Shown: positions 1 to 64,000 of the stretch, in pieces
Layout of the letters: every line of letters starts with the position of its first letter
Numbering within the stretch: the first letter of the stretch is position 1
NCBI RefSeq assembly: GCF_003946345.1
Contig: NZ_RHNY01000007.1
Location: 62,001 to 126,000 of the forward strand
Reading direction: 5' to 3'
DNA from: Levilactobacillus tongjiangensis
GTDB taxonomy: Bacteria > Bacillota > Bacilli > Lactobacillales > Lactobacillaceae
DNA: 64,000 nucleotides
Notes under the pieces: generated by a model
Told to the model about the DNA's origin: nothing
What the model saw: only the letters and a program-made list of their open reading frames with translations
The model's database searches: none
Made by a program: the position numbers and the translations under genes

Positions 1-454
1 CGCTGACGTGACTGGCCCCACTCGAGTAGTTGTTAAAGAGCATCGCGCGCCCTTGAACATGGTAATTCTGCAGCAAAGCCGCTGCGTTTTGCGAACGACT
101 GTACTTTTGGAGGGCCTTTTGATTGACCCAACCAATCGTTTTGCCGTACCAGGCAAACTTGACGTAAGTACTCCCATCGGATAGCTTGGCGGTCTGGGTC
201 ACCTTGACGAACCGGTGCTGCCAGTTCTTACCACTAGCATCGCGGGTCTTTGCAGACCGTTGCGTGTAATAAGGCGCGTAGTAATAAATACCGTCATTCC
301 GGCTACCTTGATTGACGAACCGGGCGTTATAACTGGTCTTGGTCGTCGCTGTAATCTGTAAGTAGCTCTTCGCAAATACTGATTGGGCGGGTAAGCAGCC
401 AGCAACCAGTAAGATTGTCCCGATAAGTAATACAAGCTTTTTCAAAGTAATCAT
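1..454 (-). CDS. Secreted cell-surface protein, 5'-terminal part only
   Basis: The open frame starts at an ATG at 454, with an AAGGGG ribosome-binding site just upstream on the minus strand, and runs off the left edge without a stop. The N-terminus (MITLKKLVLLIG, then a hydrophobic core ending in LLVAGCLPAQSVFA) is a signal peptide; the GCL could also be read as a weak lipobox. The following roughly 90 residues are rich in Tyr, Trp and Arg and contain a GW-like stretch (FAWYGKTIGWVNQKAL) resembling the SH3-like GW modules that attach lactobacillus proteins to the envelope. The last visible residues (LLQNYHVQGRAMLFNN) resemble the entry into a serine beta-lactamase-like domain, but this is only a guess because the catalytic part is missing. 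Confidence 0.7.
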   Translation of the reverse strand, partial: MITLKKLVLLIGTILLVAGCLPAQSVFAKSYLQITATTKTSYNARFVNQGSRNDGIYYYAPYYTQRSAKTRDASGKNWQHRFVKVTQTAKLSDGSTYVKFAWYGKTIGWVNQKALQKYSRSQNAAALLQNYHVQGRAMLFNNYSSGASHVS

Positions 455-658
455 CCATTTCCCCTTAGAGTATCTTTCATCTTACCGCGATTTAGTTGCG
501 GTTGCGTAACAGATACGTAGCGGTTTGGTAACATTTTGAACGTTTTAAGCTATATATGAGTAAATTCAACTTACTAATAGGGCAAGTTAGTTTGCGAATG
601 ATTGACTTAATGTGTCGCATGTTAACGGAGAGTGTGGTAAACTAATGCAAAATAATTT

Positions 659-1477
659 ATGCAGTTTAAGGAGCTGACGCAAGCGTTGCTACATTTTCTT
701 GGCCAATTGTACGGGCCATTCTTTGATATTCACAATTGGGAAACAGTGATTACTTCGGGAAACGACTGGCTCATCATCTTTTCATTGGTGTTGATCGAGT
801 GTTTGTTGTCCGTGGACAATGCTGTGGTCCTTGCCGCGCAGACACAGTCCTTGCCTACCAAAAAGGAGCAGGAAGAATCCCTGTTCTATGGGATTTGGGG
901 GGCATATATCTTCCGGTTCATCATCATTGGACTGGGAACTTACCTGATTAATTTCTGGGAAATCAAGGTCATCGGGGCTTTGTACCTAGTCTTCCTAGTC
1001 TTCCAGTACTTCACTAAGACGCGGGTAAAACATACGCGCAAATTAGTGAAGGATAAAAAACGTCGATTACTACCACTGTTTTGGTCGGTAGTCTTACAGA
1101 TTGAAATGATGGATATTATTTTCTCCGTCGATTCTGTCTTGGCCTCACTGGCCATCTCGAATAACCCGGTTATTGTCTTAATTGGGGGCTTGATTGGAAT
1201 CCTAGCGATGCGGGGTGTGGCTGAGGTCATCATGAAGTTGATGCGCCGGATTCCTGAGCTGGAACCCATGGCCTACATTTTAATCGGCATCATTGCTGTG
1301 AAGTTGTTTGTGTCCATTCCGGCAATTGATATTGAGATTCCCGCCACGCTGTTTGGTATCATCGTCTTGGGAGCCATCGTGTTGACGCTATTGATCCACG
1401 TGATTCGCAAGCGGCGGCATCCACAGACACAGACCAGTAAGCCAACTAAGAAGACGTCCAATTCAACTGAATCGTAA
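659..1477 (+). CDS. TerC/YkoY-family integral membrane protein
   Basis: A 272-residue polytopic membrane protein of the TerC family, a group tied to metal homeostasis (manganese export) and membrane protein function in Bacilli. The family hallmark acidic motifs in membrane segments are present twice: LIECLLSVDNAVVLA near residues 45-60 and MDIIFSVDSVLASLA near 155-170, with the paired SVD aspartates expected to sit in the ion pathway. About seven hydrophobic segments are visible and the C-terminus is a basic, Thr/Lys-rich tail. The start is uncertain. The ATG at 659 lacks a good ribosome-binding site, and a TTG at 686 preceded by AAGGAG is an alternative. A ten-codon frame beginning at 644 overlaps the start. 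No yybP-ykoY manganese riboswitch signature was recognised upstream. Confidence 0.85.
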   Translation: MQFKELTQALLHFLGQLYGPFFDIHNWETVITSGNDWLIIFSLVLIECLLSVDNAVVLAAQTQSLPTKKEQEESLFYGIWGAYIFRFIIIGLGTYLINFWEIKVIGALYLVFLVFQYFTKTRVKHTRKLVKDKKRRLLPLFWSVVLQIEMMDIIFSVDSVLASLAISNNPVIVLIGGLIGILAMRGVAEVIMKLMRRIPELEPMAYILIGIIAVKLFVSIPAIDIEIPATLFGIIVLGAIVLTLLIHVIRKRRHPQTQTSKPTKKTSNSTES

Positions 1478-1483
1478 GTAATT

Positions 1484-1512
1484 GAGGTGGCCTTGCGGGG
1501 CCTCCTTTTTTT
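1484..1512 (+). terminator. Rho-independent terminator after terC-like gene
   Basis: GAGGTGGCC and GGGCCTCC form an eight-pair stem with one mismatch, followed by eight T residues. It lies seven bases after the TerC stop codon. Confidence 0.8.
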
Positions 1513-1573
1513 TCGCGGATAAGTGGATTCAGGGGTATACTATAGAAAAAATAATAAAATGGGGTTGGTGGCT

Positions 1574-2197
1574 ATGAGTAAGAAATGGCGTAGTTGGTGG
1601 TTATTATTGGGCGTGATGGCTCTCGGAATTGCTGGGTTCACAGTGACAGGACAGGCGGCAACCACGGGGAAAGTGGTCGTGACCTATAAAGTGGCTGATG
1701 GGACCGTATTGGCACGGAAGACGCTGAAGGGTAAGGTTGGTCATCAGTATAAAACCTCTAAGAAGAACCGGTGGGTGAATCCCCAAATGTACGCGTGGAA
1801 TCAAAAGCAGCCGCGGCATTATCGGGGGAAGTTTACCAAGAAGACAATACGGGTAACGTATAAATTTCTGACACCAACGGCCTTCTTCCGGCTCTGGGGT
1901 GGGGATGGCACACAGATGACCAATATTCAGATGGATGGCAATCATTTGATTTTTGACGTCTCAACCAGTCTGAAGGGCGCCCATTTCTTGCGGGCAACGA
2001 ACTTCACTAAGGGGAAAGTCACGGTGAACAACAAGTACCGACTGACCCGGGGGAAAGTTTTCAAAGGAAAAATCAGTGATACGACGTTTAAGTCGTTGGT
2101 GATTACCAGAAAACGGGTCCAGGCGACATTCTGGGCATATAATAAGCTGTATACGTATAAGTTTACTGCGAAGCCGCTTAAATTAGTGCACCCGTAG
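1574..2197 (+). CDS. Secreted MucBP-like protein, function unknown
   Basis: A 207-residue secreted protein. The ATG at 1574 is chosen because a GGTTGGTGG ribosome-binding site precedes it; an in-frame ATG at 1559 would add five residues. The signal peptide (MSKKWRSWWLLLGVMALG, cleavage near GQAA) is clear. Residues about 30-90 (VVVTYKVADGTVLARKTLKG ... IRVTYKF) have the 'YxxxDGT' look of MucBP-type beta-grasp modules of lactobacillus surface proteins. No LPXTG motif, GW repeat or transmembrane anchor is visible at the C-terminus, so it is probably released or loosely held at the wall. A TATACT minus-10 box at 1536-1541 is plausible. The gene looks monocistronic. Confidence 0.65.
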   Translation: MSKKWRSWWLLLGVMALGIAGFTVTGQAATTGKVVVTYKVADGTVLARKTLKGKVGHQYKTSKKNRWVNPQMYAWNQKQPRHYRGKFTKKTIRVTYKFLTPTAFFRLWGGDGTQMTNIQMDGNHLIFDVSTSLKGAHFLRATNFTKGKVTVNNKYRLTRGKVFKGKISDTTFKSLVITRKRVQATFWAYNKLYTYKFTAKPLKLVHP

Positions 2198-2230
2198 TCA
2201 AAAAGCTATGTAAAAAGGGAGGTAGCGTTT

Positions 2231-3097
2231 ATGCAAATTGGATTTATTGGGACGGGCGTCATGGGAACTGGGATTGTGAAAAATCTCTTGCAGGCTGGTC
2301 GGTCAGTGGTTGTCTTCAACAGAACCAAGGCGCACGCCCAAGCCGTTTTGGACGCCGGGGCAACCTGGGCTGATACGCCGCAAGCTGTCGCTACCCAATC
2401 TGATATCGTCATGACGATGGTGGGTTATCCCAGTGATGTGGAAGCCGTTTATACCGGTGATCACGGAATCTTTGCCGGAATTCAAGCTGGCAGTGTGGTG
2501 GTCGATATGACGACGAGTACGCCAGCCTTAGCCGTCAAATTAACTGAAATTGCCCATGACCACGATGCTCAAGCACTGGACGCCCCCGTTTCTGGTGGCG
2601 ACGTCGGGGCTAAGAACGCGACGTTAACGGTCATGGTCGGAGGCGACCAGACCGCATACGACCGGGTCTTGCCAGTCTTTGAACAGTTAGGGCAACGCGT
2701 GAGTTATTTTGGCGGCGCAGGTAAGGGTCAGCATACCAAGATGGCCAATCAAATCATGATTGCTGGGACGATGACTGGGCTGACGGAAATGTTGGTCTAC
2801 GCCAAGGCGGCCGGCTTGAATCTGCCACAGGTGCTCGCCACGTTGAGCAGTGGTGGCGCCGACAACTGGAGCATGGACAATTACGTTCCCCGAATTTTGA
2901 AGGGGGATTACACCCCCGGTTTCTTTGCCAAGCATTTCCTCAAGGACTTGCGAATTGCCTTGCAGGAAGCTGATCGGATGGCCCTCGATTTGCCCGCTAC
3001 CAAGCAAGCCAAGTTGCTCTATGAAGCTATGGTAGAAGACTTTGACCTTGGCGACGATGGGACACAAGGACTGATCAAAACTTACGAACAGAAATAA
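2231..3097 (+). CDS. NAD(P)-dependent beta-hydroxyacid dehydrogenase (3-hydroxyisobutyrate dehydrogenase family)
   Basis: A 288-residue cytosolic oxidoreductase of the beta-hydroxyacid dehydrogenase family (MmsB/GarR/YkwC-like), which oxidises or reduces 2-methyl-3-hydroxy acids or tartronate-semialdehyde-type substrates. The N-terminal Rossmann motif GFIGTGVMGTGI (residues 4-15) binds the dinucleotide. DAPVSGGDVGAKN (about residues 118-130) is the family substrate loop and the Lys in GAGKGQHTKMANQ (about 164-176) is the expected catalytic lysine. The C-terminal all-helical domain ends at DDGTQGLIKTYEQK. AAAGGGAGG precedes the ATG. The true substrate cannot be read from the sequence. Confidence 0.9.
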   Translation: MQIGFIGTGVMGTGIVKNLLQAGRSVVVFNRTKAHAQAVLDAGATWADTPQAVATQSDIVMTMVGYPSDVEAVYTGDHGIFAGIQAGSVVVDMTTSTPALAVKLTEIAHDHDAQALDAPVSGGDVGAKNATLTVMVGGDQTAYDRVLPVFEQLGQRVSYFGGAGKGQHTKMANQIMIAGTMTGLTEMLVYAKAAGLNLPQVLATLSSGGADNWSMDNYVPRILKGDYTPGFFAKHFLKDLRIALQEADRMALDLPATKQAKLLYEAMVEDFDLGDDGTQGLIKTYEQK

Positions 3098-3122
3098 TGA
3101 CATCAATGTTATTATAATTATA

Positions 3123-3165
3123 TGCAAGAAAGGGTTTGAGACAAAAGTCTCAAACCCTTTCTTGC
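3123..3165. terminator. Perfect 19-bp hairpin terminator
   Basis: GCAAGAAAGGGTTTGAGAC and its exact reverse complement are separated by four A residues. It sits 26 bases after the dehydrogenase stop and also faces the convergent GNAT operon. A homologous hairpin (17313-17342) accompanies the second copy of the adjacent repeat. Confidence 0.75.
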
Positions 3166-3302
3166 GCTCCAAACGTATATGGCCGAAACGTGTGACAACA
3201 GGCAGTCAACTCCGCTTAACCCCGATAGACAAACAATCCAAGACCGGGATTATTCGTCTATCGACGTTAATGCTCATTGACTAACCGCCTTTTGTCGCAC
3301 TC
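3123..3302 (-). repeat. Dispersed structured repeat R, copy 1
   Basis: About 180 bp that recur in inverted orientation at 17168-17342, with only scattered substitutions. Shared landmarks are GGCGGTTAGTCAATGAGC, ATTAACGTCGATAGACGAAT, TTGTCTATCGGGGTTAAGCG, GAGTTGACTGCCTGTTGTC and a terminal hairpin. The unit can fold into one long imperfect hairpin (CGATAGAC/GTCTATCG inside GTTAGTCAA/TTGACTGCC inside GTGCGACA/TGTCACAC). In both copies the hairpin end abuts the 3' end of a gene. Confidence 0.8.
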
Positions 3303-3347
3303 TTTCTATTGGTCAAATCTTAACGCAGCCTGCCCACTTTGGTTGAA

Positions 3348-3779
3348 TTAAAAGGTCTTTTTAAGGGTCACCACTGGTGCACCATCTTCATCGAAGGGGT
3401 CACCAATTACTTGATAGCCACAGCGTTCGTAGAAACTTTTGGCTGTCAGTTCGCCGTCAATCAGGCCGGAGAGAAAGCCGTGTTTCTTTGCCCAAGCTTC
3501 ACCGGCTTGAAGAACTTGCCGGCCAATACCCTGACCGCGAAGTTGCTGGCTGGTACAGACCCGGCCGAAACGCATTTCCGTGGCTGACTGGGGTTCTAAG
3601 CGCAATGTACCAACGGGCAGTTCTGGCCGTTGGTATGCTACGACGTACAAGCGTTCAGGCGTGTCGCGGTCGTCGAACTCAACGTCGCGGGGGATGCCCC
3701 GTTCAGTGACGAAGGTGGCCTGACGTAGGGCCAGAGCGGCTGCTCGATTGAAGGGGGCGTTTGAAATCACAATTTCCAT
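3348..3779 (-). CDS. GNAT-family N-acetyltransferase
   Basis: A 143-residue cytosolic acetyltransferase of the GNAT fold, likely transferring an acetyl group from acetyl-CoA to a small molecule. The acetyl-CoA pyrophosphate-binding motif is seen as RFGRVCTSQQLRGQGIGRQV (residues about 70-90), followed by AKSFYERCGYQVIG, the usual motif B region. It begins nine bases after the stop of the ABC ATPase upstream on the same strand, with AGGAGCTCATC before the ATG, so it is very probably the last gene of the 6440-3348 operon. The substrate is unknown. Confidence 0.85.
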   Translation of the reverse strand: MEIVISNAPFNRAAALALRQATFVTERGIPRDVEFDDRDTPERLYVVAYQRPELPVGTLRLEPQSATEMRFGRVCTSQQLRGQGIGRQVLQAGEAWAKKHGFLSGLIDGELTAKSFYERCGYQVIGDPFDEDGAPVVTLKKTF

Positions 3780-3788
3780 GATGAGCTC

Positions 3789-4559
3789 CTATTCGATCTC
3801 AGCGAAGAAGCTGTAGAGTTGTTCGCTAGTCAGGGCTTGTTTCTTGTCGCCCGCCACGTCGTAAGTGACCTTGCCGTGGTGTAGGACAATCAGTCGGTTA
3901 CCGTAGGTCAGGGCGTCTTCCATGTGATGGGTGATCATTAAACAGGTCAGATTGTCTTGGGAGACCCGCTCGTTGGTTAGGTGCATCAAATCCTGGCCAG
4001 TCCGGGGGTCAAGAGCCGCTGTATGTTCGTCCAGTAACAGGATTTCAGGACGCTTGAGGGTGGCCATCAGGAAGCTCAATGCTTGGCGTTGACCACCGGA
4101 GAGGTTACCGGTGGCCGTCGTCAACCGTTCATCGAGGCCGTTGTGCATGGTGGCCGTCAGTTCCTTGTAGTGGGCCATGTGCCGGTTTAAATTACGGGGT
4201 ATGAGGCCCCGCCGCTGTCCCCGGCGTTCAGCAAGCAACAGGTTTTCGGCAACGGTCATTCGAGGAGCTGTTCCTAGTTTTGGGTCCTGGAAGACGCGAC
4301 CGAGAAAACTAGTCCGCTTTTCCACGGAATCGTGGGAGATGTCTTTACCGTTGAGAAGAATCTGACCGCTGTCGATACTGAGGTCGCCCCCAATGGCGTT
4401 AAACAGGGTTGACTTTCCCGCTCCGTTAGAACCCAGCACGGTGATGAAATCGCCGGCATTAATGGTGAGGTTGAGGTGGTCCAGAATCGTAATTTCTTCT
4501 GGTGTGTTGCGATTAACCTTTAAGACCACGTTTTTAAGCTCTAGTAATGGTTTAGTCAT
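3789..4559 (-). CDS. ABC transporter ATPase, TrpZ-like
   Basis: A 256-residue nucleotide-binding subunit. Walker A is GSNGAGKST (about residues 43-51), the Q-loop is FQDPKLGT, the signature is LSGGQRQ (about 153-159), Walker B is EILLLDEHTAALDP and the switch histidine is in MITHHMEDAL. It has the same architecture as the ATPase at 10682-11461, including the unusual DEHTAALDP Walker B. Its first eight bases overlap the permease gene, indicating translational coupling. It energises import through the permease at 4552-5451. Tryptophan or another amino acid is a family-based guess (TrpXYZ of streptococci), not proved by sequence. Confidence 0.9.
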   Translation of the reverse strand: MTKPLLELKNVVLKVNRNTPEEITILDHLNLTINAGDFITVLGSNGAGKSTLFNAIGGDLSIDSGQILLNGKDISHDSVEKRTSFLGRVFQDPKLGTAPRMTVAENLLLAERRGQRRGLIPRNLNRHMAHYKELTATMHNGLDERLTTATGNLSGGQRQALSFLMATLKRPEILLLDEHTAALDPRTGQDLMHLTNERVSQDNLTCLMITHHMEDALTYGNRLIVLHHGKVTYDVAGDKKQALTSEQLYSFFAEIE

Positions 4560-5451
4560 TGGTATCCAACCCCCGTTTCAAAATGTGCTTGAAGTTGAAA
4601 ATGTTCTTGAAGACTGGCAGCATCATGCAGATGGCCAGAATGATGGAAGAAATCAGGTTGAGGTCGTTGGCGCTGAAACCCAGCTTGAGAACCAGCAGGA
4701 GGACGAATCGGTAAAGAATACTCCCCAGGGTGACCGCAACCAGTCGTTGATTCAGAGTCAAGTCACCGAAGGCCACTTCACCAATGATGATGGAGGCCAG
4801 GGCGATAACGATGATGCCGATACCCATGTTGACGTCAGAGTAGCCGTTGTTTTGAGCAACTAGGGCGCCCCCGAAGGCGATTAACCCGTTGGAGACCATC
4901 AGTCCCCTGATTTTCATGTTGTCGGTGTTGATGCCGAGTGACCGGGCCATCGTCTGGTTATCACCAGTGGCGATGAAACCTTGGCCGAGTTCCGTTTGTA
5001 GGAAGTAGATGACCAGGGTCGTGATGACGATCATGACGACCGCACCTAACACAACGCTGTCGAAGTATTGGGGCAGGGAGGCCAAGAAGTGGTTCTTAAA
5101 CAACGTGGATTTCCCTAACAAGGAAACGTTGGCCCGACCCATGATTCGTAAGTTAACTGAGTAGCAGGCGGTCATGACTAAGATGCCGGCCAACAAAATA
5201 GGAATGTGACCCTTGGTGTAGAGCAGACCGGTGATGAACCCAGCAATGGCGCCAATGGCGAAGGCCAATAATGTGGCGAGGAGCGGGTTCATCCCGTTAC
5301 TAATGGCAGCAACAGCCGTAGCCGCTCCCAAGGGGAACGTGCCTTCAACGGTCATGTCAGCAAAATCTAGAATTCTAAAGGTCAGGTATAACCCAACCCC
5401 GAGGACGGCCCAGAGTAGGCCTTGCCCGATTGCGGATACTGCTAAACTCAT
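4552..5451 (-). CDS. ABC transporter permease, TrpY-like
   Basis: A 299-residue permease of the branched-chain-amino-acid/ribose type, with about eight to nine hydrophobic segments. The N-terminal GQGLLWAVLGVGLYLTFRIL followed by DFADMTVEGTFPLGAA is shared almost word for word with the second system (9790-10761, GQGLLWAPLVIGVFITFRIL). NNGYSDVNMGIGIIVIALAS near residues 200-220 is likewise shared. It overlaps the substrate-binding gene by four bases and the ATPase gene by eight, so the three subunits are translated as a coupled unit. Confidence 0.9.
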   Translation of the reverse strand: MSLAVSAIGQGLLWAVLGVGLYLTFRILDFADMTVEGTFPLGAATAVAAISNGMNPLLATLLAFAIGAIAGFITGLLYTKGHIPILLAGILVMTACYSVNLRIMGRANVSLLGKSTLFKNHFLASLPQYFDSVVLGAVVMIVITTLVIYFLQTELGQGFIATGDNQTMARSLGINTDNMKIRGLMVSNGLIAFGGALVAQNNGYSDVNMGIGIIVIALASIIIGEVAFGDLTLNQRLVAVTLGSILYRFVLLLVLKLGFSANDLNLISSIILAICMMLPVFKNIFNFKHILKRGLDTND

Positions 5452-6440
5452 TTGAAGACCTCCCCATGTTCTTTAGCTTCTTTAACAACTGATGCTGGCA
5501 ACGTGATACCCAGCTTCTTGGCTTGTGATAAGTTAATGGTCATTTCACCCTTGCGTTCAAACTCGATTGGTGTGTCAGCAGGTTTCTTACCCTTTAAAAT
5601 AGCGGCAGTCATCTTACCCGTTTGAACGCCGAGCTTGTATTGGTTGATACTCAACGTTGCTAATCCACCGGCCTTGACCATCGTATCGACGGCTGGGAAA
5701 ACGGGGACCTTCTTGGCATTGGCCGTGGAGACCAACGTCTGCATGGCACTGGCCACGGTGTTGTCGGTTGGCACGTAAACGGCGTCGACTTGGCTGACCA
5801 TCTGTTGGGCAACTTGGTTTAAGTCGTTGGTGTTCGCGATGGAGTAGGCCTTCAGCGTCACGTGTTGTTGTTTACAAAGCGCTGCGAATTGGTGATATTG
5901 CGCGGTGGCTGAGTCATCAGATGAAGTGTAGATGATACCTAACGTCTTCATATTTGGCATGATTTTTTGAATCAATTTTAATTGTGACTTGAGTGGTGCT
6001 TGGTCAGAGACCCCGGTGACATTATTACCAGGATGTTCATTGCTCTTGACCAGGTGGGCACCCTCAGGGTCGGTGATGGCTCCGAGAACGACGGGGATGT
6101 TAGAACTGGCATTGGCCAGCGCTTGCGCGGATGGTGTGGCAATGCCGATCATGGCATCGGCGTTCTCGTTGACGAAGCGGGCGCTCATCGTTTTCAGATT
6201 ACTCTGATCATTTTGCGCGTTTTGAAAGTCGATCTTCACGTTCTTACCAACGTGGTAACCCTCTTCAGCTAACCCGTGAATGATCCCTTTATGAATGGCA
6301 TCCAGGGCCGGGTGGGAAAGGAGTTGTAAGATACCGACTGTTGGTACCTTGGCTTTCTGAGCTGTTTGGTGTTTCTCTTGAACAAAGGCGAAACCGAGAA
6401 AAACAAGTAAAATGGCAATGAGTCCGTATAGTCGTTTCAT
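5448..6440 (-). CDS. ABC transporter substrate-binding protein, TrpX-like (ABC_sub_bind family)
   Basis: A 330-residue periplasmic-binding-fold protein of the ABC_sub_bind (TrpX) family. Two lobes are visible, beginning VGILQLLSHPALDAIHKGI and ITLPASVV at the end. Family landmarks are GIATPSAQALAN and VYVPTDNTVASAMQTL. Unlike its paralogue at 8806-9774, it has no lipobox cysteine. The N-terminal hydrophobic stretch (LYGLIAILLVFLGFAFVQ) is followed directly by charged residues, so it may be held by an uncleaved membrane segment. AGGTTGATTAG serves as a modest ribosome-binding site. It is first in the operon, behind the leader at 6483-6712. Confidence 0.88.
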   Translation of the reverse strand: MKRLYGLIAILLVFLGFAFVQEKHQTAQKAKVPTVGILQLLSHPALDAIHKGIIHGLAEEGYHVGKNVKIDFQNAQNDQSNLKTMSARFVNENADAMIGIATPSAQALANASSNIPVVLGAITDPEGAHLVKSNEHPGNNVTGVSDQAPLKSQLKLIQKIMPNMKTLGIIYTSSDDSATAQYHQFAALCKQQHVTLKAYSIANTNDLNQVAQQMVSQVDAVYVPTDNTVASAMQTLVSTANAKKVPVFPAVDTMVKAGGLATLSINQYKLGVQTGKMTAAILKGKKPADTPIEFERKGEMTINLSQAKKLGITLPASVVKEAKEHGEVFK

Positions 6441-6482
6441 TTTCTAATCAACCTCACTTATTCTGGAATTGGCAGTCGATAC

Positions 6483-6512
6483 AAAAAGGGCACCCAGTCC
6501 GGCCGGGTGCCC
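6483..6512 (-). terminator. Leader terminator 2 of the 6440-3348 operon
   Basis: On the minus strand GGGCACCC pairs with GGGTGCCC across a GC-rich loop and is followed by five T residues. It ends 43 bases before the substrate-binding gene. Confidence 0.8.
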
Positions 6513-6514
6513 AA

Positions 6515-6557
6515 AGAAAAAGGCCCGCAAAACCGGATAGTAAACATCCGTGCGGGC
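6515..6557 (-). terminator. Leader terminator 1 of the 6440-3348 operon
   Basis: On the minus strand GCCCGCA pairs with TGCGGGC, with an inner CGGAT/ATCCG helix, followed by CTTTTTC. Two intrinsic terminators in tandem before a start codon indicate control by premature termination. Confidence 0.8.
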
Positions 6558-6637
6558 TATTGCATCAGAAAGTTAGCCGGCGCAGATGCGAGAATCGCTC
6601 TGGGAGCTCAAGTCGCATCAACACTGATGAGACTTGA

Positions 6638-6685
6638 TTACCGGCTTTGCCAACGTCCATTAAGTTCAATCGCAGACATTTGCAT
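6638..6685 (-). CDS. Putative leader peptide MQMSAIELNGRWQSR
   Basis: A 15-codon frame with an AGGAAGG ribosome-binding site eight bases upstream, starting about 27 bases after the predicted transcription start. It contains one Trp codon (6650-6652), four codons before the stop. The Trp-codon segment GTTGGC (6654-6649) can pair with GCTAAC (6577-6572), and right after the stop TCAAGTC (6637-6631) pairs with GACTTGA (6614-6608). GATGCGA (6619-6613) can instead pair with TCGCATC (6591-6585). This arrangement is that of a translated attenuator. A role in tryptophan sensing is inferred from the single Trp codon and the TrpXYZ-type genes downstream. Confidence 0.55.
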   Translation of the reverse strand: MQMSAIELNGRWQSR

Positions 6686-6718
6686 ATAACTTTCCTTCCT
6701 TCCGTTTTGATTAAATTT

Positions 6719-6747
6719 AGTGTACGGCATTGCTTAAAGACCGTCAA
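6719..6747 (-). promoter_or_regulatory. Promoter of the 6440-3348 ABC/GNAT operon
   Basis: On the minus strand TTGACG (6747-6742), a 17-base spacer and TACACT (6724-6719). It would start a leader of about 270 bases. Confidence 0.7.
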
Positions 6748-6799
6748 CCTTAATTTTCATTTTTTTGAAAGTGGTGTTGGTGGGGTGGCTGAGTTGCCC

Positions 6800-6983
6800 G
6801 CCTCCGGTGGCCGGGACTGGGGACCGCTGTGGGGACCGGCGCAAGCCTGAGAAGCGGTCTTGCCCCTCGGTTAGAAGCCTCGGATAATGCCCCGAGTCTC
6901 CTAGCCGTCCCACAGTGTAACCTGGCCCAAAACGCCAGGCAACACTGTTGTCACTGCGGTCCCCAGTCCCAGTCACCTGCGGC
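6800..6983 (+). repeat. Branched palindromic element E, copy 1
   Basis: Outer arms near-identical over 27 bases (GGGACTGGGGACCGC and its complement). Inside are a GCAAGCC-TGAGAAGC-GGTCTTGC hairpin, a CTCGG/CCGAG hairpin and an AGTGT..CCTGGC/GCCAGG..ACACT hairpin. Lies between the divergent ABC operon and degV. Confidence 0.85.
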
Positions 6984-7156
6984 TACTTTGAGCTGATGAC
7001 AATTAGTTATGCGTTGAAAATTACGGGCCATCGTGATGATTGTTTCTATAACAGTAAGCTGCATTGATGGATGAAGGGAATACTGACTGCCTTTCAGAGG
7101 TGTCTGTGCTGACAAATGTGCTGTTACCCGGTTGCACTAAACCGCTCTGAAATTAT

Positions 7157-7186
7157 TGTTGGTCGTCACCCAATTTTTGGTATACT
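7157..7186 (+). promoter_or_regulatory. Candidate promoter of degV gene
   Basis: TTGTTG (7157-7162), 18 bases, TATACT (7181-7186). If used, the element at 7222-7393 lies in the 5' untranslated leader of the degV-like gene. Confidence 0.5.
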
Positions 7187-7221
7187 GGACGATAACGGTT
7201 GATGGTTAAGCACAAGTTAAG

Positions 7222-7393
7222 CCGGAGGCGGGCAGGTTGGGGCCAAATGTGAAAATGGCGTTAGTTAGTGGGTTGCTAGCTTACGGCATGGGCGACTTTG
7301 AAGACAGGTGGGTTCTCCTGGCTTCAAATCGAGCGAGAAGCCCGGTTCTCAGGCTGAAGCGTCCCCACCGCAGGCCCCAACCTGTCCGCCGGA
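7222..7393 (-). repeat. Branched palindromic element E, copy 2
   Basis: Outer arms GGCGGGCAGGTTGGGGCC and GGCCCCAACCTGTCCGCC. Opposite orientation to copy 1, and the closest relative of copy 18 (48269-48447). The inner TTTGAAG/CTTCAAA and GTTAGTTAGT/GCTAGCTTAC helices are visible. Confidence 0.85.
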
Positions 7394-7456
7394 GCGCGAC
7401 CATTACAATTACAATACTTAAAACAATTTTGAATCAGTACAGCAAGGAGGCTGCTC

Positions 7457-8350
7457 ATGAAGATTGCAATCCTGACGGACACGTCGGCCGGTATTGCCTT
7501 TGATGAGGCTAAACAACGACACATCCACCTGTTATCAGCACCAATCATGTTTGGTAACCGGCAGTATCACGAGTACGAAGACTTGAGTACCGCGGATTAT
7601 TATCGGTTGATGCGGCTATCTAAGTCTAAAAAAATGGTGCCAACCGCACCGCAATTGTCCATGCAGACGATTCAGGCGGCTTGTGCTGAGTTAGCTCAAA
7701 ATGGGGTGACTGACGTCATCATCATTGGGCCATCACTTGGTATTTCGGGCTTTGTGAATACGCTGGCCGCGTTCGTGGAAAACATCACTAGCGTCCACGT
7801 GCATCCCTGGGATTCACGCGGTATCTTAACCACCATGGGTGAACAGGTTCGCTTAGTTGCGGCTTTGGCCGACCGGGGGGCTACCATCGATGAAATCTTT
7901 GAGCAGTTGACGAAGCTGCGGGCCACCACCCACAGTGCCTTTGTGATTGACTCCATTAAGCCACTGTTACGGACCGGTGCGGTAAATCCTAGCCATAGTC
8001 CTGGTCCGGCACCAATTTTACCCGGCAAACCGATTCTGGTCTTCGAATCGAACGGGAAAATGCGGGTCGCTGGGAGTGCTTTGCGGTTGAAAGGGGCTCT
8101 CAGCGATTTCTTAGATGATTTGGCAACCGACATTGCTGGGGTCGCTCCGGTCAAGGCAACAATTCTGAACGCTGACCAACCGGAGACCACCGCACAATGG
8201 GTAGAGACCGCTCAAGAACGCTTTCCTACCGTGACTTTCGAGACGGCTTTGATTGGCCCTAGTTTTGGTGTTCACGTCGGTGATGGTGCCATGGGCCTTG
8301 CTTGGTGCCAAGATTATCGCAGCCTGCTAGCTCCTGAAAATGAGAATTAA
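7457..8350 (+). CDS. DegV-family fatty-acid-binding protein
   Basis: A 297-residue DegV protein. Members bind a fatty acid between two lobes and, as FakB subunits, present it to the kinase FakA for phosphorylation and entry into phospholipid synthesis. The start motif KIAILTDTSAGI, the PTAPQLSMQTIQ motif (about residues 63-74, usually TSQPS), the helix-start IIGPSLGISG and the C-terminal GPSFGVHVGDGAMGLAW fit the family. AAGGAGG precedes the ATG by seven bases. FakA is not in the window and the ligand is unknown. The PSHSPGPAPILPGKPIL loop near residue 175 is in the place of the usual KxGR.. linker. Confidence 0.85.
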   Translation: MKIAILTDTSAGIAFDEAKQRHIHLLSAPIMFGNRQYHEYEDLSTADYYRLMRLSKSKKMVPTAPQLSMQTIQAACAELAQNGVTDVIIIGPSLGISGFVNTLAAFVENITSVHVHPWDSRGILTTMGEQVRLVAALADRGATIDEIFEQLTKLRATTHSAFVIDSIKPLLRTGAVNPSHSPGPAPILPGKPILVFESNGKMRVAGSALRLKGALSDFLDDLATDIAGVAPVKATILNADQPETTAQWVETAQERFPTVTFETALIGPSFGVHVGDGAMGLAWCQDYRSLLAPENEN

Positions 8351-8363
8351 ATTAAAATTAGGG

Positions 8364-8392
8364 TTGACAGGCCCATTTCAAAATGGTTAACT
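8364..8392 (+). promoter_or_regulatory. Promoter of the second TrpXYZ-like operon
   Basis: TTGACA (8364-8369), a 17-base spacer, TTAACT (8387-8392). Transcription would begin near 8399, giving a leader of about 400 bases. Confidence 0.75.
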
Positions 8393-8430
8393 GGTAATTG
8401 TAAATTGATAAATGAAAGGGATTATGACTT

Positions 8431-8493
8431 ATGAAATTAATCAGCCTAACTCATTTAAATAACCAGTTTGCCTTTAGCTTTTTCTTTAGATAG
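8431..8493 (+). CDS. Phe-rich leader peptide ending QFAFSFFFR
   Basis: A 20-codon frame starting at the ATG at 8431, ten bases after AAAGGG. Five of the last eight residues are Phe (codons at 8467, 8473, 8479, 8482 and 8485), followed by Arg and TAG. The stop codon shares its last base with the first arm of the downstream hairpin series. The design parallels the enterobacterial PheL leader peptide, although Firmicutes normally use a T-box for this purpose; no T-box consensus is seen here. An overlapping 12-codon frame at 8424 has worse ribosome-binding-site spacing. Confidence 0.75.
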   Translation: MKLISLTHLNNQFAFSFFFR

Positions 8494-8680
8494 CGTTTGT
8501 ATTCATTTCGTTGGATACGAACGCACCGCACAATTGCGTTTGTATCTATCGATTAGCTAAAGTTTTTCAGCATGACTTAGCGCCAGATAGATACGGGTTA
8601 ATCTATCTGGAGAAATAATATCGGGCCCGATATACACCAGGTAGATTCTACTCAGAATCTATCTGGTGTTTTTTGTTTTT
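8493..8680 (+). promoter_or_regulatory. Seven-segment transcription attenuator
   Basis: Mutually exclusive pairing segments, in order: S1 GCGTTTGTAT (8493-8502); S2 GATACGAACGC (8514-8524); S3 GCGTTTGTATCTATC (8536-8550); S4 CCAGATAGATAC (8583-8594); S5 ATCTATCTGG (8601-8610); S6 CACCAGGTAGATTCT (8635-8649); S7 AGAATCTATCTGGTG (8654-8668). Each segment is complementary to both neighbours. S6:S7 is a 15-pair terminator followed by TTTTTTGTTTTT. With S1 free the chain resolves as 1:2, 3:4, 5:6 and the terminator cannot form. With S1 covered by a ribosome at the stop codon it resolves as 2:3, 4:5, 6:7 and transcription ends. This gives readthrough when ribosomes stall at the Phe codons. The mechanism is inferred from base pairing only. 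Confidence 0.75.
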
Positions 8681-8805
8681 CTGGCAGCCCTGGACGCAGG
8701 GTTACCGCACTGGAAACTGGTTATAAATTTACCAATTAGTCTTAACTAAATAACGTTCCGTGACCGGGACGACAACGAAATCACATATTCTTGGAGGAAT
8801 TGATT

Positions 8806-9774
8806 ATGAAAAAATTACTTATGAGTGGCATTGCCTTATTAGGTTTAGGATTGGTTTTAGCAGGGTGTTCCAGCAAGTCGACCGCCAGCAACGGCAACTT
8901 AAAGGTTGGGATGTTGCAGGTCGTGCAGCACGGGTCACTCGACGAGGCTCGGCAAGGATTCAAAGCCGGTTTGAAGCAGGAATTGAAGGCCCATCACAAG
9001 TCGACTAAGGTGACCTACCACTACTTAAACGCACAGGGTGATCAAGCTAACTTGAATACCATGAGTCAACAATTGGTTCAACAAAAGAATGATTTATTAG
9101 TTGGTATCGCCACCCCGGCCGCTCAAGCCTTAGCCAAGAAGACGAAGACCACACCAACGTTGGTCACCGCTGTGACTGATTTAAAGTCAGCTGGGCTGGT
9201 CAAATCTAACAGCAAGCCGCAGACCAACGTCAGTGGAACGAGTGATATGACGCCGGTGGGCCTGCAACTCAAGTTATTGGCTAGCATGGCCAAAGGCAAC
9301 AAGCCACTGGGGGTGATGTATAACTCTTCGGAAGAAAATTCCGTCCTACAAGTGAAGATTGCTAAGGCGTACGCCAAGAAACATCATTTGAATTTGAAAA
9401 TTGTCAGCGCCACTAGCACCAACGATGTTACCAGTGTGTTGGCTGGCTTGACCGGCAAGGTATCCGGTCTCTACTTACCAACCGACAACTTGATGGCAAG
9501 TGCCATGAAGACCATCGGCCAAAAGGCTAAGGCTGCCAAGTTACCAGTCGTCACTGGATCGATTGAAATGGCGCAAGATGGTGGGACCGCTACTTACGGC
9601 ATCAACTACTACGACTTGGGCAAGCAGACCGGGAAGATGGCCTACGACGTCTTAGTCAACAAAAAGAAGCCACAAAACATGGCCGTTCAAGAATCTAAGA
9701 AATTGCACTTATACATTAACCAGACCAACACCAAAGCAATTGGCATGAAGCCTAGTCAAATTACGAAACCTTAG
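8806..9774 (+). CDS. ABC transporter substrate-binding lipoprotein, TrpX-like
   Basis: A 322-residue lipoprotein of the ABC_sub_bind family. The ATG at 8806 is used because GGAGG lies nine bases upstream. The lipobox LAGC (cysteine at about residue 21) predicts lipid anchoring outside the membrane. The mature part starts LKVGMLQVVQHGSLDEARQG and carries the same landmarks as the paralogue at 5448-6440 (VGIATPAAQALAKK, LYLPTDNLMASAMKTI, YGINYYDLGKQTGKMA). Ligand is inferred to be an aromatic amino acid, most likely phenylalanine, from the Phe-rich leader peptide upstream; nothing in the protein itself proves this. Confidence 0.88.
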   Translation: MKKLLMSGIALLGLGLVLAGCSSKSTASNGNLKVGMLQVVQHGSLDEARQGFKAGLKQELKAHHKSTKVTYHYLNAQGDQANLNTMSQQLVQQKNDLLVGIATPAAQALAKKTKTTPTLVTAVTDLKSAGLVKSNSKPQTNVSGTSDMTPVGLQLKLLASMAKGNKPLGVMYNSSEENSVLQVKIAKAYAKKHHLNLKIVSATSTNDVTSVLAGLTGKVSGLYLPTDNLMASAMKTIGQKAKAAKLPVVTGSIEMAQDGGTATYGINYYDLGKQTGKMAYDVLVNKKKPQNMAVQESKKLHLYINQTNTKAIGMKPSQITKP

Positions 9775-9789
9775 AAAGGGGTAACTTCT

Positions 9790-10761
9790 ATGTTAATCAC
9801 CAGTATCGGGCAGGGCCTCCTGTGGGCACCCCTAGTCATCGGCGTTTTCATCACGTTCCGCATCTTAGATATTCCCGATTTAACCACCGAGGGGAGCTTC
9901 CCTTTGGGGGCGGCTGTGACGGTCAGCGCCATGTTGAGTGGTCAGTCCGCAGTCACTGCCAGTTTACTGGGCTTCCTCGCTGGTTGTGTGGCCGGTTGGG
10001 TCACCGGTATCCTCGACACCAAGCTACACATGCCATCCTTACTCGCCGGTATTTTGACGATGACCGGGCTGTACTCTGTCAACATGCACATCATGGGTAA
10101 GTCTAACGTGCCGCTGTTATCACAGAAAGTGTTGACCAACTACTTACCAGCGACGTGGTCGGTCGATTTGCAAACGATTGTCGTCGGCGCACTGGTCACG
10201 GGGGTCGTGGTGGCTGTCTTGATCTGGTTGTTCAAGACGCGGTTAGGATTGTCCTTAATGGCCACTGGGAACAACGCGGCTATGAGCTCAGCCAACGGAA
10301 TTTACACGGACCGGATGGTCATTATTGGCTACATGGTTTCCAACGGGTGTATCGCCTTATCCGGTGCCCTGATTGCGCAAAGCAACGGCTACGCTGATAT
10401 CGGGATGGGAATTGGGACCATCGTGATTGGCCTGGCCTCGGTCTTGGTCGGTGAAATCTTCTTACGGGGCCGGCAGATTTGGTTACGGCTGTCCGCCATG
10501 GTTCTGGGGGCCATCATCTACCGCTACTTATTGACAGTGGCGATGGGGTTAGGTTTTCCAGTCGACGACCTCAAAATTCTTTCGGCGGGAATCTTAGTCA
10601 TTGTCATTTGCCTGCCGATCATTCGTAACAAGTACCGGACGCGTCAACAACTTAAACGTTACCTCAAACAGTTAGGAGCCGATGAACATGAAGCAGAACC
10701 AATCAGCAGTCTTAAGCGTCAAGCATCTCCAGAAGGTCTTCTTTCCCGGGACACCAAATGA
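9790..10761 (+). CDS. ABC transporter permease, TrpY-like, with C-terminal extension
   Basis: A 323-residue permease paralogous to that at 4552-5451: ITSIGQGLLWAPLVIGVFIT at the start, DIPDLTTEGSFPLGAA, and SNGYADIGMGIGTIVIGLAS near residues 200-220. AAAGGGGTAACTTCT precedes the ATG. The protein is about 25 residues longer than its paralogue. The last 27 codons (EHEAEP onward) overlap the ATPase gene by 80 bases in another frame, far more than the usual few-base coupling. This suggests loss of an ancestral stop codon near 10690. The tail is hydrophilic and cytoplasmic by topology. Confidence 0.88.
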   Translation: MLITSIGQGLLWAPLVIGVFITFRILDIPDLTTEGSFPLGAAVTVSAMLSGQSAVTASLLGFLAGCVAGWVTGILDTKLHMPSLLAGILTMTGLYSVNMHIMGKSNVPLLSQKVLTNYLPATWSVDLQTIVVGALVTGVVVAVLIWLFKTRLGLSLMATGNNAAMSSANGIYTDRMVIIGYMVSNGCIALSGALIAQSNGYADIGMGIGTIVIGLASVLVGEIFLRGRQIWLRLSAMVLGAIIYRYLLTVAMGLGFPVDDLKILSAGILVIVICLPIIRNKYRTRQQLKRYLKQLGADEHEAEPISSLKRQASPEGLLSRDTK

Positions 10762-11461
10762 ACGGCACGTCTTAAAGAACGTGAGCCTGACGATTGAGCC
10801 GGGAGACTTTGTTTCAGTCATTGGGAATAATGGGGCTGGGAAATCAACCCTCCTGAACACGATTGCGGGGACGTTAACGGCAGATGCGGGGGACCTCACG
10901 TTGGCCGGACACAGCGTGACCAAAAAGTCTGTGGCATACCGGGCCAAATGGTTATCCCGTGTCTTCCAGGACCCTAAGATGGGGACGGCGGGTGAGCTGA
11001 GTGTGGCACAGAATTTAACACTGGCTCAGCGGCATACACATAGTATGAGTCTCCATTTGTACCGCAACGCGAAGCAAGAGGCCGCGTATCAGGACCTATT
11101 ACGGCCCTTACAAATGGGCTTGGAAGACCGACTGACGACGCAGGTGAAGTACTTATCTGGTGGGCAACGTCAGGCGCTATCCCTGTTAATGGCAACATTG
11201 AGTCATCCGGAATTGCTGCTGCTAGATGAACACACGGCGGCGTTAGATCCACAAACCAGTGCTAAGGTGATGGAGCTGACACAAAAGATTGTCGAAACGA
11301 ATCATTTAACAACCATGATGATTACCCATAAAATGAGTGACGCATTGACCTATGGCAACCGACTCGTCATGGTACAAGATGGGCAGGTCAAGCTAGATGT
11401 CCGCGGTGCCGAGAAGCAAAATCTTCGGCAAGACGAACTGATGGCCCTGTTTGCTGAATAG
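10682..11461 (+). CDS. ABC transporter ATPase, TrpZ-like
   Basis: A 259-residue ATPase completing the second TrpXYZ-type importer. Walker A is GNNGAGKST, the Q-loop FQDPKMGT, the signature LSGGQRQ, Walker B LLLLDEHTAALDP and the switch histidine in MITHKMSDAL. The ATG at 10682 follows TTAGGAGCCG; a second ATG two codons later is possible. It starts inside the permease gene. No terminator is seen between its stop and the element at 11485-11660. Confidence 0.9.
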   Translation: MNMKQNQSAVLSVKHLQKVFFPGTPNERHVLKNVSLTIEPGDFVSVIGNNGAGKSTLLNTIAGTLTADAGDLTLAGHSVTKKSVAYRAKWLSRVFQDPKMGTAGELSVAQNLTLAQRHTHSMSLHLYRNAKQEAAYQDLLRPLQMGLEDRLTTQVKYLSGGQRQALSLLMATLSHPELLLLDEHTAALDPQTSAKVMELTQKIVETNHLTTMMITHKMSDALTYGNRLVMVQDGQVKLDVRGAEKQNLRQDELMALFAE

Positions 11462-11484
11462 TTGTGGTGTTAGTGGTGGGGAGC

Positions 11485-11660
11485 CGCCTGCGGCCGCCAG
11501 GTGCCACGCTGTTGGGCCCGGTCGAAGCCAAAGAGCGGTCTTCGACCTCGCCTCGCAGCCTCGAAAACCCCGAGTCTGTGAGGTCGGCCCAGCTAGTAAG
11601 CCAGCCCAGAACGCTGACTAACTAGCTCGACACAGCGTAACATCTGGCTGCCTCCGACTT
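11485..11660 (+). repeat. Branched palindromic element E, copy 3
   Basis: Outer arms GCCAGGTG..GCTGT and ACAGCG..CATCTGGC. Inner hairpin GTCGAAGCC-AAAGAGC-GGTCTTCGAC, a CTCG-rich hairpin, and CTAGT..CAGC/GCTG..ACTAG. It begins 24 bases after the ATPase stop. The rest of 11461-12207 holds copy 4, a terminator and no convincing gene. Confidence 0.85.
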
Positions 11661-11955
11661 CAATGTGACTGTAGGTTCGTCAGTAGAGTGGGAACCGTGT
11701 CATGATTCTTACTTGGTGGCAGTGGGTGTGAGTGATGCTGGTACGATGAATTGGAGCTACTTGCCGGTGGATGTGTCAGGAGTTATTGGTAGTCACTCTT
11801 TTGTACGCGGTTGGCTGATTAGAACGGTTCAGACTATCGGTGGGCGTGGCCTGACCAAAAACATCTAGTAATGTTTTCTGCATGGTTGGCGACTGTAGCC
11901 AATTGTTTAAGATGTCGACAGCAAATTGTCTTTGATTTACAGTAAATCTTAGCCT

Positions 11956-12139
11956 GAGGTTGGCAGGGATGGTGGCGGCTGTGACGGTGATGTTGAAGCG
12001 GGTGGGATTCCCGGTTCTACATCACGGGACGAGCTTAAAGACCGCGCGTTCTTGGCGGGGGCTTTAAGTCGAGGAGCAAGACCGCCTTTTAGGCTTGCTC
12101 CGGTCCCCACAGCAGGCGCCATCCCTGCCAACCGGAAGC
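11956..12139 (-). repeat. Branched palindromic element E, copy 4
   Basis: Outer arms GGTTGGCAGGGATGG and CCATCCCTGCCAACC. In element orientation the apex hairpin is GGAGCAAGCC-TAAAAGGC-GGTCTTGCTCC. Paired in opposite orientation with copy 3. Confidence 0.85.
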
Positions 12140-12157
12140 GATAATTTAAAGCAAACA

Positions 12158-12197
12158 AAAAGGTGAGGACCGCCAAGTGGCGACCTCACCTTTCATG
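12158..12197 (-). terminator. Terminator after the CPBP protease gene
   Basis: AAAGGTGAGG pairs with CCTCACCTTT around an inner CGCCAAGTGGCG hairpin. On the minus strand it runs into TTTTTGTTTG, ten bases after the protease stop. Confidence 0.8.
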
Positions 12198-12206
12198 TGT
12201 TTAGGG

Positions 12207-12899
12207 TTATATGAGCGACATTAAATTGTTGAGAAAATGCAACGCAGTACTATACCGAACGTCTTTGAAATGCAGGTACGCGATCCCCAGGACCCACCCG
12301 AGGGCGGAGTACATCAGCAGCGTAAATGAGATGTTGTTCGCGTGCATGAAGCCAAAGATGAGGCCCGAGACCAGGACGCCCAAGAAGTTCATGAGCCTGG
12401 TATTTTTGCTGAAAAAGTAGTTCAGGAAGATTCCGCGAAAAATCATTTCCTCGACGAATGGAGCGAAGAGAATTGCGTAGGCCAGGTTCCAAAATGGAAA
12501 TTGCATGACCTGCTGATTGATGGCCGTTTGGTTGGCGGGACTACTCAGAATGTGGAGACTGGTCAGTACGATCCAAAGCCGTTGGATGGCCATCATCAGG
12601 ACGAAGAATCCCATGAGTTGCCAGAATCGCTGGCTCGTCAGTTTGGTTCGGCCAAAGCCGCGAGGGTTATTAGCGCGCAGCTGTTTATTGTAGCGCCAGG
12701 CTAGAAAAGCTAGCAACAGAGCCGAATAAATCAGCATGGCACCGACCAACCGGTTGGCTAGGTTGGGTTGACTGGCGTGGGTGGTAGCCAGGTCGAGAAT
12801 CAAGCTGTCGACCAGGTAAATAAAGATGAAGCCGATCCAACGCAGACTGCGTAAGAGCCAGTCACCCAGATCCCGCCCCATTTTCGTTAACGTATTCAT
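12207..12899 (-). CDS. CPBP-family intramembrane metalloprotease
   Basis: A 230-residue membrane protein of the CPBP (CAAX protease and bacteriocin-processing, Abi) family, which cleaves substrates inside the membrane and in lactobacilli is often linked to bacteriocin self-immunity. About six hydrophobic segments are visible. The motif 1 glutamates are in PFVEEMIFRGIFLNYF (about residues 138-153) and the motif 2 histidine is in IFGFMHANNISF (about 178-189). No bacteriocin genes lie nearby, so substrate and role are open. It follows the glyoxalase-fold gene by 24 bases and is probably co-transcribed with it. Confidence 0.85.
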   Translation of the reverse strand: MNTLTKMGRDLGDWLLRSLRWIGFIFIYLVDSLILDLATTHASQPNLANRLVGAMLIYSALLLAFLAWRYNKQLRANNPRGFGRTKLTSQRFWQLMGFFVLMMAIQRLWIVLTSLHILSSPANQTAINQQVMQFPFWNLAYAILFAPFVEEMIFRGIFLNYFFSKNTRLMNFLGVLVSGLIFGFMHANNISFTLLMYSALGWVLGIAYLHFKDVRYSTALHFLNNLMSLI

Positions 12900-12923
12900 C
12901 TAACTGAGGGGCCTCCTTATCAC

Positions 12924-13307
12924 TTATTTATCGTATTTGCCGATTTCAATTAAGTTTTCATCTGGGTCGCGAACGTAGATAGAGGTCATGTTGCCAAGGG
13001 CCCCTTGCTTAGGCAGTGGACCGTCGATGATTTCCACCGCGTAGTTGGTCAGATGAGACAAAATGTTGGCCAATGGGTCCGTGGCGATGATGGCAAAGTC
13101 CGCAGCCCCAACCGTGGGATGCTTAGCGACTGGCAAGTGGGGTTCGTCGCTCTGTTGGAAATTGAGTTTTTGTTTGCCGATTTTGACCCCACGCCGACCG
13201 TCATCAAATTCAATGATGGGGAGGTCGAATACTTCGTGGTACCAACGCACGGAGCGTTCAATATCACTCACGGTGAGGGTGAGGTGATCAATGTTACGAA
13301 TATTCAT
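12924..13307 (-). CDS. VOC/glyoxalase-fold protein
   Basis: A 127-residue protein of the vicinal-oxygen-chelate superfamily, a metal-binding fold used by glyoxalases, dioxygenases and antibiotic-binding proteins. The first beta-alpha-beta module starts IDHLTLTVSDIERSVRWYHE, with the metal histidine in DHLTL, and the second ends YVRDPDENLIEIGKY, with the metal glutamate in LIEI. The overall pattern is closest to the virulence-protein/YwkD-like subgroup. The reaction cannot be assigned. Confidence 0.82.
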   Translation of the reverse strand: MNIRNIDHLTLTVSDIERSVRWYHEVFDLPIIEFDDGRRGVKIGKQKLNFQQSDEPHLPVAKHPTVGAADFAIIATDPLANILSHLTNYAVEIIDGPLPKQGALGNMTSIYVRDPDENLIEIGKYDK

Positions 13308-13379
13308 AGATAGTCAGTCCTTAGGCAATAAATTTCACCCATTATAGCATAGATTGCCATCGGTCCCTAAACCATCAAG

Positions 13380-13409
13380 TTGACGTAACTGGGCTTTTCG
13401 TGGTAAATT
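13380..13409 (+). promoter_or_regulatory. Promoter of the ABC-F gene
   Basis: TTGACG (13380-13385), an 18-base spacer, TAAATT (13404-13409). It places the hairpin at 13433-13460 in the transcribed leader. Confidence 0.55.
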
Positions 13410-13432
13410 ACTACCAATATATGTTATGAATA

Positions 13433-13460
13433 AAGGCCTTGACCGTGTCAGGGCTTTTTT
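13433..13460 (+). terminator. Leader terminator/attenuator of the ABC-F gene
   Basis: CCTTGAC pairs with GTCAGGG, closed by GGC/GCT, then six T residues. It lies about 18 bases after the expected transcription start and 32 bases before the GTG start codon. Genes for ribosome-protecting ABC-F proteins are often controlled by such leader terminators. A frame opening at 13426 crosses the hairpin in phase with the ABC-F gene. Confidence 0.6.
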
Positions 13461-13491
13461 CTGCGTGAGAGAAGAAGGGAAGGGACTAAAC

Positions 13492-15048
13492 GTGCCATTA
13501 TTAGAAGTCGACGACTTAAGCATGAGCTTCGCCGACAAGAAGCTCTACGAAAACGCCAGTTTCACCTTGAACAAGGGTGAACACATGGGTGTTGTGGGGC
13601 AAAACGGTGTGGGAAAATCCACATTGATCAAGATTATTACGGGCCAGGAGCTCCCATTGACTGGCTCAGTGAAATGGCAAAAGAAGACCCACATTGGGTA
13701 CTTGGACCAATACGCTGACATTCCTGAAGGCATGCAGCTGATTGATTTCCTCCATACAGCCTACGCTGACCTGTACGAAATGAATGACCGGATGACGGCC
13801 ATGTACACGGAATATGCGGAAACTATGGAAGACAAGCTACTGGAGCGGGCCGGCCGGATTCAAGAACAGCTGGACGCCCGGAACTTTTACGACATTGAAA
13901 CGGAAATTGAACGGGTCATCTCCGGACTAGGACTCGATGACATTGGTCGGGACCACGAAGTCGCTAAGATGTCTGGTGGGCAACGGTCCAAAATTATTTT
14001 GGCCAAATTGTTGTTGGAAAATCCAGATGTGATTCTTTTGGACGAACCGACCAACTACCTGGACGTTGCCCACATTTCCTGGTTGGAAGACTACCTTAAT
14101 AACTTTGACGGGGCAGCGTTGATCATCTCCCATGATTATGACTTCCTGCAAAACGTGACGAACTGCATCATCAACGTGGCATTTGGGGCAATCACGAAAT
14201 ACCGGGGGAACTTCAAGCAGGCCATGCGGCAACGGGGCGAACGCGAAAAGGCTCAACAGCGTGAGTTTGACAAGCAACAGGTCGTAATCGAGAAGGCCGA
14301 ACGTTTTATTCGAAAGAACAAGGCCGGGTCGAAGTCGACCATGGCTAAGTCACGTGAAAAGATGCTGAACCGGATCGACCGGGTCGATCCACCTTCGACG
14401 AACGTGCAAGCCCATTTCGATTTCCCTTATCAGGAAACGGGCTCGCAAAACGCCTTGGTGGTTGACCAACTTTCCGTTGGGTACGAGCTGCCACTGTTGA
14501 AACCCGTAACGTTCTCCGTGACGACTAACCAAAAGGTTGGCCTGACCGGGTTCAACGGGGTTGGTAAATCAACTCTGATCAAGTCCATTCTGGGGCTGAT
14601 CAAAGCCAAGGGTGGAGAAGCACATTTCTCACCTTCCGCTAAAATCAGTTACTTCAGCCAGGACTTAGTTTGGGATAACAATCAACAGACCCCCTTACAA
14701 ATTATCCAAGCCAAGTACGAAAAGTTGCCTCAAAAGGCAATTCGGACTAAGCTTTCTAAGTGTGGGTTAGATTCGGCCAACGCCATGAAACCAATCGGGG
14801 AACTTTCCGGTGGGGAACAGACCAAGGTCAAGCTGGCCATGATGGAATTCGAGCCCGCTAACTTCTTGATCATGGACGAACCGACGAACCATTTGGACGA
14901 TGAAACCAAGCAGGCGCTGAAGCAGGCTATCCTGAACTTTAACGGTAATGCCATCATCGTTAGCCATGAGGCCAGTTTCTACACCGGCTTAGTGGATAAG
15001 ATTTTAAACGTTGAAAAGCTCAGTTTAAAAAATTCCGCTGAAAATTAG
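13492..15048 (+). CDS. ABC-F family ATPase (translation factor type)
   Basis: A 518-residue soluble protein with two ABC domains and no membrane segment, typical of ABC-F factors that bind the ribosomal E site and relieve stalling or protect against antibiotics. Domain 1 has GQNGVGKST (about residues 37-45), the signature MSGGQRSK and ILLDEPTNYLD. The linker (about 220-300, rich in Lys, Arg, Glu: RFIRKNKAGSKSTMAKSR) corresponds to the P-site tRNA interaction motif. Domain 2 has GFNGVGKST, LSGGEQTK and LIMDEPTNHLD. The GTG at 13492 is chosen because GAAGGGAAGGGA precedes it and the protein then starts PLLEVDDLSMSF like its relatives. A 22-codon upstream extension is open but crosses a terminator hairpin. 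Confidence 0.9.
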   Translation: MPLLEVDDLSMSFADKKLYENASFTLNKGEHMGVVGQNGVGKSTLIKIITGQELPLTGSVKWQKKTHIGYLDQYADIPEGMQLIDFLHTAYADLYEMNDRMTAMYTEYAETMEDKLLERAGRIQEQLDARNFYDIETEIERVISGLGLDDIGRDHEVAKMSGGQRSKIILAKLLLENPDVILLDEPTNYLDVAHISWLEDYLNNFDGAALIISHDYDFLQNVTNCIINVAFGAITKYRGNFKQAMRQRGEREKAQQREFDKQQVVIEKAERFIRKNKAGSKSTMAKSREKMLNRIDRVDPPSTNVQAHFDFPYQETGSQNALVVDQLSVGYELPLLKPVTFSVTTNQKVGLTGFNGVGKSTLIKSILGLIKAKGGEAHFSPSAKISYFSQDLVWDNNQQTPLQIIQAKYEKLPQKAIRTKLSKCGLDSANAMKPIGELSGGEQTKVKLAMMEFEPANFLIMDEPTNHLDDETKQALKQAILNFNGNAIIVSHEASFYTGLVDKILNVEKLSLKNSAEN

Positions 15049-15151
15049 GTTGCGGGCTTATTACGTTTTCGTAAAAGGCGTTCCCTTTTTCAGAAAAATC
15101 CGTTACAGTTAACTGTGGTTAAGAAAATCGAAGGATAAAGGACGGAAAATC

Positions 15152-15742
15152 ATGAGACGATTTAGGCAGCTCCTCGTCATTGTCGTGTTAGTGATTGCGG
15201 CGGGTGTCGGCATCAGTCGCATCTTCCACAAGGCTACGAACACTGCCACGGTTCGCACCACGCAGACCGCGGCCAAACAGCCTAGCGCAGAAGCAAAAAC
15301 AATTAACTGGCGTGAACCGTCAGAAGATAAGGCTTATCCCAATCTGAAACAGCATCCGAATGCTTGGCTAGATGTCGATACTGGCCGGCAACGGGTGTAC
15401 GTTAAGGATGGCAGTCAGGTGCTCTACACCATGTACTGTTCGACGGGAACCGGTAAGAAGAATGGCACGCCGCACGGAACTTTTGCAATTCAGGAGGAAC
15501 GGGGCAAGTTCTTCTACAACCAGTCTTCCGGGGAAGGCGCCAAGTATTGGGTCTCCTGGAAGGACCATGGTATCTACCTGTTCCATACAGTGCCAACGGA
15601 CGCAAACGGAAATTATATTAAGAGTGAAGCCGAAGAATTAGGTAAGTCGGCCGCCTCACACGGGTGTGTGCGGTTGTCGGTTGCCGATGCGAAGTGGGTC
15701 TACAACAACGTTCCTACTGGAATGAAAGTTGTGGTGCACTAG
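15152..15742 (+). CDS. L,D-transpeptidase (YkuD domain)
   Basis: A 196-residue membrane-anchored L,D-transpeptidase that forms or remodels 3-3 peptide cross-links in the wall, or hydrolyses related bonds. The N-terminal segment LLVIVVLVIAAGVGISRIF is a signal anchor. The YkuD domain runs from about residue 72 (AWLDVDTGRQRVYVKDG) to the end. The catalytic motif SHGCVRLS (about residues 168-175) holds the nucleophilic Cys, and the conserved His lies upstream in DHGIYLFHTVPTD. Ribosome-binding site AAGGATAAAGGA. Monocistronic, with its own terminator. Confidence 0.92.
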   Translation: MRRFRQLLVIVVLVIAAGVGISRIFHKATNTATVRTTQTAAKQPSAEAKTINWREPSEDKAYPNLKQHPNAWLDVDTGRQRVYVKDGSQVLYTMYCSTGTGKKNGTPHGTFAIQEERGKFFYNQSSGEGAKYWVSWKDHGIYLFHTVPTDANGNYIKSEAEELGKSAASHGCVRLSVADAKWVYNNVPTGMKVVVH

Positions 15743-15756
15743 TCAGCAACGACTGA

Positions 15757-15786
15757 AAGTCTGGACATTTTGTCCAGGCTTTTTTG
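15757..15786 (+). terminator. Terminator after L,D-transpeptidase gene
   Basis: AGTCTGGAC pairs with GTCCAGGCT across ATTTT, followed by a T run, 15 bases after the stop. Confidence 0.85.
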
Positions 15787-15990
15787 TTTATGCGGTTGGC
15801 CGTGTACGCCCCCCGTTCGTCCGGACTGGTGGTTTATATTGATGTCAGTGCTTACGGAAGAGCGAGATGTGCGGGATGGCTATTATAAATTCATCTGGTC
15901 GCTGAGCTTAATATACGTGAAGTTCAGCGGTCAAAGTCGTACTGTTTAGACTTCGGTGTGGATGTCAGTTTTGATTAAGTTAAATACAAA

Positions 15991-16033
15991 TTAGCGTTAT
16001 AAACTCTTTTCCGAGTTTATAGCGCTTTTTCTT
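15991..16033 (+). terminator. Hairpin with T tract in non-coding stretch
   Basis: GCGTTATAAACTC pairs with GAGTTTATAGCGC around TTTTCC, then CTTTTTC. The surrounding 15,790-16,120 region holds no convincing gene; the hairpin may end an unrecognised small transcript. Confidence 0.55.
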
Positions 16034-16127
16034 TTACAGGCTTTAGAAACTTTCAGCGATAGTGCCAGATTAACAAGACTTTGTAGCCGGAAGAAGTCAG
16101 GGATGACGCCCGCGGCAGAGAAACTAA

Positions 16128-16163
16128 AAAAGGCTCGAGACCCAAACAGTCCCGAACCTTCAT
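16128..16163 (-). terminator. Terminator after PepI-like gene
   Basis: On the minus strand AAGGTTCGGGAC pairs with GTCTCGAGCCTT (two G-U pairs), followed by TTTTTAG, eleven bases after the stop. Confidence 0.75.
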
Positions 16164-16173
16164 AACAAAGAAA

Positions 16174-17085
16174 TTAAGCGTTAAAATTATCAGATTCAAC
16201 GTCGCGGATGAACGTTGCCAAATGGTCATAGTAAACCGGTGCGTTGTCGATCATGTGATGGTGACCACCCTCAGGCGTCGTTACGAAACGTGAGTGGGGG
16301 ATGAGTTCAGCCATTTTCTTACCAGTAGCGATTGGCATGGTTTCGTGTTCACCAAAGGTCAACAGGGTTGGAACCTTGATTTCCTTCAAGTGTTCACGGA
16401 AGTTCCATTCCTTCAGCTTACCCTTGATGACGAATTCGTTATCACCTTGGAAAGCACCGTAAACGTCGGTAGCCATCGTGCTGATCAAATGGGAAATGGC
16501 AGCGGGCTTCTTCCGGTCCACGTAGCCATCGTTTAAGATGTCCACGTAACTCTGATACTTAGGGTCGTCGTAGTTGCCATCAGCTTCAACCTGTTTCATG
16601 TAAGCAACTTGGTCGGCAGACAGTGCGGTTTCTCGAATATGGTTGATGCTTTCAACGTATTCATCGATGTTATCAACCATGGACGAAATGATGGCACCCT
16701 TTAAATGTTGACCATACTTGGCAGCGTACATTTGAACTAAAGCGCCACCCCATGATTGGCCAATCAGGTAAAATTTGTCGATACCTAATTTTTGACGAAC
16801 TTCTTCAACTTCGTCCAAGAAGTAGTCGTAAGTCAGGTACTTCTTAGCGGTTTCAGGGTCACTGAAGTCAGGTTGGTCTGAGTACCATGAGCCAAGTTGG
16901 TCGTACATGTGGACCTGAACGTTAAGTCCCTGTTTAGCTAATTGTTTCGCGGTATCTTCCCAGTATTCGTGGTTACCACCAGGGCCACCGTGTAGTGCCA
17001 GCAGGTGAATATCACCGGTGCCTTGGGTGTTGGTCCAGAGATGGTAGCCGTTGTCTAACGTAATAATCGTGGTGCCTTGTTTCAT
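16174..17085 (-). CDS. Proline iminopeptidase-type alpha/beta hydrolase
   Basis: A 303-residue cytosolic alpha/beta hydrolase of family S33, matching lactobacillus PepI/PepR-type prolyl aminopeptidases that release N-terminal proline from peptides. The oxyanion motif LLALHGGPGGNHEYW is at about residues 28-42. The nucleophile elbow GQSWGGAL is at about 109-116, the acidic residue lies in LTFGEHETMPIATG and the catalytic His in EGGHHHMIDN near residue 275. It is next to pepX on the same strand but separated from it by repeat R copy 2. With PepX it would complete hydrolysis of proline-rich peptides imported by Opp. Confidence 0.85.
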   Translation of the reverse strand: MKQGTTIITLDNGYHLWTNTQGTGDIHLLALHGGPGGNHEYWEDTAKQLAKQGLNVQVHMYDQLGSWYSDQPDFSDPETAKKYLTYDYFLDEVEEVRQKLGIDKFYLIGQSWGGALVQMYAAKYGQHLKGAIISSMVDNIDEYVESINHIRETALSADQVAYMKQVEADGNYDDPKYQSYVDILNDGYVDRKKPAAISHLISTMATDVYGAFQGDNEFVIKGKLKEWNFREHLKEIKVPTLLTFGEHETMPIATGKKMAELIPHSRFVTTPEGGHHHMIDNAPVYYDHLATFIRDVESDNFNA

Positions 17086-17167
17086 GGAAGATCCCCCGTT
17101 TCTAATTAAGTTATTATTATTCTATCACTGTTGTCTCAAAATCGAAACCGACTTCTCTGTAATGAAT

Positions 17168-17342
17168 GAGAGTGGGACAGAAGGCGGTTAGTCAATGAGC
17201 ATTAACGTCGATAGACGAATAATCCCGATTTTGGATTGTTTGTCTATCGGGGTTAAGCGGAGTTGACTGCCTGTTGTCGCACGTTTCGACCATAGACGTT
17301 CGGAGTGCAAAATGGGCCTGGGACTTTTGTCCCAGACCCATT
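17168..17342 (+). repeat. Dispersed structured repeat R, copy 2
   Basis: Inverted homologue of 3123-3302. Starts GAGAGTGGGACAGAAGGCGG and ends in the hairpin TGGGCCTGGGAC-TTTT-GTCCCAGACCCA (17313-17342), which on the minus strand is followed by TTTTGC and so can terminate pepX transcripts. Confidence 0.8.
17313..17342 (-). terminator. Terminator after pepX
   Basis: TGGGTCTGGGAC and GTCCCAGGCCCA on the minus strand, loop AAAA, followed by TTTTGC, 16 bases after the pepX stop. It is the hairpin end of repeat R copy 2. Confidence 0.7.
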
Positions 17343-17358
17343 CATGATTGAAAACTGA

Positions 17359-19791
17359 TTATTCAGCCAAATGGGGTAATTCCAGCGCTGCGTGTTCCAA
17401 GTTGATGGAGTACTGCAGGTCCTGGTTTCCCCGCACAGTCATACCAAAGTCCGTAGCGTAGATGACCAATCCTAACTGGTGACCCGCTAACAAACGGTAG
17501 TGAGTTGGCTGAAGGGTTACCCGTAAGCGATAGAACTGGTTCGGTTTCAGCTCATCAATCTGGTAGGCGTTGGTCCGATTTTGTAGGTTGCGGTGACCCT
17601 TGGTAATCATCTTCCAGGGCGTAGGGGCTGTCGTCTGAAATTCACGCAGGCTATCTTCGCGCCAGTGGAATCCTTCGTCTAATGATACGCGAAGTGGGGT
17701 GGGTGAAACGCCTAGCCGCTTAGCCTCGCCATAGTCGACCAGCTGAAAACTCAGGAGACCAACGGGTTGGTTAACGGCGACCTCTAAGGTGATGGTTGGC
17801 TTTCCATCGAGGACTTGATCCTTGGTCAGGACGGCCGACTTGAACCGTAACCGGTGGCCCTTCAGTGGGGAATCGTCGTTTAACAGGTCTCGTTGCCAAC
17901 TGGTAACGTCGTGGGTGTACGCTTGATACTGTGCATCTGGCAATTGGTCGTTAAAGCTGACCGCTGCCTTGAGGGGGGCGTTGGTCGTGGCGACCAATTC
18001 CTCTGGCTGCAGGTTCAACGTGGTGACGGGGTTAGTTGGCGCGTCCCAGTCTTCATAACTGTGCCAAGTTTCGGGTTGCACGTTGTCTTGAATAATGACG
18101 TTTGGCAACAATGTTTCAGCCTGATTGTCGACGTCCAGCAGCTCGTGGGTCAGCCACAGGTTGACGATGTCGGTGTAGTCGATCGAGCGAAAGGCGTTGA
18201 TATAAATGTGTTGGCCCTGGTGAAGAATCAGCTTCTTGGTAACGGGCAAGTCGCGAACAGCGTTCCACAAGTTGTTCACGTTGCGGGGTTTCACGTTCCA
18301 GTCGTTCAGGCCATGGACCAGTAACAAATCAGCCTTGATATTCTTCGCGTTCTTCAGGTAGTTGCGGGCGTCCCAGAAGCGATTGTAGCTGCCAGTCGTC
18401 CGGTCTTGGCCGCTGGTAATGGCAGCCAGGTCAGCCTGCCACTTGGCCTGAATGCGGTGGTAGTCGCCAGCTTGCAGTTGACGGCTGAACGTTTCCTCGG
18501 CCAGTACATCCGCATCCTCACCGGGGAAACCGCCGGGGGCAACGACCAAACCACCATCACGGTAGTAGTCGTACCAGTTGGAAATAGCAGCTTCACTGAT
18601 GACCGTCTTCAGACCGGCTACTCCGGTCGTCGCGGCGGCCGTGGCCAGCGTTCCCAGGTAGGAACGGCCGGTCATGGCGATGGCGTGATTGCTCCACCAA
18701 GCGGGAATCGCCTGGGTGGCTTCTCTGCTGGTAAAGGCAGTGCGATTACCCGCTAACCATTCGATGATTGCTATGGTGGATGTGGTTTCCTCAGGGTCCC
18801 CAGTGGTGCGGAGGCCGTCAGAATCCAGCGTACCAATTCCAGCAGCGTAGACGATGGCAAATCCACGAGCCAAGAAGTAGTCGTTTAACGTGTAGGAACT
18901 TTCCCGGGCAAAGCTTTCCGTGGCCGTGGTGGTCGAAGTCGTCACGGGACGAGGAGCGGGAATTGGCGTCGTATCTGGTTCAGCTAACACATCCTCACGC
19001 GTTAGATGGTTGGGTTCTTGCGGTGTCAGGGGTACGTTGACATCGTGCATCATCTGGTCACCAGCCTCGTCGTTTGTCCCCTGATTGTAAGGACTAGCAG
19101 TGTAGAGAACGGGGACCTTTAACCCAGCGGCAGTTTCCGCCGGCCGCAAGATTTCGGCCTTTAGCAGGTCCCGTTTACCATCGTGGTCCGTATCCTGGGG
19201 ACTTTCGACGTAAACGACTTCACGAATCAACTGAGTCGTGTCGAAGACGGCCTGGGCTTTACCATTAAAAATCAGTGGCTTGGTGACAGCGGCATCGTGG
19301 AGGAATGGTGCAAAGTAGCCGTGGGTCGTCAGGTGGTCTAAGAAAGACTGACCATTTTTAGTGTGGGTCGTTAGAAGCAGGTACCAAGCTTGCTTCAACT
19401 CGGCCATCGTAAAATTAGCGGCCTGGTGATCACTGACGGGCAGCTGGATTTTCGCCATAGCTACCAGCGGGTCAGCGAGGTCAAAGTCGTCGCCGACAGT
19501 GAAGCCCAGCCGTTGCAGAGCTAAGTTGTAAAATACGGTGACGGGAACGGCATCGTGCTGGCTTAAGAAGTCAGCACCGTCCCTGTCAGGGGTGGCCATT
19601 AGGTTGTGGAGCTGTTGGCTTACCCGTTGATCGGTGGTAAATTCTGGCCAGCTACGATCATAGAAGTCCCAGAGCAGTTGACTGGGGGTCGTGAGGGTCT
19701 GATTGGTATCATCTAAAAAGTGAATCATGTGAAGTTCGTCGAGGGCCTGAGCAGGTGCTGTGGGCCGAATGGCAAATTGTTGGTTACGCAT
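17359..19791 (-). CDS. pepX: X-prolyl dipeptidyl aminopeptidase PepX
   Basis: An 810-residue serine peptidase of family S15, which removes X-Pro dipeptides from peptide N-termini in the cytosol. It has the usual lactobacillus length (about 790-810). The N-terminal helical domain starts [20 protein letters not shown]. The catalytic domain carries [20 protein letters not shown] and the nucleophile in [14 protein letters not shown]. The acid lies in [13 protein letters not shown] and the His in [10 protein letters not shown]. The C-terminal part ([10 protein letters not shown] to ALELPHLAE) is the beta-sandwich. It begins 37 bases after the stop of the APC permease on the same strand with no terminator between, so the two are likely co-transcribed. 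Confidence 0.97.
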
Positions 19792-19828
19792 AAATTTCGC
19801 CTACCTTATCAATTTTGCAAAGTAACTA

Positions 19829-21226
19829 TTAATCTTCTTGGTCGTTGAGTCGACTGTGGTGTAAACCATAGCTGAAGTAAATGACAAGTCCTAAGGCAAA
19901 CCAAATCGTGGAGGCAATCCAAGTTTCAGCGGGTAATTGAAGCATCATGCCGAAACACAGTAAGCCAGAAATGATTGGTAGGACGGGATACCAGGGGACC
20001 TTGAATCCAGAGTTTTGGGGCAGGTTGGGCAGATGCCGCAGCCGAATGATCCCAAAGGAAACGAAGAGGAAGGCCACCAGAGTACCAATGTTGACCAGGT
20101 TGGTCAGCTGGGCCAGTGGCACGAAGCCACCTAGCAGGGCGATAACGATGGTGATGACCGCCAGACTGTTCTTGGGCGTTCCCGTTTGGTCGTCAATTTT
20201 GCCGAGGAACTTGGGCAGCAGGCCGTCTCGGCCAATCGAGTAGATCAATCGTGAAGAACTGTAGATCATCGTGACCATCATGGTGAACATCCCTGCGAGT
20301 GCACCCAAAGAAATGATCCCGGAGGTCCAGTTCTGGTGAACCAGGGTCAGCGCAAATGCGACCGGATCCGCCACGTTCAACCGGGTGTAGTGGACCATCC
20401 CGGTGAGAACCACAGCAACCAGCATGTAGAGCACGGACGCTACGATGAGGGTGCCGATGATTCCGATGGGCATGTTCTTCTTAGGATTTTTCACTTCGGC
20501 AGCTGAGGCAGAAACCACGTCAAAGCCGAGGTAAGCAAAGAAGACGGTTGAAGCGCCCCGCAGAATCCCCTTAGTCCCAAAGGGGGCAAAGGGTTGCCAG
20601 TTGCTGGGCTTAACGTAGAAAACGCCGACGATAACGAAGAGGATGATGATGGCAATCTTAACGAAGACAATCAGGTTGTTGATCCGCATGGATTCACGCA
20701 TCCCCCGATTTAACAGCCAGCTGATGAAGAGTACCACTAAGATGGCGACCACGTTCCCGTACGTCCCGTGTGCGGGGTCGTAGGGGCCGGTGACGGCCGT
20801 GGGGAGGCTGAGGTGGAAGCCGGCTAGAAACGAATTAAAATAGGCACCAAACGAATTGGCGACCGCCGCGACGGCGAGGACGTACTCTAGGATCAACGCC
20901 CAGCCAAGAATCCAGCCGATGATTTCGCCGAAGACCAGGTTCCCGTAAGAATAGGCGGAACCAGCAACGGGTAGAACGGAGGCAAACTCGGCGTAGCACA
21001 TGGCCGCGGTGGAACAGACGATGGCGGCCAACAGGAACGACAGGACAATGCCGGGCCCACTGTACTGGGCGGCGATTGTACCGGGGAGAATGAAAATCCC
21101 GGTCCCGATGACGGCCCCAATTCCGAGTGACATGAGATCCTTTGCTGACATGGTCTTGGCAAAGTGTTGGTCACTCTTTAAATAATTATCTAAGCGTTCG
21201 CGCCGAAAAATTCGCGAAATAGCCAT
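19829..21226 (-). CDS. APC-superfamily amino acid permease (cationic amino acid transporter-like)
   Basis: A 465-residue permease with twelve hydrophobic segments of the APC superfamily, CAT/YfnA-like subgroup. The N-terminal cytoplasmic stretch (RRERLDNYLKSDQHFAKTMSAKDL) leads into LMSLGIGAVIGTGIFILPGT, the unwound TM1 substrate motif. FFAYLGFDVVSASAAEVKNP (about residues 220-240) is the conserved TM6 region. The substrate is an amino acid, probably taken up by proton symport; the exact one is not readable. The leader contains a 16-bp palindrome (21359-21374) and a promoter at 21425-21454. Probably co-transcribed with pepX. Confidence 0.9.
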   Translation of the reverse strand: MAISRIFRRERLDNYLKSDQHFAKTMSAKDLMSLGIGAVIGTGIFILPGTIAAQYSGPGIVLSFLLAAIVCSTAAMCYAEFASVLPVAGSAYSYGNLVFGEIIGWILGWALILEYVLAVAAVANSFGAYFNSFLAGFHLSLPTAVTGPYDPAHGTYGNVVAILVVLFISWLLNRGMRESMRINNLIVFVKIAIIILFVIVGVFYVKPSNWQPFAPFGTKGILRGASTVFFAYLGFDVVSASAAEVKNPKKNMPIGIIGTLIVASVLYMLVAVVLTGMVHYTRLNVADPVAFALTLVHQNWTSGIISLGALAGMFTMMVTMIYSSSRLIYSIGRDGLLPKFLGKIDDQTGTPKNSLAVITIVIALLGGFVPLAQLTNLVNIGTLVAFLFVSFGIIRLRHLPNLPQNSGFKVPWYPVLPIISGLLCFGMMLQLPAETWIASTIWFALGLVIYFSYGLHHSRLNDQED

Positions 21227-21358
21227 TAAAAAGCCTCCTTATGTAGGTAACACGATGGGGTCATCTATCTAATGAAAGAATTAGTTTAAAAAAAGATGAT
21301 AGCAAATTGTGGCCAAAGTTGATGTCACAATGGTTAAATGACCGGTTAAGTTAATAAA

Positions 21359-21374
21359 AAGAAAACGTTTTCTT
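21359..21374. promoter_or_regulatory. Perfect palindrome AAGAAAACGTTTTCTT, cre-like operator
   Basis: A 16-bp perfect palindrome about 50 bases downstream of the predicted APC permease promoter. The central AACGTT and flanking G..C resemble CcpA/LacI-family sites, but the outer T and A of the cre consensus are swapped. It could act as a roadblock operator. Confidence 0.45.
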
Positions 21375-21424
21375 CCATATTAATAGGTGAATCCCGTCCG
21401 TGTCAAAACGGTGATATCTCGGAT

Positions 21425-21454
21425 AGTGTACCCTAGACTTAAATTAAAAGTCAA
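21425..21454 (-). promoter_or_regulatory. Promoter of the APC permease-pepX unit
   Basis: On the minus strand TTGACT (21454-21449), 18 bases, TACACT (21430-21425). It gives a leader of about 190 bases. Confidence 0.6.
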
Positions 21455-21560
21455 TGAGAGTTGGGTAGACTTTTACCGAAAGTCAGATAAAATTACCCCA
21501 CGCGCTTCGTTTTCGTTCTAAAATAGAGCCAGTATGAGTGAAATGAGGAGGCAAATAGCC

Positions 21561-21989
21561 ATGATTACCGAAAGAGCCAGCGGTGCAGTGGTCTACCGTT
21601 TGGAAAACGACCAACCGCAATATTTATTATTAAAGAGTGCCACCAGTAATTTCTGGGGATTTCCCAAGGGCCACGTCGAAGGTACTGAGAGTGACATTGA
21701 AACGGCCGTTCGAGAGATTCGGGAGGAGACTAGTTTAGAGGTCGCCATCAATCCGGAATTCCACGCGGACTTAGATTACGATATGAAAAACGGTCATCAC
21801 AAACACGTGGTTCTCTACACGGCGCTAGTTCCTGGCGACGTACAGATCAAACGGCAGGTGGAAGAAATCAGTGAATATGGCTGGTTTGACTTTGCCACGG
21901 CCCATGATAAGTTGACTTTTGATAATTTGAAGAGCCTGTTATCAATGGCGAATGACTATCTGACGGGGGACGCGCAGGATGGAGAATAA
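21561..21989 (+). CDS. Nudix hydrolase (Ap4A hydrolase-like)
   Basis: A 142-residue Nudix protein. The complete Nudix box GHVEGTESDIETAVREIREE followed by TSL (about residues 34-56) binds the catalytic metals. The start ITERASGAVVYRLENDQ and the YLLLKSATSNFWGFPKGH segment match bis(5'-nucleosyl)-tetraphosphatases that clear Ap4A. The ATG at 21561 is preceded by GAGGAGG; the frame is open for nine further codons upstream. It overlaps the following kinase-like gene by 11 bases, indicating a coupled pair of nucleotide-handling enzymes. Confidence 0.88.
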   Translation: MITERASGAVVYRLENDQPQYLLLKSATSNFWGFPKGHVEGTESDIETAVREIREETSLEVAINPEFHADLDYDMKNGHHKHVVLYTALVPGDVQIKRQVEEISEYGWFDFATAHDKLTFDNLKSLLSMANDYLTGDAQDGE

Positions 21990-22554
21990 GGTCATCGTGA
22001 TTACCGGTGCAACTGGGACCGGTAAGACGACCGTCCAAGATTATTTGGTCAGTCACTATCCAGTTACCAAGATCATTACCCACACCACCCGACCACCCCG
22101 TCAGGGCGAAGTTGATGGGACGGACTACTACTTTGAAACGGAAGAAAGTTTTCCCAAGAATCACTACCTGGAATCGGTGGTGTATGCAGGTTATCACTAT
22201 GGTTCCTCGCGGGAGGGCATCACGGCGGGATTCAAACGCGCACCGTTCACGGCCATTGTTTTGGATGGCAAGGGTGCCATCACCTACGCGCAACAACTGG
22301 GTGAACAGGCAGTGATCCTCTTCCTAACGGTCAGCGACTCGGCCAAGTTGGCTCACCGCCTTTCCAAGCGGGGGGATGATGAGACCATGATGGCGCAACG
22401 GCTAGCCAGTCCGGAATACCATCGGGATCTGACCATGCCACTGGCGCTGCGAGGCCACGCTATTCAGCTGAACAATGACAACTGGGCACAGACTCAGGTG
22501 AAGCTGGATGAGCTGATGGCAGGGCTTCAGCGGTCTGAGGCAGCTGATAGTTGA
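21979..22554 (+). CDS. Guanylate kinase-like P-loop protein
   Basis: A 191-residue P-loop protein related to guanylate kinase. The P-loop is GATGTGKTT (about residues 10-18). The GMP-binding part shows THTTRPPRQGEVDGTDYYFE (about 36-55) with the conserved TRPPR and DGxDYYF motifs. The C-terminal lid (RLSKRGDDETMMAQRL) is of the expected type. It is likely a second copy beside the housekeeping gmk, because that gene normally sits beside rpoZ/priA, not beside a Nudix gene. Whether it acts on GMP, dGMP or another substrate is not known. Confidence 0.8.
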   Translation: MENKVIVITGATGTGKTTVQDYLVSHYPVTKIITHTTRPPRQGEVDGTDYYFETEESFPKNHYLESVVYAGYHYGSSREGITAGFKRAPFTAIVLDGKGAITYAQQLGEQAVILFLTVSDSAKLAHRLSKRGDDETMMAQRLASPEYHRDLTMPLALRGHAIQLNNDNWAQTQVKLDELMAGLQRSEAADS

Positions 22555-22625
22555 GTTTCATCCTAAGTATGCTAAACTAACAAGGAATTCGGCAAAATAT
22601 TGTTACCTTGGGTGTGTTAGGTTTA

Positions 22626-22777
22626 CGCCTTACCGGGCAAGGAAAATAGGCTGGAACACTGTGAACACGATTTTGAGCCAAAGAGCGGTCTCAAAACTCG
22701 GTTCTACCTAACCACGGGAAAGCACCGTGCTAAGGTAGTGCCACGGCTGAGCCTATTTCCCTCGCCCTCACGGCTAA
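22626..22777 (+). repeat. Branched palindromic element E, copy 5 (short subtype)
   Basis: Outer arms GGAAAATAGGCT and AGCCTATTTCC. Apex hairpin TTTTGAGCC-AAAGAGC-GGTCTCAAAA, then CTACCTAACCACGG/CCGTGCTAAGGTAG. The third hairpin is absent. Closest to copy 10. Confidence 0.85.
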
Positions 22778-22867
22778 CGGTGGTGGTATAATTTTTTGCC
22801 GGTTACTGGTGAATTAAGTAATCATTGAACTTAGTTAATTTTGTAATTGTGGCTAGTTTCAGCCTAG

Positions 22868-23013
22868 AGGGCGTCAAATATGGGCTCAGGCGCTTCGTTG
22901 TTCTTAGCCGTTTACGGCTTAGAACAAGGCCAAGCTTTGAGACTCACGTTGTTGGTGAGGCTCAAAGTTGTGCCGGCACCGTTCCAGCCCATATTTGGCG
23001 CCCGGCAAGGCGG
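22868..23013 (-). repeat. Branched palindromic element E, copy 6 (short subtype)
   Basis: Outer arms GGGCGTCAAATATGGGCT and AGCCCATATTTGGCGCCC. Inner TTGTTCTTAGCCGT/ACGGCTTAGAACAA hairpin and CTTTGAG/CTCAAAG. Ends 53 bases before the Fur-family gene; paired with copy 5. Confidence 0.85.
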
Positions 23014-23066
23014 ACACACCCACAGTAAAAGAACAAGTAATCAATCAATGAAGGAGGCCGCCCATC

Positions 23067-23525
23067 ATGGCAGAATCTTTAACCGCCGCTGTGACCATTT
23101 TGCGGAACAATAAATTGAAGCTGACCAAGCAACGGCACGCACTCTTAGAGTTTTTGCTGACCAACCAGGGCCACTACACGGATGTGGTGGCTGTGGATGC
23201 TTACATGCGGACGGAATTTCCGGGGATGAGTCATAACACGGTGTACCGCAACCTCAAGGAATTTGAAGAGGTGGGCATCGTTGAACAGAACACCGAACAA
23301 GAACGCGCGCGGGTCAAGTATCAGTGTGACTTCCATCACCAACATCATCACCACTTTATTTGTCAGCATTGTGGGAAGGTTATCGAGTTACAAATGTGCC
23401 CGATGGACTTTTTTACGGATCAATTACCTGGCGCTGAAATCACGGGACACAGCTTCGAATTGTATGGTCTGTGTGCCGAATGCAAAGCAGCTGGTGTGAG
23501 TGACCAAGACTTAGTCAAAAATTAA
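23067..23525 (+). CDS. Fur-family metalloregulator (PerR/Fur/Zur type)
   Basis: A 152-residue transcription repressor. The N-terminal winged helix includes KLTKQRHALLEFLL and the recognition region MSHNTVYRNLKEFEEVGIV (about residues 53-71). The dimerisation domain has the histidine-rich CDFHHQHHHHFICQHCGKVIEL, and the structural zinc site is built from CQHC and CAEC (about residues 100 and 139). Which metal or peroxide it senses cannot be told. GGAGG precedes the ATG by ten bases. Confidence 0.9.
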   Translation: MAESLTAAVTILRNNKLKLTKQRHALLEFLLTNQGHYTDVVAVDAYMRTEFPGMSHNTVYRNLKEFEEVGIVEQNTEQERARVKYQCDFHHQHHHHFICQHCGKVIELQMCPMDFFTDQLPGAEITGHSFELYGLCAECKAAGVSDQDLVKN

Positions 23526-23602
23526 GAGAATTTTGAGAGATTTTTGGCTTAAATGTGGGACAATGAAGTCTAATTAGGTAAAGACGTAAGGAGGAATGAC
23601 AC

Positions 23603-24130
23603 ATGGCGTACCGGACACCACCTTTTATCACGCCATTTGCAATTGTTTCGATGGCCCTGGCTCTCGGAGCAACGAACGTGGTGACGAACACGGTCACCAA
23701 GTCTAATGAAGGGGCCTCGCGGGTTTCCAACACCAGTTCATCATTAGTTAGTGGCCTATCATCGAACGATTCTAAAAAGAAAGACAGCGATGACAGTAGT
23801 AAGAAGGAGTCTGATTCTTCTAAGAAGGACAGCAGTAGCGATGAATCATCAGACAGTTCATCCACGGACACGCAAAGTTCTTCGGCGGACACGACTTCTG
23901 ATACGGAATCATCCCACGCGACAACAACGGGGAATACTGGGACGACGTCTAAGAAGAAAAACTCTAGTTCAACGGCGACTAACAACAATAACAACACCAA
24001 TGATACGACGGATGACACCACCGACAGTGGCAGCACGACTGGTGATACGACTGACGACACGCAGAGTGCCCAGACGTACAGTCATTCGGCGGCTAATACG
24101 ACCGACGGCACAACCAGTGCAGGTCAATAA
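23603..24130 (+). CDS. Ser/Asp/Thr-rich surface-exposed protein, unknown function
   Basis: A 175-residue low-complexity protein. A single N-terminal hydrophobic segment (PFITPFAIVSMALALGATNVV) looks like a signal anchor. From about residue 45 on it is almost only Ser, Thr, Asp, Lys and Asn, including an SKKKDSDDSSKKESDSSKKD tract, an NNNNNTNDTT stretch and DDTTDSGS repeats. No LPXTG motif. Such a tail is expected to be unstructured outside the membrane and could be glycosylated. AAGGAGGAATGACAC precedes the ATG. It is followed 20 bases later by the membrane-protein gene. Confidence 0.75.
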   Translation: MAYRTPPFITPFAIVSMALALGATNVVTNTVTKSNEGASRVSNTSSSLVSGLSSNDSKKKDSDDSSKKESDSSKKDSSSDESSDSSSTDTQSSSADTTSDTESSHATTTGNTGTTSKKKNSSSTATNNNNNTNDTTDDTTDSGSTTGDTTDDTQSAQTYSHSAANTTDGTTSAGQ

Positions 24131-24150
24131 GAGAGGAGGGCGAATCATTT

Positions 24151-25083
24151 ATGTTAAGTTTTCTTGATATGGTCAACCATTACTTGGGCTACATCAACGT
24201 CAGCGTAAAGATCAAGAACCGCATCTACGTTATTTTGGGGATGCTGGGGGATATTTACCTGTTCTATATCGGGATTCGTTACCTTCAAAATGGTCACCCG
24301 TTCTGGGGACTGTTGATTCTATTGATTGCGTTGGCCCTGTTATACTTTGAGTATTTAAACACCATCTATTATTTCACGGATAAAAAGGCACCGTTTGATA
24401 TTTCGCCCAAGATTGAAAAGCTATTGCATATCAAACCCAAGGAAGCTGAGTTGGAAGATAGCAAGCATCACGCCATGCGTGGTGGGCGGAATATTCCGGC
24501 CAACGGCTACTTCGATGAGAAGAAAATTTTACCTGGTAAGTTAAAGTCTTCTGCTGTGGAAACACAAAATATCCAGACGTTGGCAACGCGCTTGCAGCAG
24601 AATCAGTTGCTAGCTATGGATTACTCTGGCTTAGGTGAACGTGAAATTATGGAACAGACGCAAAAGAACGGCAAACCCGTTTACGCGTCCGGTCCTGGTG
24701 CCATGATTCCTTACTTTGAGATGCAATCTGAAGGTAACCAACTGGTGGTCTATGCTGGGATGAATCAGGCCGAGAAACAACGGGTCGGTTCGGTTAGCAC
24801 GGTGGGGCTGCAAGATGTCCAGGATGTGCGTGACCAATTCGAACTGTACTTAGCCAACGCAACCTTGGTTGGTGGGCCGTTCAAGGTCTTGGGACGGACC
24901 TCCCTGATTGAACAGCCCAATGACTTCCAAGTGGCGGTTCAGTTGGCCTACAAGCACAGCGATGATGTCTCAGCGACTGGTGACACCACGGTGTCAAGTC
25001 GGCGGCAACGTTATGATGAACCGTCAGCGGCCACGTCGAATGACGATGAGCCCATGACGCGGACATCGCGGTACCATCATTAA
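24151..25083 (+). CDS. Lactobacillales membrane protein of unknown function
   Basis: A 310-residue protein with an N-terminal membrane portion of two or three helices (about residues 25-70: YVILGMLGDIYLFYIGIRYL, then FWGLLILLIALALLYFEYL) and a cytosolic C-terminal domain. That domain contains GKPVYASGPGAMIPYFEM, VVYAGMNQAEKQRVGSV and a Ser/Arg-rich tail. I recognise it only as a protein type common in lactobacilli and cannot give a function. Ribosome-binding site GAGAGGAGGG. It shares a transcript with the Ser/Asp/Thr-rich gene. Confidence 0.75.
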   Translation: MLSFLDMVNHYLGYINVSVKIKNRIYVILGMLGDIYLFYIGIRYLQNGHPFWGLLILLIALALLYFEYLNTIYYFTDKKAPFDISPKIEKLLHIKPKEAELEDSKHHAMRGGRNIPANGYFDEKKILPGKLKSSAVETQNIQTLATRLQQNQLLAMDYSGLGEREIMEQTQKNGKPVYASGPGAMIPYFEMQSEGNQLVVYAGMNQAEKQRVGSVSTVGLQDVQDVRDQFELYLANATLVGGPFKVLGRTSLIEQPNDFQVAVQLAYKHSDDVSATGDTTVSSRRQRYDEPSAATSNDDEPMTRTSRYHH

Positions 25084-25112
25084 GTTTAGCTAGTTAATTA
25101 AAATATGACTGA

Positions 25113-25153
25113 TTAGAGCACGTAACCGTGAAAGCGGGGACGGGCTCTTTTTT
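25113..25153 (+). terminator. Terminator after membrane-protein gene
   Basis: AGAGC pairs with GCTCT, with an inner CGT/ACG segment, followed by TTTTTTATT, 30 bases after the stop. Confidence 0.6.
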
Positions 25154-25335
25154 ATTAGCAGTTGAAGGCTGAACTTGCTATGGCAAAAATATGAGCGTGT
25201 CTTTTCGCCTTACTGGCCGCTGGATTTGGGCTCACCCAGTATTTTGCAGTCGGCTGTCTGTTATCTATGGTACCGCCATAAGTGGCTCAACTGCCCCCAG
25301 GCAGGGACAAGCATGGTCACACTACAATTAGAGCT

Positions 25336-25510
25336 GGAGGAGGGCAGGGATGTAGCCAGCCGTGAAAGTGGTGTTGGCTGGTGACTTTCCAGCTTACAGC
25401 ACGGGCGACTTTGAAGACACGTGGTTTTCGTGGCTTCAAATCGAGCGAGAAGACTGGTGTTCTGCCAGTCTGAAGCGTCCCCACAGCGGGTGGAATCCCT
25501 ACCCTCCTCC
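25336..25510 (-). repeat. Branched palindromic element E, copy 7
   Basis: Outer arms GGAGGAGGGCAGGGAT and ATCCCTACCCTCCTCC. Inner GACTTTGAAGAC..CTTCAAATC and CACG/CGTG helices. The only solitary copy. The rest of 25,154-25,335 and 25,511-25,670 shows no gene. Confidence 0.85.
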
Positions 25511-25671
25511 GGCGGATGTCCAATTCACCAGCTTTAGGAGAATTATCATTGAAAACGGTCCCGTTGAGATAGTCACCGCACAATTTTTTTCAGACGAACC
25601 AAACCCGTGGTGGGGCTAAATTTTGGTAGGTTTAATCGTTAGCGGGGGTGGCCATCTTAAAGCTGTTTACT

Positions 25672-25700
25672 TTGACCGAGTAATTTTTTTGGTTTAAACT
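25672..25700 (+). promoter_or_regulatory. Promoter of the polar amino acid ABC operon
   Basis: TTGACC (25672-25677), 17 bases, TAAACT (25695-25700), about 90 bases before the ATPase start. Confidence 0.65.
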
Positions 25701-25796
25701 AAATTTTAGACACTATTATATCTGGTGGTCAAAACCAGTACAGGGCGCTAGTATACGGGCCTGACGGCGATACTTTAGCTAGTGGAGGGAATACTT

Positions 25797-26537
25797 ATGT
25801 CAATGATTGAATTTCACAACGTGGAAAAGTACTACGGCAGCTTTCACGCCTTGCATAACATTAATTTGACGATTGAAGCCGGTGAAACCGTTGTTCTGAT
25901 TGGACCTTCAGGGTCTGGGAAGTCAACGCTGATTCGGACCGTGAATGGTCTGGAACAGATTCGTCACGGGCAACTGATCGTTAACGGACAAGACCTGGCC
26001 AACCCCAAGACGGATATTAATCGAATCCGGAAAAACGTGGGAATGGTGTTCCAACACTTTAATTTGTACGCGAACAAGACGATTCTCGAAAACATTATGC
26101 TTTCGCCACGCATTGTTTTACACCGTGGTGAAGCGGAAAACAAAAAGGTCGCTATGGAAATGCTCGACCGAGTTGGTTTAGCAGACCAGGCACCGAAGAT
26201 GCCATCTCAGCTTTCAGGGGGGCAACAGCAACGGATCGCCATTGCGCGTTCACTGGCCATGAAGCCTAAGTGTCTGTTGTTCGATGAACCAACCAGTGCG
26301 TTGGATCCTGAAATGATTGATGATGTGTTGAACGTTATGAAGACTATCGCCCGCGACTCCAGTATGACGTCCCTCGTGGTGACCCACGAAATGGGCTTTG
26401 CTCGTGAAGTGGCCAACCGGGTTATCTTTATGGCTGACGGGCGGATTCTGGAAGATGATAGCAAGGAGACTTTCTTTGACGGTGAGCCAACCAACGAACG
26501 TGCTCGTCAATTCTTAAGCAAGATCATCACACACTAA
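25797..26537 (+). CDS. Polar amino acid ABC transporter ATPase (GlnQ-like)
   Basis: A 246-residue ATPase of the PAAT family (glutamine/glutamate/cystine type). Walker A GPSGSGKST, Q-loop FQHFNLYANKTILEN, signature LSGGQQQRIAIARSLA, Walker B CLLFDEPTSALDPEM and switch His in VTHEMGFA. The ATG at 25797 follows GTGGAGGGA at seven bases. First gene of a four-gene operon with a solute-binding lipoprotein and two permeases. Confidence 0.92.
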   Translation: MSMIEFHNVEKYYGSFHALHNINLTIEAGETVVLIGPSGSGKSTLIRTVNGLEQIRHGQLIVNGQDLANPKTDINRIRKNVGMVFQHFNLYANKTILENIMLSPRIVLHRGEAENKKVAMEMLDRVGLADQAPKMPSQLSGGQQQRIAIARSLAMKPKCLLFDEPTSALDPEMIDDVLNVMKTIARDSSMTSLVVTHEMGFAREVANRVIFMADGRILEDDSKETFFDGEPTNERARQFLSKIITH

Positions 26538-26556
26538 TCAGGGGAGGAATTTAGCT

Positions 26557-27393
26557 ATGAAAAGATTGATTCGAAATCTTGGCCTCTTGCTGACTCTGGT
26601 GGCGGTCTCCGTGATGGTGACGGCATGTGGCAGTCAGTCACTGGCGTCCAAAAACGTGCTGAAGACCGATCAACAATCTAAGACCGTTACCTGGGGTGTC
26701 AAAGCAGATACCCGGTTGTTTGGATTGTTAGACACGAAGGATGGCAAAATCAAAGGGTTTGAAATTGATTTGGCTAAGGCGTTGACCAAGCAAATGTTAG
26801 GCAAGAATGCCAAGGCAAAGTTTATTCAAGTAACGAGTTCGACACGGATCCCAATGCTGAAGAACGGTAACATTGATGCCATTATGGCCACCATGACCCC
26901 TTCACCAGAACGGCGGAAGCAAGTGTCTTTCTCAGATCAATATTTCCTGGCGGGCCAATCATTACTGGTCAAGAAGGGCAGTAGCATCAAAAACGTTAAA
27001 GATTTAAATGAACAAAAGGCCACCGTCTTAGGGGTCGTGGGTTCTGACTCCGTGCAAAACGTGGCCAAGGTCGCGCCGAACGCCAAGGTCCTACAACTGA
27101 CTGACTACGCCCAAGCAATGACGGCGTTGAAGTCCGGTCAAGGCCAAGCATTGACGACTGATAATGGGATTCTGTATGGGATGTCCATTCAGAACCCGGG
27201 TTATGAAGTTACCAAGGGATCATTCGTTTCCGAACCTTATGGCATTGCCATCAATAAGAACCAAACGCAGTTCAGACTGGCTGTCAATCAAGCGTTGAAA
27301 CAGGTCCGGGCTAGCGGCGAATACAACAAGATTCTTCACAAATGGTTCCACAACGTGAAGGGCTTCGACTACGAGGAGGCGGCTAAAGAATGA
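26557..27393 (+). CDS. Polar amino acid ABC substrate-binding lipoprotein
   Basis: A 278-residue SBP_bac_3-family protein. The lipobox VTAC (Cys at about residue 24) predicts a lipid anchor. Mature part: TVTWGVKADTRLFGLLDTKD, GFEIDLAKALTKQML (the family GFDVDLA motif), IDAIMATMTPSPERRKQVSFSD (substrate-site motif) and a C-terminal LKQVRASGEYNKILHKWF. Members bind glutamine, glutamate or cystine. The reader cannot distinguish these here. Its last four bases overlap the first permease gene. Confidence 0.9.
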   Translation: MKRLIRNLGLLLTLVAVSVMVTACGSQSLASKNVLKTDQQSKTVTWGVKADTRLFGLLDTKDGKIKGFEIDLAKALTKQMLGKNAKAKFIQVTSSTRIPMLKNGNIDAIMATMTPSPERRKQVSFSDQYFLAGQSLLVKKGSSIKNVKDLNEQKATVLGVVGSDSVQNVAKVAPNAKVLQLTDYAQAMTALKSGQGQALTTDNGILYGMSIQNPGYEVTKGSFVSEPYGIAINKNQTQFRLAVNQALKQVRASGEYNKILHKWFHNVKGFDYEEAAKE

Positions 27394-28028
27394 TTCATAT
27401 CTTTCAAGCATACGGAGGAACACTCCTCTATGGCCTAGGGCAAACGCTGTTATGTAGTGTGATTGCACTGGTCTTCAGTCTGATTCTTGGGACGTTCTTT
27501 GCTTTACTGGAAGAATCCCCTAATAAGTTTGGTCGCGCCGTTGCACGGATCTACATCGAGGTTTTCCGGAACATTCCGTTGCTGGTTATCACGATGTTCT
27601 TCTACGTGGTGTTCCCGCTCTACGTCATCAAAATGAACGGGTTTACTGCCGGCACGATTGGGTTAACACTCTATACGTCAGCGTTCATTGCTGAAACGGT
27701 CCGGGCCGGAATTGGGTCGGTTGACCCTGGTCAGATGGAAGGGGCCCGCGCCAACGGGTTATCTTTCTGGCAGGCCATGCGGTTCATTATTTTGCCGCAA
27801 GCCTTTCGCTACGTGATTCCGCCACTGGGCAATCAATTTGTGAACCTGGTCAAGAACTCCTCAACGTTGGCCTTTGTCGGCGGTTTCGATTTGATGTATC
27901 AGGGGAACGTGATTGCGTCTAATTCCTTGCAGACTATCGCGGCGTACGCCTCAGTTGGGGTGCTCTACCTGATTATCACGTTGCCTATCAGTTACTACAT
28001 GCGCTACCTAGAAAAGCGTTTGGCTTAA
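27390..28028 (+). CDS. Polar amino acid ABC permease 1 (HisM/GlnP-type)
   Basis: A 212-residue permease with about five membrane helices. The EAA-loop MEGARANGLSFWQAMRFIILPQA (about residues 110-132) contacts the ATPase. Starts ATGATT overlapping the lipoprotein stop, so it is translationally coupled. It should form a heterodimer with the next gene product. Confidence 0.9.
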   Translation: MIHIFQAYGGTLLYGLGQTLLCSVIALVFSLILGTFFALLEESPNKFGRAVARIYIEVFRNIPLLVITMFFYVVFPLYVIKMNGFTAGTIGLTLYTSAFIAETVRAGIGSVDPGQMEGARANGLSFWQAMRFIILPQAFRYVIPPLGNQFVNLVKNSSTLAFVGGFDLMYQGNVIASNSLQTIAAYASVGVLYLIITLPISYYMRYLEKRLA

Positions 28029-28044
28029 GGGGAGGAGAATAAAT

Positions 28045-28701
28045 ATGCTGCAAAACTTTATTGGCGCTTACTCCCCAGATAACCTGCATTACCTGTTCGG
28101 GGGCCTGGGAATCACGTTGCTGGTTTCCATCGTGTCCATCGTTGGTAGCTTTATCATTGGCTCCATTCTGGGTATTATTCGCTACGTTAAAATTAAATAT
28201 GTGTCCGCCATCATCGGGGTCATTATCGATGTCATTCGGAACTTACCGTTGATTTTAATCTTGTTCTTCACGTACTTTGGCCTGCCAAACCTGGGGGTCA
28301 AACCGGAAATTATTCCAGCGGCCATCTTGGCCATGACCATCTTTGAATCCACCATGTTAGCAGAAATTGTGCGTTCAGGGATTCAGGCTGTTGATCCCGG
28401 CCAGATGGAAGGGGCCCGAGCCAATGGGCTGACTTACTGGCAGGGACTCTGGTACATTGTGCTCCCACAGGCGTTGAACAAGATGATTCCCGCTATCGTG
28501 AGTCAGTTTATCTCGTTGGTGAAGGATACGTCCCTGGCAACGATTATTCTGTTACCAGAAATGTTGTACCGTTCACAGATCATTTACGGGCAGAACACCA
28601 ATTACATCATTCCGATGTTCGTGGCTATTGCGGTGATGTACTTTATCGTTTGTTACCTGCTGTCCGTTCTTGCCCGTTACTTAGAAAAACGTCAGGCTTA
28701 A
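28045..28701 (+). CDS. Polar amino acid ABC permease 2 (HisQ/GlnP-type)
   Basis: A 218-residue permease homologous to permease 1, with the EAA-loop MEGARANGLTYWQGLWYIVLPQA. GGGGAGGAG precedes the ATG. Last gene of the operon. No terminator lies between its stop and element copy 8; the next one is the shared hairpin at 29177-29219. Confidence 0.9.
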   Translation: MLQNFIGAYSPDNLHYLFGGLGITLLVSIVSIVGSFIIGSILGIIRYVKIKYVSAIIGVIIDVIRNLPLILILFFTYFGLPNLGVKPEIIPAAILAMTIFESTMLAEIVRSGIQAVDPGQMEGARANGLTYWQGLWYIVLPQALNKMIPAIVSQFISLVKDTSLATIILLPEMLYRSQIIYGQNTNYIIPMFVAIAVMYFIVCYLLSVLARYLEKRQA

Positions 28702-28719
28702 TTTTTAGTCTTTGATTAC

Positions 28720-28897
28720 GCCTCCAGGTTCCAGGGCAGGCGTGGGGATCGCCTGCGGCCTGAGAAGCGGTCCTCCGGATCGACTTGAAGCTTTGCTCAA
28801 CCCGCAAATCTCCAAGCTTGTCCCGTGGTGTAACCTCGGAAAAAGCGCCGAGATAACACCACTTTCACTGCTGAAACCCGCCCTGACAACTTCCGGC
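28720..28897 (+). repeat. Branched palindromic element E, copy 8
   Basis: Outer arms CAGGTTCCAGGGCAGGCG and CCGCCCTG. Inner ACTTGAAGCTTTGC/GCAAATCTCCAAG and GTGGTGTAACCTCGG/CCGAGATAACACCAC hairpins. Confidence 0.85.
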
Positions 28898-29019
28898 TTA
28901 TGTAGTGCTGAACTTCAGCCAACTGATTGTCCGACTGTTTGATTATCCAAGTTTTAAGCCGAGTAGTTGGATTTGTTAGCATTTAATCTATGTTTGATAA
29001 AATTTCGTCTAGCTTAGCC

Positions 29020-29163
29020 GAGAGGTCACAGCGGATGGGCTCAGGCGCCTCGTTCTTCTTAGCCGTTTACGGCTTAGAAGAAGACCAAGTTTTAAGAATC
29101 GTGTTTTTCGAGGCTTAAAATTGTGTCGGCACCGTTCCAGCCCATCCGGTGTGACCGGTAGGC
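29020..29163 (-). repeat. Branched palindromic element E, copy 9 (short subtype)
   Basis: Outer arms GTCACAGCGGATGGGCT and AGCCCATCCGGTGTGAC. Inner CTTCTTAGCCGT/ACGGCTTAGAAG hairpin. Closest to copy 6, paired with copy 8. Confidence 0.85.
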
Positions 29164-29176
29164 GGTAATAGGACGC

Positions 29177-29219
29177 AAAAATGGCTTCCCAATCAAACCA
29201 GATTGGAAAGCCATTTTTT
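29177..29219. terminator. Bidirectional terminator between ABC operon and hflX
   Basis: AAAAATGGCTTCCCAATC pairs with GATTGGAAAGCCATTTTT, with T runs on both strands. It serves the convergent operons. Confidence 0.85.
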
Positions 29220-29230
29220 AATACGCTAGA

Positions 29231-30508
29231 TTATTCAGTAACCACGTAGCGCTTAAATCGGTCGAAATCAGCCGATTGTAGTTCGACTCGTAAGGCCGTT
29301 CCTTCAGCCTCATAGTCCGTACTGAGGACGTTAGCGTGGTCGTTCAAGTACGCCACGACGTCGCCATCTGCGAACGGTACTAAGAAGTTAGCCGTTACGT
29401 AGTTGTGGAAGACCTTTTCCTTCATGGCCTGAACTAACAGGTCAACGGAGGCAGGGTCCTGCGCCGAGAGGACGAGTTGATCGCCTACGCGACTAGGGAA
29501 TTCGGCATCCGTTAAGTCAGCCTTGTTGAAGACCGTGATCATTGGCACGTCAGTTACACCAATGTCCATCAGCGTCTTTTCCGTCGTGGCCATCATCGCT
29601 TCACGGTTCGGGTCAGCGTAGTCCACCACTTGAACCAACAGATCAGCATTCGCTGCTTCAGCCAGCGTTGAGCGGAAGGCTTTGACCAGTTGCGTTGGCA
29701 ATTGGCTAACGAATCCGACCGTGTCACTCAGCAACAGTTTCTTTTGGTCGGGGAAGGTTAGTTGTCGCACGCTGGTGTCCAACGTGGCAAACAGCATGTT
29801 CTTGACGAAGACCTGTTTCTCTTCGCTCTTTCCAAATTCACGAACCAGGGCGTTCATCAACGTGGACTTGCCGGCGTTGGTATATCCAACCAAGGCCACG
29901 GAAGGGAGTTGATTACGTTCCCGTTGTTGGCGTTGGGTTGCGGCCGCTTGATTGATTTCTTTGAGTTCATGGTTGACGTGGTTGATGGACCGTTGAATGG
30001 TCCGCCGACTCATTTCAGTTTGAGATTCACCGGCACCACGGTTGGTAAAGCCACCGCCACCACCGCTCCCAGTCTGCTGATCCAGTCGTTGAGAAGCGCT
30101 GGTATGCAGGCGGGGGAGTTGGTATTGAAGCATGGCCAACTGAACTTGGAGTTTGGCTTCGCGAGACTGGGCCCGGTTCGCAAAGATTTCGAGGATCAAG
30201 CCGGTACGGTCCATGATACGGGCTTTAGTACCAGCCTCAAGATTCCGGATCTGACTAGGCGTCAGTTCGTCGTTGACGACAATCGTGTCAACACCATCAT
30301 CGGCGACGATGGTTGCCAATTCCTCGACCTTCCCGGTACCGAAGTAAGTCCCAGGATTGGGTTTTGGTAAAGCTTGCTGAACTTCCTCAGCAACTGTCAT
30401 ATTGTTGGCTTCAACCAAATTTTTAAGTTCGGTCATTGAGTAGCCAAACGTTGCCTGACCGGCATTTAAACCAATCGTTATGACTGGTGTTCGTGGGGTT
30501 TCTTCCAA
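29231..30508 (-). CDS. hflX: GTPase HflX
   Basis: A 425-residue GTPase that splits stalled or hibernating 70S ribosomes under heat or antibiotic stress. The N-terminal HflX domain (residues about 1-180) contains KPNPGTYFGTGKVEELA and the glycine-rich QQTGSGGGGGFTNRGAGESQ linker. The G domain has G1 GYTNAGKST, G2 LFATLDTSVRQL, G3 LSDTVGFVSQLP and G4 FNKADL. The TTG start is taken because GGAGGGTGATCTC precedes it. Monocistronic. Confidence 0.95.
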   Translation of the reverse strand: MEETPRTPVITIGLNAGQATFGYSMTELKNLVEANNMTVAEEVQQALPKPNPGTYFGTGKVEELATIVADDGVDTIVVNDELTPSQIRNLEAGTKARIMDRTGLILEIFANRAQSREAKLQVQLAMLQYQLPRLHTSASQRLDQQTGSGGGGGFTNRGAGESQTEMSRRTIQRSINHVNHELKEINQAAATQRQQRERNQLPSVALVGYTNAGKSTLMNALVREFGKSEEKQVFVKNMLFATLDTSVRQLTFPDQKKLLLSDTVGFVSQLPTQLVKAFRSTLAEAANADLLVQVVDYADPNREAMMATTEKTLMDIGVTDVPMITVFNKADLTDAEFPSRVGDQLVLSAQDPASVDLLVQAMKEKVFHNYVTANFLVPFADGDVVAYLNDHANVLSTDYEAEGTALRVELQSADFDRFKRYVVTE

Positions 30509-30606
30509 GAGATCACCCTCCTTTAAAGGTTATACGTTGAGTATAACATGGCAATCATTATTTGAATAAATATTAGCTAGTAAAACCATTTAATTAAAAT
30601 CACCTA

Positions 30607-30635
30607 TTGATTCTCATTATTTTATCATTTAGAAT
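30607..30635 (+). promoter_or_regulatory. Promoter of oppA copy 1
   Basis: TTGATT (30607-30612), 17 bases, TAGAAT (30630-30635). The box and spacer length match those before the other two oppA copies. Confidence 0.65.
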
Positions 30636-30689
30636 AGTCCTCGTTGTCTTTTTAAGGCAGATTATAAACTTAGAGGGGTCGGAATTTTT

Positions 30690-32318
30690 ATGAAGGTTAC
30701 CAGGATTGTCAAGCTAGGGGCAGTGGCCACGTTTGCCACGGTATTATTAGCCGCATGTGGCACTTCTTCCAGCAGTAGCAGTCAGGCTAAGGATCAAACC
30801 TTAACCTGGATGGAGAACTCAGCATTACCCACGATGGATATTTCTAAAGCAGTCGACAACGTGTCTGCTGAGACGCTGAACAACACGGGTGAGGGCCTAT
30901 TGCGGGTCGGCAAAAAGAGCAGTTTACACCCTGGGGTTGCCAAAAGCTACAGTAAATCTAAAGACGGCAAGACGTACACGTTTAATCTTCGAAAATCTAA
31001 GTGGAGTAACGGCGATCCAGTAACGGCTAAGGATTTTGTCTATTCCTGGCAACGGACCGTTAATCCTAAGACGGCTTCCGAATACGCCTATCTCTTTGCG
31101 GACGTCGAGAATGCGAATGCCATTATGAAGAGTAAAAAGGCGGTGTCCACGCTGGGGGTCAAGGCAGTGGGAAAGTACCAATTCGTCGTTCACCTGACGC
31201 ATCCAGTCAGCTACTTTCCTAACCTGGTTGCGGGGACCACGTTCTTCCCACAGGACCAGAAAGTTGTTGAAAAGTACGGCAAGCAGTACGCCGGCAATGC
31301 CCAACAAAATGTGTATAACGGGCCATTTAAGCTGACCTACTGGACGGGGACTTCTGACAACTGGACGTTAACTAAGAACGCGTCTTATTGGAACGCCAAG
31401 CGGGTGAAGTTGCATCACGTTAAATTTGAGGCCGTCAAGGATCCTCAGACGGCGCTGAGTCAGTACCAGAGTGGCAAGCTGGACGCCATTTATTTGAGCG
31501 GTCAACAACCAAAGAACTATAAAAACAGTAAGGAATACGTCTCACGGACTAGTGCCCGGGCGACGTACATTGAAGTCAATCAACGTAAAGATACCATGAT
31601 GAAGAACAAGAAGACACGTCAAGCACTTTCACTGGCCATCAACCGGCAACAATTTACCAACAAGGTGATGGACGATGGGTCAGTCGCTCCAACTGGTTTG
31701 GTTACCGATGGTCTGGCTTCATACAAGGGCAAGGACTTTGCGGCGTCAGCCAAGGTACCAGCTGGTACTAGCCAGAACTTGAAGAAGGCTAAGCGGTTGT
31801 GGCAAGAAGCCTTGAAGGAAACCGGTCGCAAGAGTTATAGCATGACCTTGACCGCAGATGATACGGCCGCAGGGAAGAATTCGACCGAGTTTGTCCAAAG
31901 TCAGTGGGCGAAGTTACCTGGACTGAAGGTCACCAACGCTAACGTCCCATACAAGACGGTGCTAGCGCGGTGTGCCAGTGGGGACTTTGATTCCATTGTC
32001 ACCGCTTGGGGCGCCGACTTTGCTGACCCAATCACGTTCCTTCAGCTCTTTACGACTGGGAACTCCTACAACGAAGGCAAGTGGTCCAACAAGTCCTATG
32101 ACCGTCTGATCAAGGCAGCAACTGGTTCAGATGCCAACCGGGCTGGTCAACGTTGGCAAGATTTGATCAAGGCACAGAAGGTTCTGTTAAACGATCAAGG
32201 CATCATTCCGTTCTATCAGAACGGGAAGCCACAGCTGGTGAAGTCTAGTGTGAAGGGTGTCGTTTACTTCCCAGTTGGCGCTAACTGGGACTTCAGCCGG
32301 GCTTACATTGCTAAGTAA
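30690..32318 (+). CDS. oppA: Oligopeptide-binding lipoprotein OppA, copy 1
   Basis: A 542-residue SBP_bac_5-family lipoprotein that captures peptides for the OppBCDF importer. Lipobox LLAAC (Cys at about residue 23), followed by a Ser-rich linker. Family motifs: NTGEGLLRVGKKS, YTFNLRKSKWSNGDPVTAKDFVYSWQR, YNGPFKLTYWTG, and VVYFPVGANWDFSRAYIAK at the end. Ribosome-binding site AGAGGGG. Conserved Opp signatures are complete; its close relation to the next two genes indicates duplication with possible divergence in peptide preference. Confidence 0.92.
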   Translation: MKVTRIVKLGAVATFATVLLAACGTSSSSSSQAKDQTLTWMENSALPTMDISKAVDNVSAETLNNTGEGLLRVGKKSSLHPGVAKSYSKSKDGKTYTFNLRKSKWSNGDPVTAKDFVYSWQRTVNPKTASEYAYLFADVENANAIMKSKKAVSTLGVKAVGKYQFVVHLTHPVSYFPNLVAGTTFFPQDQKVVEKYGKQYAGNAQQNVYNGPFKLTYWTGTSDNWTLTKNASYWNAKRVKLHHVKFEAVKDPQTALSQYQSGKLDAIYLSGQQPKNYKNSKEYVSRTSARATYIEVNQRKDTMMKNKKTRQALSLAINRQQFTNKVMDDGSVAPTGLVTDGLASYKGKDFAASAKVPAGTSQNLKKAKRLWQEALKETGRKSYSMTLTADDTAAGKNSTEFVQSQWAKLPGLKVTNANVPYKTVLARCASGDFDSIVTAWGADFADPITFLQLFTTGNSYNEGKWSNKSYDRLIKAATGSDANRAGQRWQDLIKAQKVLLNDQGIIPFYQNGKPQLVKSSVKGVVYFPVGANWDFSRAYIAK

Positions 32319-32330
32319 TCATTGCTTGTC

Positions 32331-32480
32331 GCCTTACCGGGCGGAGAAAATAGGCTGGAACGCTGTGAACACGATTTCGAGCCGAAGGACGGTCTCGAAA
32401 CACGGTTCTGCCTAACCACAGGAAATCCCGTGCTAAGGCAGTGCCACGGCTGAGCCTATTTTCCCTGCCCTCCCGGCTAA
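32331..32480 (+). repeat. Branched palindromic element E, copy 10 (short subtype)
   Basis: Outer arms GAGAAAATAGGCT and AGCCTATTTTCCC. Apex TTTCGAGCC-GAAGGAC-GGTCTCGAAA. It begins 12 bases after the oppA copy 1 stop, before that gene's terminator. Confidence 0.85.
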
Positions 32481-32570
32481 CATAGTGATGGTTTAGCAGA
32501 TGAGCTGTTGGATTGTGTCTTTCCTAGCTAACATGAATTAGTAAACTAAGTTACCCGTAAGTTGTGCCAC

Positions 32571-32742
32571 CAACACCCAGCAGACAGCGCCCCGTGGGGC
32601 AGACCTGAAGCCTGAGAATCGGTCTTCAGGGCACCTTCGAACCTCACCAAAATCGTGCGTTTCAAAGATTGACCGCGCTCTAAGCAGGGCTAGTTCACCC
32701 AGCTAAAACCGCCGACACGGGGCACTATCTGCTAGGTGCTGG
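32571..32742 (+). repeat. Branched palindromic element E, copy 11
   Basis: Outer arms CAGCAGACAGCGCCCCGTG and CACGGGGCACTATCTGCTAG. Apex CCTGAAGCC-TGAGAATC-GGTCTTCAGG. Confidence 0.85.
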
Positions 32743-32828
32743 CTCGATGTGGGTCATTGTACGCATACTGGTTATGTTAAGGTGGAATTGTCAGCTTGAG
32801 TATGATCAACCTAAAATTTAATCAGATA

Positions 32829-32866
32829 AAAGGTCACGGGAAATAGCTTTCCGTGACCTTTTTGTC
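32829..32866 (+). terminator. Terminator between oppA copies 1 and 2
   Basis: AAAGGTCACGGAAA-type stem: AAAGGTCACGG pairs with CCGTGACCTTT around GAAATAGCTTT, followed by TTTGTC. Confidence 0.8.
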
Positions 32867-32961
32867 TGATTTCAGTTATCTAAATCTAAAGGTTTAAGCC
32901 GTGACACACACTATGCCTGATACAGCAAGAATTGGGGTTTAGTCAAACGTAGTGGGAAATT

Positions 32962-33133
32962 GCCGCCTTACCGTTCGCCAAATTTGGACTGGAACGCGGT
33001 GGGAAGGACGGGACAAGCCAAAGGGCGGTCTTGCCCCTCGCTTGAAGCCGCAAAGCACGTCTTCAAGTCGCCATTTTCAAGAAAATCACTTAAAAATCCC
33101 ACGGCTTAGTCCAAATTTGGTTCACTCTCGGCT
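32962..33133 (+). repeat. Branched palindromic element E, copy 12
   Basis: Outer arms CCAAATTTGGACT and AGTCCAAATTTGG. Apex GGACAAGCC-AAAGGGC-GGTCTTGCCC, then CTTGAAG/CTTCAAG. Confidence 0.85.
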
Positions 33134-33207
33134 ACCTAGTTGAGCGTCAATAATATTGCGTAAGTGCTGTCATTTAAGCTAGCCTAGTTTTCTAAGAACC
33201 CGTTTAA

Positions 33208-33382
33208 CCGGAGGCAGTCAGAGGTGGAGCTTGCTGTGTCGACGCTGTTAGCCGATTTTCGGCTTACAGCGTGGGACGTGTTTGAAGACTGGTGGTTTTT
33301 CCAGGCTTCAAACCGAGCCGAAGGACCGCTTTTCAGGCCGGAGGCGTTCCCCACAGCAGGTGGAACCTCTGACCGCCGCAGG
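33208..33382 (-). repeat. Branched palindromic element E, copy 13
   Basis: Outer arms GGCAGTCAGAGGT and ACCTCTGACCGCC. Inner GCTGTTAGCCGA/TCGGCTTACAGC and TTTGAAG..CTTCAAA hairpins. The whole 32,319-33,560 interval contains four elements, one terminator and no gene. Confidence 0.85.
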
Positions 33383-33567
33383 TGGCAGGGTGAGGCTATT
33401 TTTAAGTCGATAATGGTTTTCGAACTTTCAATTTTTAGTGATTAAAATGACTAAACCTTAGAAAATCCTTAGAATTTCTAATTGAAATTAAATATTTTAT
33501 TTGGCCTGGTAAGGGCGGTATTAAAGTATTTGCAATGACCTGAACAAATTAATATTAAATTTCGCTA

Positions 33568-33596
33568 TTGATTCTAATTGTTTTATCATTTAATAT
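33568..33596 (+). promoter_or_regulatory. Promoter of oppA copy 2
   Basis: TTGATT (33568-33573), 17 bases, TAATAT (33591-33596). The spacer is nearly the same sequence as before copy 1. Confidence 0.65.
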
Positions 33597-33646
33597 ATCC
33601 TCAACGCTTAGTTTCCTAAGTATTTACATAGAGGGGTCGGAATTGT

Positions 33647-35272
33647 ATGAAGGTTAAGTCAATTGTTAAGTTAGGGACGGTGGCGTCGCTGGCGACTGTG
33701 TTACTCGCAGCGTGCGGCACCTCCTCAAGCAGTAGTAAGGCTAAGGATCAAACCTTACACCTCATGGAGACGTCATCACTGTCCTCCATGGATAACGCCA
33801 AGGCCACGGATATTATTTCCGGTGAAACGCTGAACAACACAGGTGAGGGCCTGTTACGATTTGGCAAGAACAGCAAGACGTTACCAGGACTAGCGAAGAG
33901 TTATTCCAAATCCAAAGACGGATTGACTTACACGTTTAACCTGCGGAAGTCACAATGGAGTAATGGTGAGAAGGTCACTGCACAAGACTTCGTTTACTCA
34001 TGGCAGCGGACGATTGCCCCTAAAACGGGTTCACAGTACGCTTACCTGTACGCAGATATCAAGAATGCCAACGCTATCATGAAGAACAAGAAGCCAGCTT
34101 CAGCCTTAGGGGTCAAGAAGGACGGCGACTACAAGTTGGTTGTCACACTGGAACACCCAGTTAGTTACTTCCCAACGCTGGTTGCCCAACAATGTTTCTA
34201 CCCCGTTAACAAGAAAGCCGTTGATAAGTACGGCAAGAAGTTTGCGACGGATGCTAAGCACAACGTCTACAATGGGCCGTTCAAGTTGACCAAGTGGTCC
34301 GGAACCTCCGACGACTGGACTTTAACCAAGAACCCGAAGTACTGGGATGCTAAGGTCGTCAAATTACAACACGTTAAGTACAGCGCTGTGAAGGACCCAC
34401 AAACTGCTTTGAGTCAGTACCAAAGTGGCAAGTTAGACGCTATCTTCCTGAGTGGGCAACAACCTAAGAACTACAAGAATAACAAGGACTTCCACTCACG
34501 GGTCAGCTCACGGATCACCTACGTTGAACTGAACCAACGGAAGGATACCATGCTCAAAAACAAGAAGGCGCGTCAAGCCTTATCCATGGTCATCAACCGG
34601 CAACAATATGTCAACAAAGTTATGCAAGATGGTTCAAAGGCAGCCACGGGGATCGTTTCCTCTGGGTTAGCTATCCGTAACGGCAAGGACTTCTCTAAGA
34701 CGGCCTCCGTTCCATCAGCCACCTCGTACAACTTAGACAAGGCGAAGACCCTTTGGAAGCAAGCCTTAAAGGAAACTGGTCGGAAGAGCTACTCGATTAC
34801 CTTGTTAGCTGACGATACGCCAGCCGGTAAGAGTGCGACTGAGTACATTCAAAGTCAGTGGGCTAAATTGGATAACTTCAAGGTTACCAACTCCAACATT
34901 CCTTACAAGACACGGTTATCTCGCTCACAAAATGGTCAATTTGAAGCCGTTGTCAGTGGGTGGAGTGCCGACTTCCCAGACCCAATCACCGACCTGTCCC
35001 TGTTCACAACCGGGAACACGTACAACAACGGGAGATGGTCTTCCAAGTCTTACGACAAGTTGATCGACGAAGCAACGACGACCAACGCCAACAAGCCTAG
35101 TGCTCGGTGGCAGAACCTGGTTGACGCCCAGAAGGTTATGCTGAAGGACCAAGGGATCATTCCAGTTTACCAGACGGGGATGCCACAATTGATGAAGTCT
35201 AAGGTCAAGGGTGTCGTCTACTTCCCAGTTGGCGCTAACTGGGATTACAGCCGGGCCTACATCGCTAAGTAA
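33647..35272 (+). CDS. oppA: Oligopeptide-binding lipoprotein OppA, copy 2
   Basis: A 541-residue paralogue of copy 1 with lipobox LLAAC and the same landmarks (NNTGEGLLRFGKNS, YTFNLRKSQWSNGEKVTAQD, YNGPFKLTKWSGTSDDW, FPVGANWDYSRAYIAK). Differences concentrate in the N-terminal lobe (HLMETSSLSSMDNAKATD against WMENSALPTMDISKAVD). Such changes near the ligand entrance are where peptide selectivity could differ. Preceded by its own promoter and AGAGGGG ribosome-binding site, and followed by a terminator. Confidence 0.92.
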   Translation: MKVKSIVKLGTVASLATVLLAACGTSSSSSKAKDQTLHLMETSSLSSMDNAKATDIISGETLNNTGEGLLRFGKNSKTLPGLAKSYSKSKDGLTYTFNLRKSQWSNGEKVTAQDFVYSWQRTIAPKTGSQYAYLYADIKNANAIMKNKKPASALGVKKDGDYKLVVTLEHPVSYFPTLVAQQCFYPVNKKAVDKYGKKFATDAKHNVYNGPFKLTKWSGTSDDWTLTKNPKYWDAKVVKLQHVKYSAVKDPQTALSQYQSGKLDAIFLSGQQPKNYKNNKDFHSRVSSRITYVELNQRKDTMLKNKKARQALSMVINRQQYVNKVMQDGSKAATGIVSSGLAIRNGKDFSKTASVPSATSYNLDKAKTLWKQALKETGRKSYSITLLADDTPAGKSATEYIQSQWAKLDNFKVTNSNIPYKTRLSRSQNGQFEAVVSGWSADFPDPITDLSLFTTGNTYNNGRWSSKSYDKLIDEATTTNANKPSARWQNLVDAQKVMLKDQGIIPVYQTGMPQLMKSKVKGVVYFPVGANWDYSRAYIAK

Positions 35273-35403
35273 CTGATTAGCGTAAAGATAGACGGTGTCA
35301 TCAGCAATTGCCTTACACGGCCATTTAGAGGCCCTCTGGCCGATCCACTTTAATCGGTGGCTGAACTGACCTGATTGGGAGAACAACTTTAACAAAATTA
35401 TGA

Positions 35404-35440
35404 GAGCGGTGAATCGGGGTGACCTGATTCACCGCTTTTT
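35404..35440 (+). terminator. Terminator after oppA copy 2
   Basis: AGCGGTGAATC pairs with GATTCACCGCT, followed by five T residues. Confidence 0.85.
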
Positions 35441-35620
35441 AGGCGGAAAATGGATATTAACCGTGTAGTGATTGTAAATTCCGGCTAATTGTTGTATATG
35501 TTATACAAGAAAAGGGTGTTTTACCTGTATAAAATGTGAAATCAAATTTTAATTTTTATTTTGAAACGCCTATGTATCAAGCTTTGTGAAAACTATTTTA
35601 AACTAAATTAGTAATTAGCA

Positions 35621-35649
35621 TTGATTTTAATGGTTTTCTAATATACAAT
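35621..35649 (+). promoter_or_regulatory. Promoter of oppA copy 3
   Basis: TTGATT (35621-35626), 17 bases, TACAAT (35644-35649), with an AT-rich upstream tract. Probably drives oppA copy 3 and, by readthrough, oppBCDF. Confidence 0.65.
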
Positions 35650-35711
35650 TGGAAACATCAAATTTGAGGTGTCAATTTATTTCTCAAACAACTAAGAGGG
35701 GTTGGATTTAA

Positions 35712-37340
35712 ATGAAGATCAATTCGGCAGTCAAATTAGGGACAGTCGCAACGTTCGCCGCAGTATTGTTGGCAGCGTGTGGCTCATCCTCAAGCAGTTC
35801 CAGCGAGGCAAGTAAACAAACCTTAAACTGGATGGAAAACTCAGCATTACCATCAATGGACTTATCTACGTCCACCGACGTTGTTTCAGGGGAAACAGAA
35901 AACAACACCAACGAAGGTTTACTGCGTTTCGGTAAGAACAGTAAGACTCTTCCTGGTGTCGCCAAGAGTTATACCAAGTCTAAAGACGGTAAGACCTACA
36001 CCTTCAACTTACGTAAGTCTAACTGGAGTAACGGTGACAAAGTAACCGCTAAAGATTTCGTTTATGCCTGGCAACGCACCGTCAATCCTAAGACCGCTTC
36101 ACAATATTCTTACATGTATGCGCAAGTTAAGAACGCTAACGCCATCATTGCCAAGAAGAAGCCTGTCTCTAGTTTAGGGGTTAAGGCGGTTGGCAATTAC
36201 AAGCTGGTCGTTACCTTAACGCAAGCAACTAGTTACTTCCCAGCACTGGTTGCTAGCCCAATGTTCTTCCCACAAAACCAATCAGTTGTTCAAAAGTACG
36301 GTAAGAAATACGCTACGAACGCTGCCAGCAACGTCTACAACGGCCCATTCAAATTGACTTACTGGACCGGGACGTCTGATAACTGGACCTTGAGCAAAAA
36401 CACTAAGTACTGGAACGCAAAGAATGTTAAACTAAAGAAGATCAACTTCAAGACGATGAAGGATCCACAAACTTCATTGAGCCAGTACCAGAGTGGCAAG
36501 CTTGACGCAACTTACTTGAGTGGTCAACAACCAAAGAACTACAAGAACAGTAAGCAATACGTTGAACGGAAGAGTGCTTCAACCTTCTACATTGAATTGA
36601 ACGAAAAGAAAGATTCAATGATGAAGAACAAGAAGGCTCGTCAAGCCTTATCATTAGCTATCAACCGGAACCAATTCGTCAACAAGGTCTTAGCCGATGG
36701 CTCAACTGCTGCGAAGGGCTTAGTATCAACTGGTTTAGCTTCTAAGAATGGCAAAGACTTCAACACTGCAGCCGCCGTTCCTTCCGCTACCACCCAAGAC
36801 TTGACCAAGGCTAAGAAGCTTTGGAAGCAAGCTTTGAAGGAAACCGGTCGGAAGAGCTACTCACTTACCTTAATGGCTGACGATACGCCAGCTGGTAAGA
36901 ACTCTGCTGAATTCATCCAAAGTCAATGGGCTAAGTTGGACGGCTTGAAGGTTACCAACAGTAACTTACCATTCAAGACGCGGCTTGCTCGTTCACAAGA
37001 TGGGCAATTCGATGCCGTTATCTCCGCATGGGGTGCCGACTTCCCAGACCCAATCTCATTCTTGTCCCTGTTTACTTCTGGTAACTCATACAACAACGGG
37101 AAATGGGCTTCAAAGAGCTACGACAAGTACGTCAAGGCTGCATCTGGTAAGGATGCGAACAACGCTGACGCTCGTTGGAGTGACATGGTCAACGCACAAA
37201 AGACCATCTTGAACGACCAAGGAATCATCCCCGTTTACCAACAAGGTAAAGCACAATTGGTTAAATCCAATGTTAAGGGCTTGATCTACTTCCCAACCGG
37301 CGCTAACTGGGACTTCAGTTCAGCTTACATTTCTAAGTAA
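35712..37340 (+). CDS. oppA: Oligopeptide-binding lipoprotein OppA, copy 3
   Basis: A 542-residue paralogue with lipobox LLAAC, motif NNTNEGLLRFGKNS, YTFNLRKSNWSNGDKVTAKD and end YFPTGANWDFSSAYISK. Its codon use is markedly biased to frequent codons (AAG, AAC, GTT, GCT, TCA), more than in copies 1 and 2, which suggests the strongest expression of the three. It is nearest to oppB. A leaky terminator at 37403-37437 would lower expression of the transporter genes relative to the binding protein. Confidence 0.92.
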   Translation: MKINSAVKLGTVATFAAVLLAACGSSSSSSSEASKQTLNWMENSALPSMDLSTSTDVVSGETENNTNEGLLRFGKNSKTLPGVAKSYTKSKDGKTYTFNLRKSNWSNGDKVTAKDFVYAWQRTVNPKTASQYSYMYAQVKNANAIIAKKKPVSSLGVKAVGNYKLVVTLTQATSYFPALVASPMFFPQNQSVVQKYGKKYATNAASNVYNGPFKLTYWTGTSDNWTLSKNTKYWNAKNVKLKKINFKTMKDPQTSLSQYQSGKLDATYLSGQQPKNYKNSKQYVERKSASTFYIELNEKKDSMMKNKKARQALSLAINRNQFVNKVLADGSTAAKGLVSTGLASKNGKDFNTAAAVPSATTQDLTKAKKLWKQALKETGRKSYSLTLMADDTPAGKNSAEFIQSQWAKLDGLKVTNSNLPFKTRLARSQDGQFDAVISAWGADFPDPISFLSLFTSGNSYNNGKWASKSYDKYVKAASGKDANNADARWSDMVNAQKTILNDQGIIPVYQQGKAQLVKSNVKGLIYFPTGANWDFSSAYISK

Positions 37341-37402
37341 GTCACGTATTAATCAGTTATTACTCGTTGGGTGAGAGCCCAACATAATAAGCTTTATCGG
37401 AG

Positions 37403-37437
37403 AGTAAGGATTGACGCGAAGTTGGTCCTTACTTTTC
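37403..37437 (+). terminator. Leaky terminator between oppA copy 3 and oppB
   Basis: AGTAAGGA pairs with TCCTTACT across a 15-base loop, followed by TTTTC. A GTTGGG/CCCAAC hairpin (37370-37388) and a GTTAAGTT/AACTTAAC hairpin near 37484-37503 flank it. The short T run suggests partial readthrough. Confidence 0.6.
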
Positions 37438-37540
37438 GGTATTATTGCAATCATTTATCATCTTGTTGTTTTCGTGGAGTTTTTGTTAAGTTCAACAACT
37501 TAACGGTAACGAATAAGTCTACTGATTGAGAGGTAAACAA

Positions 37541-38470
37541 ATGGCAAAGTACCTAGCAAAGCGGATCTTTTATCTGGTCCTGACCTTATTCATCGTTATT
37601 ACCGTGACGTTCTTCCTAATGAAGTTGTTACCCGGGACGCCACTGACCAACCAAGCTAAATTGTCCAAGAGTCAGATTGCTCTGATTTATGAACAATATG
37701 GCTTGAACAAGCCAGTTTGGCAACAGTACCTGCTGTACCTAGCGGGTGCCGTCCGAGGCAACTTCGGAACGTCCTTCCAATTCAGTGACCAACCCGTTTC
37801 CTACCTGTTATCAAGTCGGATCGGACCATCCTTGCAGATTGGGCTGCAAGCCATGATCTTTGGGGTTATCATTGGGATCATCGTTGGTTCATTTGGGGCG
37901 ATGAAACAAAACACGTGGGTTGATACTTCAGCCACGTTCGTATCCATCTTAGGGATTTCTATTCCTTCCTTCGTCTTGGCCGTCTTACTCCAGTACTACC
38001 TGGGGTTAAAGCTCGGCTGGTTCCCCATTGCTGAATGGGGTGGCTTCATCTACACGGTGCTGCCAACCTTAGCGTTGGGCGCGACGCCGTTAGCTGAGTC
38101 GGCCCGGTTCGTCCGAACCGAAATGGTCGACGTGCTCAGTTCGGATTACATCGAACTGGCCAAGGCCAAGGGACTGAGTCGCACGGGGGTTATTTACCAC
38201 CATGCGCTGCGGAACAGTTTGATTCCTTTGATTACGATTGTTGGACCGTTAGCCGTAAACATCATGACTGGGTCGATGGTTGTTGAAAACATCTTCTCCA
38301 TTCCTGGTATCGGGGAACAATTCGTCAAGTCCGTCTTGACCAACGATTACCCAACCATCATGGGACTGACCATCATCTATTCATTTATGCTCTGTGTCGT
38401 TCTGTTGTTCACCGATATCCTTTACGGAATCGTTGACCCACGGATTCGGATCACAGGAAAGGCTAACTAG
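37541..38470 (+). CDS. oppB: Oligopeptide ABC permease OppB
   Basis: A 309-residue permease with six membrane segments. It starts MAKYLAKRIFYLVLTLFIVI with the family motif FFLMKLLPGTPL. The EAA-loop region is ELAKAKGLSRTGVIYHHALRN (about residues 208-228) and the end is DILYGIVDPRIRI. The ATG at 37541 is preceded by GAGAGGTAAACAA; the frame is open five codons further but without a ribosome-binding site. It heterodimerises with OppC. Confidence 0.94.
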   Translation: MAKYLAKRIFYLVLTLFIVITVTFFLMKLLPGTPLTNQAKLSKSQIALIYEQYGLNKPVWQQYLLYLAGAVRGNFGTSFQFSDQPVSYLLSSRIGPSLQIGLQAMIFGVIIGIIVGSFGAMKQNTWVDTSATFVSILGISIPSFVLAVLLQYYLGLKLGWFPIAEWGGFIYTVLPTLALGATPLAESARFVRTEMVDVLSSDYIELAKAKGLSRTGVIYHHALRNSLIPLITIVGPLAVNIMTGSMVVENIFSIPGIGEQFVKSVLTNDYPTIMGLTIIYSFMLCVVLLFTDILYGIVDPRIRITGKAN

Positions 38471-38481
38471 GAGGTAAATAA

Positions 38482-39507
38482 ATGGCAGATACAGTAAAAC
38501 TCCCTGAAGATAGCTTTAAGCCGATTTCGGCCGATGACCGGACGGCGTTAGACAGTGAAAAAATCGCGGCGCCTTCTTTAACCTTCGCCCAAGATGCATG
38601 GCGGCGGTTACGGAAGAACAAAGGGGCTTGGATCTCATTGATTGTGCTGGCCATCGTCTTCATCATGGCTTTCGGTTCAATCTTTGTCTCACCACACGAT
38701 CCCAACGCCGTTAATCCTTCCTACGCCAACTTACCATCTAAGATTCCCGGTATTGGTATCAACGGATTCAACGGGACCTTAGTGCAAGCTGGTCAACGGG
38801 TCGACGCCTACAAACAAGCAGGCGCTTCAAACTTACATTACATCATGGGGACCGACTACTTAGGTCGGGACCTGTTCTCTCGGGTCCTTTACGGGACACG
38901 GATTTCTCTGATCATCGCGTTAGTCGCGACCCTCTTTGACTTAACGATTGGGGTCACGTATGGGATGTTCTCAGGATGGAAGGGTGGTCGCATTGATACC
39001 ATCATGCAACGGATCATTGAAATCATCCTGTCCATCCCTAACTTAGTTGTGATTGTGTTACTGATCTTGATCCTGAAACCAGGGATGACCTCGATCATCA
39101 TCGCCATCGCGCTGACGTCCTGGACCAACATGGCCCGGCTAGTTCGAGCGCAGACGATGGAGTTAAAGGAGCAGGAGTTCATCCTAGCGGCGAGAACGCT
39201 GGGAGAACGGCCGATGCAGATTGCCTTTAAACACTTGCTCCCGAACTTGTCGAGTGTGATCATCATCAACACGATGTTCACGATCCCCAACGCCATCTTC
39301 TTCGAAGCCACCCTGTCCTACATTGGGATTGGGATTTCCTCACCACAGGCTTCACTAGGGACGTTGTTGAACGATGGGCAGAAGAACTTCCAGTTCTTAC
39401 CATATCAAATGTGGTGGCCAGCTCTGGTCCTTTCCATCATCATGTTAGCCTTTAACCTCTTAGGTGATGGCTTGCGGGATGCCTTTGACCCACGGACGAA
39501 AGAGTAG
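38482..39507 (+). CDS. oppC: Oligopeptide ABC permease OppC
   Basis: A 341-residue permease. An N-terminal cytoplasmic stretch of about 50 residues precedes the first helix (WISLIVLAIVFIMAFGSIFV), followed by the extracellular loop with HDPNAVNPSYANLP and the motif GTDYLGRDLFSRVLYGTRIS. The EAA-loop is EFILAARTLGERPMQIAFKH. AGGAGG precedes the ATG, 11 bases after oppB. Confidence 0.94.
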   Translation: MADTVKLPEDSFKPISADDRTALDSEKIAAPSLTFAQDAWRRLRKNKGAWISLIVLAIVFIMAFGSIFVSPHDPNAVNPSYANLPSKIPGIGINGFNGTLVQAGQRVDAYKQAGASNLHYIMGTDYLGRDLFSRVLYGTRISLIIALVATLFDLTIGVTYGMFSGWKGGRIDTIMQRIIEIILSIPNLVVIVLLILILKPGMTSIIIAIALTSWTNMARLVRAQTMELKEQEFILAARTLGERPMQIAFKHLLPNLSSVIIINTMFTIPNAIFFEATLSYIGIGISSPQASLGTLLNDGQKNFQFLPYQMWWPALVLSIIMLAFNLLGDGLRDAFDPRTKE

Positions 39508-39520
39508 GTGAAGTAACGTC

Positions 39521-40621
39521 ATGGAGAACGAAAAAAACATTTTGGAAGTACGTAACCTTCAAGTAAATTTCAAAACCTATGCCGGTGACGTTAAGGCTAT
39601 TCGGGACGTGAGTTTTGATTTACGTAAAGGTGAGACCCTGGCTATCGTTGGTGAATCTGGTTCTGGTAAGTCCGTTACAACGCGGACTATCATGGGATTG
39701 AACGCCTCCAACGCTGACATTGCTAGTGGGACGATCAAGTACAAGGGTGACGACCTCTTAAAGAAGTCGGAAAAGGAAATGGAAGCCATTCGGGGACAAG
39801 ATATCGCCGAAATCTTCCAAGACCCAATGACGTCCTTGGACCCAACCATGAAGATCGGTCGGCAAATTGCTGAACCCTTGATGGTTCATAAGGGTATGAA
39901 GAAAGAAAAAGCCTTGGCGCAAGCCTTGGAAATGATGAAATTAGTTGGGATCACTGACGCCGAAAACCGGATCAATGATTATCCGCACCAATTCTCTGGT
40001 GGGATGCGGCAACGGATCGTGATTGCGATTGCGTTGGTCAACTACCCAGAAATTCTGATTGCCGATGAACCCACGACCGCTTTGGACGTGACGATTCAGG
40101 CACAAATCTTGAACTTGATGAAGGAACTGCAAGACAAGATTTCAACCTCCATCATCTTCATCACTCATGACTTGGGTGTTGTGGCCGGGATGGCTGACCG
40201 AGTTGCCGTTATGTACGCGGGTAAAATCGTGGAATACGGAACGGTCGACGAAATCTTCTACAACCCGAAGCACCCGTACACGTGGGGTCTGTTAAGCTCG
40301 ATGCCAACCATGGATACTGGTGGCGATGAATTGCCATCAATTCCTGGGACGCCACCTGACTTATTGGACCCACCAAAGGGGGACGCTTTTGCCGCCCGGA
40401 ACGCGTACGCTTTGAAGATCGATACCGAGAAGGAACCACCTTTCTTCAAGGTCTCCGACACGCACTACGCTGCCACTTGGTTGATGCATCCAGATGCGCC
40501 TGAAGTCACTCCACCTGCACAAATCGTGGAGCGGCAAAAGAAGTACGCTGACATGCAATCTAAGTTGGTACAAACACAACGGACAACTGGTCCGGTTGAA
40601 GAAGAGGAGGAACAGCAATAA
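39521..40621 (+). CDS. oppD: Oligopeptide ABC ATPase OppD
   Basis: A 366-residue ATPase. Walker A GESGSGKS (about residues 39-46), FQDPMTSLDPTMKIG, signature FSGGMRQRIVIAIAL, Walker B LIADEPTTALDVT, switch His in FITHDLGVV. The C-terminal oligopeptide extension (NPKHPYTWGLLSSMP .. PPKGDAFAARN) carries an acidic end with EEEEEQQ. In this family the extension often ligates an iron-sulphur cluster with cysteines, but none are seen here. Confidence 0.95.
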   Translation: MENEKNILEVRNLQVNFKTYAGDVKAIRDVSFDLRKGETLAIVGESGSGKSVTTRTIMGLNASNADIASGTIKYKGDDLLKKSEKEMEAIRGQDIAEIFQDPMTSLDPTMKIGRQIAEPLMVHKGMKKEKALAQALEMMKLVGITDAENRINDYPHQFSGGMRQRIVIAIALVNYPEILIADEPTTALDVTIQAQILNLMKELQDKISTSIIFITHDLGVVAGMADRVAVMYAGKIVEYGTVDEIFYNPKHPYTWGLLSSMPTMDTGGDELPSIPGTPPDLLDPPKGDAFAARNAYALKIDTEKEPPFFKVSDTHYAATWLMHPDAPEVTPPAQIVERQKKYADMQSKLVQTQRTTGPVEEEEEQQ

Positions 40622-41580
40622 TGGATTACGAAAATGCCGAGAAAATCCTCGAGGTCAAGCACCTCAAACAATACTTCAACGTGGGCAAGAAGGATGAAGT
40701 CCGGGCCGTTGACGATATCTCCTTTGATATCTACAAGGGTGAAACCTTTGGGTTAGTTGGTGAATCCGGTTCTGGGAAGACCACGACCGGTCGGGCCATC
40801 ATTCACTTGTACGAACCAACGTCTGGTGAAATCCTGTTCAACGGGAAGAACGTCGATAACTTTAAGAGTAAGTCTGACCAACGTGAATTCCGTCAGGACA
40901 TGCAGATGATCTTTCAAGATCCCTACGCTTCATTGAACCCTCGGATGAAGGTCAAGGACATCGTGGCCGAAGGGATCGATATCAACCATTTGGCTAAAGA
41001 TGATGCCGACCGTTCCAAGCGGGTAGAAGACCTGTTGGAAACCGTTGGGTTGAACAAAGACCATTCTAGTCGTTACCCCCACGAATTCTCTGGTGGGCAG
41101 CGGCAACGGATCGGGATTGCACGGGCTTTGGCCGTGGATCCTAAGTTCGTGATCGCCGATGAACCGATCTCCGCTTTGGACGTTTCCATTCAAGCCCAAG
41201 TGGTTAACTTGATGAAGAAGCTCCAGCGGGAGCAGGGCTTAACGTACCTGTTCATCGCCCATGACCTCTCCATGGTGAAGTACATCTCCGATCGGATCGG
41301 GGTTATGCACTACGGCCGGATGTTGGAAATCGCCGACTCTGACGAAATCTACGCCCACCCACTGCACGACTACACCAAGAGTTTACTGTCTGCCGTCCCA
41401 ATTCCTGATCCAGAGTTCGAACGGACTCGTGAGGAAATTTCGTACGACGGTTCCGGTGAAAATGATGGGAAGGAACGTCACTTGGTTGAAATTTCTCCTC
41501 GTCACTGGGTTCGAGCTGCCGAAGATGAAATCGACATGTATACCAAGCGGGCACATGCCGCATCCTTAATTCACGATTAG
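40621..41580 (+). CDS. oppF: Oligopeptide ABC ATPase OppF
   Basis: A 319-residue ATPase. Walker A GESGSGKTT, FQDPYASLNPRMKV, signature FSGGQRQRIGIARAL, Walker B FVIADEPISALDVS, switch His in FIAHDLSMV. Its ATG overlaps the oppD stop (TAATG), so the two ATPases are translationally coupled. Followed by its own terminator. Confidence 0.95.
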   Translation: MDYENAEKILEVKHLKQYFNVGKKDEVRAVDDISFDIYKGETFGLVGESGSGKTTTGRAIIHLYEPTSGEILFNGKNVDNFKSKSDQREFRQDMQMIFQDPYASLNPRMKVKDIVAEGIDINHLAKDDADRSKRVEDLLETVGLNKDHSSRYPHEFSGGQRQRIGIARALAVDPKFVIADEPISALDVSIQAQVVNLMKKLQREQGLTYLFIAHDLSMVKYISDRIGVMHYGRMLEIADSDEIYAHPLHDYTKSLLSAVPIPDPEFERTREEISYDGSGENDGKERHLVEISPRHWVRAAEDEIDMYTKRAHAASLIHD

Positions 41581-41585
41581 TCTTT

Positions 41586-41624
41586 AAAAGACAACCAGCA
41601 TTCTTTGTTGGTTGTCTTTTTTGT
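41586..41624 (+). terminator. Terminator of the opp operon
   Basis: AAAGACAACCA pairs with TGGTTGTCTTT, followed by TTTTGTTTT, five bases after the oppF stop. Confidence 0.88.
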
Positions 41625-41646
41625 TTTGTGGAGATATTTGTGAGTG

Positions 41647-41835
41647 TCCGCCTTCGGTGGCCAAGATTGGGGCCTGCTGTGGGGACCGGAGCGAGCCAGA
41701 GTGCGGTCTCGCTCCTCGACTGGAAGCCACGGACAACCCACCGCGTCTCCCAGCTCGTCCCACGGTGTAATCGCGCTTAGAACGCGCGATAACACCGTCG
41801 ACACAGCTGCCCCCAATCTTGACCACCTGCGGCTT
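41647..41835 (+). repeat. Branched palindromic element E, copy 14
   Basis: Outer arms CCGCCTTCGGTGGCCAAGAT and ATCTTGACCACCTGCGG. Apex GGAGCGAGCC-AGAGTGC-GGTCTCGCTCC. Third hairpin CGGTGT..TCGCGC/GCGCGA..ACACCG. Confidence 0.88.
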
Positions 41836-41909
41836 ACACGTGTCGCTGACTTTGAACGTGGTGGCTGGTTAGTTTTTAAAGACAACGTTGGCTGATAGGT
41901 GTGGGAGAG

Positions 41910-42028
41910 ACGGCAGAGCTAATACCGGCACCTGCTGTGGGAACCGGCTCGTCCCACGGTGTAATCGCGCTTAGAACGCGCTAGCACCGTCGACACAACT
42001 GGCACTAATCTCGGTCACTTGCGGCTTA
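41910..42028 (+). repeat. Branched palindromic element E, copy 15 (internally deleted)
   Basis: Closely similar to copy 14 but lacks a block corresponding to 41690-41753, which are precisely the first two inner hairpins. The third hairpin and both outer arms remain. The sequence after it (CGGCTTACATTTGTCGGTGA) also resembles that after copy 14, suggesting tandem duplication followed by deletion. Confidence 0.8.
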
Positions 42029-42174
42029 CATTTGTCGGTGAACTTGAGAGGGTGACTCGTTGGCTTTTGAAGTTGGTGTTGCCAACTTAAGTGTGATTAT
42101 GTAACGGTTAGTAAAGTGATTGGCCGCGTCGCTGGTGTGTGTAGACAATTACAATAGGAGTATTAACAGATGCA

Positions 42175-42222
42175 AAAAAACAGCTACCCATTCACAAGTA
42201 TTTTATGAGTGGATAGCTGTTC
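42175..42222 (-). terminator. Minus-strand terminator downstream of the phosphatase gene
   Basis: AACAGCTATCCACTCAT and GTGAATGGGTAGCTGTT pair on the minus strand and run into TTTTTTTGC. It lies about 310 bases past the histidine phosphatase stop, so element copy 16 is inside that transcript. Confidence 0.7.
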
Positions 42223-42326
42223 GTGCGTATTTTCTAAAAATAGCGGACTCGTGCACAAGCTGATAGTTGATTATCGGCCTGACAATTTGGTGGTCATCAT
42301 CAATGTTGCTTGTAGGAACTAACGTA

Positions 42327-42515
42327 GCCGCAGGCCGTCAGGGCGGGTGGCCGCAGTGACGGTGGCGTTAGCTCGGTGGTTTTTGCCGAGGTTACGCCAC
42401 GGGACGAGCTTGGAAACTCGGTGGTCTTCCGAGGTTTCAAGTCGAGCCGGAGGACCGGTTTTCAGGCCAGAGGCGGTCCCCACAGCGGCCACCCGCCCTG
42501 ACGGCCGAAGGCGGC
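42327..42515 (-). repeat. Branched palindromic element E, copy 16
   Basis: Outer arms GGCCGTCAGGGCGGGTGGCC and GGCCACCCGCCCTGACGGCC, exact over 20 bases. Inner CTTGGAAACTCGG/CCGAGGTTTCAAG and GTGGCGTTAGCTCGG/CCGAGGTTACGCCAC hairpins. Confidence 0.9.
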
Positions 42516-42534
42516 CACTTTCATTCCAGCTAAG

Positions 42535-43194
42535 CTACTTAAGTTTACCCTCAGTATTGTTGTAGAAATCAACGTGATACTGGCCGTCGGTAACCGTCAA
42601 CTTGGTAATACTACCGTTGTCAACGGGAACGGAGATGTCAATCGTGTCGGAAAACTTCGACACAATACTTCGGATGGTCGTACTGTGCGTCGCAATCAGC
42701 ACCTTGTCGCCGTCCGTGGCATTGGCCACGGCACGGTCTAAACCAGGTTGGAGGCGAGCCCAGTAGGTGGCGTTATCTTCGGCGTCACCGTAAGGGTCTT
42801 GTGCGCGAAACATGTCCTTGGTCTTTTCAATGGTCAGCTTAGCAATCATGGCGTTGAAAGAATCTAACCCGACTGGTGAGCCTAACGTGTGCCAGGTGAA
42901 GCTGGTGTCAAGGCCTTCAAAGAAACCAAAGTTTTCTTCCCGAAAGGCGGGTTCCGTGGTCAATGTCACTGGTGTCTCGTTAGCAGCTAAAATGCTCTTA
43001 GCCGTGTTTTGCGCTCGCGTTGTGTCACTAGCGTAAGCTGCAGCGAACGGAATGTGTGCTAACCGCTCGCCGGCGCGCTTGGCGTCTGCGATTCCCTTAT
43101 CGGTCAGCGGGGAGTCGGACCACCCTTGAATTCGGTGGTATTTATTTAAAAAGGTTTGGCCGTGCCGCACCAAATATAGGTCAACTGTTGCCAT
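42535..43194 (-). CDS. Histidine phosphatase (phosphoglycerate mutase-like)
   Basis: A 219-residue member of the histidine phosphatase superfamily. The phospho-accepting His is in LVRHGQTFLN (residues 7-16) and the second catalytic His in LIATHSTTIRSI (about 165-176). The substrate pocket motif IQGWSDSPLTDKG is of the cofactor-dependent phosphoglycerate mutase kind. Such stand-alone genes in lactobacilli usually encode broad phosphatases; the main glycolytic gpmA is normally longer. Ribosome-binding site AAAGGAGAGA. Confidence 0.85.
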   Translation of the reverse strand: MATVDLYLVRHGQTFLNKYHRIQGWSDSPLTDKGIADAKRAGERLAHIPFAAAYASDTTRAQNTAKSILAANETPVTLTTEPAFREENFGFFEGLDTSFTWHTLGSPVGLDSFNAMIAKLTIEKTKDMFRAQDPYGDAEDNATYWARLQPGLDRAVANATDGDKVLIATHSTTIRSIVSKFSDTIDISVPVDNGSITKLTVTDGQYHVDFYNNTEGKLK

Positions 43195-43303
43195 CTCAAT
43201 CTCTCCTTTGCGTGTCTTGAAGCTGAAGCGGGTGGCCTACTGGTCACTCTAGGGCCTGGCAAGTAAAACTGCCAAGCTCACACTGGTTAATATCTTACCA
43301 GTT

Positions 43304-45160
43304 CTAGTTGAGGATGCCTAGTTCGCGCCGAATTTCACGAGCCTTTTCCGGCGTACTGGTGAAGATGATGCGGTCATTGAATTTCAAAGTGGTAGCGCCA
43401 GTTGGTCGGACAAAGTGACCGTCCCGGAAAATCTGGCTGATGGTCACGGCGCCGACAAAGTCCAGACTGTGGATGGCTTGGTCCGTGTAGCGGCGGTTGC
43501 GGAGCGCCACTTCGTAGACGGCCGAGGTCGAGGAGGTCAGTAGGCGTAACGTCGTTGGCGTTTCAATCAGGCTTCTGAGCATTGCGATATTAACGTTGGG
43601 TGTGTTGTAGACTTCGATCCCTAAGTCGATTAGCTCGTCTTCCCGTTCATCTAAAATGTTGCGGTCTTCAAAGCGGGCAATGACCCGGTTGACACCATAG
43701 GCTTTAGCAGCCTTGGACAATTCGAAATTCTTGGTGGCGTTGAAGTGGCCGAGCACCACGATGTCCGCGTCGAAGGCGTCTTTTTGCTCGGCATCGGCGA
43801 CCTCTAAGGAGTCTAAGAGTTCAACGTTGACTTCAGAGTTGTAAGTCTTGTAGTTGGCGGCCTTATCGGTGTACATGGTGATATCGTACCAACTATCGGC
43901 TAACTGCTGGGCCACAGGTACCGTGAGCAGGTTGGTGCCAATGAAGTGGACCGTTGATTTTTTAAGATCTTCGGCTTCGGCGGAGTAACCGGTGTTGAAC
44001 AGAAGTGGTCCCAGAACACAGGTCAGGATAGCTGCCAGCAGGAAGGCACCGGACTGCTGGGTCGTGACGACCTTCATCGTTTTAGCGACTTGTAAGACGG
44101 CCAGCACCATGGTGATCGTCGTGGCGGTAATTGCGGTACCAGCGAAAGCATTGCCCCGTTTGAAACGCAATCGGAGGACAAAGTAGACTCCGATCTTGGC
44201 TAACAGATAGGCGGCAAAGAATGCCGGAATCAGTAAGAGGGTGGCTGGGTCTGCCAATAGCGTGCGCAGGTTCAGCTCGGCTCCGCTCATCATGAAGAAG
44301 ATGGGAATGAAGAAGCCGTAGCCAATTCCATCTAGGCGTACCCGGGTGTCCTCCTGCGGCTGGAGCAGCTTCATCACAATACCAGCCACGAAAGCGCCCA
44401 GAATTCCTTCTGCCCCTACGGATTCGGCAATGACGACCATACTAAAGATGAGGAAGAAGGCCAGCCGAATGTCGAGCTGGGTGGTGGACTTGTTGATGGA
44501 CTCGAAAAAGGTAAAAAACGGCTTGAACCGGCGGAATAGGACCCCGGCGGCCAAGAAGACTAACAGGAGGAGCCACAGGGATTTACTGCTATTCCCGAAG
44601 ACTGAGGCGTAGATGGTCAACGAAAACAGAGGAACGATTTCCCCTAAGGCAGCAATCAAGAGGACGGTCTGGCCGAAGGGCTTACTCAGGAGTTCCTTTT
44701 CCTTGAGCGTGGCAATGACGATGCCTAATGAAATGGTCATGAAGATGATGGCGGCCAACCACGGGTCCTTGAAAAGGCCAGTCCACTGGCAAATGAAACC
44801 CAGTAGCAGGGCACAGACGACGATGGCCGCGTAACTGGTGACCGCTAAGAAAACGGGTGAATAGCGCGGGGCGCTCCCGGCAACTTTGGCGGCCAACGGG
44901 GTTTGCGGGCGTTTGCGACGACCGAATAGGCTGAAGTCAATTTCCATCCCACTCAGAAACATCAGGAAGATGACCCCCGTGTTTGATAAGAGACTTAACG
45001 TATTGTTGCTGTGGACAACGTTTAGAATGCTTGGTCCTAACAGGATACCCACGAGGATTTCCACGACGGCGGTCGGTAGTACGGTGAGCTTGAATTTCGC
45101 CATGACTAGCGGCGTGACCAACGCGGCGGTTAAGATAATTAACAAGGAAACTTGGTCCAT
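43304..45160 (-). CDS. CPA2-type cation/proton antiporter with RCK domains
   Basis: A 618-residue protein combining an N-terminal membrane domain of about 12 helices with two cytosolic RCK parts. The membrane domain (residues about 1-395) shows VEILVGILLGPSILN and FLMFLSGMEIDFSLFG, and ESVGAEGILGAFVAGIVMKL as in KefB/NapA-like exchangers. RCK-N (about 405-520) begins VHFIGTNLLTVPVAQQLAD, a degenerate Rossmann motif lacking a full GxGxxG. RCK-C (about 530-618) ends EKARERIRRELG-like. It likely moves Na+ or K+ against protons under control of a ligand bound by RCK. Confidence 0.88.
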   Translation of the reverse strand: MDQVSLLIILTAALVTPLVMAKFKLTVLPTAVVEILVGILLGPSILNVVHSNNTLSLLSNTGVIFLMFLSGMEIDFSLFGRRKRPQTPLAAKVAGSAPRYSPVFLAVTSYAAIVVCALLLGFICQWTGLFKDPWLAAIIFMTISLGIVIATLKEKELLSKPFGQTVLLIAALGEIVPLFSLTIYASVFGNSSKSLWLLLLVFLAAGVLFRRFKPFFTFFESINKSTTQLDIRLAFFLIFSMVVIAESVGAEGILGAFVAGIVMKLLQPQEDTRVRLDGIGYGFFIPIFFMMSGAELNLRTLLADPATLLLIPAFFAAYLLAKIGVYFVLRLRFKRGNAFAGTAITATTITMVLAVLQVAKTMKVVTTQQSGAFLLAAILTCVLGPLLFNTGYSAEAEDLKKSTVHFIGTNLLTVPVAQQLADSWYDITMYTDKAANYKTYNSEVNVELLDSLEVADAEQKDAFDADIVVLGHFNATKNFELSKAAKAYGVNRVIARFEDRNILDEREDELIDLGIEVYNTPNVNIAMLRSLIETPTTLRLLTSSTSAVYEVALRNRRYTDQAIHSLDFVGAVTISQIFRDGHFVRPTGATTLKFNDRIIFTSTPEKAREIRRELGILN

Positions 45161-45492
45161 AGTTTCACCTCCGAAAAAAGTTCTCTCTTATTATAGCAAA
45201 CCTGGGGAAAACTAACTGGATTCACGCCGGGCGGAATGCTTTATTTATAGGCTGAATTAGTGTAAAATTGAAAGTCGAATTATCATGGATAACGTCTGCA
45301 ATGGTGCGGTGGGGCCAGTGCCGCTGGCCGGGCGGTTGGGTGGACTTTTGCTTAACCGACACGCAATTTGCGGCCAACAATGATGTGACCACTTAGGGAT
45401 TGACCCGGTGGGAGGATCAGTGGGCTCACCACAGCTTAAGCGGCGTATCCCGTTTCAACGTTTGTTGTTTAGTTAATCGAGGAGGGATTGGC

Positions 45493-47787
45493 TTGCCAGA
45501 TTCAATCAAGTCCCAAGAGCAGAAACATTTAGATAAGGTCGTCCAGAAGATTCAAACCGCCGAAGAGGAAGCCAAGCAACGGATCGACGTTGCTGAGACC
45601 GACGAGGCAGGAATCCGGAAGAACTTTGTGAATGACTTGCGGATTAAAACGGATAGCTACGAGGGCTTGTTAGAGACGGCGCTTTCTGTTCGGCAACAGC
45701 AACAGCTGCTGGCCGAACGGCAGAACAGTTGGCAACATGCCACGACTGAACTGAGCACGTTAAAACGCCTGGAGCAGAAGGCCTACTTCGCCCGGATCGA
45801 CTTTCAGGAAGGTCCCAAGTCGAAGGTCGAAACCATTTACATTGGCCTGGGGTCCTTCTCTGACACCCCCGATCATTTTCTGATTTACGATTGGCGGGCA
45901 CCCATCTCCAGCATTTACTATGATGGGGAACTGGGCAATGTCAGCTACCAGACGCCCGACGGAGAACAAACCGTTGACGTCAAATTAAAACGGCAATTTC
46001 AAATTGAAGACGGCACTATTGTGACCCTGTACGATACGGATCAGACGGTGACCGACCAGATGCTGTTGTCTGCGTTGAGTGAACATTCCGATACGAAGAT
46101 GAAGAGTATTGTCACGACCATTCAAAAGGAACAAAACCAAATTATTCGAGACACCAAGTCCGACCTGTTGTTTGTCCAGGGGGCCGCGGGTTCCGGGAAG
46201 ACGGCCGCCATTTTACAACGGGTGGCGTTCCTACTGTACCGTTACCGGGGCCATCTGAACGCTGGACAAGTCATGCTGTTCTCGCCGAACCAGTTGTTCA
46301 ACGACTACATCGACCAAGTGTTGCCTGAACTCGGGGAGCACAACATGGTCCAGATGACGTACTACCAGTACGCCGGTCGTCGGTTGCCGAAGATCGACGT
46401 GGAAACGCTGGCGCAACGGTTTGACGAATCCAATACGCCGGCACAAAAGGCCATCAACCAGCTGAAGGGAAGCTTGAACTTCTTTGATGCGGTGACCGAT
46501 TACGCCGACCATTTGGAAAGTGCGGACATGGTGTTCCGCAACATCAAATTCAAGGGCGACGTCTTTATTCCTAAGGAAAAGATTCAAGAGATCTACTACG
46601 GCTTTAACCGTAACTACCACCTGGGTAATCGACTCCAGGCCACTAAGGAAGCCCTGATTCGGATCTTGAACCGGCGGATTTCTAGTGAAATGAAGACCAA
46701 GTGGGTTGAAGATACCATTCAGGACCTGAGTAAGGAAGAGTTGGATTCACTGTATGGGGATGACCCAAGAGAGTTCGATTCAGCTGAAAAGGAAACCCAA
46801 TTCTTATCACGGAAAGTTGTGATGAAGGCCTTCGATCCGATTCGAAAGGCTATCGTCCGGGCACGGTTCCTGAGCATCAACAACCAGTACGTGCACATGC
46901 TGCGCGATATGCCGAACCGCGTGGACTTGAAGCGGGCAGGTATCTCCGTGGCGGACTGGAATGCTAGCGTGGAGGAATCCATTGACAAGCTGAAGGATCA
47001 CCGGATGCAACTGGTGGATACTACGCCGTACCTGTACCTCTATGACAAGATGACTGGTAAGGGTGGCGAGCGCGATATGCGTTACGTCTTTATGGATGAA
47101 ATTCAGGACTACAACGCCTTTCAACTGGCGTTTCTGAAGTTTAGCTTCCCCCGGGCACGTTTCACGATGCTAGGGGACCTGAACCAGGCCATCTTTACCA
47201 AAGAAAACAGTCGGACGCTCTTGCAAGAACTCAGCACGATGTTCGACCCTGACAAGACGCGGGTCGTGCAGTTGACGCAGTCGTATCGGTCAACCCAGCA
47301 GGTGACTGACTTCACCAAGCACATCCTGAAGAACGGAGAAGCCGTTACGGCGTTCGCGCGTGAAGGAGAACTGCCAACCGTGACGGTCGCAGCTGATGAG
47401 ACGGCCGGGATTCAACAAGTCATTGCACAGTTGAAACAAAACGATGAGGAACAAGAGACGACGGCCATCATCGGTAAGGACCTGGCAGATTGTCGGGACC
47501 TGACCGAGAAGCTGAAAGCCGCTGGCGTTGCGGTGACGTTGATTCAATCTGAAAACCAGCGCTTGGCGCCCGGAACCATCGTGGTGCCATCGTTTCTGGC
47601 CAAAGGATTGGAATTCGATGCCGTTATCGTTTGGCAGGCATCGAAGAGTCGGTATGCGGCTGAGGATGAACGGCAATTGCTATACACCATCTGTTCGCGG
47701 GCGATGCACCGGTTGACGGTCATCGGAATCGATGAGTTGTCACCATTGTTGAGCGACGTACCTGAATCTGAGTTTGAACTGGTCTAG
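45493..47787 (+). CDS. helD: HelD-like UvrD-family helicase (RNA polymerase recycling factor)
   Basis: A 764-residue SF1 helicase-like ATPase, close in length to Bacillus HelD, which removes stalled RNA polymerase from DNA. The N-terminal coiled coil (residues about 5-95, EQKHLDKVVQKIQTAEEEAKQR) is the arm that enters the secondary channel. Walker A is VQGAAGSGKTAAIL (about 223-236). Walker B DEIQDYN, motif III LGDLNQAIF, motif IV QSYRSTQQV and motif VI are present. TTG at 45493 is taken as start because GGAGGG lies six bases upstream. The frame is open 31 codons further back through a structured leader. Confidence 0.88.
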   Translation: MPDSIKSQEQKHLDKVVQKIQTAEEEAKQRIDVAETDEAGIRKNFVNDLRIKTDSYEGLLETALSVRQQQQLLAERQNSWQHATTELSTLKRLEQKAYFARIDFQEGPKSKVETIYIGLGSFSDTPDHFLIYDWRAPISSIYYDGELGNVSYQTPDGEQTVDVKLKRQFQIEDGTIVTLYDTDQTVTDQMLLSALSEHSDTKMKSIVTTIQKEQNQIIRDTKSDLLFVQGAAGSGKTAAILQRVAFLLYRYRGHLNAGQVMLFSPNQLFNDYIDQVLPELGEHNMVQMTYYQYAGRRLPKIDVETLAQRFDESNTPAQKAINQLKGSLNFFDAVTDYADHLESADMVFRNIKFKGDVFIPKEKIQEIYYGFNRNYHLGNRLQATKEALIRILNRRISSEMKTKWVEDTIQDLSKEELDSLYGDDPREFDSAEKETQFLSRKVVMKAFDPIRKAIVRARFLSINNQYVHMLRDMPNRVDLKRAGISVADWNASVEESIDKLKDHRMQLVDTTPYLYLYDKMTGKGGERDMRYVFMDEIQDYNAFQLAFLKFSFPRARFTMLGDLNQAIFTKENSRTLLQELSTMFDPDKTRVVQLTQSYRSTQQVTDFTKHILKNGEAVTAFAREGELPTVTVAADETAGIQQVIAQLKQNDEEQETTAIIGKDLADCRDLTEKLKAAGVAVTLIQSENQRLAPGTIVVPSFLAKGLEFDAVIVWQASKSRYAAEDERQLLYTICSRAMHRLTVIGIDELSPLLSDVPESEFELV

Positions 47788-47805
47788 TTTGGCTGGAGCT
47801 GGATT

Positions 47806-47994
47806 GGCCGCCTTCGGCCGCCAGGGCGGGTGCCCGCTGTGGGGAACGCCTACGGCCTGAGGGGCGGTCCTCCGGCTCGGTTGGCAGCCTCGGAAAATCA
47901 CCGAGTCTGTCAACTCGTCCCGTGGCCTAACCTCGGTAACCCACCGAGCTAACGCCACTTTCACTGTGGCCACCCGCCCTGGCGTCCTGCGGCT
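47806..47994 (+). repeat. Branched palindromic element E, copy 17
   Basis: Outer arms GGCCGCCAGGGCGGGTGCCCGC and GTGGCCACCCGCCCTGGCG. Inner CCTCGG..ACCGAG and GTGGCCTAACCTCGG/CCGAGCTAACGCCAC hairpins. Between the helD stop and its terminator. Confidence 0.88.
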
Positions 47995-48091
47995 ACGATT
48001 GGCTGTTCAATCACAGATTGGTGATTGGGCAACAATTAGGTTAGCAGTAGGTTGTTCAGGTTCGTGGTGTTTTAACAGATTAATTTGATGA

Positions 48092-48127
48092 GAGGCCTCG
48101 GACATATTGTGTCCGGGGCCTCTTTTG
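48092..48127 (+). terminator. Terminator after helD and element copy 17
   Basis: AGAGGCCTCGGACA pairs with TGTCCGGGGCCTCT, followed by TTTGTG. Confidence 0.8.
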
Positions 48128-48268
48128 TGTGGGTGTTGGTGATTGCTTGCGCTGATGTAGTAGGGTGAAGCTCTTGTAAGTAGAACTGTGGTTAATCGCG
48201 TTGGACCAGTATGAAGTATGCTACGGAGCTTGGCGGGACACTGGAGATGCAATAGCTCGCAACTTCAG

Positions 48269-48447
48269 TGGAGGTGGCCAGGGGTGGGGGCAGCCGTGAC
48301 AATGGCGTTAGCTAGTGGGTTGCTAGCTTATGCCATGGGCGACTTTGAAGACAGGTGGGCTGGCCTGGCTTCAAATCGAGCGAGAAGCCCGTACTTTGGC
48401 TGAAGCGTCCCCACAGCAGGCCCCGCCCCTGGCCGCCGGAACGCGCC
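48269..48447 (-). repeat. Branched palindromic element E, copy 18
   Basis: Outer arms GGAGGTGGCCAGGGGTGGGG and CCCCGCCCCTGGCCGCC. Shares GTTAGCTAGTGGGTTGCTAG and ATGGGCGACTTTGAAGACAG with copy 2. It lies upstream of the coaA minus-10 box (TATAAT, 48516-48521). Confidence 0.88.
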
Positions 48448-48559
48448 AATAAGAGAACGCTTCCATTCACGGCGTACTTTGTGAAATCTCTCCCCGAAAA
48501 CCGTAGAATTTGCGGTATAATGGTGGGTAATTATTCCTGACTAGAGTTGAGGTGTCTTC

Positions 48560-49483
48560 ATGAGTGATCCGATTAATTACAATGCATTTACCCGAGCACA
48601 GTGGCGGGCGTTTTCGGACGATGCCACGTTGCCATTGACCCAAGAGAGTCTACGGCAGATCAAGGCGTTTAACGACCGCATTTCCCTGCAAGATGTGCAG
48701 GATATTTATATTCCGTTGATTCACTTGTTACACCTACAGTTTGATCACTATCAAAAACTGCAACGGGACAAGGCAGAATTTCTGCAACAGAAACCTCACC
48801 GAGTACCGTTTATTATCGGCATCGCTGGTAGTGTGGCGGTGGGGAAGACCACGGCGGCCCGGCTGTTAGAGGTTCTACTGAATCACTACTTTACTGGCCA
48901 ACGGATCCAATTGATCACGACCGACGGGTTTCTCTACAGCAATGAGGAGCTGAAAAAGCGTAATCTCATGGCGCGTAAAGGGTTCCCGGAAAGTTATAAC
49001 ATGGGGGCGCTGATTCAATTCTTAAACGACGTCAAGGCGGGCAAAAAGCTCATTAAGTCGCCGGTCTATTCGCATAAGGTTTATGACATTGTGCCGGACC
49101 GCTACGACTATATCATGCATCCAGACGTGCTGATTGTTGAGGGTATTAACACGCTGCAACTGCCAACCAACGAGCAGATTTACGTCAGTGACTTTACGGA
49201 CTTTTCCGTGTACGTGGATGCGGACCCGGCCTTGATTGAGGACTGGTTCTTAGAACGGTTTAAATTGTTGCTGGAAACGTCCTTCCAAGATCCTAGCAAC
49301 TACTACTACCCGTATGCCATTGGCGACCGGGACGTGGCTTTGGAAAAGGGAAAACAGGTCTGGCGCGACATTGATCTGAAGAACCTGACTGAGTACATCT
49401 TGCCGACGCGAAACCGGGCGGACATGATTATTCACAAGACGTTCCATCACCGAATCGATCGACTCCTGTTGCGGAAATACTAG
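48560..49483 (+). CDS. coaA: Type I pantothenate kinase CoaA
   Basis: A 307-residue kinase that phosphorylates pantothenate, the first step of coenzyme A synthesis. P-loop GIAGSVAVGKTTAARLL (about residues 93-109), TTDGFLYSNEELKKRNLMARKGFPESYN (about 126-153, substrate and ATP contacts) and SHKVYDIVPD. Length matches E. coli CoaA (about 316). Short leader with a TATAAT box. Followed 11 bases later by the GNAT-like gene. Confidence 0.96.
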   Translation: MSDPINYNAFTRAQWRAFSDDATLPLTQESLRQIKAFNDRISLQDVQDIYIPLIHLLHLQFDHYQKLQRDKAEFLQQKPHRVPFIIGIAGSVAVGKTTAARLLEVLLNHYFTGQRIQLITTDGFLYSNEELKKRNLMARKGFPESYNMGALIQFLNDVKAGKKLIKSPVYSHKVYDIVPDRYDYIMHPDVLIVEGINTLQLPTNEQIYVSDFTDFSVYVDADPALIEDWFLERFKLLLETSFQDPSNYYYPYAIGDRDVALEKGKQVWRDIDLKNLTEYILPTRNRADMIIHKTFHHRIDRLLLRKY

Positions 49484-49494
49484 GAGGAATCAGG

Positions 49495-50073
49495 ATGTTA
49501 AGAGATGCCACGATTGTGGACGCGGATGCGGTGGCCATGTTGGTCTTACATGAGTTGGAGCGGCGTCAACTGCGGCGGTTGCGGCGACTCAGCAAGGAAC
49601 AGCTGTCACAGTTGTTATTCGTGGGCTATCACCAGGAAAACTTTCGCTACGGTTATCCCCAGGCGCGCGTTTATCAGAATCAAGGAGTTGCGGTGGGTGT
49701 CGCTTATGGCTACCCGGCGGCGGTTGAACCAACGTTGGATAATCAGTGGGCGTCACTATTTTCACGGCTTCAGGAGACACCACCACAACAGCTGGTGGTG
49801 ACGCCACGGGCATTGCCGGATGAATGGTACCTGGATCTGTTAACGGTTCGAAATCGTTCGAAGCGTAAGACGTTTCAGCAGAAATGGTTTGATGAGTGGC
49901 TGCTGGGCGATGCGTTACATCAGGCACGACTAAGTGGTCAATCGGTCGTGGGGATGGACGTTCGACCCGGGAGTTCTAATGCCAAATTGGCCGCGGAGTT
50001 TGGCTTTGTAGCAACGATGTGGCGACGATTGGACCGGCAAAATTATCTGCATTTACGTTATCGGGTGAACTAG
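49495..50073 (+). CDS. GNAT-like N-acetyltransferase
   Basis: A 192-residue protein with a diverged GNAT pattern: DATIVDADAVAMLVLHELER at the start, QGVAVGVAYGYPAAVEPTLD in the middle, WYLDLLTVRNRSKRKTFQQKW where the acetyl-CoA motif normally sits, and NAKLAAEFGFVATMWRRL near the end. The pyrophosphate loop is not typical, so catalytic activity is uncertain. Ribosome-binding site AGGAGGAATCAGG. Likely co-transcribed with coaA. Confidence 0.7.
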   Translation: MLRDATIVDADAVAMLVLHELERRQLRRLRRLSKEQLSQLLFVGYHQENFRYGYPQARVYQNQGVAVGVAYGYPAAVEPTLDNQWASLFSRLQETPPQQLVVTPRALPDEWYLDLLTVRNRSKRKTFQQKWFDEWLLGDALHQARLSGQSVVGMDVRPGSSNAKLAAEFGFVATMWRRLDRQNYLHLRYRVN

Positions 50074-50100
50074 TCCTGCGGGAATTACCCAGGATTTAGA

Positions 50101-50129
50101 TTGACCCGCGTTTGAGAAATCTGTATGAT
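50101..50129 (+). promoter_or_regulatory. Promoter of guaA
   Basis: TTGACC (50101-50106), 17 bases, TATGAT (50124-50129). The leader is only about 30 bases, too short for a purine riboswitch. Confidence 0.75.
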
Positions 50130-50165
50130 ATAAGCAATGTTGAAAAAGAAGAAAGGGTGAATGGC

Positions 50166-51722
50166 TTGGCAAACGTTGATATGTCCAAATTCGATAAAAT
50201 CATCGTCTTGGACTTCGGAAGTCAATACAACCAGTTGATTACGCGCCGGATTCGTGACTTAGGCGTTTACTCCGAACTGAAGGCACACACGATGAGTGCT
50301 GCTGAAATCAAGGCTTGGGGCCCTAAGGGGATCGTATTCTCCGGGGGACCAAACAGTGTTTACGACAGTAGTGCCTTTAACGTTGATCCTGAGATTTTTA
50401 ATCTGGGTATTCCCATCTTAGGAATCTGTTACGGGATGCAACTCATGGCGCACCATCTGGCTGGTGGGAAGGTCGAATCCGCGGATAACCGCGAATACGG
50501 CCGCGCAGACATCACCGTTTTGAGTGATGACGCCAAACTATTCAAGGATACGCCAAAGGAACAGACCGTTTGGATGAGTCACGGGGACCTGGTTACCCAG
50601 GTTCCGGATGGCTTTGAACGGGTCGCTACCAGTGAAAACTGCCCAATTTCCGCGATGCAGGACGTGGACCGCAACTTTTACGGGATTCAATTCCACGCGG
50701 AGGTACGCAACTCGGAATACGGGAACGATATCCTGAAGAACTTTACCTTTGACGTCTGTGGTGCGCAGGCCAACTGGTCAATGGATGACTTCATTGACTT
50801 ACAGATTCAACACATTCGGGATATGGTTGGCGACAAGCGCGTCTTGCTCGGCCTGTCCGGTGGGGTTGATTCTTCCGTAGTTGGTGTGCTGTTGCATAAG
50901 GCCATTGGTACGCAACTGACCAGTATCTTCGTTGATCACGGCCTGTTGCGGAAGGGCGAAGCTGAACAAGTTATGGCTAGCCTGAAAGGGAAATTCGGCT
51001 TAAACATCGTGCAAGTCGACGCCCAGGACCGCTTCTTAAGCAAACTGGCTGGTGTGACTGAACCCGAAAAGAAACGTAAGATTATCGGTAATGAATTTAT
51101 CCAAGTCTTTAATGACGAAGCTCAGAAGTTAGATGGTATCGACTTCTTGGCGCAAGGAACGTTGTATACCGACGTGATTGAAAGTGGGACTGACACGGCA
51201 CAAACCATTAAGTCTCACCATAACGTAGGTGGGTTGCCGGAAGACATGCACTTCCAGCTGATTGAACCCCTGCGTTCATTGTTCAAGGATGAAGCCCGTG
51301 AGTTGGGTGAAAAGTTGGGGATGCCTAGCGACCTTGTGTGGCGGCAACCATTCCCTGGCCCTGGTCTAGGGATTCGGGTATTGGGTGAAATCACCCCCGA
51401 AAAGCTCCAAATCGTGCGAGACAGTGACTTGATTCTCCGTGAGGAAATCAAGAAGGCTGGTCTCGACCGTGATATCTGGCAATATTTCACCGTCCTACCA
51501 AACATCAAGAGTGTTGGGGTAATGGGCGATGGCCGGACCTACGACTATGCCGTGGGTATCCGGGCCGTAACGTCGATCGATGGGATGACGGCGGACTTCG
51601 CTCACATTCCATGGGATGTCTTACAGGGGATTTCCGTCCGCATTGTCAACGAAGTGGACCACGTTAACCGTATCCTGTACGATGTTACGAGTAAGCCGCC
51701 TTCGACTATTGAGTGGGAATAA
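50166..51722 (+). CDS. guaA: GMP synthase (glutamine-hydrolysing) GuaA
   Basis: A 518-residue enzyme converting XMP to GMP with glutamine as ammonia donor. Amidotransferase domain: [20 protein letters not shown], nucleophile Cys in [15 protein letters not shown], His/Glu in [14 protein letters not shown]. The HAEV is HPEV in most relatives. PP-loop: [21 protein letters not shown]-terminal dimer domain ends [17 protein letters not shown] at 50166 is chosen as start because GAAAGGG lies eight bases upstream. ATG at 50181 is too far from it. The 3' end is a known target for integration of mobile elements, and a prophage follows. Confidence 0.96.
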
Positions 51723-51736
51723 GGCAGGTATAAATT

Positions 51737-51825
51737 AAAGGCATTGGGTGACAACCCATGACAACGATACCGCTATTTGTTAGCAATTGTTGTTTTAAAA
51801 GTTGTCACTCAATGTCTTTATTTTT
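51737..51825 (+). terminator. Long-loop hairpin after guaA
   Basis: AAAGGCATTGGGTGACAAC (51737-51755) and GTTGTCACTCAATGTCTTT (51801-51819) pair over 19 bases with two G-U pairs, followed by ATTTTT. The 45-base loop is unusual, so it may instead be part of the prophage attachment region. Confidence 0.5.
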
Positions 51826-51834
51826 CACCCATTG

Positions 51835-51894
51835 CTGACACCTGAGCTGACACCCAAGTGATTTTTCGGAATTTTTGGTCTTTTCCTGACACCC
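51835..51894. other. Direct repeats next to integrase, candidate Int arm sites / left prophage end
   Basis: CTGACACC occurs at 51835-51842, 51847-51854 and 51886-51893, just downstream of the integrase stop. Tyrosine integrases bind such repeated arm sites beside the core attachment sequence. The core itself could not be fixed because the right prophage end is outside the window. Confidence 0.45.
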
Positions 51895-51898
51895 AATT

Positions 51899-53080
51899 TT
51901 AGATATCCTTTGAAATCCCCTTAAATACGCCCATGGCACCCTCTGGGGTCTCTCGTGTATAAGAATCGGTCATAGTGATGCTTGCGTGACCAAGCCAATG
52001 CATGACGTCAGTTTCGGGTAGTTTTTCTGTTCGTGCCTTCGTCGCAAAGTAATGTCTTAGTAGGTGAGGATGTATTGTGATCCCTGATTTTTGGGACACT
52101 CTTCTCATCATGGTATTTGTATACTGTACGTGATATGGTTTTCCAGTTTTAGGATTCAACCACAAAAAATGGTCTTCCGGGGCCTCTATATTGTGGTCTT
52201 CAAGAATTCTGTTGGAATATAAGATTGCGTATTTTATGAGATCAACATATTCACCGGCAACCCAGATAGTCCGGTAAGATGATTCTGTTTTTAACCCGGT
52301 ACCTGTCGGCTCATTGGCAGTTCGGGCTACATAAAATTTAATGCCACAAATATCTTTTTTGTTGACTTCATCACGTTGGAAAGTGAAAGACGATTTGGTG
52401 CGCAGACCCATCATCTCGCCTCGACGTTGACCCAATGTCATCAGTTTAATGAATGCGTATTCGTATTTATTAAGTTGTTCCTTTGCGGTCTTCATGAACA
52501 AGTCAAAATCACTTTTGGTTAGGTCTTGGCTTTTGGCCGGTTTGCCACCAGTGATAACTATATGTCGCAACTTATTTTTTGTGATGACGTCATTAATTTC
52601 AGCGTCATTCATAGTTTGCTGCATTAGGGAATCGACACGATGAAGCGTGCTTTTCGTGTAGCTGCCACTTAGCACAAGCTCATCTATGAAGTGCTGATAC
52701 TGTGGACGAGTGATCTTTTGGATTTTTTGAGAGCCAAATGATTTGCGAAAATGGGTATTATAGTAGGTCTTATTCGTGCTGGCTGTTGAATTCTTCCAGA
52801 CACCCATACGTATTTTGCGTTCAGCCATTTGGTCAAAATAATTGTTGAGTGAAATTTGTTTACGCTCAGCAGTCGCAATTGAGCCATCGAACAGACGGGT
52901 TTCAAATTTTCGTAAATCCTGTTCAGCATCTTGCCAGTTTAAAAAACCACTTGTTGAGTACCAGTCATCTTTGCCCATGGCGTTTCTGTACTGCTTGCGC
53001 ACACTGTATCGCTTACCTCGCTTAGTTTCGTACCAGTAAATATTGGGATGTTTTTTCATTGCATATCGCTTAATTGCCAT
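51899..53080 (-). CDS. int: Phage tyrosine integrase
   Basis: A 393-residue site-specific recombinase that inserts and excises the prophage. The N-terminal AP2-like arm-binding part (residues about 10-55, NIYWYETKRGKRYSVRKQYR) and SAM-like core-binding domain (about 65-165) precede the catalytic domain. Catalytic residues are visible: Arg in TLGQRRGEMMGL, His-x-x-Arg in HPHLLRHYFATKA, His in WLGHASITMT and nucleophile Tyr in DSYTRETPEG. AGGAGGAATCGAC precedes the ATG. It is adjacent to guaA, marking the left end of the prophage. Confidence 0.95.
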   Translation of the reverse strand: MAIKRYAMKKHPNIYWYETKRGKRYSVRKQYRNAMGKDDWYSTSGFLNWQDAEQDLRKFETRLFDGSIATAERKQISLNNYFDQMAERKIRMGVWKNSTASTNKTYYNTHFRKSFGSQKIQKITRPQYQHFIDELVLSGSYTKSTLHRVDSLMQQTMNDAEINDVITKNKLRHIVITGGKPAKSQDLTKSDFDLFMKTAKEQLNKYEYAFIKLMTLGQRRGEMMGLRTKSSFTFQRDEVNKKDICGIKFYVARTANEPTGTGLKTESSYRTIWVAGEYVDLIKYAILYSNRILEDHNIEAPEDHFLWLNPKTGKPYHVQYTNTMMRRVSQKSGITIHPHLLRHYFATKARTEKLPETDVMHWLGHASITMTDSYTRETPEGAMGVFKGISKDI

Positions 53081-53183
53081 GTCGATTCCTCCTAATGGAA
53101 ATTAGTTAGCTTGACTTTTCCAAACGTACGTTCTTTTGATGGCAAAAAAGAAAATCCCGGATAGGGACTTTTTTGTATTGCTA

Positions 53184-53257
53184 TGGACCTTGTTGGACTT
53201 GAACCAACGACCGGACGGTTATGAGCCGTCTGCTCTAACCAACTGAGCTAAAGGTCC
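53184..53257 (-). tRNA. tRNA with anticodon CAU (probably tRNA-Ile2, alternatively Met)
   Basis: A 74-base cloverleaf: acceptor GGACCTT/AAGGTCC, D arm GCTCAGTTGGTTAGAGC, anticodon stem GACGG/CCGTC with loop CTCATAA, T arm GTTGG-TTCAAGT-CCAAC. CCA is not encoded. The GGACCTTTAGCTC start resembles Gram-positive tRNA-Ile(CAU), whose C34 is modified to lysidine to read AUA. Confidence 0.9.
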
Positions 53258-53259
53258 AA

Positions 53260-53333
53260 TGAACCCTGCGAGAATCGAACTCGCAACCTACAGTTTAGGA
53301 AACTATTGCTCTATCCTGTTGAGCTAAGGGTTC
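53260..53333 (-). tRNA. tRNA-Arg (CCU)
   Basis: A 74-base cloverleaf: acceptor GAACCCT/AGGGTTC, anticodon stem ATAGT/ACTGT with loop TTCCTAA (anticodon CCT), T arm TTGCG-AGTTCGATTC-type with GCGAG-TTCGATT-CTCGC. It reads the rare codon AGG. Two bases separate it from the CAU tRNA. Confidence 0.9.
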
Positions 53334-53386
53334 GGATAATTGTAAATTCGTTTTCTAAATAAAAGCCCAATTAAGGGCTGTATTTG

Positions 53387-54154
53387 TTATCGTAATTCGA
53401 GAAGCTTTTTTTTATTATCCCAAGGCAATAGATTTATACGTGCTTCATCTGCAATCTTTTGTGCTTTATCTGACACATTACCAACATTACTGTTGAAAAT
53501 AATTGAATAAGTTGGGGTGTTATTCAGTTTGTTAGCTGTACCACTTAGAATATCTGTAAATTTATAAGCATTAATCATAACTTCATTTATTGATATTTTT
53601 TGTTGAAAGTCAATCATTCGTTGGGGCCGATCCTTTTTTTCAGGAATAGTGTAATCTATTGAATATGAAACGCCACTTTTACCTTCTGCCGGCCAACCAG
53701 ACAGGCCACCAAAATCATTTTCTCTGAAGTACGTGTATATTTCTTCATAAAATAGACTTTCAACATTGGATTTTTTAGTATTGGACAGATCATTTATTTG
53801 AATCATTGCTGAAATTAGATTCTGTTTCATTGCAGGAAAGTTAGAAACTTTGCCACTAATCGAAAGAATATCATCAATCTGATCTATACCATATCTTTCT
53901 TTTATTTTATCAATAATCCGTTTTCTTGCGTATGAAGTTACATCAATACCATATAAAAATAGATCCTCAAAGATGGTACCGTCATCGCTTATTCTTATCC
54001 GATCGGATGATAATGGTGTTACGTATATTCTCATATTGTCACCGATCATATTTTCAAATGGAGTAGTAATTTCATCGGATTCGTCGATAGTTTTGATTTT
54101 ATATTGATTTCTAAGCCATGTGGCATAATCATCGAGCATTTTATTGGTATTCAT
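53387..54154 (-). CDS. DUF1828/DUF1829-type protein in the lysogeny module
   Basis: A 255-residue cytosolic protein. The N-terminal half has the DUF1828 look: EITTPFENMIGDNMRIYVTP, then RIRISDDGTIFEDLFLYGID (about residues 27-73). The C-terminal half resembles DUF1829 (MIDFQQKISINEVMINAYKF, YSIIFNSNVGNVSDKAQKIA). Such proteins occur in prophages and defence-rich islands; no biochemical role is known to me. GGAGGTGAAATTAC precedes the ATG. It follows the 54613-54191 gene by 36 bases and is probably co-transcribed. Confidence 0.7.
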   Translation of the reverse strand: MNTNKMLDDYATWLRNQYKIKTIDESDEITTPFENMIGDNMRIYVTPLSSDRIRISDDGTIFEDLFLYGIDVTSYARKRIIDKIKERYGIDQIDDILSISGKVSNFPAMKQNLISAMIQINDLSNTKKSNVESLFYEEIYTYFRENDFGGLSGWPAEGKSGVSYSIDYTIPEKKDRPQRMIDFQQKISINEVMINAYKFTDILSGTANKLNNTPTYSIIFNSNVGNVSDKAQKIADEARINLLPWDNKKKLLELR

Positions 54155-54190
54155 GTAATTTCACCTCCGTTTACTTAATTATAGTGGCCA

Positions 54191-54613
54191 TTATACAGTT
54201 GATAGAGAAATAGATAAATCACTAAGCTCAAAATTATTATATTTTAAAAAGGTAGCCAAAGACTCAATGATATCGGAAGTTTGATTGTAATTTTCGATAT
54301 CTGACAGTGGAATTGCATCAAGTCCATCGTTATGTTCTTCATCAAAGATATGAACGTGAGGTGTGGGGATACCCTCATGAGTCGCACCAATGAGATCAAT
54401 ACGTATCATGATGCTTTTATACATCAGTACGTAGGAAAGGTCATTCTTTCGGATATGTCCCTTGCGTACCTGTATGACTCTGAACTCTTTATCTGGATCA
54501 AAGGTGGCATGACCTTTGATAATCTTTTGCGCTCCCTGCGGAGCACAGTAAATTTTATTTCGGTTGACAGTTTTAGGGTAATCATGTATTTTTTGATATT
54601 CATCATTCTCCAT
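54191..54613 (-). CDS. Small cytosolic protein, partner of the DUF1828-type gene
   Basis: A 140-residue protein of unknown function. The striking central motif MIRIDLIGATHEGIPTPHVH followed by IFDEEHNDGLDAIPL is rich in His, Asp and Glu and could bind a metal. AAAGGAGGTGGCACA precedes the ATG. With the gene downstream it forms a two-gene unit in the place where temperate phages carry superinfection-exclusion, toxin-antitoxin or defence genes. That function is inferred from location only. Confidence 0.65.
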   Translation of the reverse strand: MENDEYQKIHDYPKTVNRNKIYCAPQGAQKIIKGHATFDPDKEFRVIQVRKGHIRKNDLSYVLMYKSIMIRIDLIGATHEGIPTPHVHIFDEEHNDGLDAIPLSDIENYNQTSDIIESLATFLKYNNFELSDLSISLSTV

Positions 54614-54648
54614 TGTGCCACCTCCTTTAATTTATTCTATATTTCTCC

Positions 54649-54679
54649 CCGGAATCGAACCGAGGGGAGTCACCGGACA
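54649..54679 (-). other. 3'-terminal tRNA fragment (T arm and acceptor strand)
   Basis: On the minus strand CTCGG-TTCGATT-CCGGG is a canonical T arm followed by GAGAAAT and A, as in a tRNA 3' end. The matching ATTTCTC 5' strand, D arm and anticodon arm are missing; the sequence before it is the 3' end of the secreted-protein gene. It could be a recombination scar or a former attachment core. Confidence 0.4.
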
Positions 54680-54688
54680 GAAGCTATG

Positions 54689-55585
54689 TTATCTATCTTT
54701 AACCCAGCCGCTATTAGTAAATTTCCAACTTTTAAGAATTAGAACTCCTGTTTTATAATGTTCTACTTTATCCCAGTACTTAGATTTTGAATATTTGTCT
54801 CCATGACGCATAACGATTTTTGATCTTGATGTAGGACTGTACGGTGAGCTAATACGATTACCGTCTTTCCATGAGTTGAATGATTGAAAACCAGAGTTGT
54901 CCTTTTGATAATAGGTTTTTCCGTTCACTCGAATTCTTATGACATCGTTGCTTTCACTATCCCACTTTGCATAATACTTTTTATAGATACTTTTTACCGT
55001 GATGTAGTGTCCAGACTTACTGTTGGCATCACTGGCTGATGTGTAAAGTTTCTGAGGGCCTTCGTCTGCTTGTAAGTATGCCGGTGTATATTTGTCGTAA
55101 TAGTATCCGTTGAATTTTGAAGCCTTGTATTTCACAGAGGGGTGTTTGGCAATTGCCTTTGTCTTATACCAGTAGTCCACATACGTTCCGGTATCTGGTA
55201 TTTCATGCCACGGTTGTTTAATAGCAGGATGACCTTTATGGTTAACGCGTTTCCACATACCCTCATCATCAGTTCCGTATTTACCGATTCTGTAATACCC
55301 CTTTGGTGTTTTTGACACATACATATCGGCGTGTCCATTTGCATAGGAGGGGAACTTTACTCCTGAGTAGCTGCTGGTTCCATTTATTCCGGAAATTTTA
55401 AAATGATAAGTAGTAGCAGTTAATTTTTCATAGCTGTCATAAAATGGGTCATAATGATACCAAGTTCCCCTCAGTGATGAAGGGACTTTTACGGCCTTAG
55501 CACTGGCATTTGAGTCTGTGAATCCAAGCGCAAATCCTGTGGATAGTGTTAGTAATCCAATGAATGCGAAAATATGTTTTTTCAT
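54689..55585 (-). CDS. Secreted protein of the prophage lysogeny region (lysogenic-conversion candidate)
   Basis: A 298-residue exported protein. The signal peptide (HIFAFIGLLTLSTGFALGFT, cleavage near SNASA) is clear. The mature part is rich in Tyr, Lys, Ser and Trp (SLRGTWYHYDPFYDSYEKLT, GYYRIGKYGTDDEGMWKRV, YYDKYTPAYLQADEGPQKLY) and resembles lactobacillus extracellular proteins with repeated 'RGTWYxY' modules. No anchor. AGGAGGAAAGC precedes the ATG. Located between the CI-like repressor module and integrase, it is likely expressed in lysogeny and exported. Confidence 0.7.
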   Translation of the reverse strand: MKKHIFAFIGLLTLSTGFALGFTDSNASAKAVKVPSSLRGTWYHYDPFYDSYEKLTATTYHFKISGINGTSSYSGVKFPSYANGHADMYVSKTPKGYYRIGKYGTDDEGMWKRVNHKGHPAIKQPWHEIPDTGTYVDYWYKTKAIAKHPSVKYKASKFNGYYYDKYTPAYLQADEGPQKLYTSASDANSKSGHYITVKSIYKKYYAKWDSESNDVIRIRVNGKTYYQKDNSGFQSFNSWKDGNRISSPYSPTSRSKIVMRHGDKYSKSKYWDKVEHYKTGVLILKSWKFTNSGWVKDR

Positions 55586-55680
55586 GCTTTCCTCCTGAAA
55601 TATGTACAGCTTTTAACGTCATCGGGTGTGGACGGAAATATTAGTCTCTAACGCATTAAAATCTAATCAATACGTTTCTT

Positions 55681-56091
55681 CTAGTTATTGATACACTTTT
55701 TAAATCGTGAAATTACAGCATTTAGTAGATAGCTAGGTATGCCAAATTGTTCCATAAATGGGGATACATTATTGAAGGTATATCCAGTAACATCAACATA
55801 AATAGGAATTAGAATGTCTAATCCAGTCATGTTCGCCGCACGTTCATACTTTGACTTGTTTGAGAAGCTAGAATAGTAGAGTGTTCCTTCATCGCCATTA
55901 ACGACGTGTCCTATTTCGTGAGCCATTTGGAATGGTATTTCTTTTTCCTCATGCCAATTCGTATTAACAACAATTGTTTTAGTATCAGGGCGAGATGCAG
56001 AAGGAGTATGGCTGTCAAAATGGCTGGTCAAAATTACGGTTATTTTATGATCGTATGCGTATTTCATAAGATTGACGATAATTACGTCCAT
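55681..56091 (-). CDS. ImmA/IrrE-family metallopeptidase
   Basis: A 136-residue zinc peptidase of the ImmA type, which in ICEBs1 and many phages cleaves the neighbouring CI-like repressor. The zinc motif QMAHEIGHVVNGDEG (HExxH) is at about residues 70-84. The ATG at 56091 with AAGGA eight bases upstream is preferred over an in-frame ATG at 56112 that would overlap the repressor gene. It directly follows the repressor gene, the usual partner order. Confidence 0.85.
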   Translation of the reverse strand: MDVIIVNLMKYAYDHKITVILTSHFDSHTPSASRPDTKTIVVNTNWHEEKEIPFQMAHEIGHVVNGDEGTLYYSSFSNKSKYERAANMTGLDILIPIYVDVTGYTFNNVSPFMEQFGIPSYLLNAVISRFKKCINN

Positions 56092-56095
56092 ACAG

Positions 56096-56479
56096 CTAGT
56101 CCTTCTTCCCACCCCTGAGCAAGCGCTCCATATACTTTAAGTCTTCATCAGGTATAATTCGACCTTCAAAGGTCATAATTTTCTTTTTATCGTTGATTTG
56201 GTCCTTAAGGTCGACGTATTCTGGCTTGTCAGTTTCTTTAGTGGCAAGGTCGCTGTTATTTATTCCTGCCATGACAAATATTTGCTCTTTAGAAACGCGC
56301 AACCCCTTTGCCATTTTCTCAAGTGTAATGGGTTTAGGGATATTTCTTTTCCCATTCTCTACCTGAGACCAGAAGGAGTTCGAGAGGTTAGCTTGAAGTG
56401 CAGCTTGTCGAATTGTGAATCCTTTTTCGTTTCTCAGCTTTTTCAGCTGAGAACCAAATTTTGTTTTATCTACTGTCAT
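56096..56479 (-). CDS. CI-like phage repressor (HTH_XRE)
   Basis: A 127-residue repressor. The helix-turn-helix is in FGSQLKKLRNEKGFTIRQAA to LSNSFWSQVENGKRNIPKPI (residues about 8-52). There is no LexA/peptidase domain, so induction is expected through the ImmA-like protease or the antirepressor. ATG at 56479 is chosen; a GTG nine bases upstream lies only two bases from the ribosome-binding site. Divergent to cro across an operator region with three repeated sites. Confidence 0.88.
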   Translation of the reverse strand: MTVDKTKFGSQLKKLRNEKGFTIRQAALQANLSNSFWSQVENGKRNIPKPITLEKMAKGLRVSKEQIFVMAGINNSDLATKETDKPEYVDLKDQINDKKKIMTFEGRIIPDEDLKYMERLLRGGKKD

Positions 56480-56505
56480 TGATTTCACAGCCTTTCTACG
56501 ACATT

Positions 56506-56593
56506 AGTATAACAAAAGAGAAACAAAATAATATCAAAAGTAAAACAAAAATAGCAATATATGGTTGCAAAAGTGAAACAAGAGATGTATATT
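56506..56593. promoter_or_regulatory. Genetic switch: divergent promoters and three operator sites
   Basis: CAAAAGWRAAACAA occurs at 56513-56528 (O1), 56535-56550 (O2) and 56568-56583 (O3), spaced by 22 and 33 bases. The rightward promoter is TTGCAA (56565-56570), 17 bases, TATATT (56588-56593), overlapped by O3. A leftward minus-10 TATACT lies at 56511-56506 beside O1. Confidence 0.7.
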
Positions 56594-56620
56594 AGATATG
56601 TAATCAAGGAGGTGGTATTG

Positions 56621-56878
56621 ATGAAGATGCGATTAATTAGTCCTGATAGTCTCCGCGAGCGTATTGCACTTAGCGGTTATTCTCAAAATGGATTTTCGCG
56701 TCATATCAACGTTACTAGTGGGTATTTATCATTGGTTCTTAATCAAGAAGTGGATCCTTCACCAGTAATAGCAAAGAAAATTTCTAAGGGCGTCGGTGCT
56801 GAAATAGCAGATCTTTTTTTTGCACTTGATGGGCGCAAAAGTGAAACAAACTCTACTGAACCTGAGGAGGTGAGCTGA
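56621..56878 (+). CDS. Cro-like small HTH protein
   Basis: An 85-residue DNA-binding protein: SPDSLRERIALSGYSQNGFS, then RHINVTSGYLSLVLNQEVD forms an XRE-type helix-turn-helix. AAGGAGGTGGTATTG precedes the ATG. First gene of the rightward early operon. A fourth copy of the operator sequence lies inside it near the 3' end (56836-56851). Its stop codon overlaps the next start (TGATG). Confidence 0.82.
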   Translation: MKMRLISPDSLRERIALSGYSQNGFSRHINVTSGYLSLVLNQEVDPSPVIAKKISKGVGAEIADLFFALDGRKSETNSTEPEEVS

Positions 56879-57027
56879 TGAAAGAAAAGAAAACTGGGGA
56901 GTCGTTCGGCTTAATCGATTCCGTAATGATTTTTTTAAATCAACATCAGCGATTCGCTAACGTTTGGTTACCAGTTTTGTTAGCCACGGCCACCAGTTTG
57001 GCGTGTTTATGGCTATCGACACAATAA
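56878..57027 (+). CDS. Small membrane protein (49 residues)
   Basis: Starts within the cro stop codon, preceded by the cassette GAGGAGGTGAGCTG. The first 25 residues are polar (KEKKTGESFGLIDSV), followed by one membrane segment (FANVWLPVLLATATSLACLW). Its last 71 bases overlap the 3' end of the minus-strand gene 57295-56957. Function unknown. Confidence 0.6.
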   Translation: MKEKKTGESFGLIDSVMIFLNQHQRFANVWLPVLLATATSLACLWLSTQ

Positions 57028-57295
57028 TGGGCAATATGACACTTTTGTAGAAGGTTTGTTTGCGAAATTCGAATTGGTTTTCAAAGTAATGCAGACCATG
57101 TTCTGTCAAAACGTATCGTTGAGCCTTATTAATTTCGATGTAATTATTGTGAACTAAGTATTCAAGAGCGCTGTTAAAGTCTTGATATGAAATTCGATTT
57201 ATTTTAAAAATGATCGGATCGGAATAAGCAAAGGACCTAAGTTCCTGAATGTTAATTATGTCGGCGCCAAGCATCGTTTTGTGGCAAAGGTGCAA
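56957..57295 (-). CDS. Winged-helix-like protein with C-terminal membrane segment
   Basis: A 112-residue protein. Residues about 35-70 (ISYQDFNSALEYLVHNNYIE, INKAQRYVLTEHGLHYFENQ) look like a winged helix related to the YjcQ/DUF2513 kind. Residues about 85-105 (FYKSVILPIIVSIAINTPNW) form a hydrophobic segment. It is convergent to, and overlaps, the small gene 56878-57027. AAAAGGGAGCG lies before the start region, though a good ribosome-binding site next to the ATG at 57295 is not obvious. Confidence 0.55.
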   Translation of the reverse strand: MHLCHKTMLGADIINIQELRSFAYSDPIIFKINRISYQDFNSALEYLVHNNYIEINKAQRYVLTEHGLHYFENQFEFRKQTFYKSVILPIIVSIAINTPNWWPWLTKLVTKR

Positions 57296-57411
57296 GACAA
57301 TGCGTGCCTTTTTATAAAGAATTTCGATAGTAATCGCTCCCTTTTGATAATACCTAATTGTCTCATAAAGAGGACGACTACTAAAACGAGTAAATCTGAG
57401 GAGGTGAGCTG

Positions 57412-57609
57412 ATGAAAAAGCATGAAGTGATTCATTTTTACAAGTCAGGTGGTTTTAATCACTTGGTAAATGTCTCTGTTGATGATAATTTGTTTGCCGC
57501 AGTTACCTTTACTGATAGTGAGATGAAACGAATTGAACAAAAATATCCACTAGCAAAGGATAATCTGTTTGCACTAGTGGACGGTGTAGAAATTAAATTA
57601 AAAAGCTAA
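57412..57609 (+). CDS. Small protein (65 residues), unknown
   Basis: Preceded by the identical cassette CTGAGGAGGTGAGCTGATGA. Sequence KKHEVIHFYKSGGFNHLVNV followed by a VSVDDNLFAAVTFTDSEMKR stretch suggests a compact beta-alpha protein. No family recognised. Its stop overlaps the 3' end of the minus-strand DUF2513-type gene by four bases. Confidence 0.6.
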   Translation: MKKHEVIHFYKSGGFNHLVNVSVDDNLFAAVTFTDSEMKRIEQKYPLAKDNLFALVDGVEIKLKS

Positions 57610-57986
57610 AGACCGAATTTGTTTTCAATTAGCTTAGCTGCAACTGAGCTAAAAATGTTTAATGAAGCAGAACCCATCTTAGAAGCAATTGTAGATTTAG
57701 TTTCCTCCCAATTCGTGTTATCTCGGATATTGTCGAGAAATTCATGACCTTTGTACGTAATCTTCGTAAAGGCATAAGCATCAGGCATCTGTTGATACTT
57801 TCTGCCATCAACGAAGCCACCATCTATCAGTTCGATAAAAGTATAGTAAAACGTATCTAGGTCAAAAAGATCAGAGATATTAGAGGATTCAATTACTTGC
57901 TGCAAGTCCGATTCCGAGCCACCGTCATAAGGAACGAGTTCTAATAGTAAGAGCAAATCTCTGACACATTCATGATTAAGTTTCAT
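57606..57986 (-). CDS. DUF2513-type protein
   Basis: A 126-residue protein common in Firmicute prophages: KLNHECVRDLLLLLELVPYD at the start, FYYTFIELIDGGFVDGRKYQ, then ITYKGHEFLDNIRDNTNWEE and a C-terminal KMGSASLNIFSSVAAKLIEN. Probably a winged-helix protein with a helical tail; role unknown. GAAGGAGGTGATAAATT precedes the ATG, with TACAAT as minus-10 further upstream, so it has its own leftward promoter against the early operon. Confidence 0.75.
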   Translation of the reverse strand: MKLNHECVRDLLLLLELVPYDGGSESDLQQVIESSNISDLFDLDTFYYTFIELIDGGFVDGRKYQQMPDAYAFTKITYKGHEFLDNIRDNTNWEETKSTIASKMGSASLNIFSSVAAKLIENKFGL

Positions 57987-58060
57987 AATTTATCACCTCC
58001 TTCAAGTATCAATTGTACCAGAGAAGGTGAGTGATATCGGTAGCCTGAGGAGGTGAGCTG

Positions 58061-58246
58061 ATGAAGAAAGAAGAGTTCGAAAGCGCAGTTCTTACAGAAC
58101 TTCGTAGTTTAAACAAAACGCTCAAGATTATCGCTAGTAACCAAGAGCGTCACGAAACGCCATTGTCATCGGAAGAATTGTCCAAAATAGTCAAAAATGA
58201 CATCCGGCAAAGCATGAGAAGCGTAGAGAAAGAATTACTTAGCTGA
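58061..58246 (+). CDS. Small helical protein (61 residues), unknown
   Basis: Third use of the cassette CTGAGGAGGTGAGCTGATGA. Highly charged, predicted all-helical (KKEEFESAVLTELRSLNKTL, EELSKIVKNDIRQSMRSVEK). Its 3' end overlaps the minus-strand gene 58483-58235 by 12 bases. Confidence 0.6.
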   Translation: MKKEEFESAVLTELRSLNKTLKIIASNQERHETPLSSEELSKIVKNDIRQSMRSVEKELLS

Positions 58247-58483
58247 TGTGTCGTCAACTAAGAACTCTTCTAGAAGGTTATGAACTGCTCGAAGAGTGGA
58301 TACTTGAAAGCTGCTGCTAACTTTAGTGGCGATCTTTGATGCTATGAGATTACTATCCGAATTATTGTTAATGATTTCGCTTACGGAATCTCCAATTGTT
58401 GATACAAACTTTTCAGTATTCTGGTCGTCCAAGGCAGTTTCAACAATTTTGTTGAAGCGCTCTTCAAATTCTGCTTTTTCCAT
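58235..58483 (-). CDS. Small helical protein (82 residues), unknown
   Basis: ATG at 58483 with GTAAGGAGGTGATAATC upstream; an earlier in-frame start (58516) has no ribosome-binding site. EKAEFEERFNKIVETALDDQ and VSTLRAVHNLLEEFLVDD suggest helices. The start KAEFEERFNKIV resembles the start KKEEFESAVLTEL of its convergent neighbour, hinting at a common origin or interaction. A TACAAT box (58515-58510 region) gives it a leftward promoter. Confidence 0.6.
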   Translation of the reverse strand: MEKAEFEERFNKIVETALDDQNTEKFVSTIGDSVSEIINNNSDSNLIASKIATKVSSSFQVSTLRAVHNLLEEFLVDDTSAK

Positions 58484-58560
58484 GATTATCACCTCCTTAC
58501 GCACTAATTGTACCAAAAGAGGTGGCTAATATTAACGTTTCAAAGAACGGGGGTGACACT

Positions 58561-58623
58561 ATGCTCCAAGTTCTAGCAGCAGGATTACTAATTCTTGTGA
58601 TTGGACACTGCTCATCAAACTAA
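58561..58623 (+). CDS. Hydrophobic micropeptide (20 residues)
   Basis: ATG preceded by GGGGGTGACACT. The peptide (start MLQVLAAGLLILVIGH) is a single short membrane segment. Small size makes the call tentative; the good ribosome-binding site and position in the early operon support it. Confidence 0.4.
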   Translation: MLQVLAAGLLILVIGHCSSN

Positions 58624-58641
58624 ATTTTAGGAGGAAACACT

Positions 58642-58815
58642 ATGGATTTATCAATTGAGGAAACAATCGAACAGGTCGCAATGAATAGCCGTTGGTCAGT
58701 TAAACAATTGGAGTTATTGCGTAAGGTTCATGGCGACGAGTTCATCAAGAGCGTGTTTGTTCTTGAATGTGACGCCGAAGAAACACAGCTTAACGACGCA
58801 ATGGCCATTCAATAG
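58642..58815 (+). CDS. Small early phage protein (57 residues), unknown
   Basis: ATG preceded by TAGGAGGAAACACT. Acidic helical protein (LSIEETIEQVAMNSRWSVKQ, LELLRKVHGDEF, ECDAEETQLNDA). No family recognised. Confidence 0.6.
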   Translation: MDLSIEETIEQVAMNSRWSVKQLELLRKVHGDEFIKSVFVLECDAEETQLNDAMAIQ

Positions 58816-58881
58816 TCTAATCGTATCAAACTATCGAAGAAAAAATTGCGATATGTTTTCCGTTATGGGGAGTGATGTTTA

Positions 58882-59403
58882 ATGCAAGAAGTTGCGTTTG
58901 ATAAGCCGCTAGTTGGCCGAATCCGTGAATTCTTTACAAAACACCCTGAATTGCATCAAAAAGATATGGCAAAGGCGTTGTTTATGTCTGATAGCCAACT
59001 CAGCAAGTTACTTAATGGTTCAAAATTTTCTAGCTTAGCAACAAGAGTTCGGTTGGTGCATTGGGTCAAGGATATCTTGGTCAGCTGGTCGGCAGCACGA
59101 ATTGACTTTGGTTTACCGTCGTTCATGTTTGATCGGCGACGAACCGGAGACTTGCTGGGACTGCTGTGCCAAGAAGAAAAAGAATCACGAGAACGTGAAG
59201 AAATACAGGCAGAATATCTGGATGCTTTAACTACTAAACCGATCAGTCGGACTGCTCGGCAGACACAGTTAATTGAGATGTTTCCCAAGGAGTTGTTGGA
59301 AGACATCGGGGCAAAGCAAGCGTTATTTGCAAAAATCTGTGAAGAAAGTGATAAGGACCCGCAACCATTCATCGATGCGTACAACAAACAATATGGGGGG
59401 TGA
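58882..59403 (+). CDS. Phage regulatory HTH protein
   Basis: A 173-residue protein. Residues about 8-60 (LVGRIREFFTKHPELHQKDM, FMSDSQLSKLLNGSKFSSLA) form a helix-turn-helix; the rest is helical (CQEEKESREREEIQAEYLDA). The reading frame ends in NKQYGG, whose stop overlaps the next gene's ribosome-binding site. Probably a transcription or replication regulator; no family name recognised. Confidence 0.65.
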   Translation: MQEVAFDKPLVGRIREFFTKHPELHQKDMAKALFMSDSQLSKLLNGSKFSSLATRVRLVHWVKDILVSWSAARIDFGLPSFMFDRRRTGDLLGLLCQEEKESREREEIQAEYLDALTTKPISRTARQTQLIEMFPKELLEDIGAKQALFAKICEESDKDPQPFIDAYNKQYGG

Positions 59404-59407
59404 CATC

Positions 59408-59701
59408 ATGCAAATCTCTGGTATCAGTGAAGATCAATTTGTGGATAAGATTGTGGATCGTTTAATTGAAAAGGTGTTGCCAGAGCTTAAGAAACAGGCA
59501 GAGGAACAGGAAAAAAAGGATAAAACGCTCACTAAGAAAGACGTTTATACCGACTATATCCCGTGTTCACCGAACACGTTCAATGACTTCTACTTGGCCC
59601 AGACAGACCTTCCAAGAATGCGAAAAGGCAGTCGGATAGTATTTTCTGAGAAAGCAATCATCGAGTGGAAGGAAAAGTATGGTAAAGAATACAAAATTTA
59701 G
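59408..59701 (+). CDS. DUF771-like excisionase/DNA-binding protein
   Basis: A 97-residue protein. ATG at 59408 preceded by GGGGGGTGACATC. A helical acidic/basic N-terminus (KIVDRLIEKVLPELKKQAEE) leads into KKDVYTDYIPCSPNTFNDFY, LAQTDLPRMRKGSRIVFSEK and IIEWKEKYGKEY, the MerR/excisionase-like winged-helix pattern of DUF771 proteins of lactococcal and lactobacillus phages. Confidence 0.7.
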   Translation: MQISGISEDQFVDKIVDRLIEKVLPELKKQAEEQEKKDKTLTKKDVYTDYIPCSPNTFNDFYLAQTDLPRMRKGSRIVFSEKAIIEWKEKYGKEYKI

Positions 59702-59712
59702 GAGGGATAAAG

Positions 59713-59871
59713 ATGGACTTGTTTTATCACTATGTTGGTGAATGTGTGTCATGGTTCGGATTGATCTCTGGGGCAATGTTTCTAGGATTCAAGCTTTCTG
59801 AGAGCGTCCACGACATGGGCGGCTGGAAAGCATGGGCAATGGATTTCTTCGGATTGGAGGACAAAAAATGA
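59713..59871 (+). CDS. Small hydrophobic phage protein (52 residues)
   Basis: ATG preceded by AGGAGGGATAAAG. One membrane-like segment (CVSWFGLISGAMFLGFKLSE) then GGWKAWAMDFFGLED. Common small protein of early phage operons; role unknown. Its stop overlaps the next start (ATGA). Confidence 0.6.
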   Translation: MDLFYHYVGECVSWFGLISGAMFLGFKLSESVHDMGGWKAWAMDFFGLEDKK

Positions 59872-59990
59872 CATTTTGGCATAAAAAAAGAGCTCTGAGT
59901 AGCAGCTCAGAACTCAAAGATAAATTACATTTATCCTATTTCTATAACCTTAATTCTACTCCAGACGGGCGGTGGTTGCAATGGCGATGA
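59868..59990 (+). CDS. Small phage protein (40 residues)
   Basis: ATG overlaps the previous stop codon and has GGAGG seven bases upstream. TFWHKKRALSSSSELKDKLH, basic. Its coding sequence contains a hairpin (59891-59916). Overlaps the next gene by ten bases. Tentative. Confidence 0.45.
   Translation: MTFWHKKRALSSSSELKDKLHLSYFYNLNSTPDGRWLQWR
59879..59916 (-). terminator. Candidate minus-strand terminator inside the early operon
   Basis: On the minus strand GAGTTCTGAGC and ACTCAGAGCTC pair and are followed by TTTTTTTATG. No minus-strand gene is visible to the right, so it may only stop antisense transcripts. Confidence 0.4.
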
Positions 59991-60274
59991 ACGTGCCAGA
60001 TCATGCAACATTCGATTTTGTCCGGTACATGAATCGGCTGGAATCACAGCCTGAAACGGGATTCATGACCAAAGATACCAATGGCAACCCCATGATTTCT
60101 GGTGAAACTTATTGGGAAGCAGAAGGCCGATATGTGCCGACCGATGAAGCTTCAATGCACGACTTTTTAGATGCTGAGGGCGAGGATTACGGAGCCCAGA
60201 TTGATTGGGACTATGACCATCTGGCAGCTATCTTGGAAGATTTTAAAGGCGCGGAGGTGATCTCATGGACGTAG
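59981..60274 (+). CDS. Small early phage protein (97 residues), unknown
   Basis: ATG at 59981, GGGCGGTGG upstream. Acidic protein (FDFVRYMNRLESQPETGFMT, WEAEGRYVPTDEASMHDFLD, GAQIDWDYDHLAAILEDFKG). No family recognised. Overlaps the next gene by ten bases. Confidence 0.65.
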   Translation: MAMNVPDHATFDFVRYMNRLESQPETGFMTKDTNGNPMISGETYWEAEGRYVPTDEASMHDFLDAEGEDYGAQIDWDYDHLAAILEDFKGAEVISWT

Positions 60275-60480
60275 TCAAGGTACACACAAGCAGTCGTTTC
60301 CAGCCTAAAGCAGTGGTTGCTACTAATTTAGCTGAACTAGATGACATTAAATCTGATCTGTTCAAGGAAGTTCAATTGTTGGCCGAGAATGATCGACTTA
60401 GCAATGATGAGATTGATCGGCTATACAGCATCAGCGACGAGCTTGTTGCTTGGTCACCCAATTTGGAGGAGGAAGAATAA
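60265..60480 (+). CDS. Small early phage protein (71 residues), unknown
   Basis: ATG with GGAGGTGATCTC upstream. Helical acidic protein (ELDDIKSDLFKEVQLLAEND, LSNDEIDRLYSISDELVAWS) ending in EEEE. Its TAA is immediately followed by the recT start. Confidence 0.65.
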   Translation: MDVVKVHTSSRFQPKAVVATNLAELDDIKSDLFKEVQLLAENDRLSNDEIDRLYSISDELVAWSPNLEEEE

Positions 60481-61542
60481 ATGGCTACAAACGAAGTTGC
60501 AGAAACCCAACGTTCACTAGACGCGGGTGTTCAGAACCAAATTAATCAAATGATGAATCAGGAGAATGGCTTGAAGCTGCCAGCCAACTATGCTGTTGGA
60601 AATGCTCTCAAGTCCGCATTCTTTGCTTTGAAGAGTAGCAATGATGGTGATCTGATTCAGATTGCGGCACACGTTCCTGAAACGAAGACATCTATCGCTA
60701 ATGCTTTGATGGACATGGTTGTTCAAGGATTAACGCCTGCAAAAACGCAAGTTTATTTTATCAAGTATGGAAATAAGGTCCAAATGCAGCGTTCCTATTT
60801 TGGGACGCAGGCCGCACTAAAGCGGCTGTCGGAGGTTGACGATTGCTGGGCTAATGTGGTTCACGATGGTGATGACTTTGAGATTTCCGCGGAAGATGAT
60901 CGATTAATGGTCACCAAGTGGAAGCCAACATTAGAAGGCCTTGATGGTCAAATTAAGTACGTGTATGCGGTCATTAAGATGGCCGATGGGACTCACCAGT
61001 ACACTGTAATGACCTTCAAGCAAATTCAAAACAGTTGGTCACAGACACGGTCTAAAGGAGCTGTCCAAAATAAATTCAGTGACGAGATGGCCAAACGGAC
61101 GGTTCTTAACCGGGCCGCTAAGAACATTTTAAATACTTCTGATGATTCAGATTTGGTCGTTGGAGCCATCAATAATACTACTTCCAACGAGTATGACGAG
61201 GATCAAACAGCCAAAGATGTGACGCCTAAGAAGGTTACTGATTTGATCGGTAATGCGGACACAGAGGAACCAACGCCTCCTGAACCCGTTGAACAAGCAG
61301 AAACAGATGAACCAGCAGAACAAGAAGAACCGGTTGATACAAATACGGACGAAAGTAGCTCTGACGATATTCGCTCCATTGAAAATATGAAGCCGGGTGA
61401 TAAGCAAGACAAGGACACTGTCAACAATATTTTGGATGGCCTTGAAGAATCTGAAAATCATAAGGGGGATGGTGACGATGCAAGCAGCACCGAAGAAGGA
61501 CAGGGTGAACTCTTCCCACCAGACGTTTATTCTAAGTTCTGA
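60481..61542 (+). CDS. recT: RecT-family single-strand annealing recombinase
   Basis: A 353-residue annealing protein that pairs single-stranded DNA during phage recombination. The RecT core is residues about 30-235: DLIQIAAHVPETKTSIANAL, MVVQGLTPAKTQVYFIKYGN (family hallmark), QRSYFGTQAALKRL, KTRS-like SWSQTRSKGAVQNKF and DEMAKRTVLNRAAKNIL. The tail from 240 on is acidic, Glu/Pro/Thr-rich and disordered, a site where such proteins contact SSB or the partner nuclease. GGAGGAGGAA precedes the ATG. Confidence 0.93.
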   Translation: MATNEVAETQRSLDAGVQNQINQMMNQENGLKLPANYAVGNALKSAFFALKSSNDGDLIQIAAHVPETKTSIANALMDMVVQGLTPAKTQVYFIKYGNKVQMQRSYFGTQAALKRLSEVDDCWANVVHDGDDFEISAEDDRLMVTKWKPTLEGLDGQIKYVYAVIKMADGTHQYTVMTFKQIQNSWSQTRSKGAVQNKFSDEMAKRTVLNRAAKNILNTSDDSDLVVGAINNTTSNEYDEDQTAKDVTPKKVTDLIGNADTEEPTPPEPVEQAETDEPAEQEEPVDTNTDESSSDDIRSIENMKPGDKQDKDTVNNILDGLEESENHKGDGDDASSTEEGQGELFPPDVYSKF

Positions 61543-62332
61543 CAATTACTACGGTCAAGAAGCCAATAAAAACTTCATGAGCCCAACTTGGTTTAAGAAG
61601 TTCGTTGCCTGTGAGGCAGAGGCATTAGCTGAATTGAGAGGCGAGTGGGCACCTGATGAGGATAAGACCGCTTTATTGGTTGGTAATGACCTGCACAGCT
61701 ATTTCGAGTCGTCGGAGGCCCACGAACGGTTCTTAGATGCCAACAAGGAAGTGATGTTATCCAGTCGTGGTAAGACTAAAGGCCAGCTAAAAAGTGAGTA
61801 CAAGCAGGCCGACATCATGATTGACTCGCTCAAAAACGACAAGACGTTCACGCAGTTATATCAAGGTGAAAAGGAATCAATCGTTACTGGCGTAATTTCT
61901 GGCGTTAAATGGATGGGCAAATTGGACTGTTTGAACTTAGATCGTGGGTATTTCATCGATCTAAAGACAACGCAGGAATTGTCTAAGCGGTTTTGGGATA
62001 GCCGTAGTCACCGGTGGGTACCATTCGTTCTGAAATATGACTACCAGCTTCAAATGGCCGTCTATCGCGAGCTAGTCAAGCAGCAGTACGGAATCGAGTG
62101 TGAACCCTACATTGTTGCAGTAACAAAGCAAAGTCCGCCGGATAAGGCGGTTATCACGATTCCTCATGAGTATATGGAGGATGCCTTGCAACGAATAGAC
62201 GAGCAGCTACCCCATTTTGAGGATGTCATTGCTGGTGTGCAGGCCCCTGTTCCATGTGGTAACTGTGCTTACTGCCGTGAACATAAGCAGTTGGAAAACA
62301 TCATCAGCGTTGATGACTTACTAGATAGTTAG
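61478..62332 (+). CDS. Phage PD-(D/E)XK exonuclease (DUF3799-like), RecT partner
   Basis: A 284-residue nuclease. ATG at 61478 with AAGGGGGATGG upstream, giving a 65-base overlap with recT. The fold shows DNYYGQEANKNFMSPTWFKK, AELRGEWAPDEDKTALLVGN, the catalytic WMGKLDCLNLDRGYFIDLKTT (D..DxK, about residues 145-165) and the QLQMAVYRELVKQ motif. The C-terminal CGNCAYCREHK pair of cysteines resembles the CxxC..C cluster region of Cas4/AddB-like nucleases. It would resect DNA ends for RecT. Confidence 0.85.
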   Translation: MQAAPKKDRVNSSHQTFILSSDNYYGQEANKNFMSPTWFKKFVACEAEALAELRGEWAPDEDKTALLVGNDLHSYFESSEAHERFLDANKEVMLSSRGKTKGQLKSEYKQADIMIDSLKNDKTFTQLYQGEKESIVTGVISGVKWMGKLDCLNLDRGYFIDLKTTQELSKRFWDSRSHRWVPFVLKYDYQLQMAVYRELVKQQYGIECEPYIVAVTKQSPPDKAVITIPHEYMEDALQRIDEQLPHFEDVIAGVQAPVPCGNCAYCREHKQLENIISVDDLLDS

Positions 62333-62343
62333 GGGGTGCTGGT

Positions 62344-63132
62344 TTGAATTTGTTTGTTGAGCTAAAAGCGTTCCGCAATTTTCTCGAAACTAATCCCTTG
62401 AAACCCAATGCTCAAGTTTTGTGGTTCCATCTTATGATGATCGCTAACGAGAGCGGTTGGAAAAAGGAATTGTCCATACCTAATTCGGTACTAATGGCTC
62501 GAACGGGCATAGCGTCCAAAAACACCCTTATCAGTAATCGCAACATTTTGATTCAAGCCAAGCGAATTTCTTATAAATCACGAGGCCGTACTAGGGCAGG
62601 AATTTATGTCATCACACCTTTTGATGAAACTTCTAGTCCTAAAGGTGAACCAGTTTCTTCACCAAGTAATGCCTCTAGTCCTATAAATGAACTAGAAACA
62701 GGACTAAGTTCTTCACCAGTTTCTTCACCAAGTTCTTCACCAGAAACTTCACCTTATCTAGACATAGACTCAGACGTAGACAAAGACAAGACTAGTTCAT
62801 TAGGTTCTAGTAGGGATGGATTTAATCAATTTAAGTCAACGCGCACGTACGTGAGTCATTGGCCGACCCCGAACAAGGATATGACCTCTCAGCTTAAACT
62901 TTACCGGCAAGAAGTGGGAGATGATCTATTGACCCACAGCCTTGAATATCTTGCTAAGAATAACGTTAGCCCGGCTGGTGTGCCTAAATATCTTGAAAAA
63001 GTGATTAATTGCTGGGTGAAAAACGATATTACGACAGTCTCTGATGCCTTGAACTATGAGAAAAACAGAACCACCGTTCCATCAGGAGACGGTGACGTTC
63101 CTGATATACCGATTTTTAAACTAACAGATTAG
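62344..63132 (+). CDS. Phage replication initiation protein (winged helix plus DnaD-like)
   Basis: A 262-residue protein starting at TTG with GGGGGTGCTGGT upstream. N-terminal winged helix, about residues 1-95 (LFVELKAFRNFLETNPLKPN, ELSIPNSVLMARTGIASKNT), then a Ser/Pro-rich linker (about 100-165) and a C-terminal DnaD-like region (QLKLYRQEVGDDLLTHSLEY, ISPAG-like NVSPAGVPKYLEKVINCWVK). Such proteins load the host helicase at the phage origin. The origin may lie in the linker coding part, but none was identified. Confidence 0.8.
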   Translation: MNLFVELKAFRNFLETNPLKPNAQVLWFHLMMIANESGWKKELSIPNSVLMARTGIASKNTLISNRNILIQAKRISYKSRGRTRAGIYVITPFDETSSPKGEPVSSPSNASSPINELETGLSSSPVSSPSSSPETSPYLDIDSDVDKDKTSSLGSSRDGFNQFKSTRTYVSHWPTPNKDMTSQLKLYRQEVGDDLLTHSLEYLAKNNVSPAGVPKYLEKVINCWVKNDITTVSDALNYEKNRTTVPSGDGDVPDIPIFKLTD

Positions 63133-63143
63133 GAGGCTACAAC

Positions 63144-63854
63144 ATGAAAAATTTACAAGAATTAATTATGGGCAGTGATAGCGATAGCGTTGCAGTTGAT
63201 GCTCGAGGATTGCATGACTTTTTGGAGGTTGGGAAAGACTTCTCAACTTGGTTTAAAGACATGACTGATTACGGGTTTGTCGAAGGTAAGGACTTTTCCC
63301 CACTTTCGGGGAAAAGCCGTGGTGGTCGGCCTCGCATTGAATATGCAATGGCTTTAGACATGGCGAAAGAAGTGTCAATGATTCAGAGAACACCAAAGGG
63401 CAAGCAAGCCCGCGAGTACTTTATTTCGATGGAGAAGCGAGCCAAGCAAGCCGAACTGGTTATGACGCCAGAACAGAAAATTGACTTGTTGATTGAGACT
63501 GGGAGCCGCGCCAATCATCGGCTAGACCACGTTGAGGAACGCATGGACGACTTCGAGGAGAACCGCCGACTAGAGACTGGCGACTATACGACAGTCAGCC
63601 GTGGCGTATCTAGGGCAGTCAATTTCTACGTTCGTGACCGTCATCTGCAGTTGACCAAGGAGCAACGGTCGGCACTGTATAAAGATATCAATGGCGGACT
63701 AAATCAAGTTTGTGGCGTCCGTGCACGAATCCAGATTAAGGCCAAGGACTTCGACAAAGCTATGAAGTACATCGATGACTGGCGGCCAAGCACTGCTACC
63801 AAAATGTTGATTCAGCAGACAGAATTGCCATTGGCAGGTGTCGCCGGTGATTGA
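63144..63854 (+). CDS. Phage antirepressor (AntA/ORF6C type)
   Basis: A 236-residue protein. The AntA/AntB-type N-terminal domain (residues about 10-105) has VDARGLHDFLEVGKDFSTWF, GFVEGKDFSPLSGKSRGGRP and TPKGKQAREYFISMEKRAKQ. The C-terminal part (about 145-225, TVSRGVSRAVNFYVRDRHLQ, LYKDINGGLNQVCGVRARIQ) matches the ORF6C domain. It is expected to counter the CI-like repressor. AGGAGG precedes the ATG. Overlaps the next gene by eight bases. Confidence 0.88.
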   Translation: MKNLQELIMGSDSDSVAVDARGLHDFLEVGKDFSTWFKDMTDYGFVEGKDFSPLSGKSRGGRPRIEYAMALDMAKEVSMIQRTPKGKQAREYFISMEKRAKQAELVMTPEQKIDLLIETGSRANHRLDHVEERMDDFEENRRLETGDYTTVSRGVSRAVNFYVRDRHLQLTKEQRSALYKDINGGLNQVCGVRARIQIKAKDFDKAMKYIDDWRPSTATKMLIQQTELPLAGVAGD

Positions 63855-64000
63855 GTTAGTCGTATATGGTGAACCAGTACCAGCAGCGCGGCCACGTTTT
63901 AATCGTAGCGGACATGCGTATGATCCGTTGAAAAGTCGGGCGTATAAGCAGTACGTGTCATTAGAAGCTAGCAAACAGTATCACGGTGATTTAATTGGCC
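63847..64000 (+). CDS. rusA: RusA-family Holliday junction resolvase, 5' part
   Basis: Starts at GTG 63847, overlapping the antirepressor stop, and runs off the right edge. The visible 51 residues contain the RusA opening: ELVVYGEPVPAARPRFNRSG followed by HAYDPLKSRAYKQYV. RusA cleaves four-way DNA junctions during phage recombination. Catalytic aspartates lie beyond the edge. Confidence 0.8.
   Translation, partial: MIELVVYGEPVPAARPRFNRSGHAYDPLKSRAYKQYVSLEASKQYHGDLIG

Follow-up and report, generated by a model that had tools for sequence, protein, structure and literature searches.

The described repeats closest to the palindromes reported here are REP sequences with their BIME and REPIN assemblies, MITEs, the bcr1 and BOX repeats, and integron attC sites. 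BIME units bind gyrase and IHF, bcr1 of B. cereus and BOX of the pneumococcus are structured interspersed repeats of Firmicutes discussed mainly as RNA-forming, and attC is a single hairpin of 57-141 nt tied to gene cassettes and IntI. Covariation is usually counted as proof of RNA function. REP, BIME and REPIN repeats resemble the family described here in being numerous intergenic chromosomal palindromes that occur as inverted dimers around variable spacers and have unpaired bases and a GTAG-like foot, but a REP measures 20-40 bp, whereas the present palindromes reach ~200 nt and carry up to three side hairpins. GTAG repeats are listed for Proteobacteria, Cyanobacteria, Chloroflexi and the PVC group, and that text contains neither "Firmicutes" nor "Lactobacillus" (PMC3733652). 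A search of open-licence papers found none describing such a palindrome family.

The palindromes described here form one chromosomal DNA family; each measures ~200 nt and is built as a long outer stem around up to three side hairpins. To a sequence-only reading of the window (the whole 64,000-nt stretch that was analyzed) we add an inverted-pair unit, two subtypes, a TIR- and TSD-bearing MITE as vehicle, and constraint after insertion.

Architecture of the palindromes

All 18 copies reported in the window by the sequence-only reading were recovered with a covariance model, R1, built from 10 of them: cmsearch of the window at E<=5 gave 19 matches, namely the 18 copies (E-values 3.6e-30 to 4.6e-5) and one match at chance level (E 0.38). 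The stems quoted for copies 3, 4, 5, 10, 11 and 14 are all present, and no copy was found in the prophage region, as had been observed. The claim of one plan for all copies holds for the shared structure, while the copies themselves are not uniform, falling into types A and B, sometimes missing hairpins, and including a truncated (c15) and a low-scoring (c11) member. A second model, R2, rests on 14 sequences, c12 among them. Coordinates below are window positions.

6822..6961, + strand: c1, type A core; R1 131.8 bits, outer arms ~26 nt further out per side
7242..7375, - strand: c2, type A core, inverted partner of c1; R1 118.1 bits
11504..11640, + strand: c3, type A core; R1 121.2 bits
11974..12117, - strand: c4, type A core, inverted partner of c3; R1 124.2 bits
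22649..22753, + strand: c5, type B without the P4 side hairpin; R1 32.8, R2 40.5 bits
22882..22990, - strand: c6, type B, two hairpins, inverted partner of c5; R1 39.8, R2 36.0 bits
25355..25491, - strand: c7, type A core, single; R1 109.4 bits
28736..28875, + strand: c8, type A core, weak outer arms; R1 107.5 bits
29037..29143, - strand: c9, type B, two hairpins, inverted partner of c8; R1 29.9, R2 33.4 bits
32353..32456, + strand: c10, type B without P4; R1 29.1, R2 44.8 bits
32587..32725, + strand: c11, divergent copy; R1 54.1 bits
32986..33112, + strand: c12, full type B; R2 129 bits (c12 itself being behind R2), R1 40.6 bits
33229..33361, - strand: c13, type A, inverted partner of c12; R1 135.9 bits
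41672..41811, + strand: c14, type A core; R1 133.0 bits
41930..42003, + strand: c15, duplicate of c14, truncated and lacking P3 and P4, 97% identical to it over 38 nt; R1 47.0 bits
42349..42490, - strand: c16, type A core, inverted partner of c14; R1 136.1 bits
47832..47971, + strand: c17, type A core; R1 128.8 bits
48289..48421, - strand: c18, type A core, inverted partner of c17; R1 122.7 bits

Eleven of these have the complete type A structure and c12 the complete type B structure, and one side hairpin is missing from c5 and from c10; the canonical strand is plus in 10 copies and minus in 8. The folding energy of c1 is -118 kcal/mol, shuffled sequences averaging -80 (z -7.8). Unpaired bases are conserved as AGCC..GTCT in two side hairpins and TAA/TAA in the third, and the variable Watson-Crick stems contain conserved mismatches and bulges. 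Many copies have the GTAG-like foot CCGGCTAC (GTAGCCGG on the opposite strand), on a branched structure of ~200 nt rather than the short 20-40 bp single hairpin with a GTAG foot of REP/RAYT systems. The copies are mostly intergenic, with 118 of 137 overlapping a crude ORF (>=100 aa) by no more than 40 nt. Association with gene ends or promoters was rejected, as the orientations of neighboring genes (38/33/30/29, from crude ORF calls for the 130 of 137 copies with gene context) favor neither the 3' nor the 5' side.

Inverted pairs and compensating stems

Palindromes of types A and B are typically arranged as inverted pairs, with the 5' ends outward and an unconserved spacer between them, so that, as in REPINs, palindromes are paired in a fixed inverted orientation. 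All seven window sites with at least two copies start with a plus and end with a minus copy; neighbors within 700 nt comprise 40 "+-" and no "-+" arrangements (orthologous sites being counted more than once), and at a limit of 1 kb the window's genome has 20 "+-", 4 "++" and 1 "-+" neighbors. A second copy in "+-" arrangement was present in 11 of 20 stretches from other genera, which were picked from top matches, one (L132) because a pair was already visible there. Local inverted duplication as the source of pairs was rejected, since partners are no more alike than cross pairs (identity 0.641 vs 0.643, n=16 A/A pairs, with 2875 of 5000 permutations equaling or exceeding the partner value).

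The compensating stem changes claimed earlier are confirmed by double compensatory changes in 35 of 38 pairs (137 copies, 136 distinct sequences) and by a covariation of 0.425 over the 38 pairs in the 136 distinct sequences, against 0.119 when shuffled and at most 0.072 when slid, in an alignment fitted to the model, 10 of whose copies also built that model. The outer arms had been called complementary within copies and unrelated between most of them. Complementarity is indeed higher within a copy than for arms from different copies (mean 10.8 vs 6.3; 68 of 137 hits), with c3 and c8 pairing weakly (scores 8 and 5), but left outer arms are not wholly unrelated, showing mean identities of 0.42 (68 copies) and 0.47 (11 window copies).

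Wobble pairs do not outnumber A.C mismatches

The stems are maintained as Watson-Crick pairs with no excess of wobble. In 33 of the 38 pair columns over 137 copies, leaving out the five with >20% non-Watson-Crick cells, G.T cells (GT+TG) number 63 and A.C cells (AC+CA) 69; with all 38 columns included the counts are 78 and 149. By comparison, the tRNA stems of the window's genome hold 19 GT and 1 AC, in a control that favors GT because stems were placed by the best standard-pair count including G-U and poor stems were skipped. Counts from four other genera (GT 14 vs AC 25; 37 of 38 columns) and from type B (GT 4 vs AC 9; best 33 of 90 rows, 32 of 36 columns) likewise lack a GT excess, and within the MITE family M1 described below the A palindrome has GT 27 > AC 16 and the B palindrome GT 22 vs AC 38. 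At orthologous sites 46 of 140 one-sided changes end as wobble, about the chance expectation. Watson-Crick pairs that are kept without a wobble preference (63 vs 69, as compared with 19 vs 1 in tRNA stems) argue against RNA, which had been offered as one folded form, and the upkeep of the folding pattern seems to fit folded DNA better than folded RNA. Membership in a known Rfam class was also rejected, in line with the earlier view that this is no named RNA class: at the gathering threshold Rfam has no match in the window or in seven loci of other genera, and at E<=5, in window positions 6700-12300, no match on the copies passes gathering.

Paired positions diverge slowly at fixed sites

Between orthologous copies in plain pairwise alignment, paired positions differ at 4.6%, the other core positions at 9.8% and the apical loops at 16.0% (20 of 23 comparisons, which share loci and species; a partial copy, a doubtful ortholog and an unaligned one were left out). 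Model-fitted columns gave 5.3% for paired positions and 20.8% for loops with loop insertions unaligned, and the pairwise figures are preferred. In eight locus comparisons palindromes differ at 9.4% and spacers at 24.0%, the spacer being faster in all eight; the flanks, which extend into genes, are no faster than the palindromes in four. Because paired positions change more slowly than both loops and spacers, the fold is constrained after insertion. Between the window and L. yonginensis (L001) alone, apical loops differ at 8.7%, less than the 14.0% at third codon positions, so the loops do not evolve entirely freely.

At orthologous sites 41 double changes were counted (30 that keep the pairing, 11 that break it), where 12.1 double changes of whatever kind would be expected, over 23 comparisons of which one aligned no pairs and one, doubtful, supplied 7 and 2 of these. 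Hairpin tips at such sites alternate between two types of loop, suggesting exchange among copies. Copies also turn over, with pairs lost between close relatives by deletions that leave arm stubs, as at the following site.

15820..16116, no strand: stub site, both pair members missing and only outer-arm stubs left

The matching pair in L. yonginensis lies at 18332-18474 (+) and 18770-18902 (-).

A MITE carries some of the pairs

One window pair, c12/c13, lies within a copy of a MITE family that we call M1.

32886..33438, no strand: M1 copy carrying c12/c13; 89.6% identical to L001 19999-20507, which is at another site

M1 measures ~590 bp, with a 15-bp TIR, a 7-8-bp TSD and no coding gene seen. 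The TIR pair is present in 18 of 21 copies examined; the TSD is an exact 8-mer in 4 of the 18 and an exact 7-mer in 4 more, and flank 8-mer identity is 0.56 against 0.33 when shuffled (maximum 0.49 in 2000 shuffles). The window copy has a right TIR at 33424-33438 (2 mismatches), a degenerate left end and no clear target duplication, and the window site matching the M1 position in L001 is not a clean empty site, as another repeat sits there. A TIR plus TSD was found for M1 only: eight L. brevis pairs show neither, and their aligned pairs have no common flanks. The M1 left arm is strong in three genomes only. By-eye inspection of the window's genome for an autonomous partner found no unexplained TIR pair 1-3 kb apart with at most 2 mismatches; the sole such combination, C6 16510/18200, is claimed by a nearer partner.

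Across M1 copies (17 of 22 rows), palindromes diverge from the consensus by 3.9-4.8% with 0-0.1% gaps, and spacer and arms by 11.2-12.6% with 3-4% gaps. The loop signal is absent from the A palindrome, whose fold differs from the model (loops 2.0%, stems 3.6%), and in the stems of the B palindrome 81 one-sided changes disrupt Watson-Crick pairing, as compared with 2 double Watson-Crick changes.

Distribution and search for a mobilizing enzyme

The whole-genome and Lactobacillaceae searches that the sequence-only reading had proposed found at least 150 copies in the window's genome and matches in 34 of 35 Levilactobacillus genomes, one genome (G022) having none and another a single match; copy numbers are minima, since 150, 56 or 10 candidates were scored per genome. 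Ten of 40 sampled Lactobacillaceae genera have matches and 30 none at the setting used, and the pairing plan was seen in Levilactobacillus and in the stretches read from four further genera. Spread by plasmids or phages was rejected, as three plasmid queries and two phage queries, with the L. brevis unit queried against plasmid records only, returned no match from records that may omit those near the window's genome.

The anticipated RAYT/TnpA-like partner did not materialize. Y1_Tnp (PF01797) matches, mostly frames of ~140-167 aa that we read as IS200-type, occur in 23 of the 35 genus genomes, which are drafts, one of them 72% complete; all 12 genomes lacking a match carry copies, and G022 has one match and no copies. 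RAYT mobilization was therefore rejected. A composite transposon around widely spaced "+-" copies was rejected as well, as Pfam assigned the 9 ORFs between five such pairs to ordinary enzymes, with 2 lacking a family and no transposase among them. The earlier proposal that the folded form is either selected or the transposition substrate is upheld for constraint on paired positions in place and not for a role of the fold in transposition.

Discussion

The family shares features with each of the systems introduced above. Unlike REP/RAYT repeats, its stems change under Watson-Crick compensation and have no Y1/RAYT association. M1 fits the usual definition of a MITE in its length, TIR, TSD and lack of a coding gene, but the palindromes extend to 34 of 35 genus genomes, far beyond the three with a strong M1 left arm, and the L. 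brevis pairs do without common flanks. Like bcr1 and BOX, the palindromes are intergenic and mobile with conserved secondary structure, although here the wobble test argues for DNA; we know of no inverted A/B pair plan for either. Like attC, they are sequence-poor, structure-conserved folded DNA with extrahelical bases, but no cassettes were seen between the pairs read here, in a gene search covering spacers of 700 nt or more.

The evidence leaves us evenly balanced over whether this is a BIME/REPIN-like but far larger branched chromosomal DNA element that was spread partly by transposition and is kept as folded DNA. The stems would be kept because the DNA itself folds, either as an extruded cruciform or as hairpins on single-stranded DNA, and a putative chromosomal protein may read the hairpins through their conserved unpaired bases, by analogy with BIME/REP units on the nucleoid. 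The inverted plan would then offer one canonical hairpin per DNA strand. The units spread at least partly by transposition, with M1 as the vehicle in this lineage.

It is unlikely, though worth weighing, that these are purely selfish REPIN/MITE-like repeats with no host function, whose compensation arose from arm-to-arm template switching and exchange between copies. The TIR and TSD of M1, the turnover of copies, the excess of double changes and the loop-type switching would all suit such repeats, and template switching is reported to create and maintain hairpins (PMC8794818). However, we argue that unbiased arm-to-arm correction should leave per-site divergence unlowered, whereas paired positions are ~3.5 times less divergent than apical loops and palindromes 2.5 times less than spacers, on which grounds neutral arm correction as the sole cause was rejected; stem changes in the M1 B palindrome are, moreover, nearly all one-sided. 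We consider it distinctly improbable that the palindromes are single-stranded DNA hairpins recognized by a recombinase or transposase in a REP/RAYT- or attC-like manner, with bulges and the GTAG-like foot as marks and the inverted pair as the mobile unit. The conserved mismatches and bulges, the foot and the inverted pairs would be expected of such a substrate, but the Y1_Tnp survey, the ORFs between pairs, the TIR search and the plasmid queries all speak against it, and mobility alone leaves constraint at fixed sites unexplained. A structured non-coding or cis-regulatory RNA is very improbable, for despite the stable fold of c1, the covariation and the mostly intergenic positions, neither strand has a wobble excess such as the 19:1 of tRNA stems, neither gene side is preferred and Rfam has no match at gathering.

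For the reading as a folded chromosomal DNA element, we tentatively suggest, at less than even confidence, that at hundreds of sites a branched DNA fold, rather than RNA or a fixed sequence, is selected in inverted pairs that mark the places of a putative structure-reading protein. As pairing is kept while wobble is no commoner than A.C, comparing the two with a tRNA control can separate DNA-level from RNA-level constraint, and the comparison can be extended to further palindromic repeats. Should the DNA fold be the feature that is maintained, these chromosomes of a harmless food bacterium would provide hundreds of natural sites at which cruciforms and hairpins could be tested in living cells, and would point to an undiscovered protein, still putative, that reads folded sites.

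A large family of branched palindromes

The palindromes of the window belong to a real and large family. Copies were located through a repeat listing and inspection of the intergenic stretches of the window, and ten type A copies were aligned; from this alignment RNAalifold predicted 38 pairs and found a double change in 21. The covariance model built from it, R1, retrieves all 18 copies in the window, bearing out the sequence-only reading of 18 copies on one shared plan, and finds matches across genome, genus and family. Among 137 R1 matches (32 searched sources), standard pairs fill 93% of cells versus 72% after shuffling, and 35 of the 38 pairs show the compensating double changes that had been claimed, figures that are biased toward structure because the alignment was fitted to R1 and ten of its sequences built the model. 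We found no published description of the family in the open-licence literature.

Within the outer stem, P1, lies a short stem, P2 (GGGGAC/GTCCC), surrounding hairpins P3 (AGCC-loop-GGTCT) and P4 (GAAGCC-stem-GTCTTC), and P5, with a TAA/TAA internal loop, follows this block. As first proposed, outer arms pair within a copy far better than across copies (mean complementarity score 10.8 versus 6.3; 68 copies). The common layout holds in 18 of 18 copies by R1; the notion of a uniform plan does not, as there are two subtypes, and copies 5, 6, 9, 10 and 15 lack a side hairpin. Type B, modeled from 14 sequences (R2), has the AGCC..GTCT marks in common with type A and a different outer stem (GGnCTGGAACG/GGCTGAGnCC). 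Loop types TGAGnnnC and AAAGnnC alternate at hairpin tips of otherwise similar orthologous copies (loci L003/L004 and L006/L007), as if tips had been exchanged between copies.

Distribution

The window's genome (2.72 Mb, 43 contigs; the window is C41:62001-126000) holds at least 150 copies, and that of L. brevis has at least 148 type A and at least 150 type B copies, the R1 and R2 match sets overlapping slightly. R1 matches 34 of 35 genomes of the genus and, taking the best 10 candidates per genome under strict filters, at least 73 of 301 genomes and at least 10 of 40 genera of the family; it matches none of 23 genomes from other families of the order. Plasmid records gave no match for a type A copy, the L. 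brevis unit or M1 (a MITE described below), and phage records none for M1 or a type A copy. Among the matches listed, contig C1 holds all copies in L. brevis, G015 and G028, a location that is weak by itself because C1 is most of the genome in the first two. The first 149 kb of C1 in L. brevis contain no copy among the matches listed, where about 7 would be expected from type B matches alone.

A prophage-like region (window 51899-63854) opens with an integrase gene (phrog_1) adjoining two tRNA genes and extends toward the window end, where genes of RecT-like, exonuclease, DnaD-like and anti-repressor type follow; the search detected no palindrome copy in this region, in line with the reported absence. 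Three consecutive ORFs of 541-542 aa (window 30690-37340), whose matching stretches are 67-75% alike in DNA, are by sequence comparison tandem paralogues, and the cluster of copies 10-13 sits between the first and second.

Inverted pairs and mobility

Neighboring copies less than 700 nt apart (139 palindromes in 23 of 32 sources searched, orthologous sites counted more than once) comprise 40 with 5' ends outward (+-), none in the order -+, 14 ++ and 1 --. Among the 150 matches listed in the window's genome, neighbors within 1 kb comprise 20 +-, 4 ++, no -- and a single -+, 994 nt apart. Four other genera show a second copy, always +-, in 11 of 20 stretches, one of these weak and found by R2 alone; eight hold one copy within the stretch read, and in the remaining stretch, L136, a - copy precedes a + copy by 589 nt. 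Eight aligned L. brevis units read A(+), spacer, B(-), with similar palindromes, unrelated flanks and spacers without recognizable homology, and the M1 pair read on the opposite strand has this same order. Partners in 16 A/A pairs are not more similar than random partners, and no gene-orientation bias was seen around 130 of 137 copies (38/33/30/29).

At locus L001 of L. yonginensis, the window's closest named relative among the loci compared (one gene, 99% protein identity), a pair like copies 12 and 13 occupies a site that has no such pair in the window. Such pairs are carried by M1, a MITE family with at least 57 matched pieces in the window's genome, 27 reaching 445 bp or more (best 40 candidates). 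The terminal inverted repeats are present in 18 of 21 examined copies, an exact target duplication spans 8 bp in four copies and 7 bp in four others, and flanks have a mean 8-mer identity of 0.56 versus 0.33 with shuffled partners. No autonomous M1 partner was seen in the window's genome. Since its left arm is strong only in this genome, G010 and G028, M1 looks like a young vehicle of an older palindrome family.

Palindromes are also lost: at window 15.8-16.1 kb both members of a pair found in L001 have disappeared, with arm stubs remaining, and one palindrome is missing from each of the M1 copies L050 and L051. At L014 18120-18345 (reference L006 17480-17700), a palindrome with ends TGTAAATGCC / GGCATTTACA seems to have entered one hairpin of a second palindrome, with subsequent loss of the remainder. 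A separate 142-nt repeat, inverted and 94% identical at window 3162-3303 and 17169-17310 and missing from both corresponding sites in L001, is probably another small mobile repeat.

Constraint at fixed sites

Template switching can generate double changes (PMC8794818); by our reasoning, unbiased switching should nevertheless leave the per-site rate unlowered. At orthologous sites (20 comparisons, some sharing loci, aligned without the model), divergence is 4.6% at paired positions (67/1457), 9.8% in other core positions and more than threefold the paired value in apical loops (16.0%, 73/456). For the window and L001 only, these values are 2.3%, 6.0% and 8.7%, with 14.0% at third codon positions. 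Such fast apical loops are difficult to reconcile with a generally low mutation rate. Over eight locus comparisons, spacers differ by 24.0%, palindromes by 9.4% and 100-nt flanks by 13.6%; the spacer outpaces the palindrome in 8/8 comparisons, and the flank does so in 4/8. Across 17 M1 copies, the two palindromes, almost gap-free, diverge by 4.8% and 3.9% versus 11.2-12.6% in spacer and arms, a contrast inside single insertions that age differences cannot explain. Apical loops and stems diverge by 12.2% and 4.6% in the M1 B palindrome, and loops (9 sites) and stems by 2.0% and 3.6% in the A palindrome, whose fold deviates.

Proposed folding as DNA

The inverted pairs maintain a Watson-Crick fold with no wobble preference. 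Well-paired columns contain 63 G.T and 69 A.C; over all 38 columns the counts are 78 and 149, the latter comparison being affected by subfamily mismatches in some columns. Corresponding counts are 14 and 25 in other genera, 4 and 9 in type B and, for one-sided stem changes, 22 and 38 in the M1 B palindrome and 27 and 16 in the A palindrome, with its fold deviating from the model. Acceptor and T stems of tRNAs in the window's genome gave 19 and 1 (input 41 distinct sequences, those with poor stems skipped; stem placement favors G.T). At orthologous sites, wobble is the outcome of 46 of 140 one-sided changes, near the one third we expect by chance. Because a stem kept as RNA should accept G-U, the lack of overall preference on either strand counts against the suggested RNA form. 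Window 8474-8692 resembles Rfam sRNA_2410 below threshold (29.8 bits against a gathering score of 61; E 0.053).

We infer that the DNA itself folds and that a putative protein reads the folded form. The fold may be an extruded cruciform, in which G.T on one strand would be A.C on the other, or hairpins on single-stranded DNA in replication, and an inverted pair would offer one canonical hairpin per strand. REP/BIME units are the closest working analogue; PMC3733652 reports GTAG repeats in Proteobacteria, Cyanobacteria, Chloroflexi and the PVC group, accompanied by RAYT transposases and forming dimers with variable spacers. The present family differs in size, branching and compensation, and it shows no association with Y1: a Y1 match occurs in 23 of 35 genus genomes, and all 12 without one carry copies, which speaks against the RAYT/TnpA-like partner envisaged earlier. 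Interspersed palindromic repeats are known as a general kind, and what would be new here is a family that is branched, paired and constrained as DNA.
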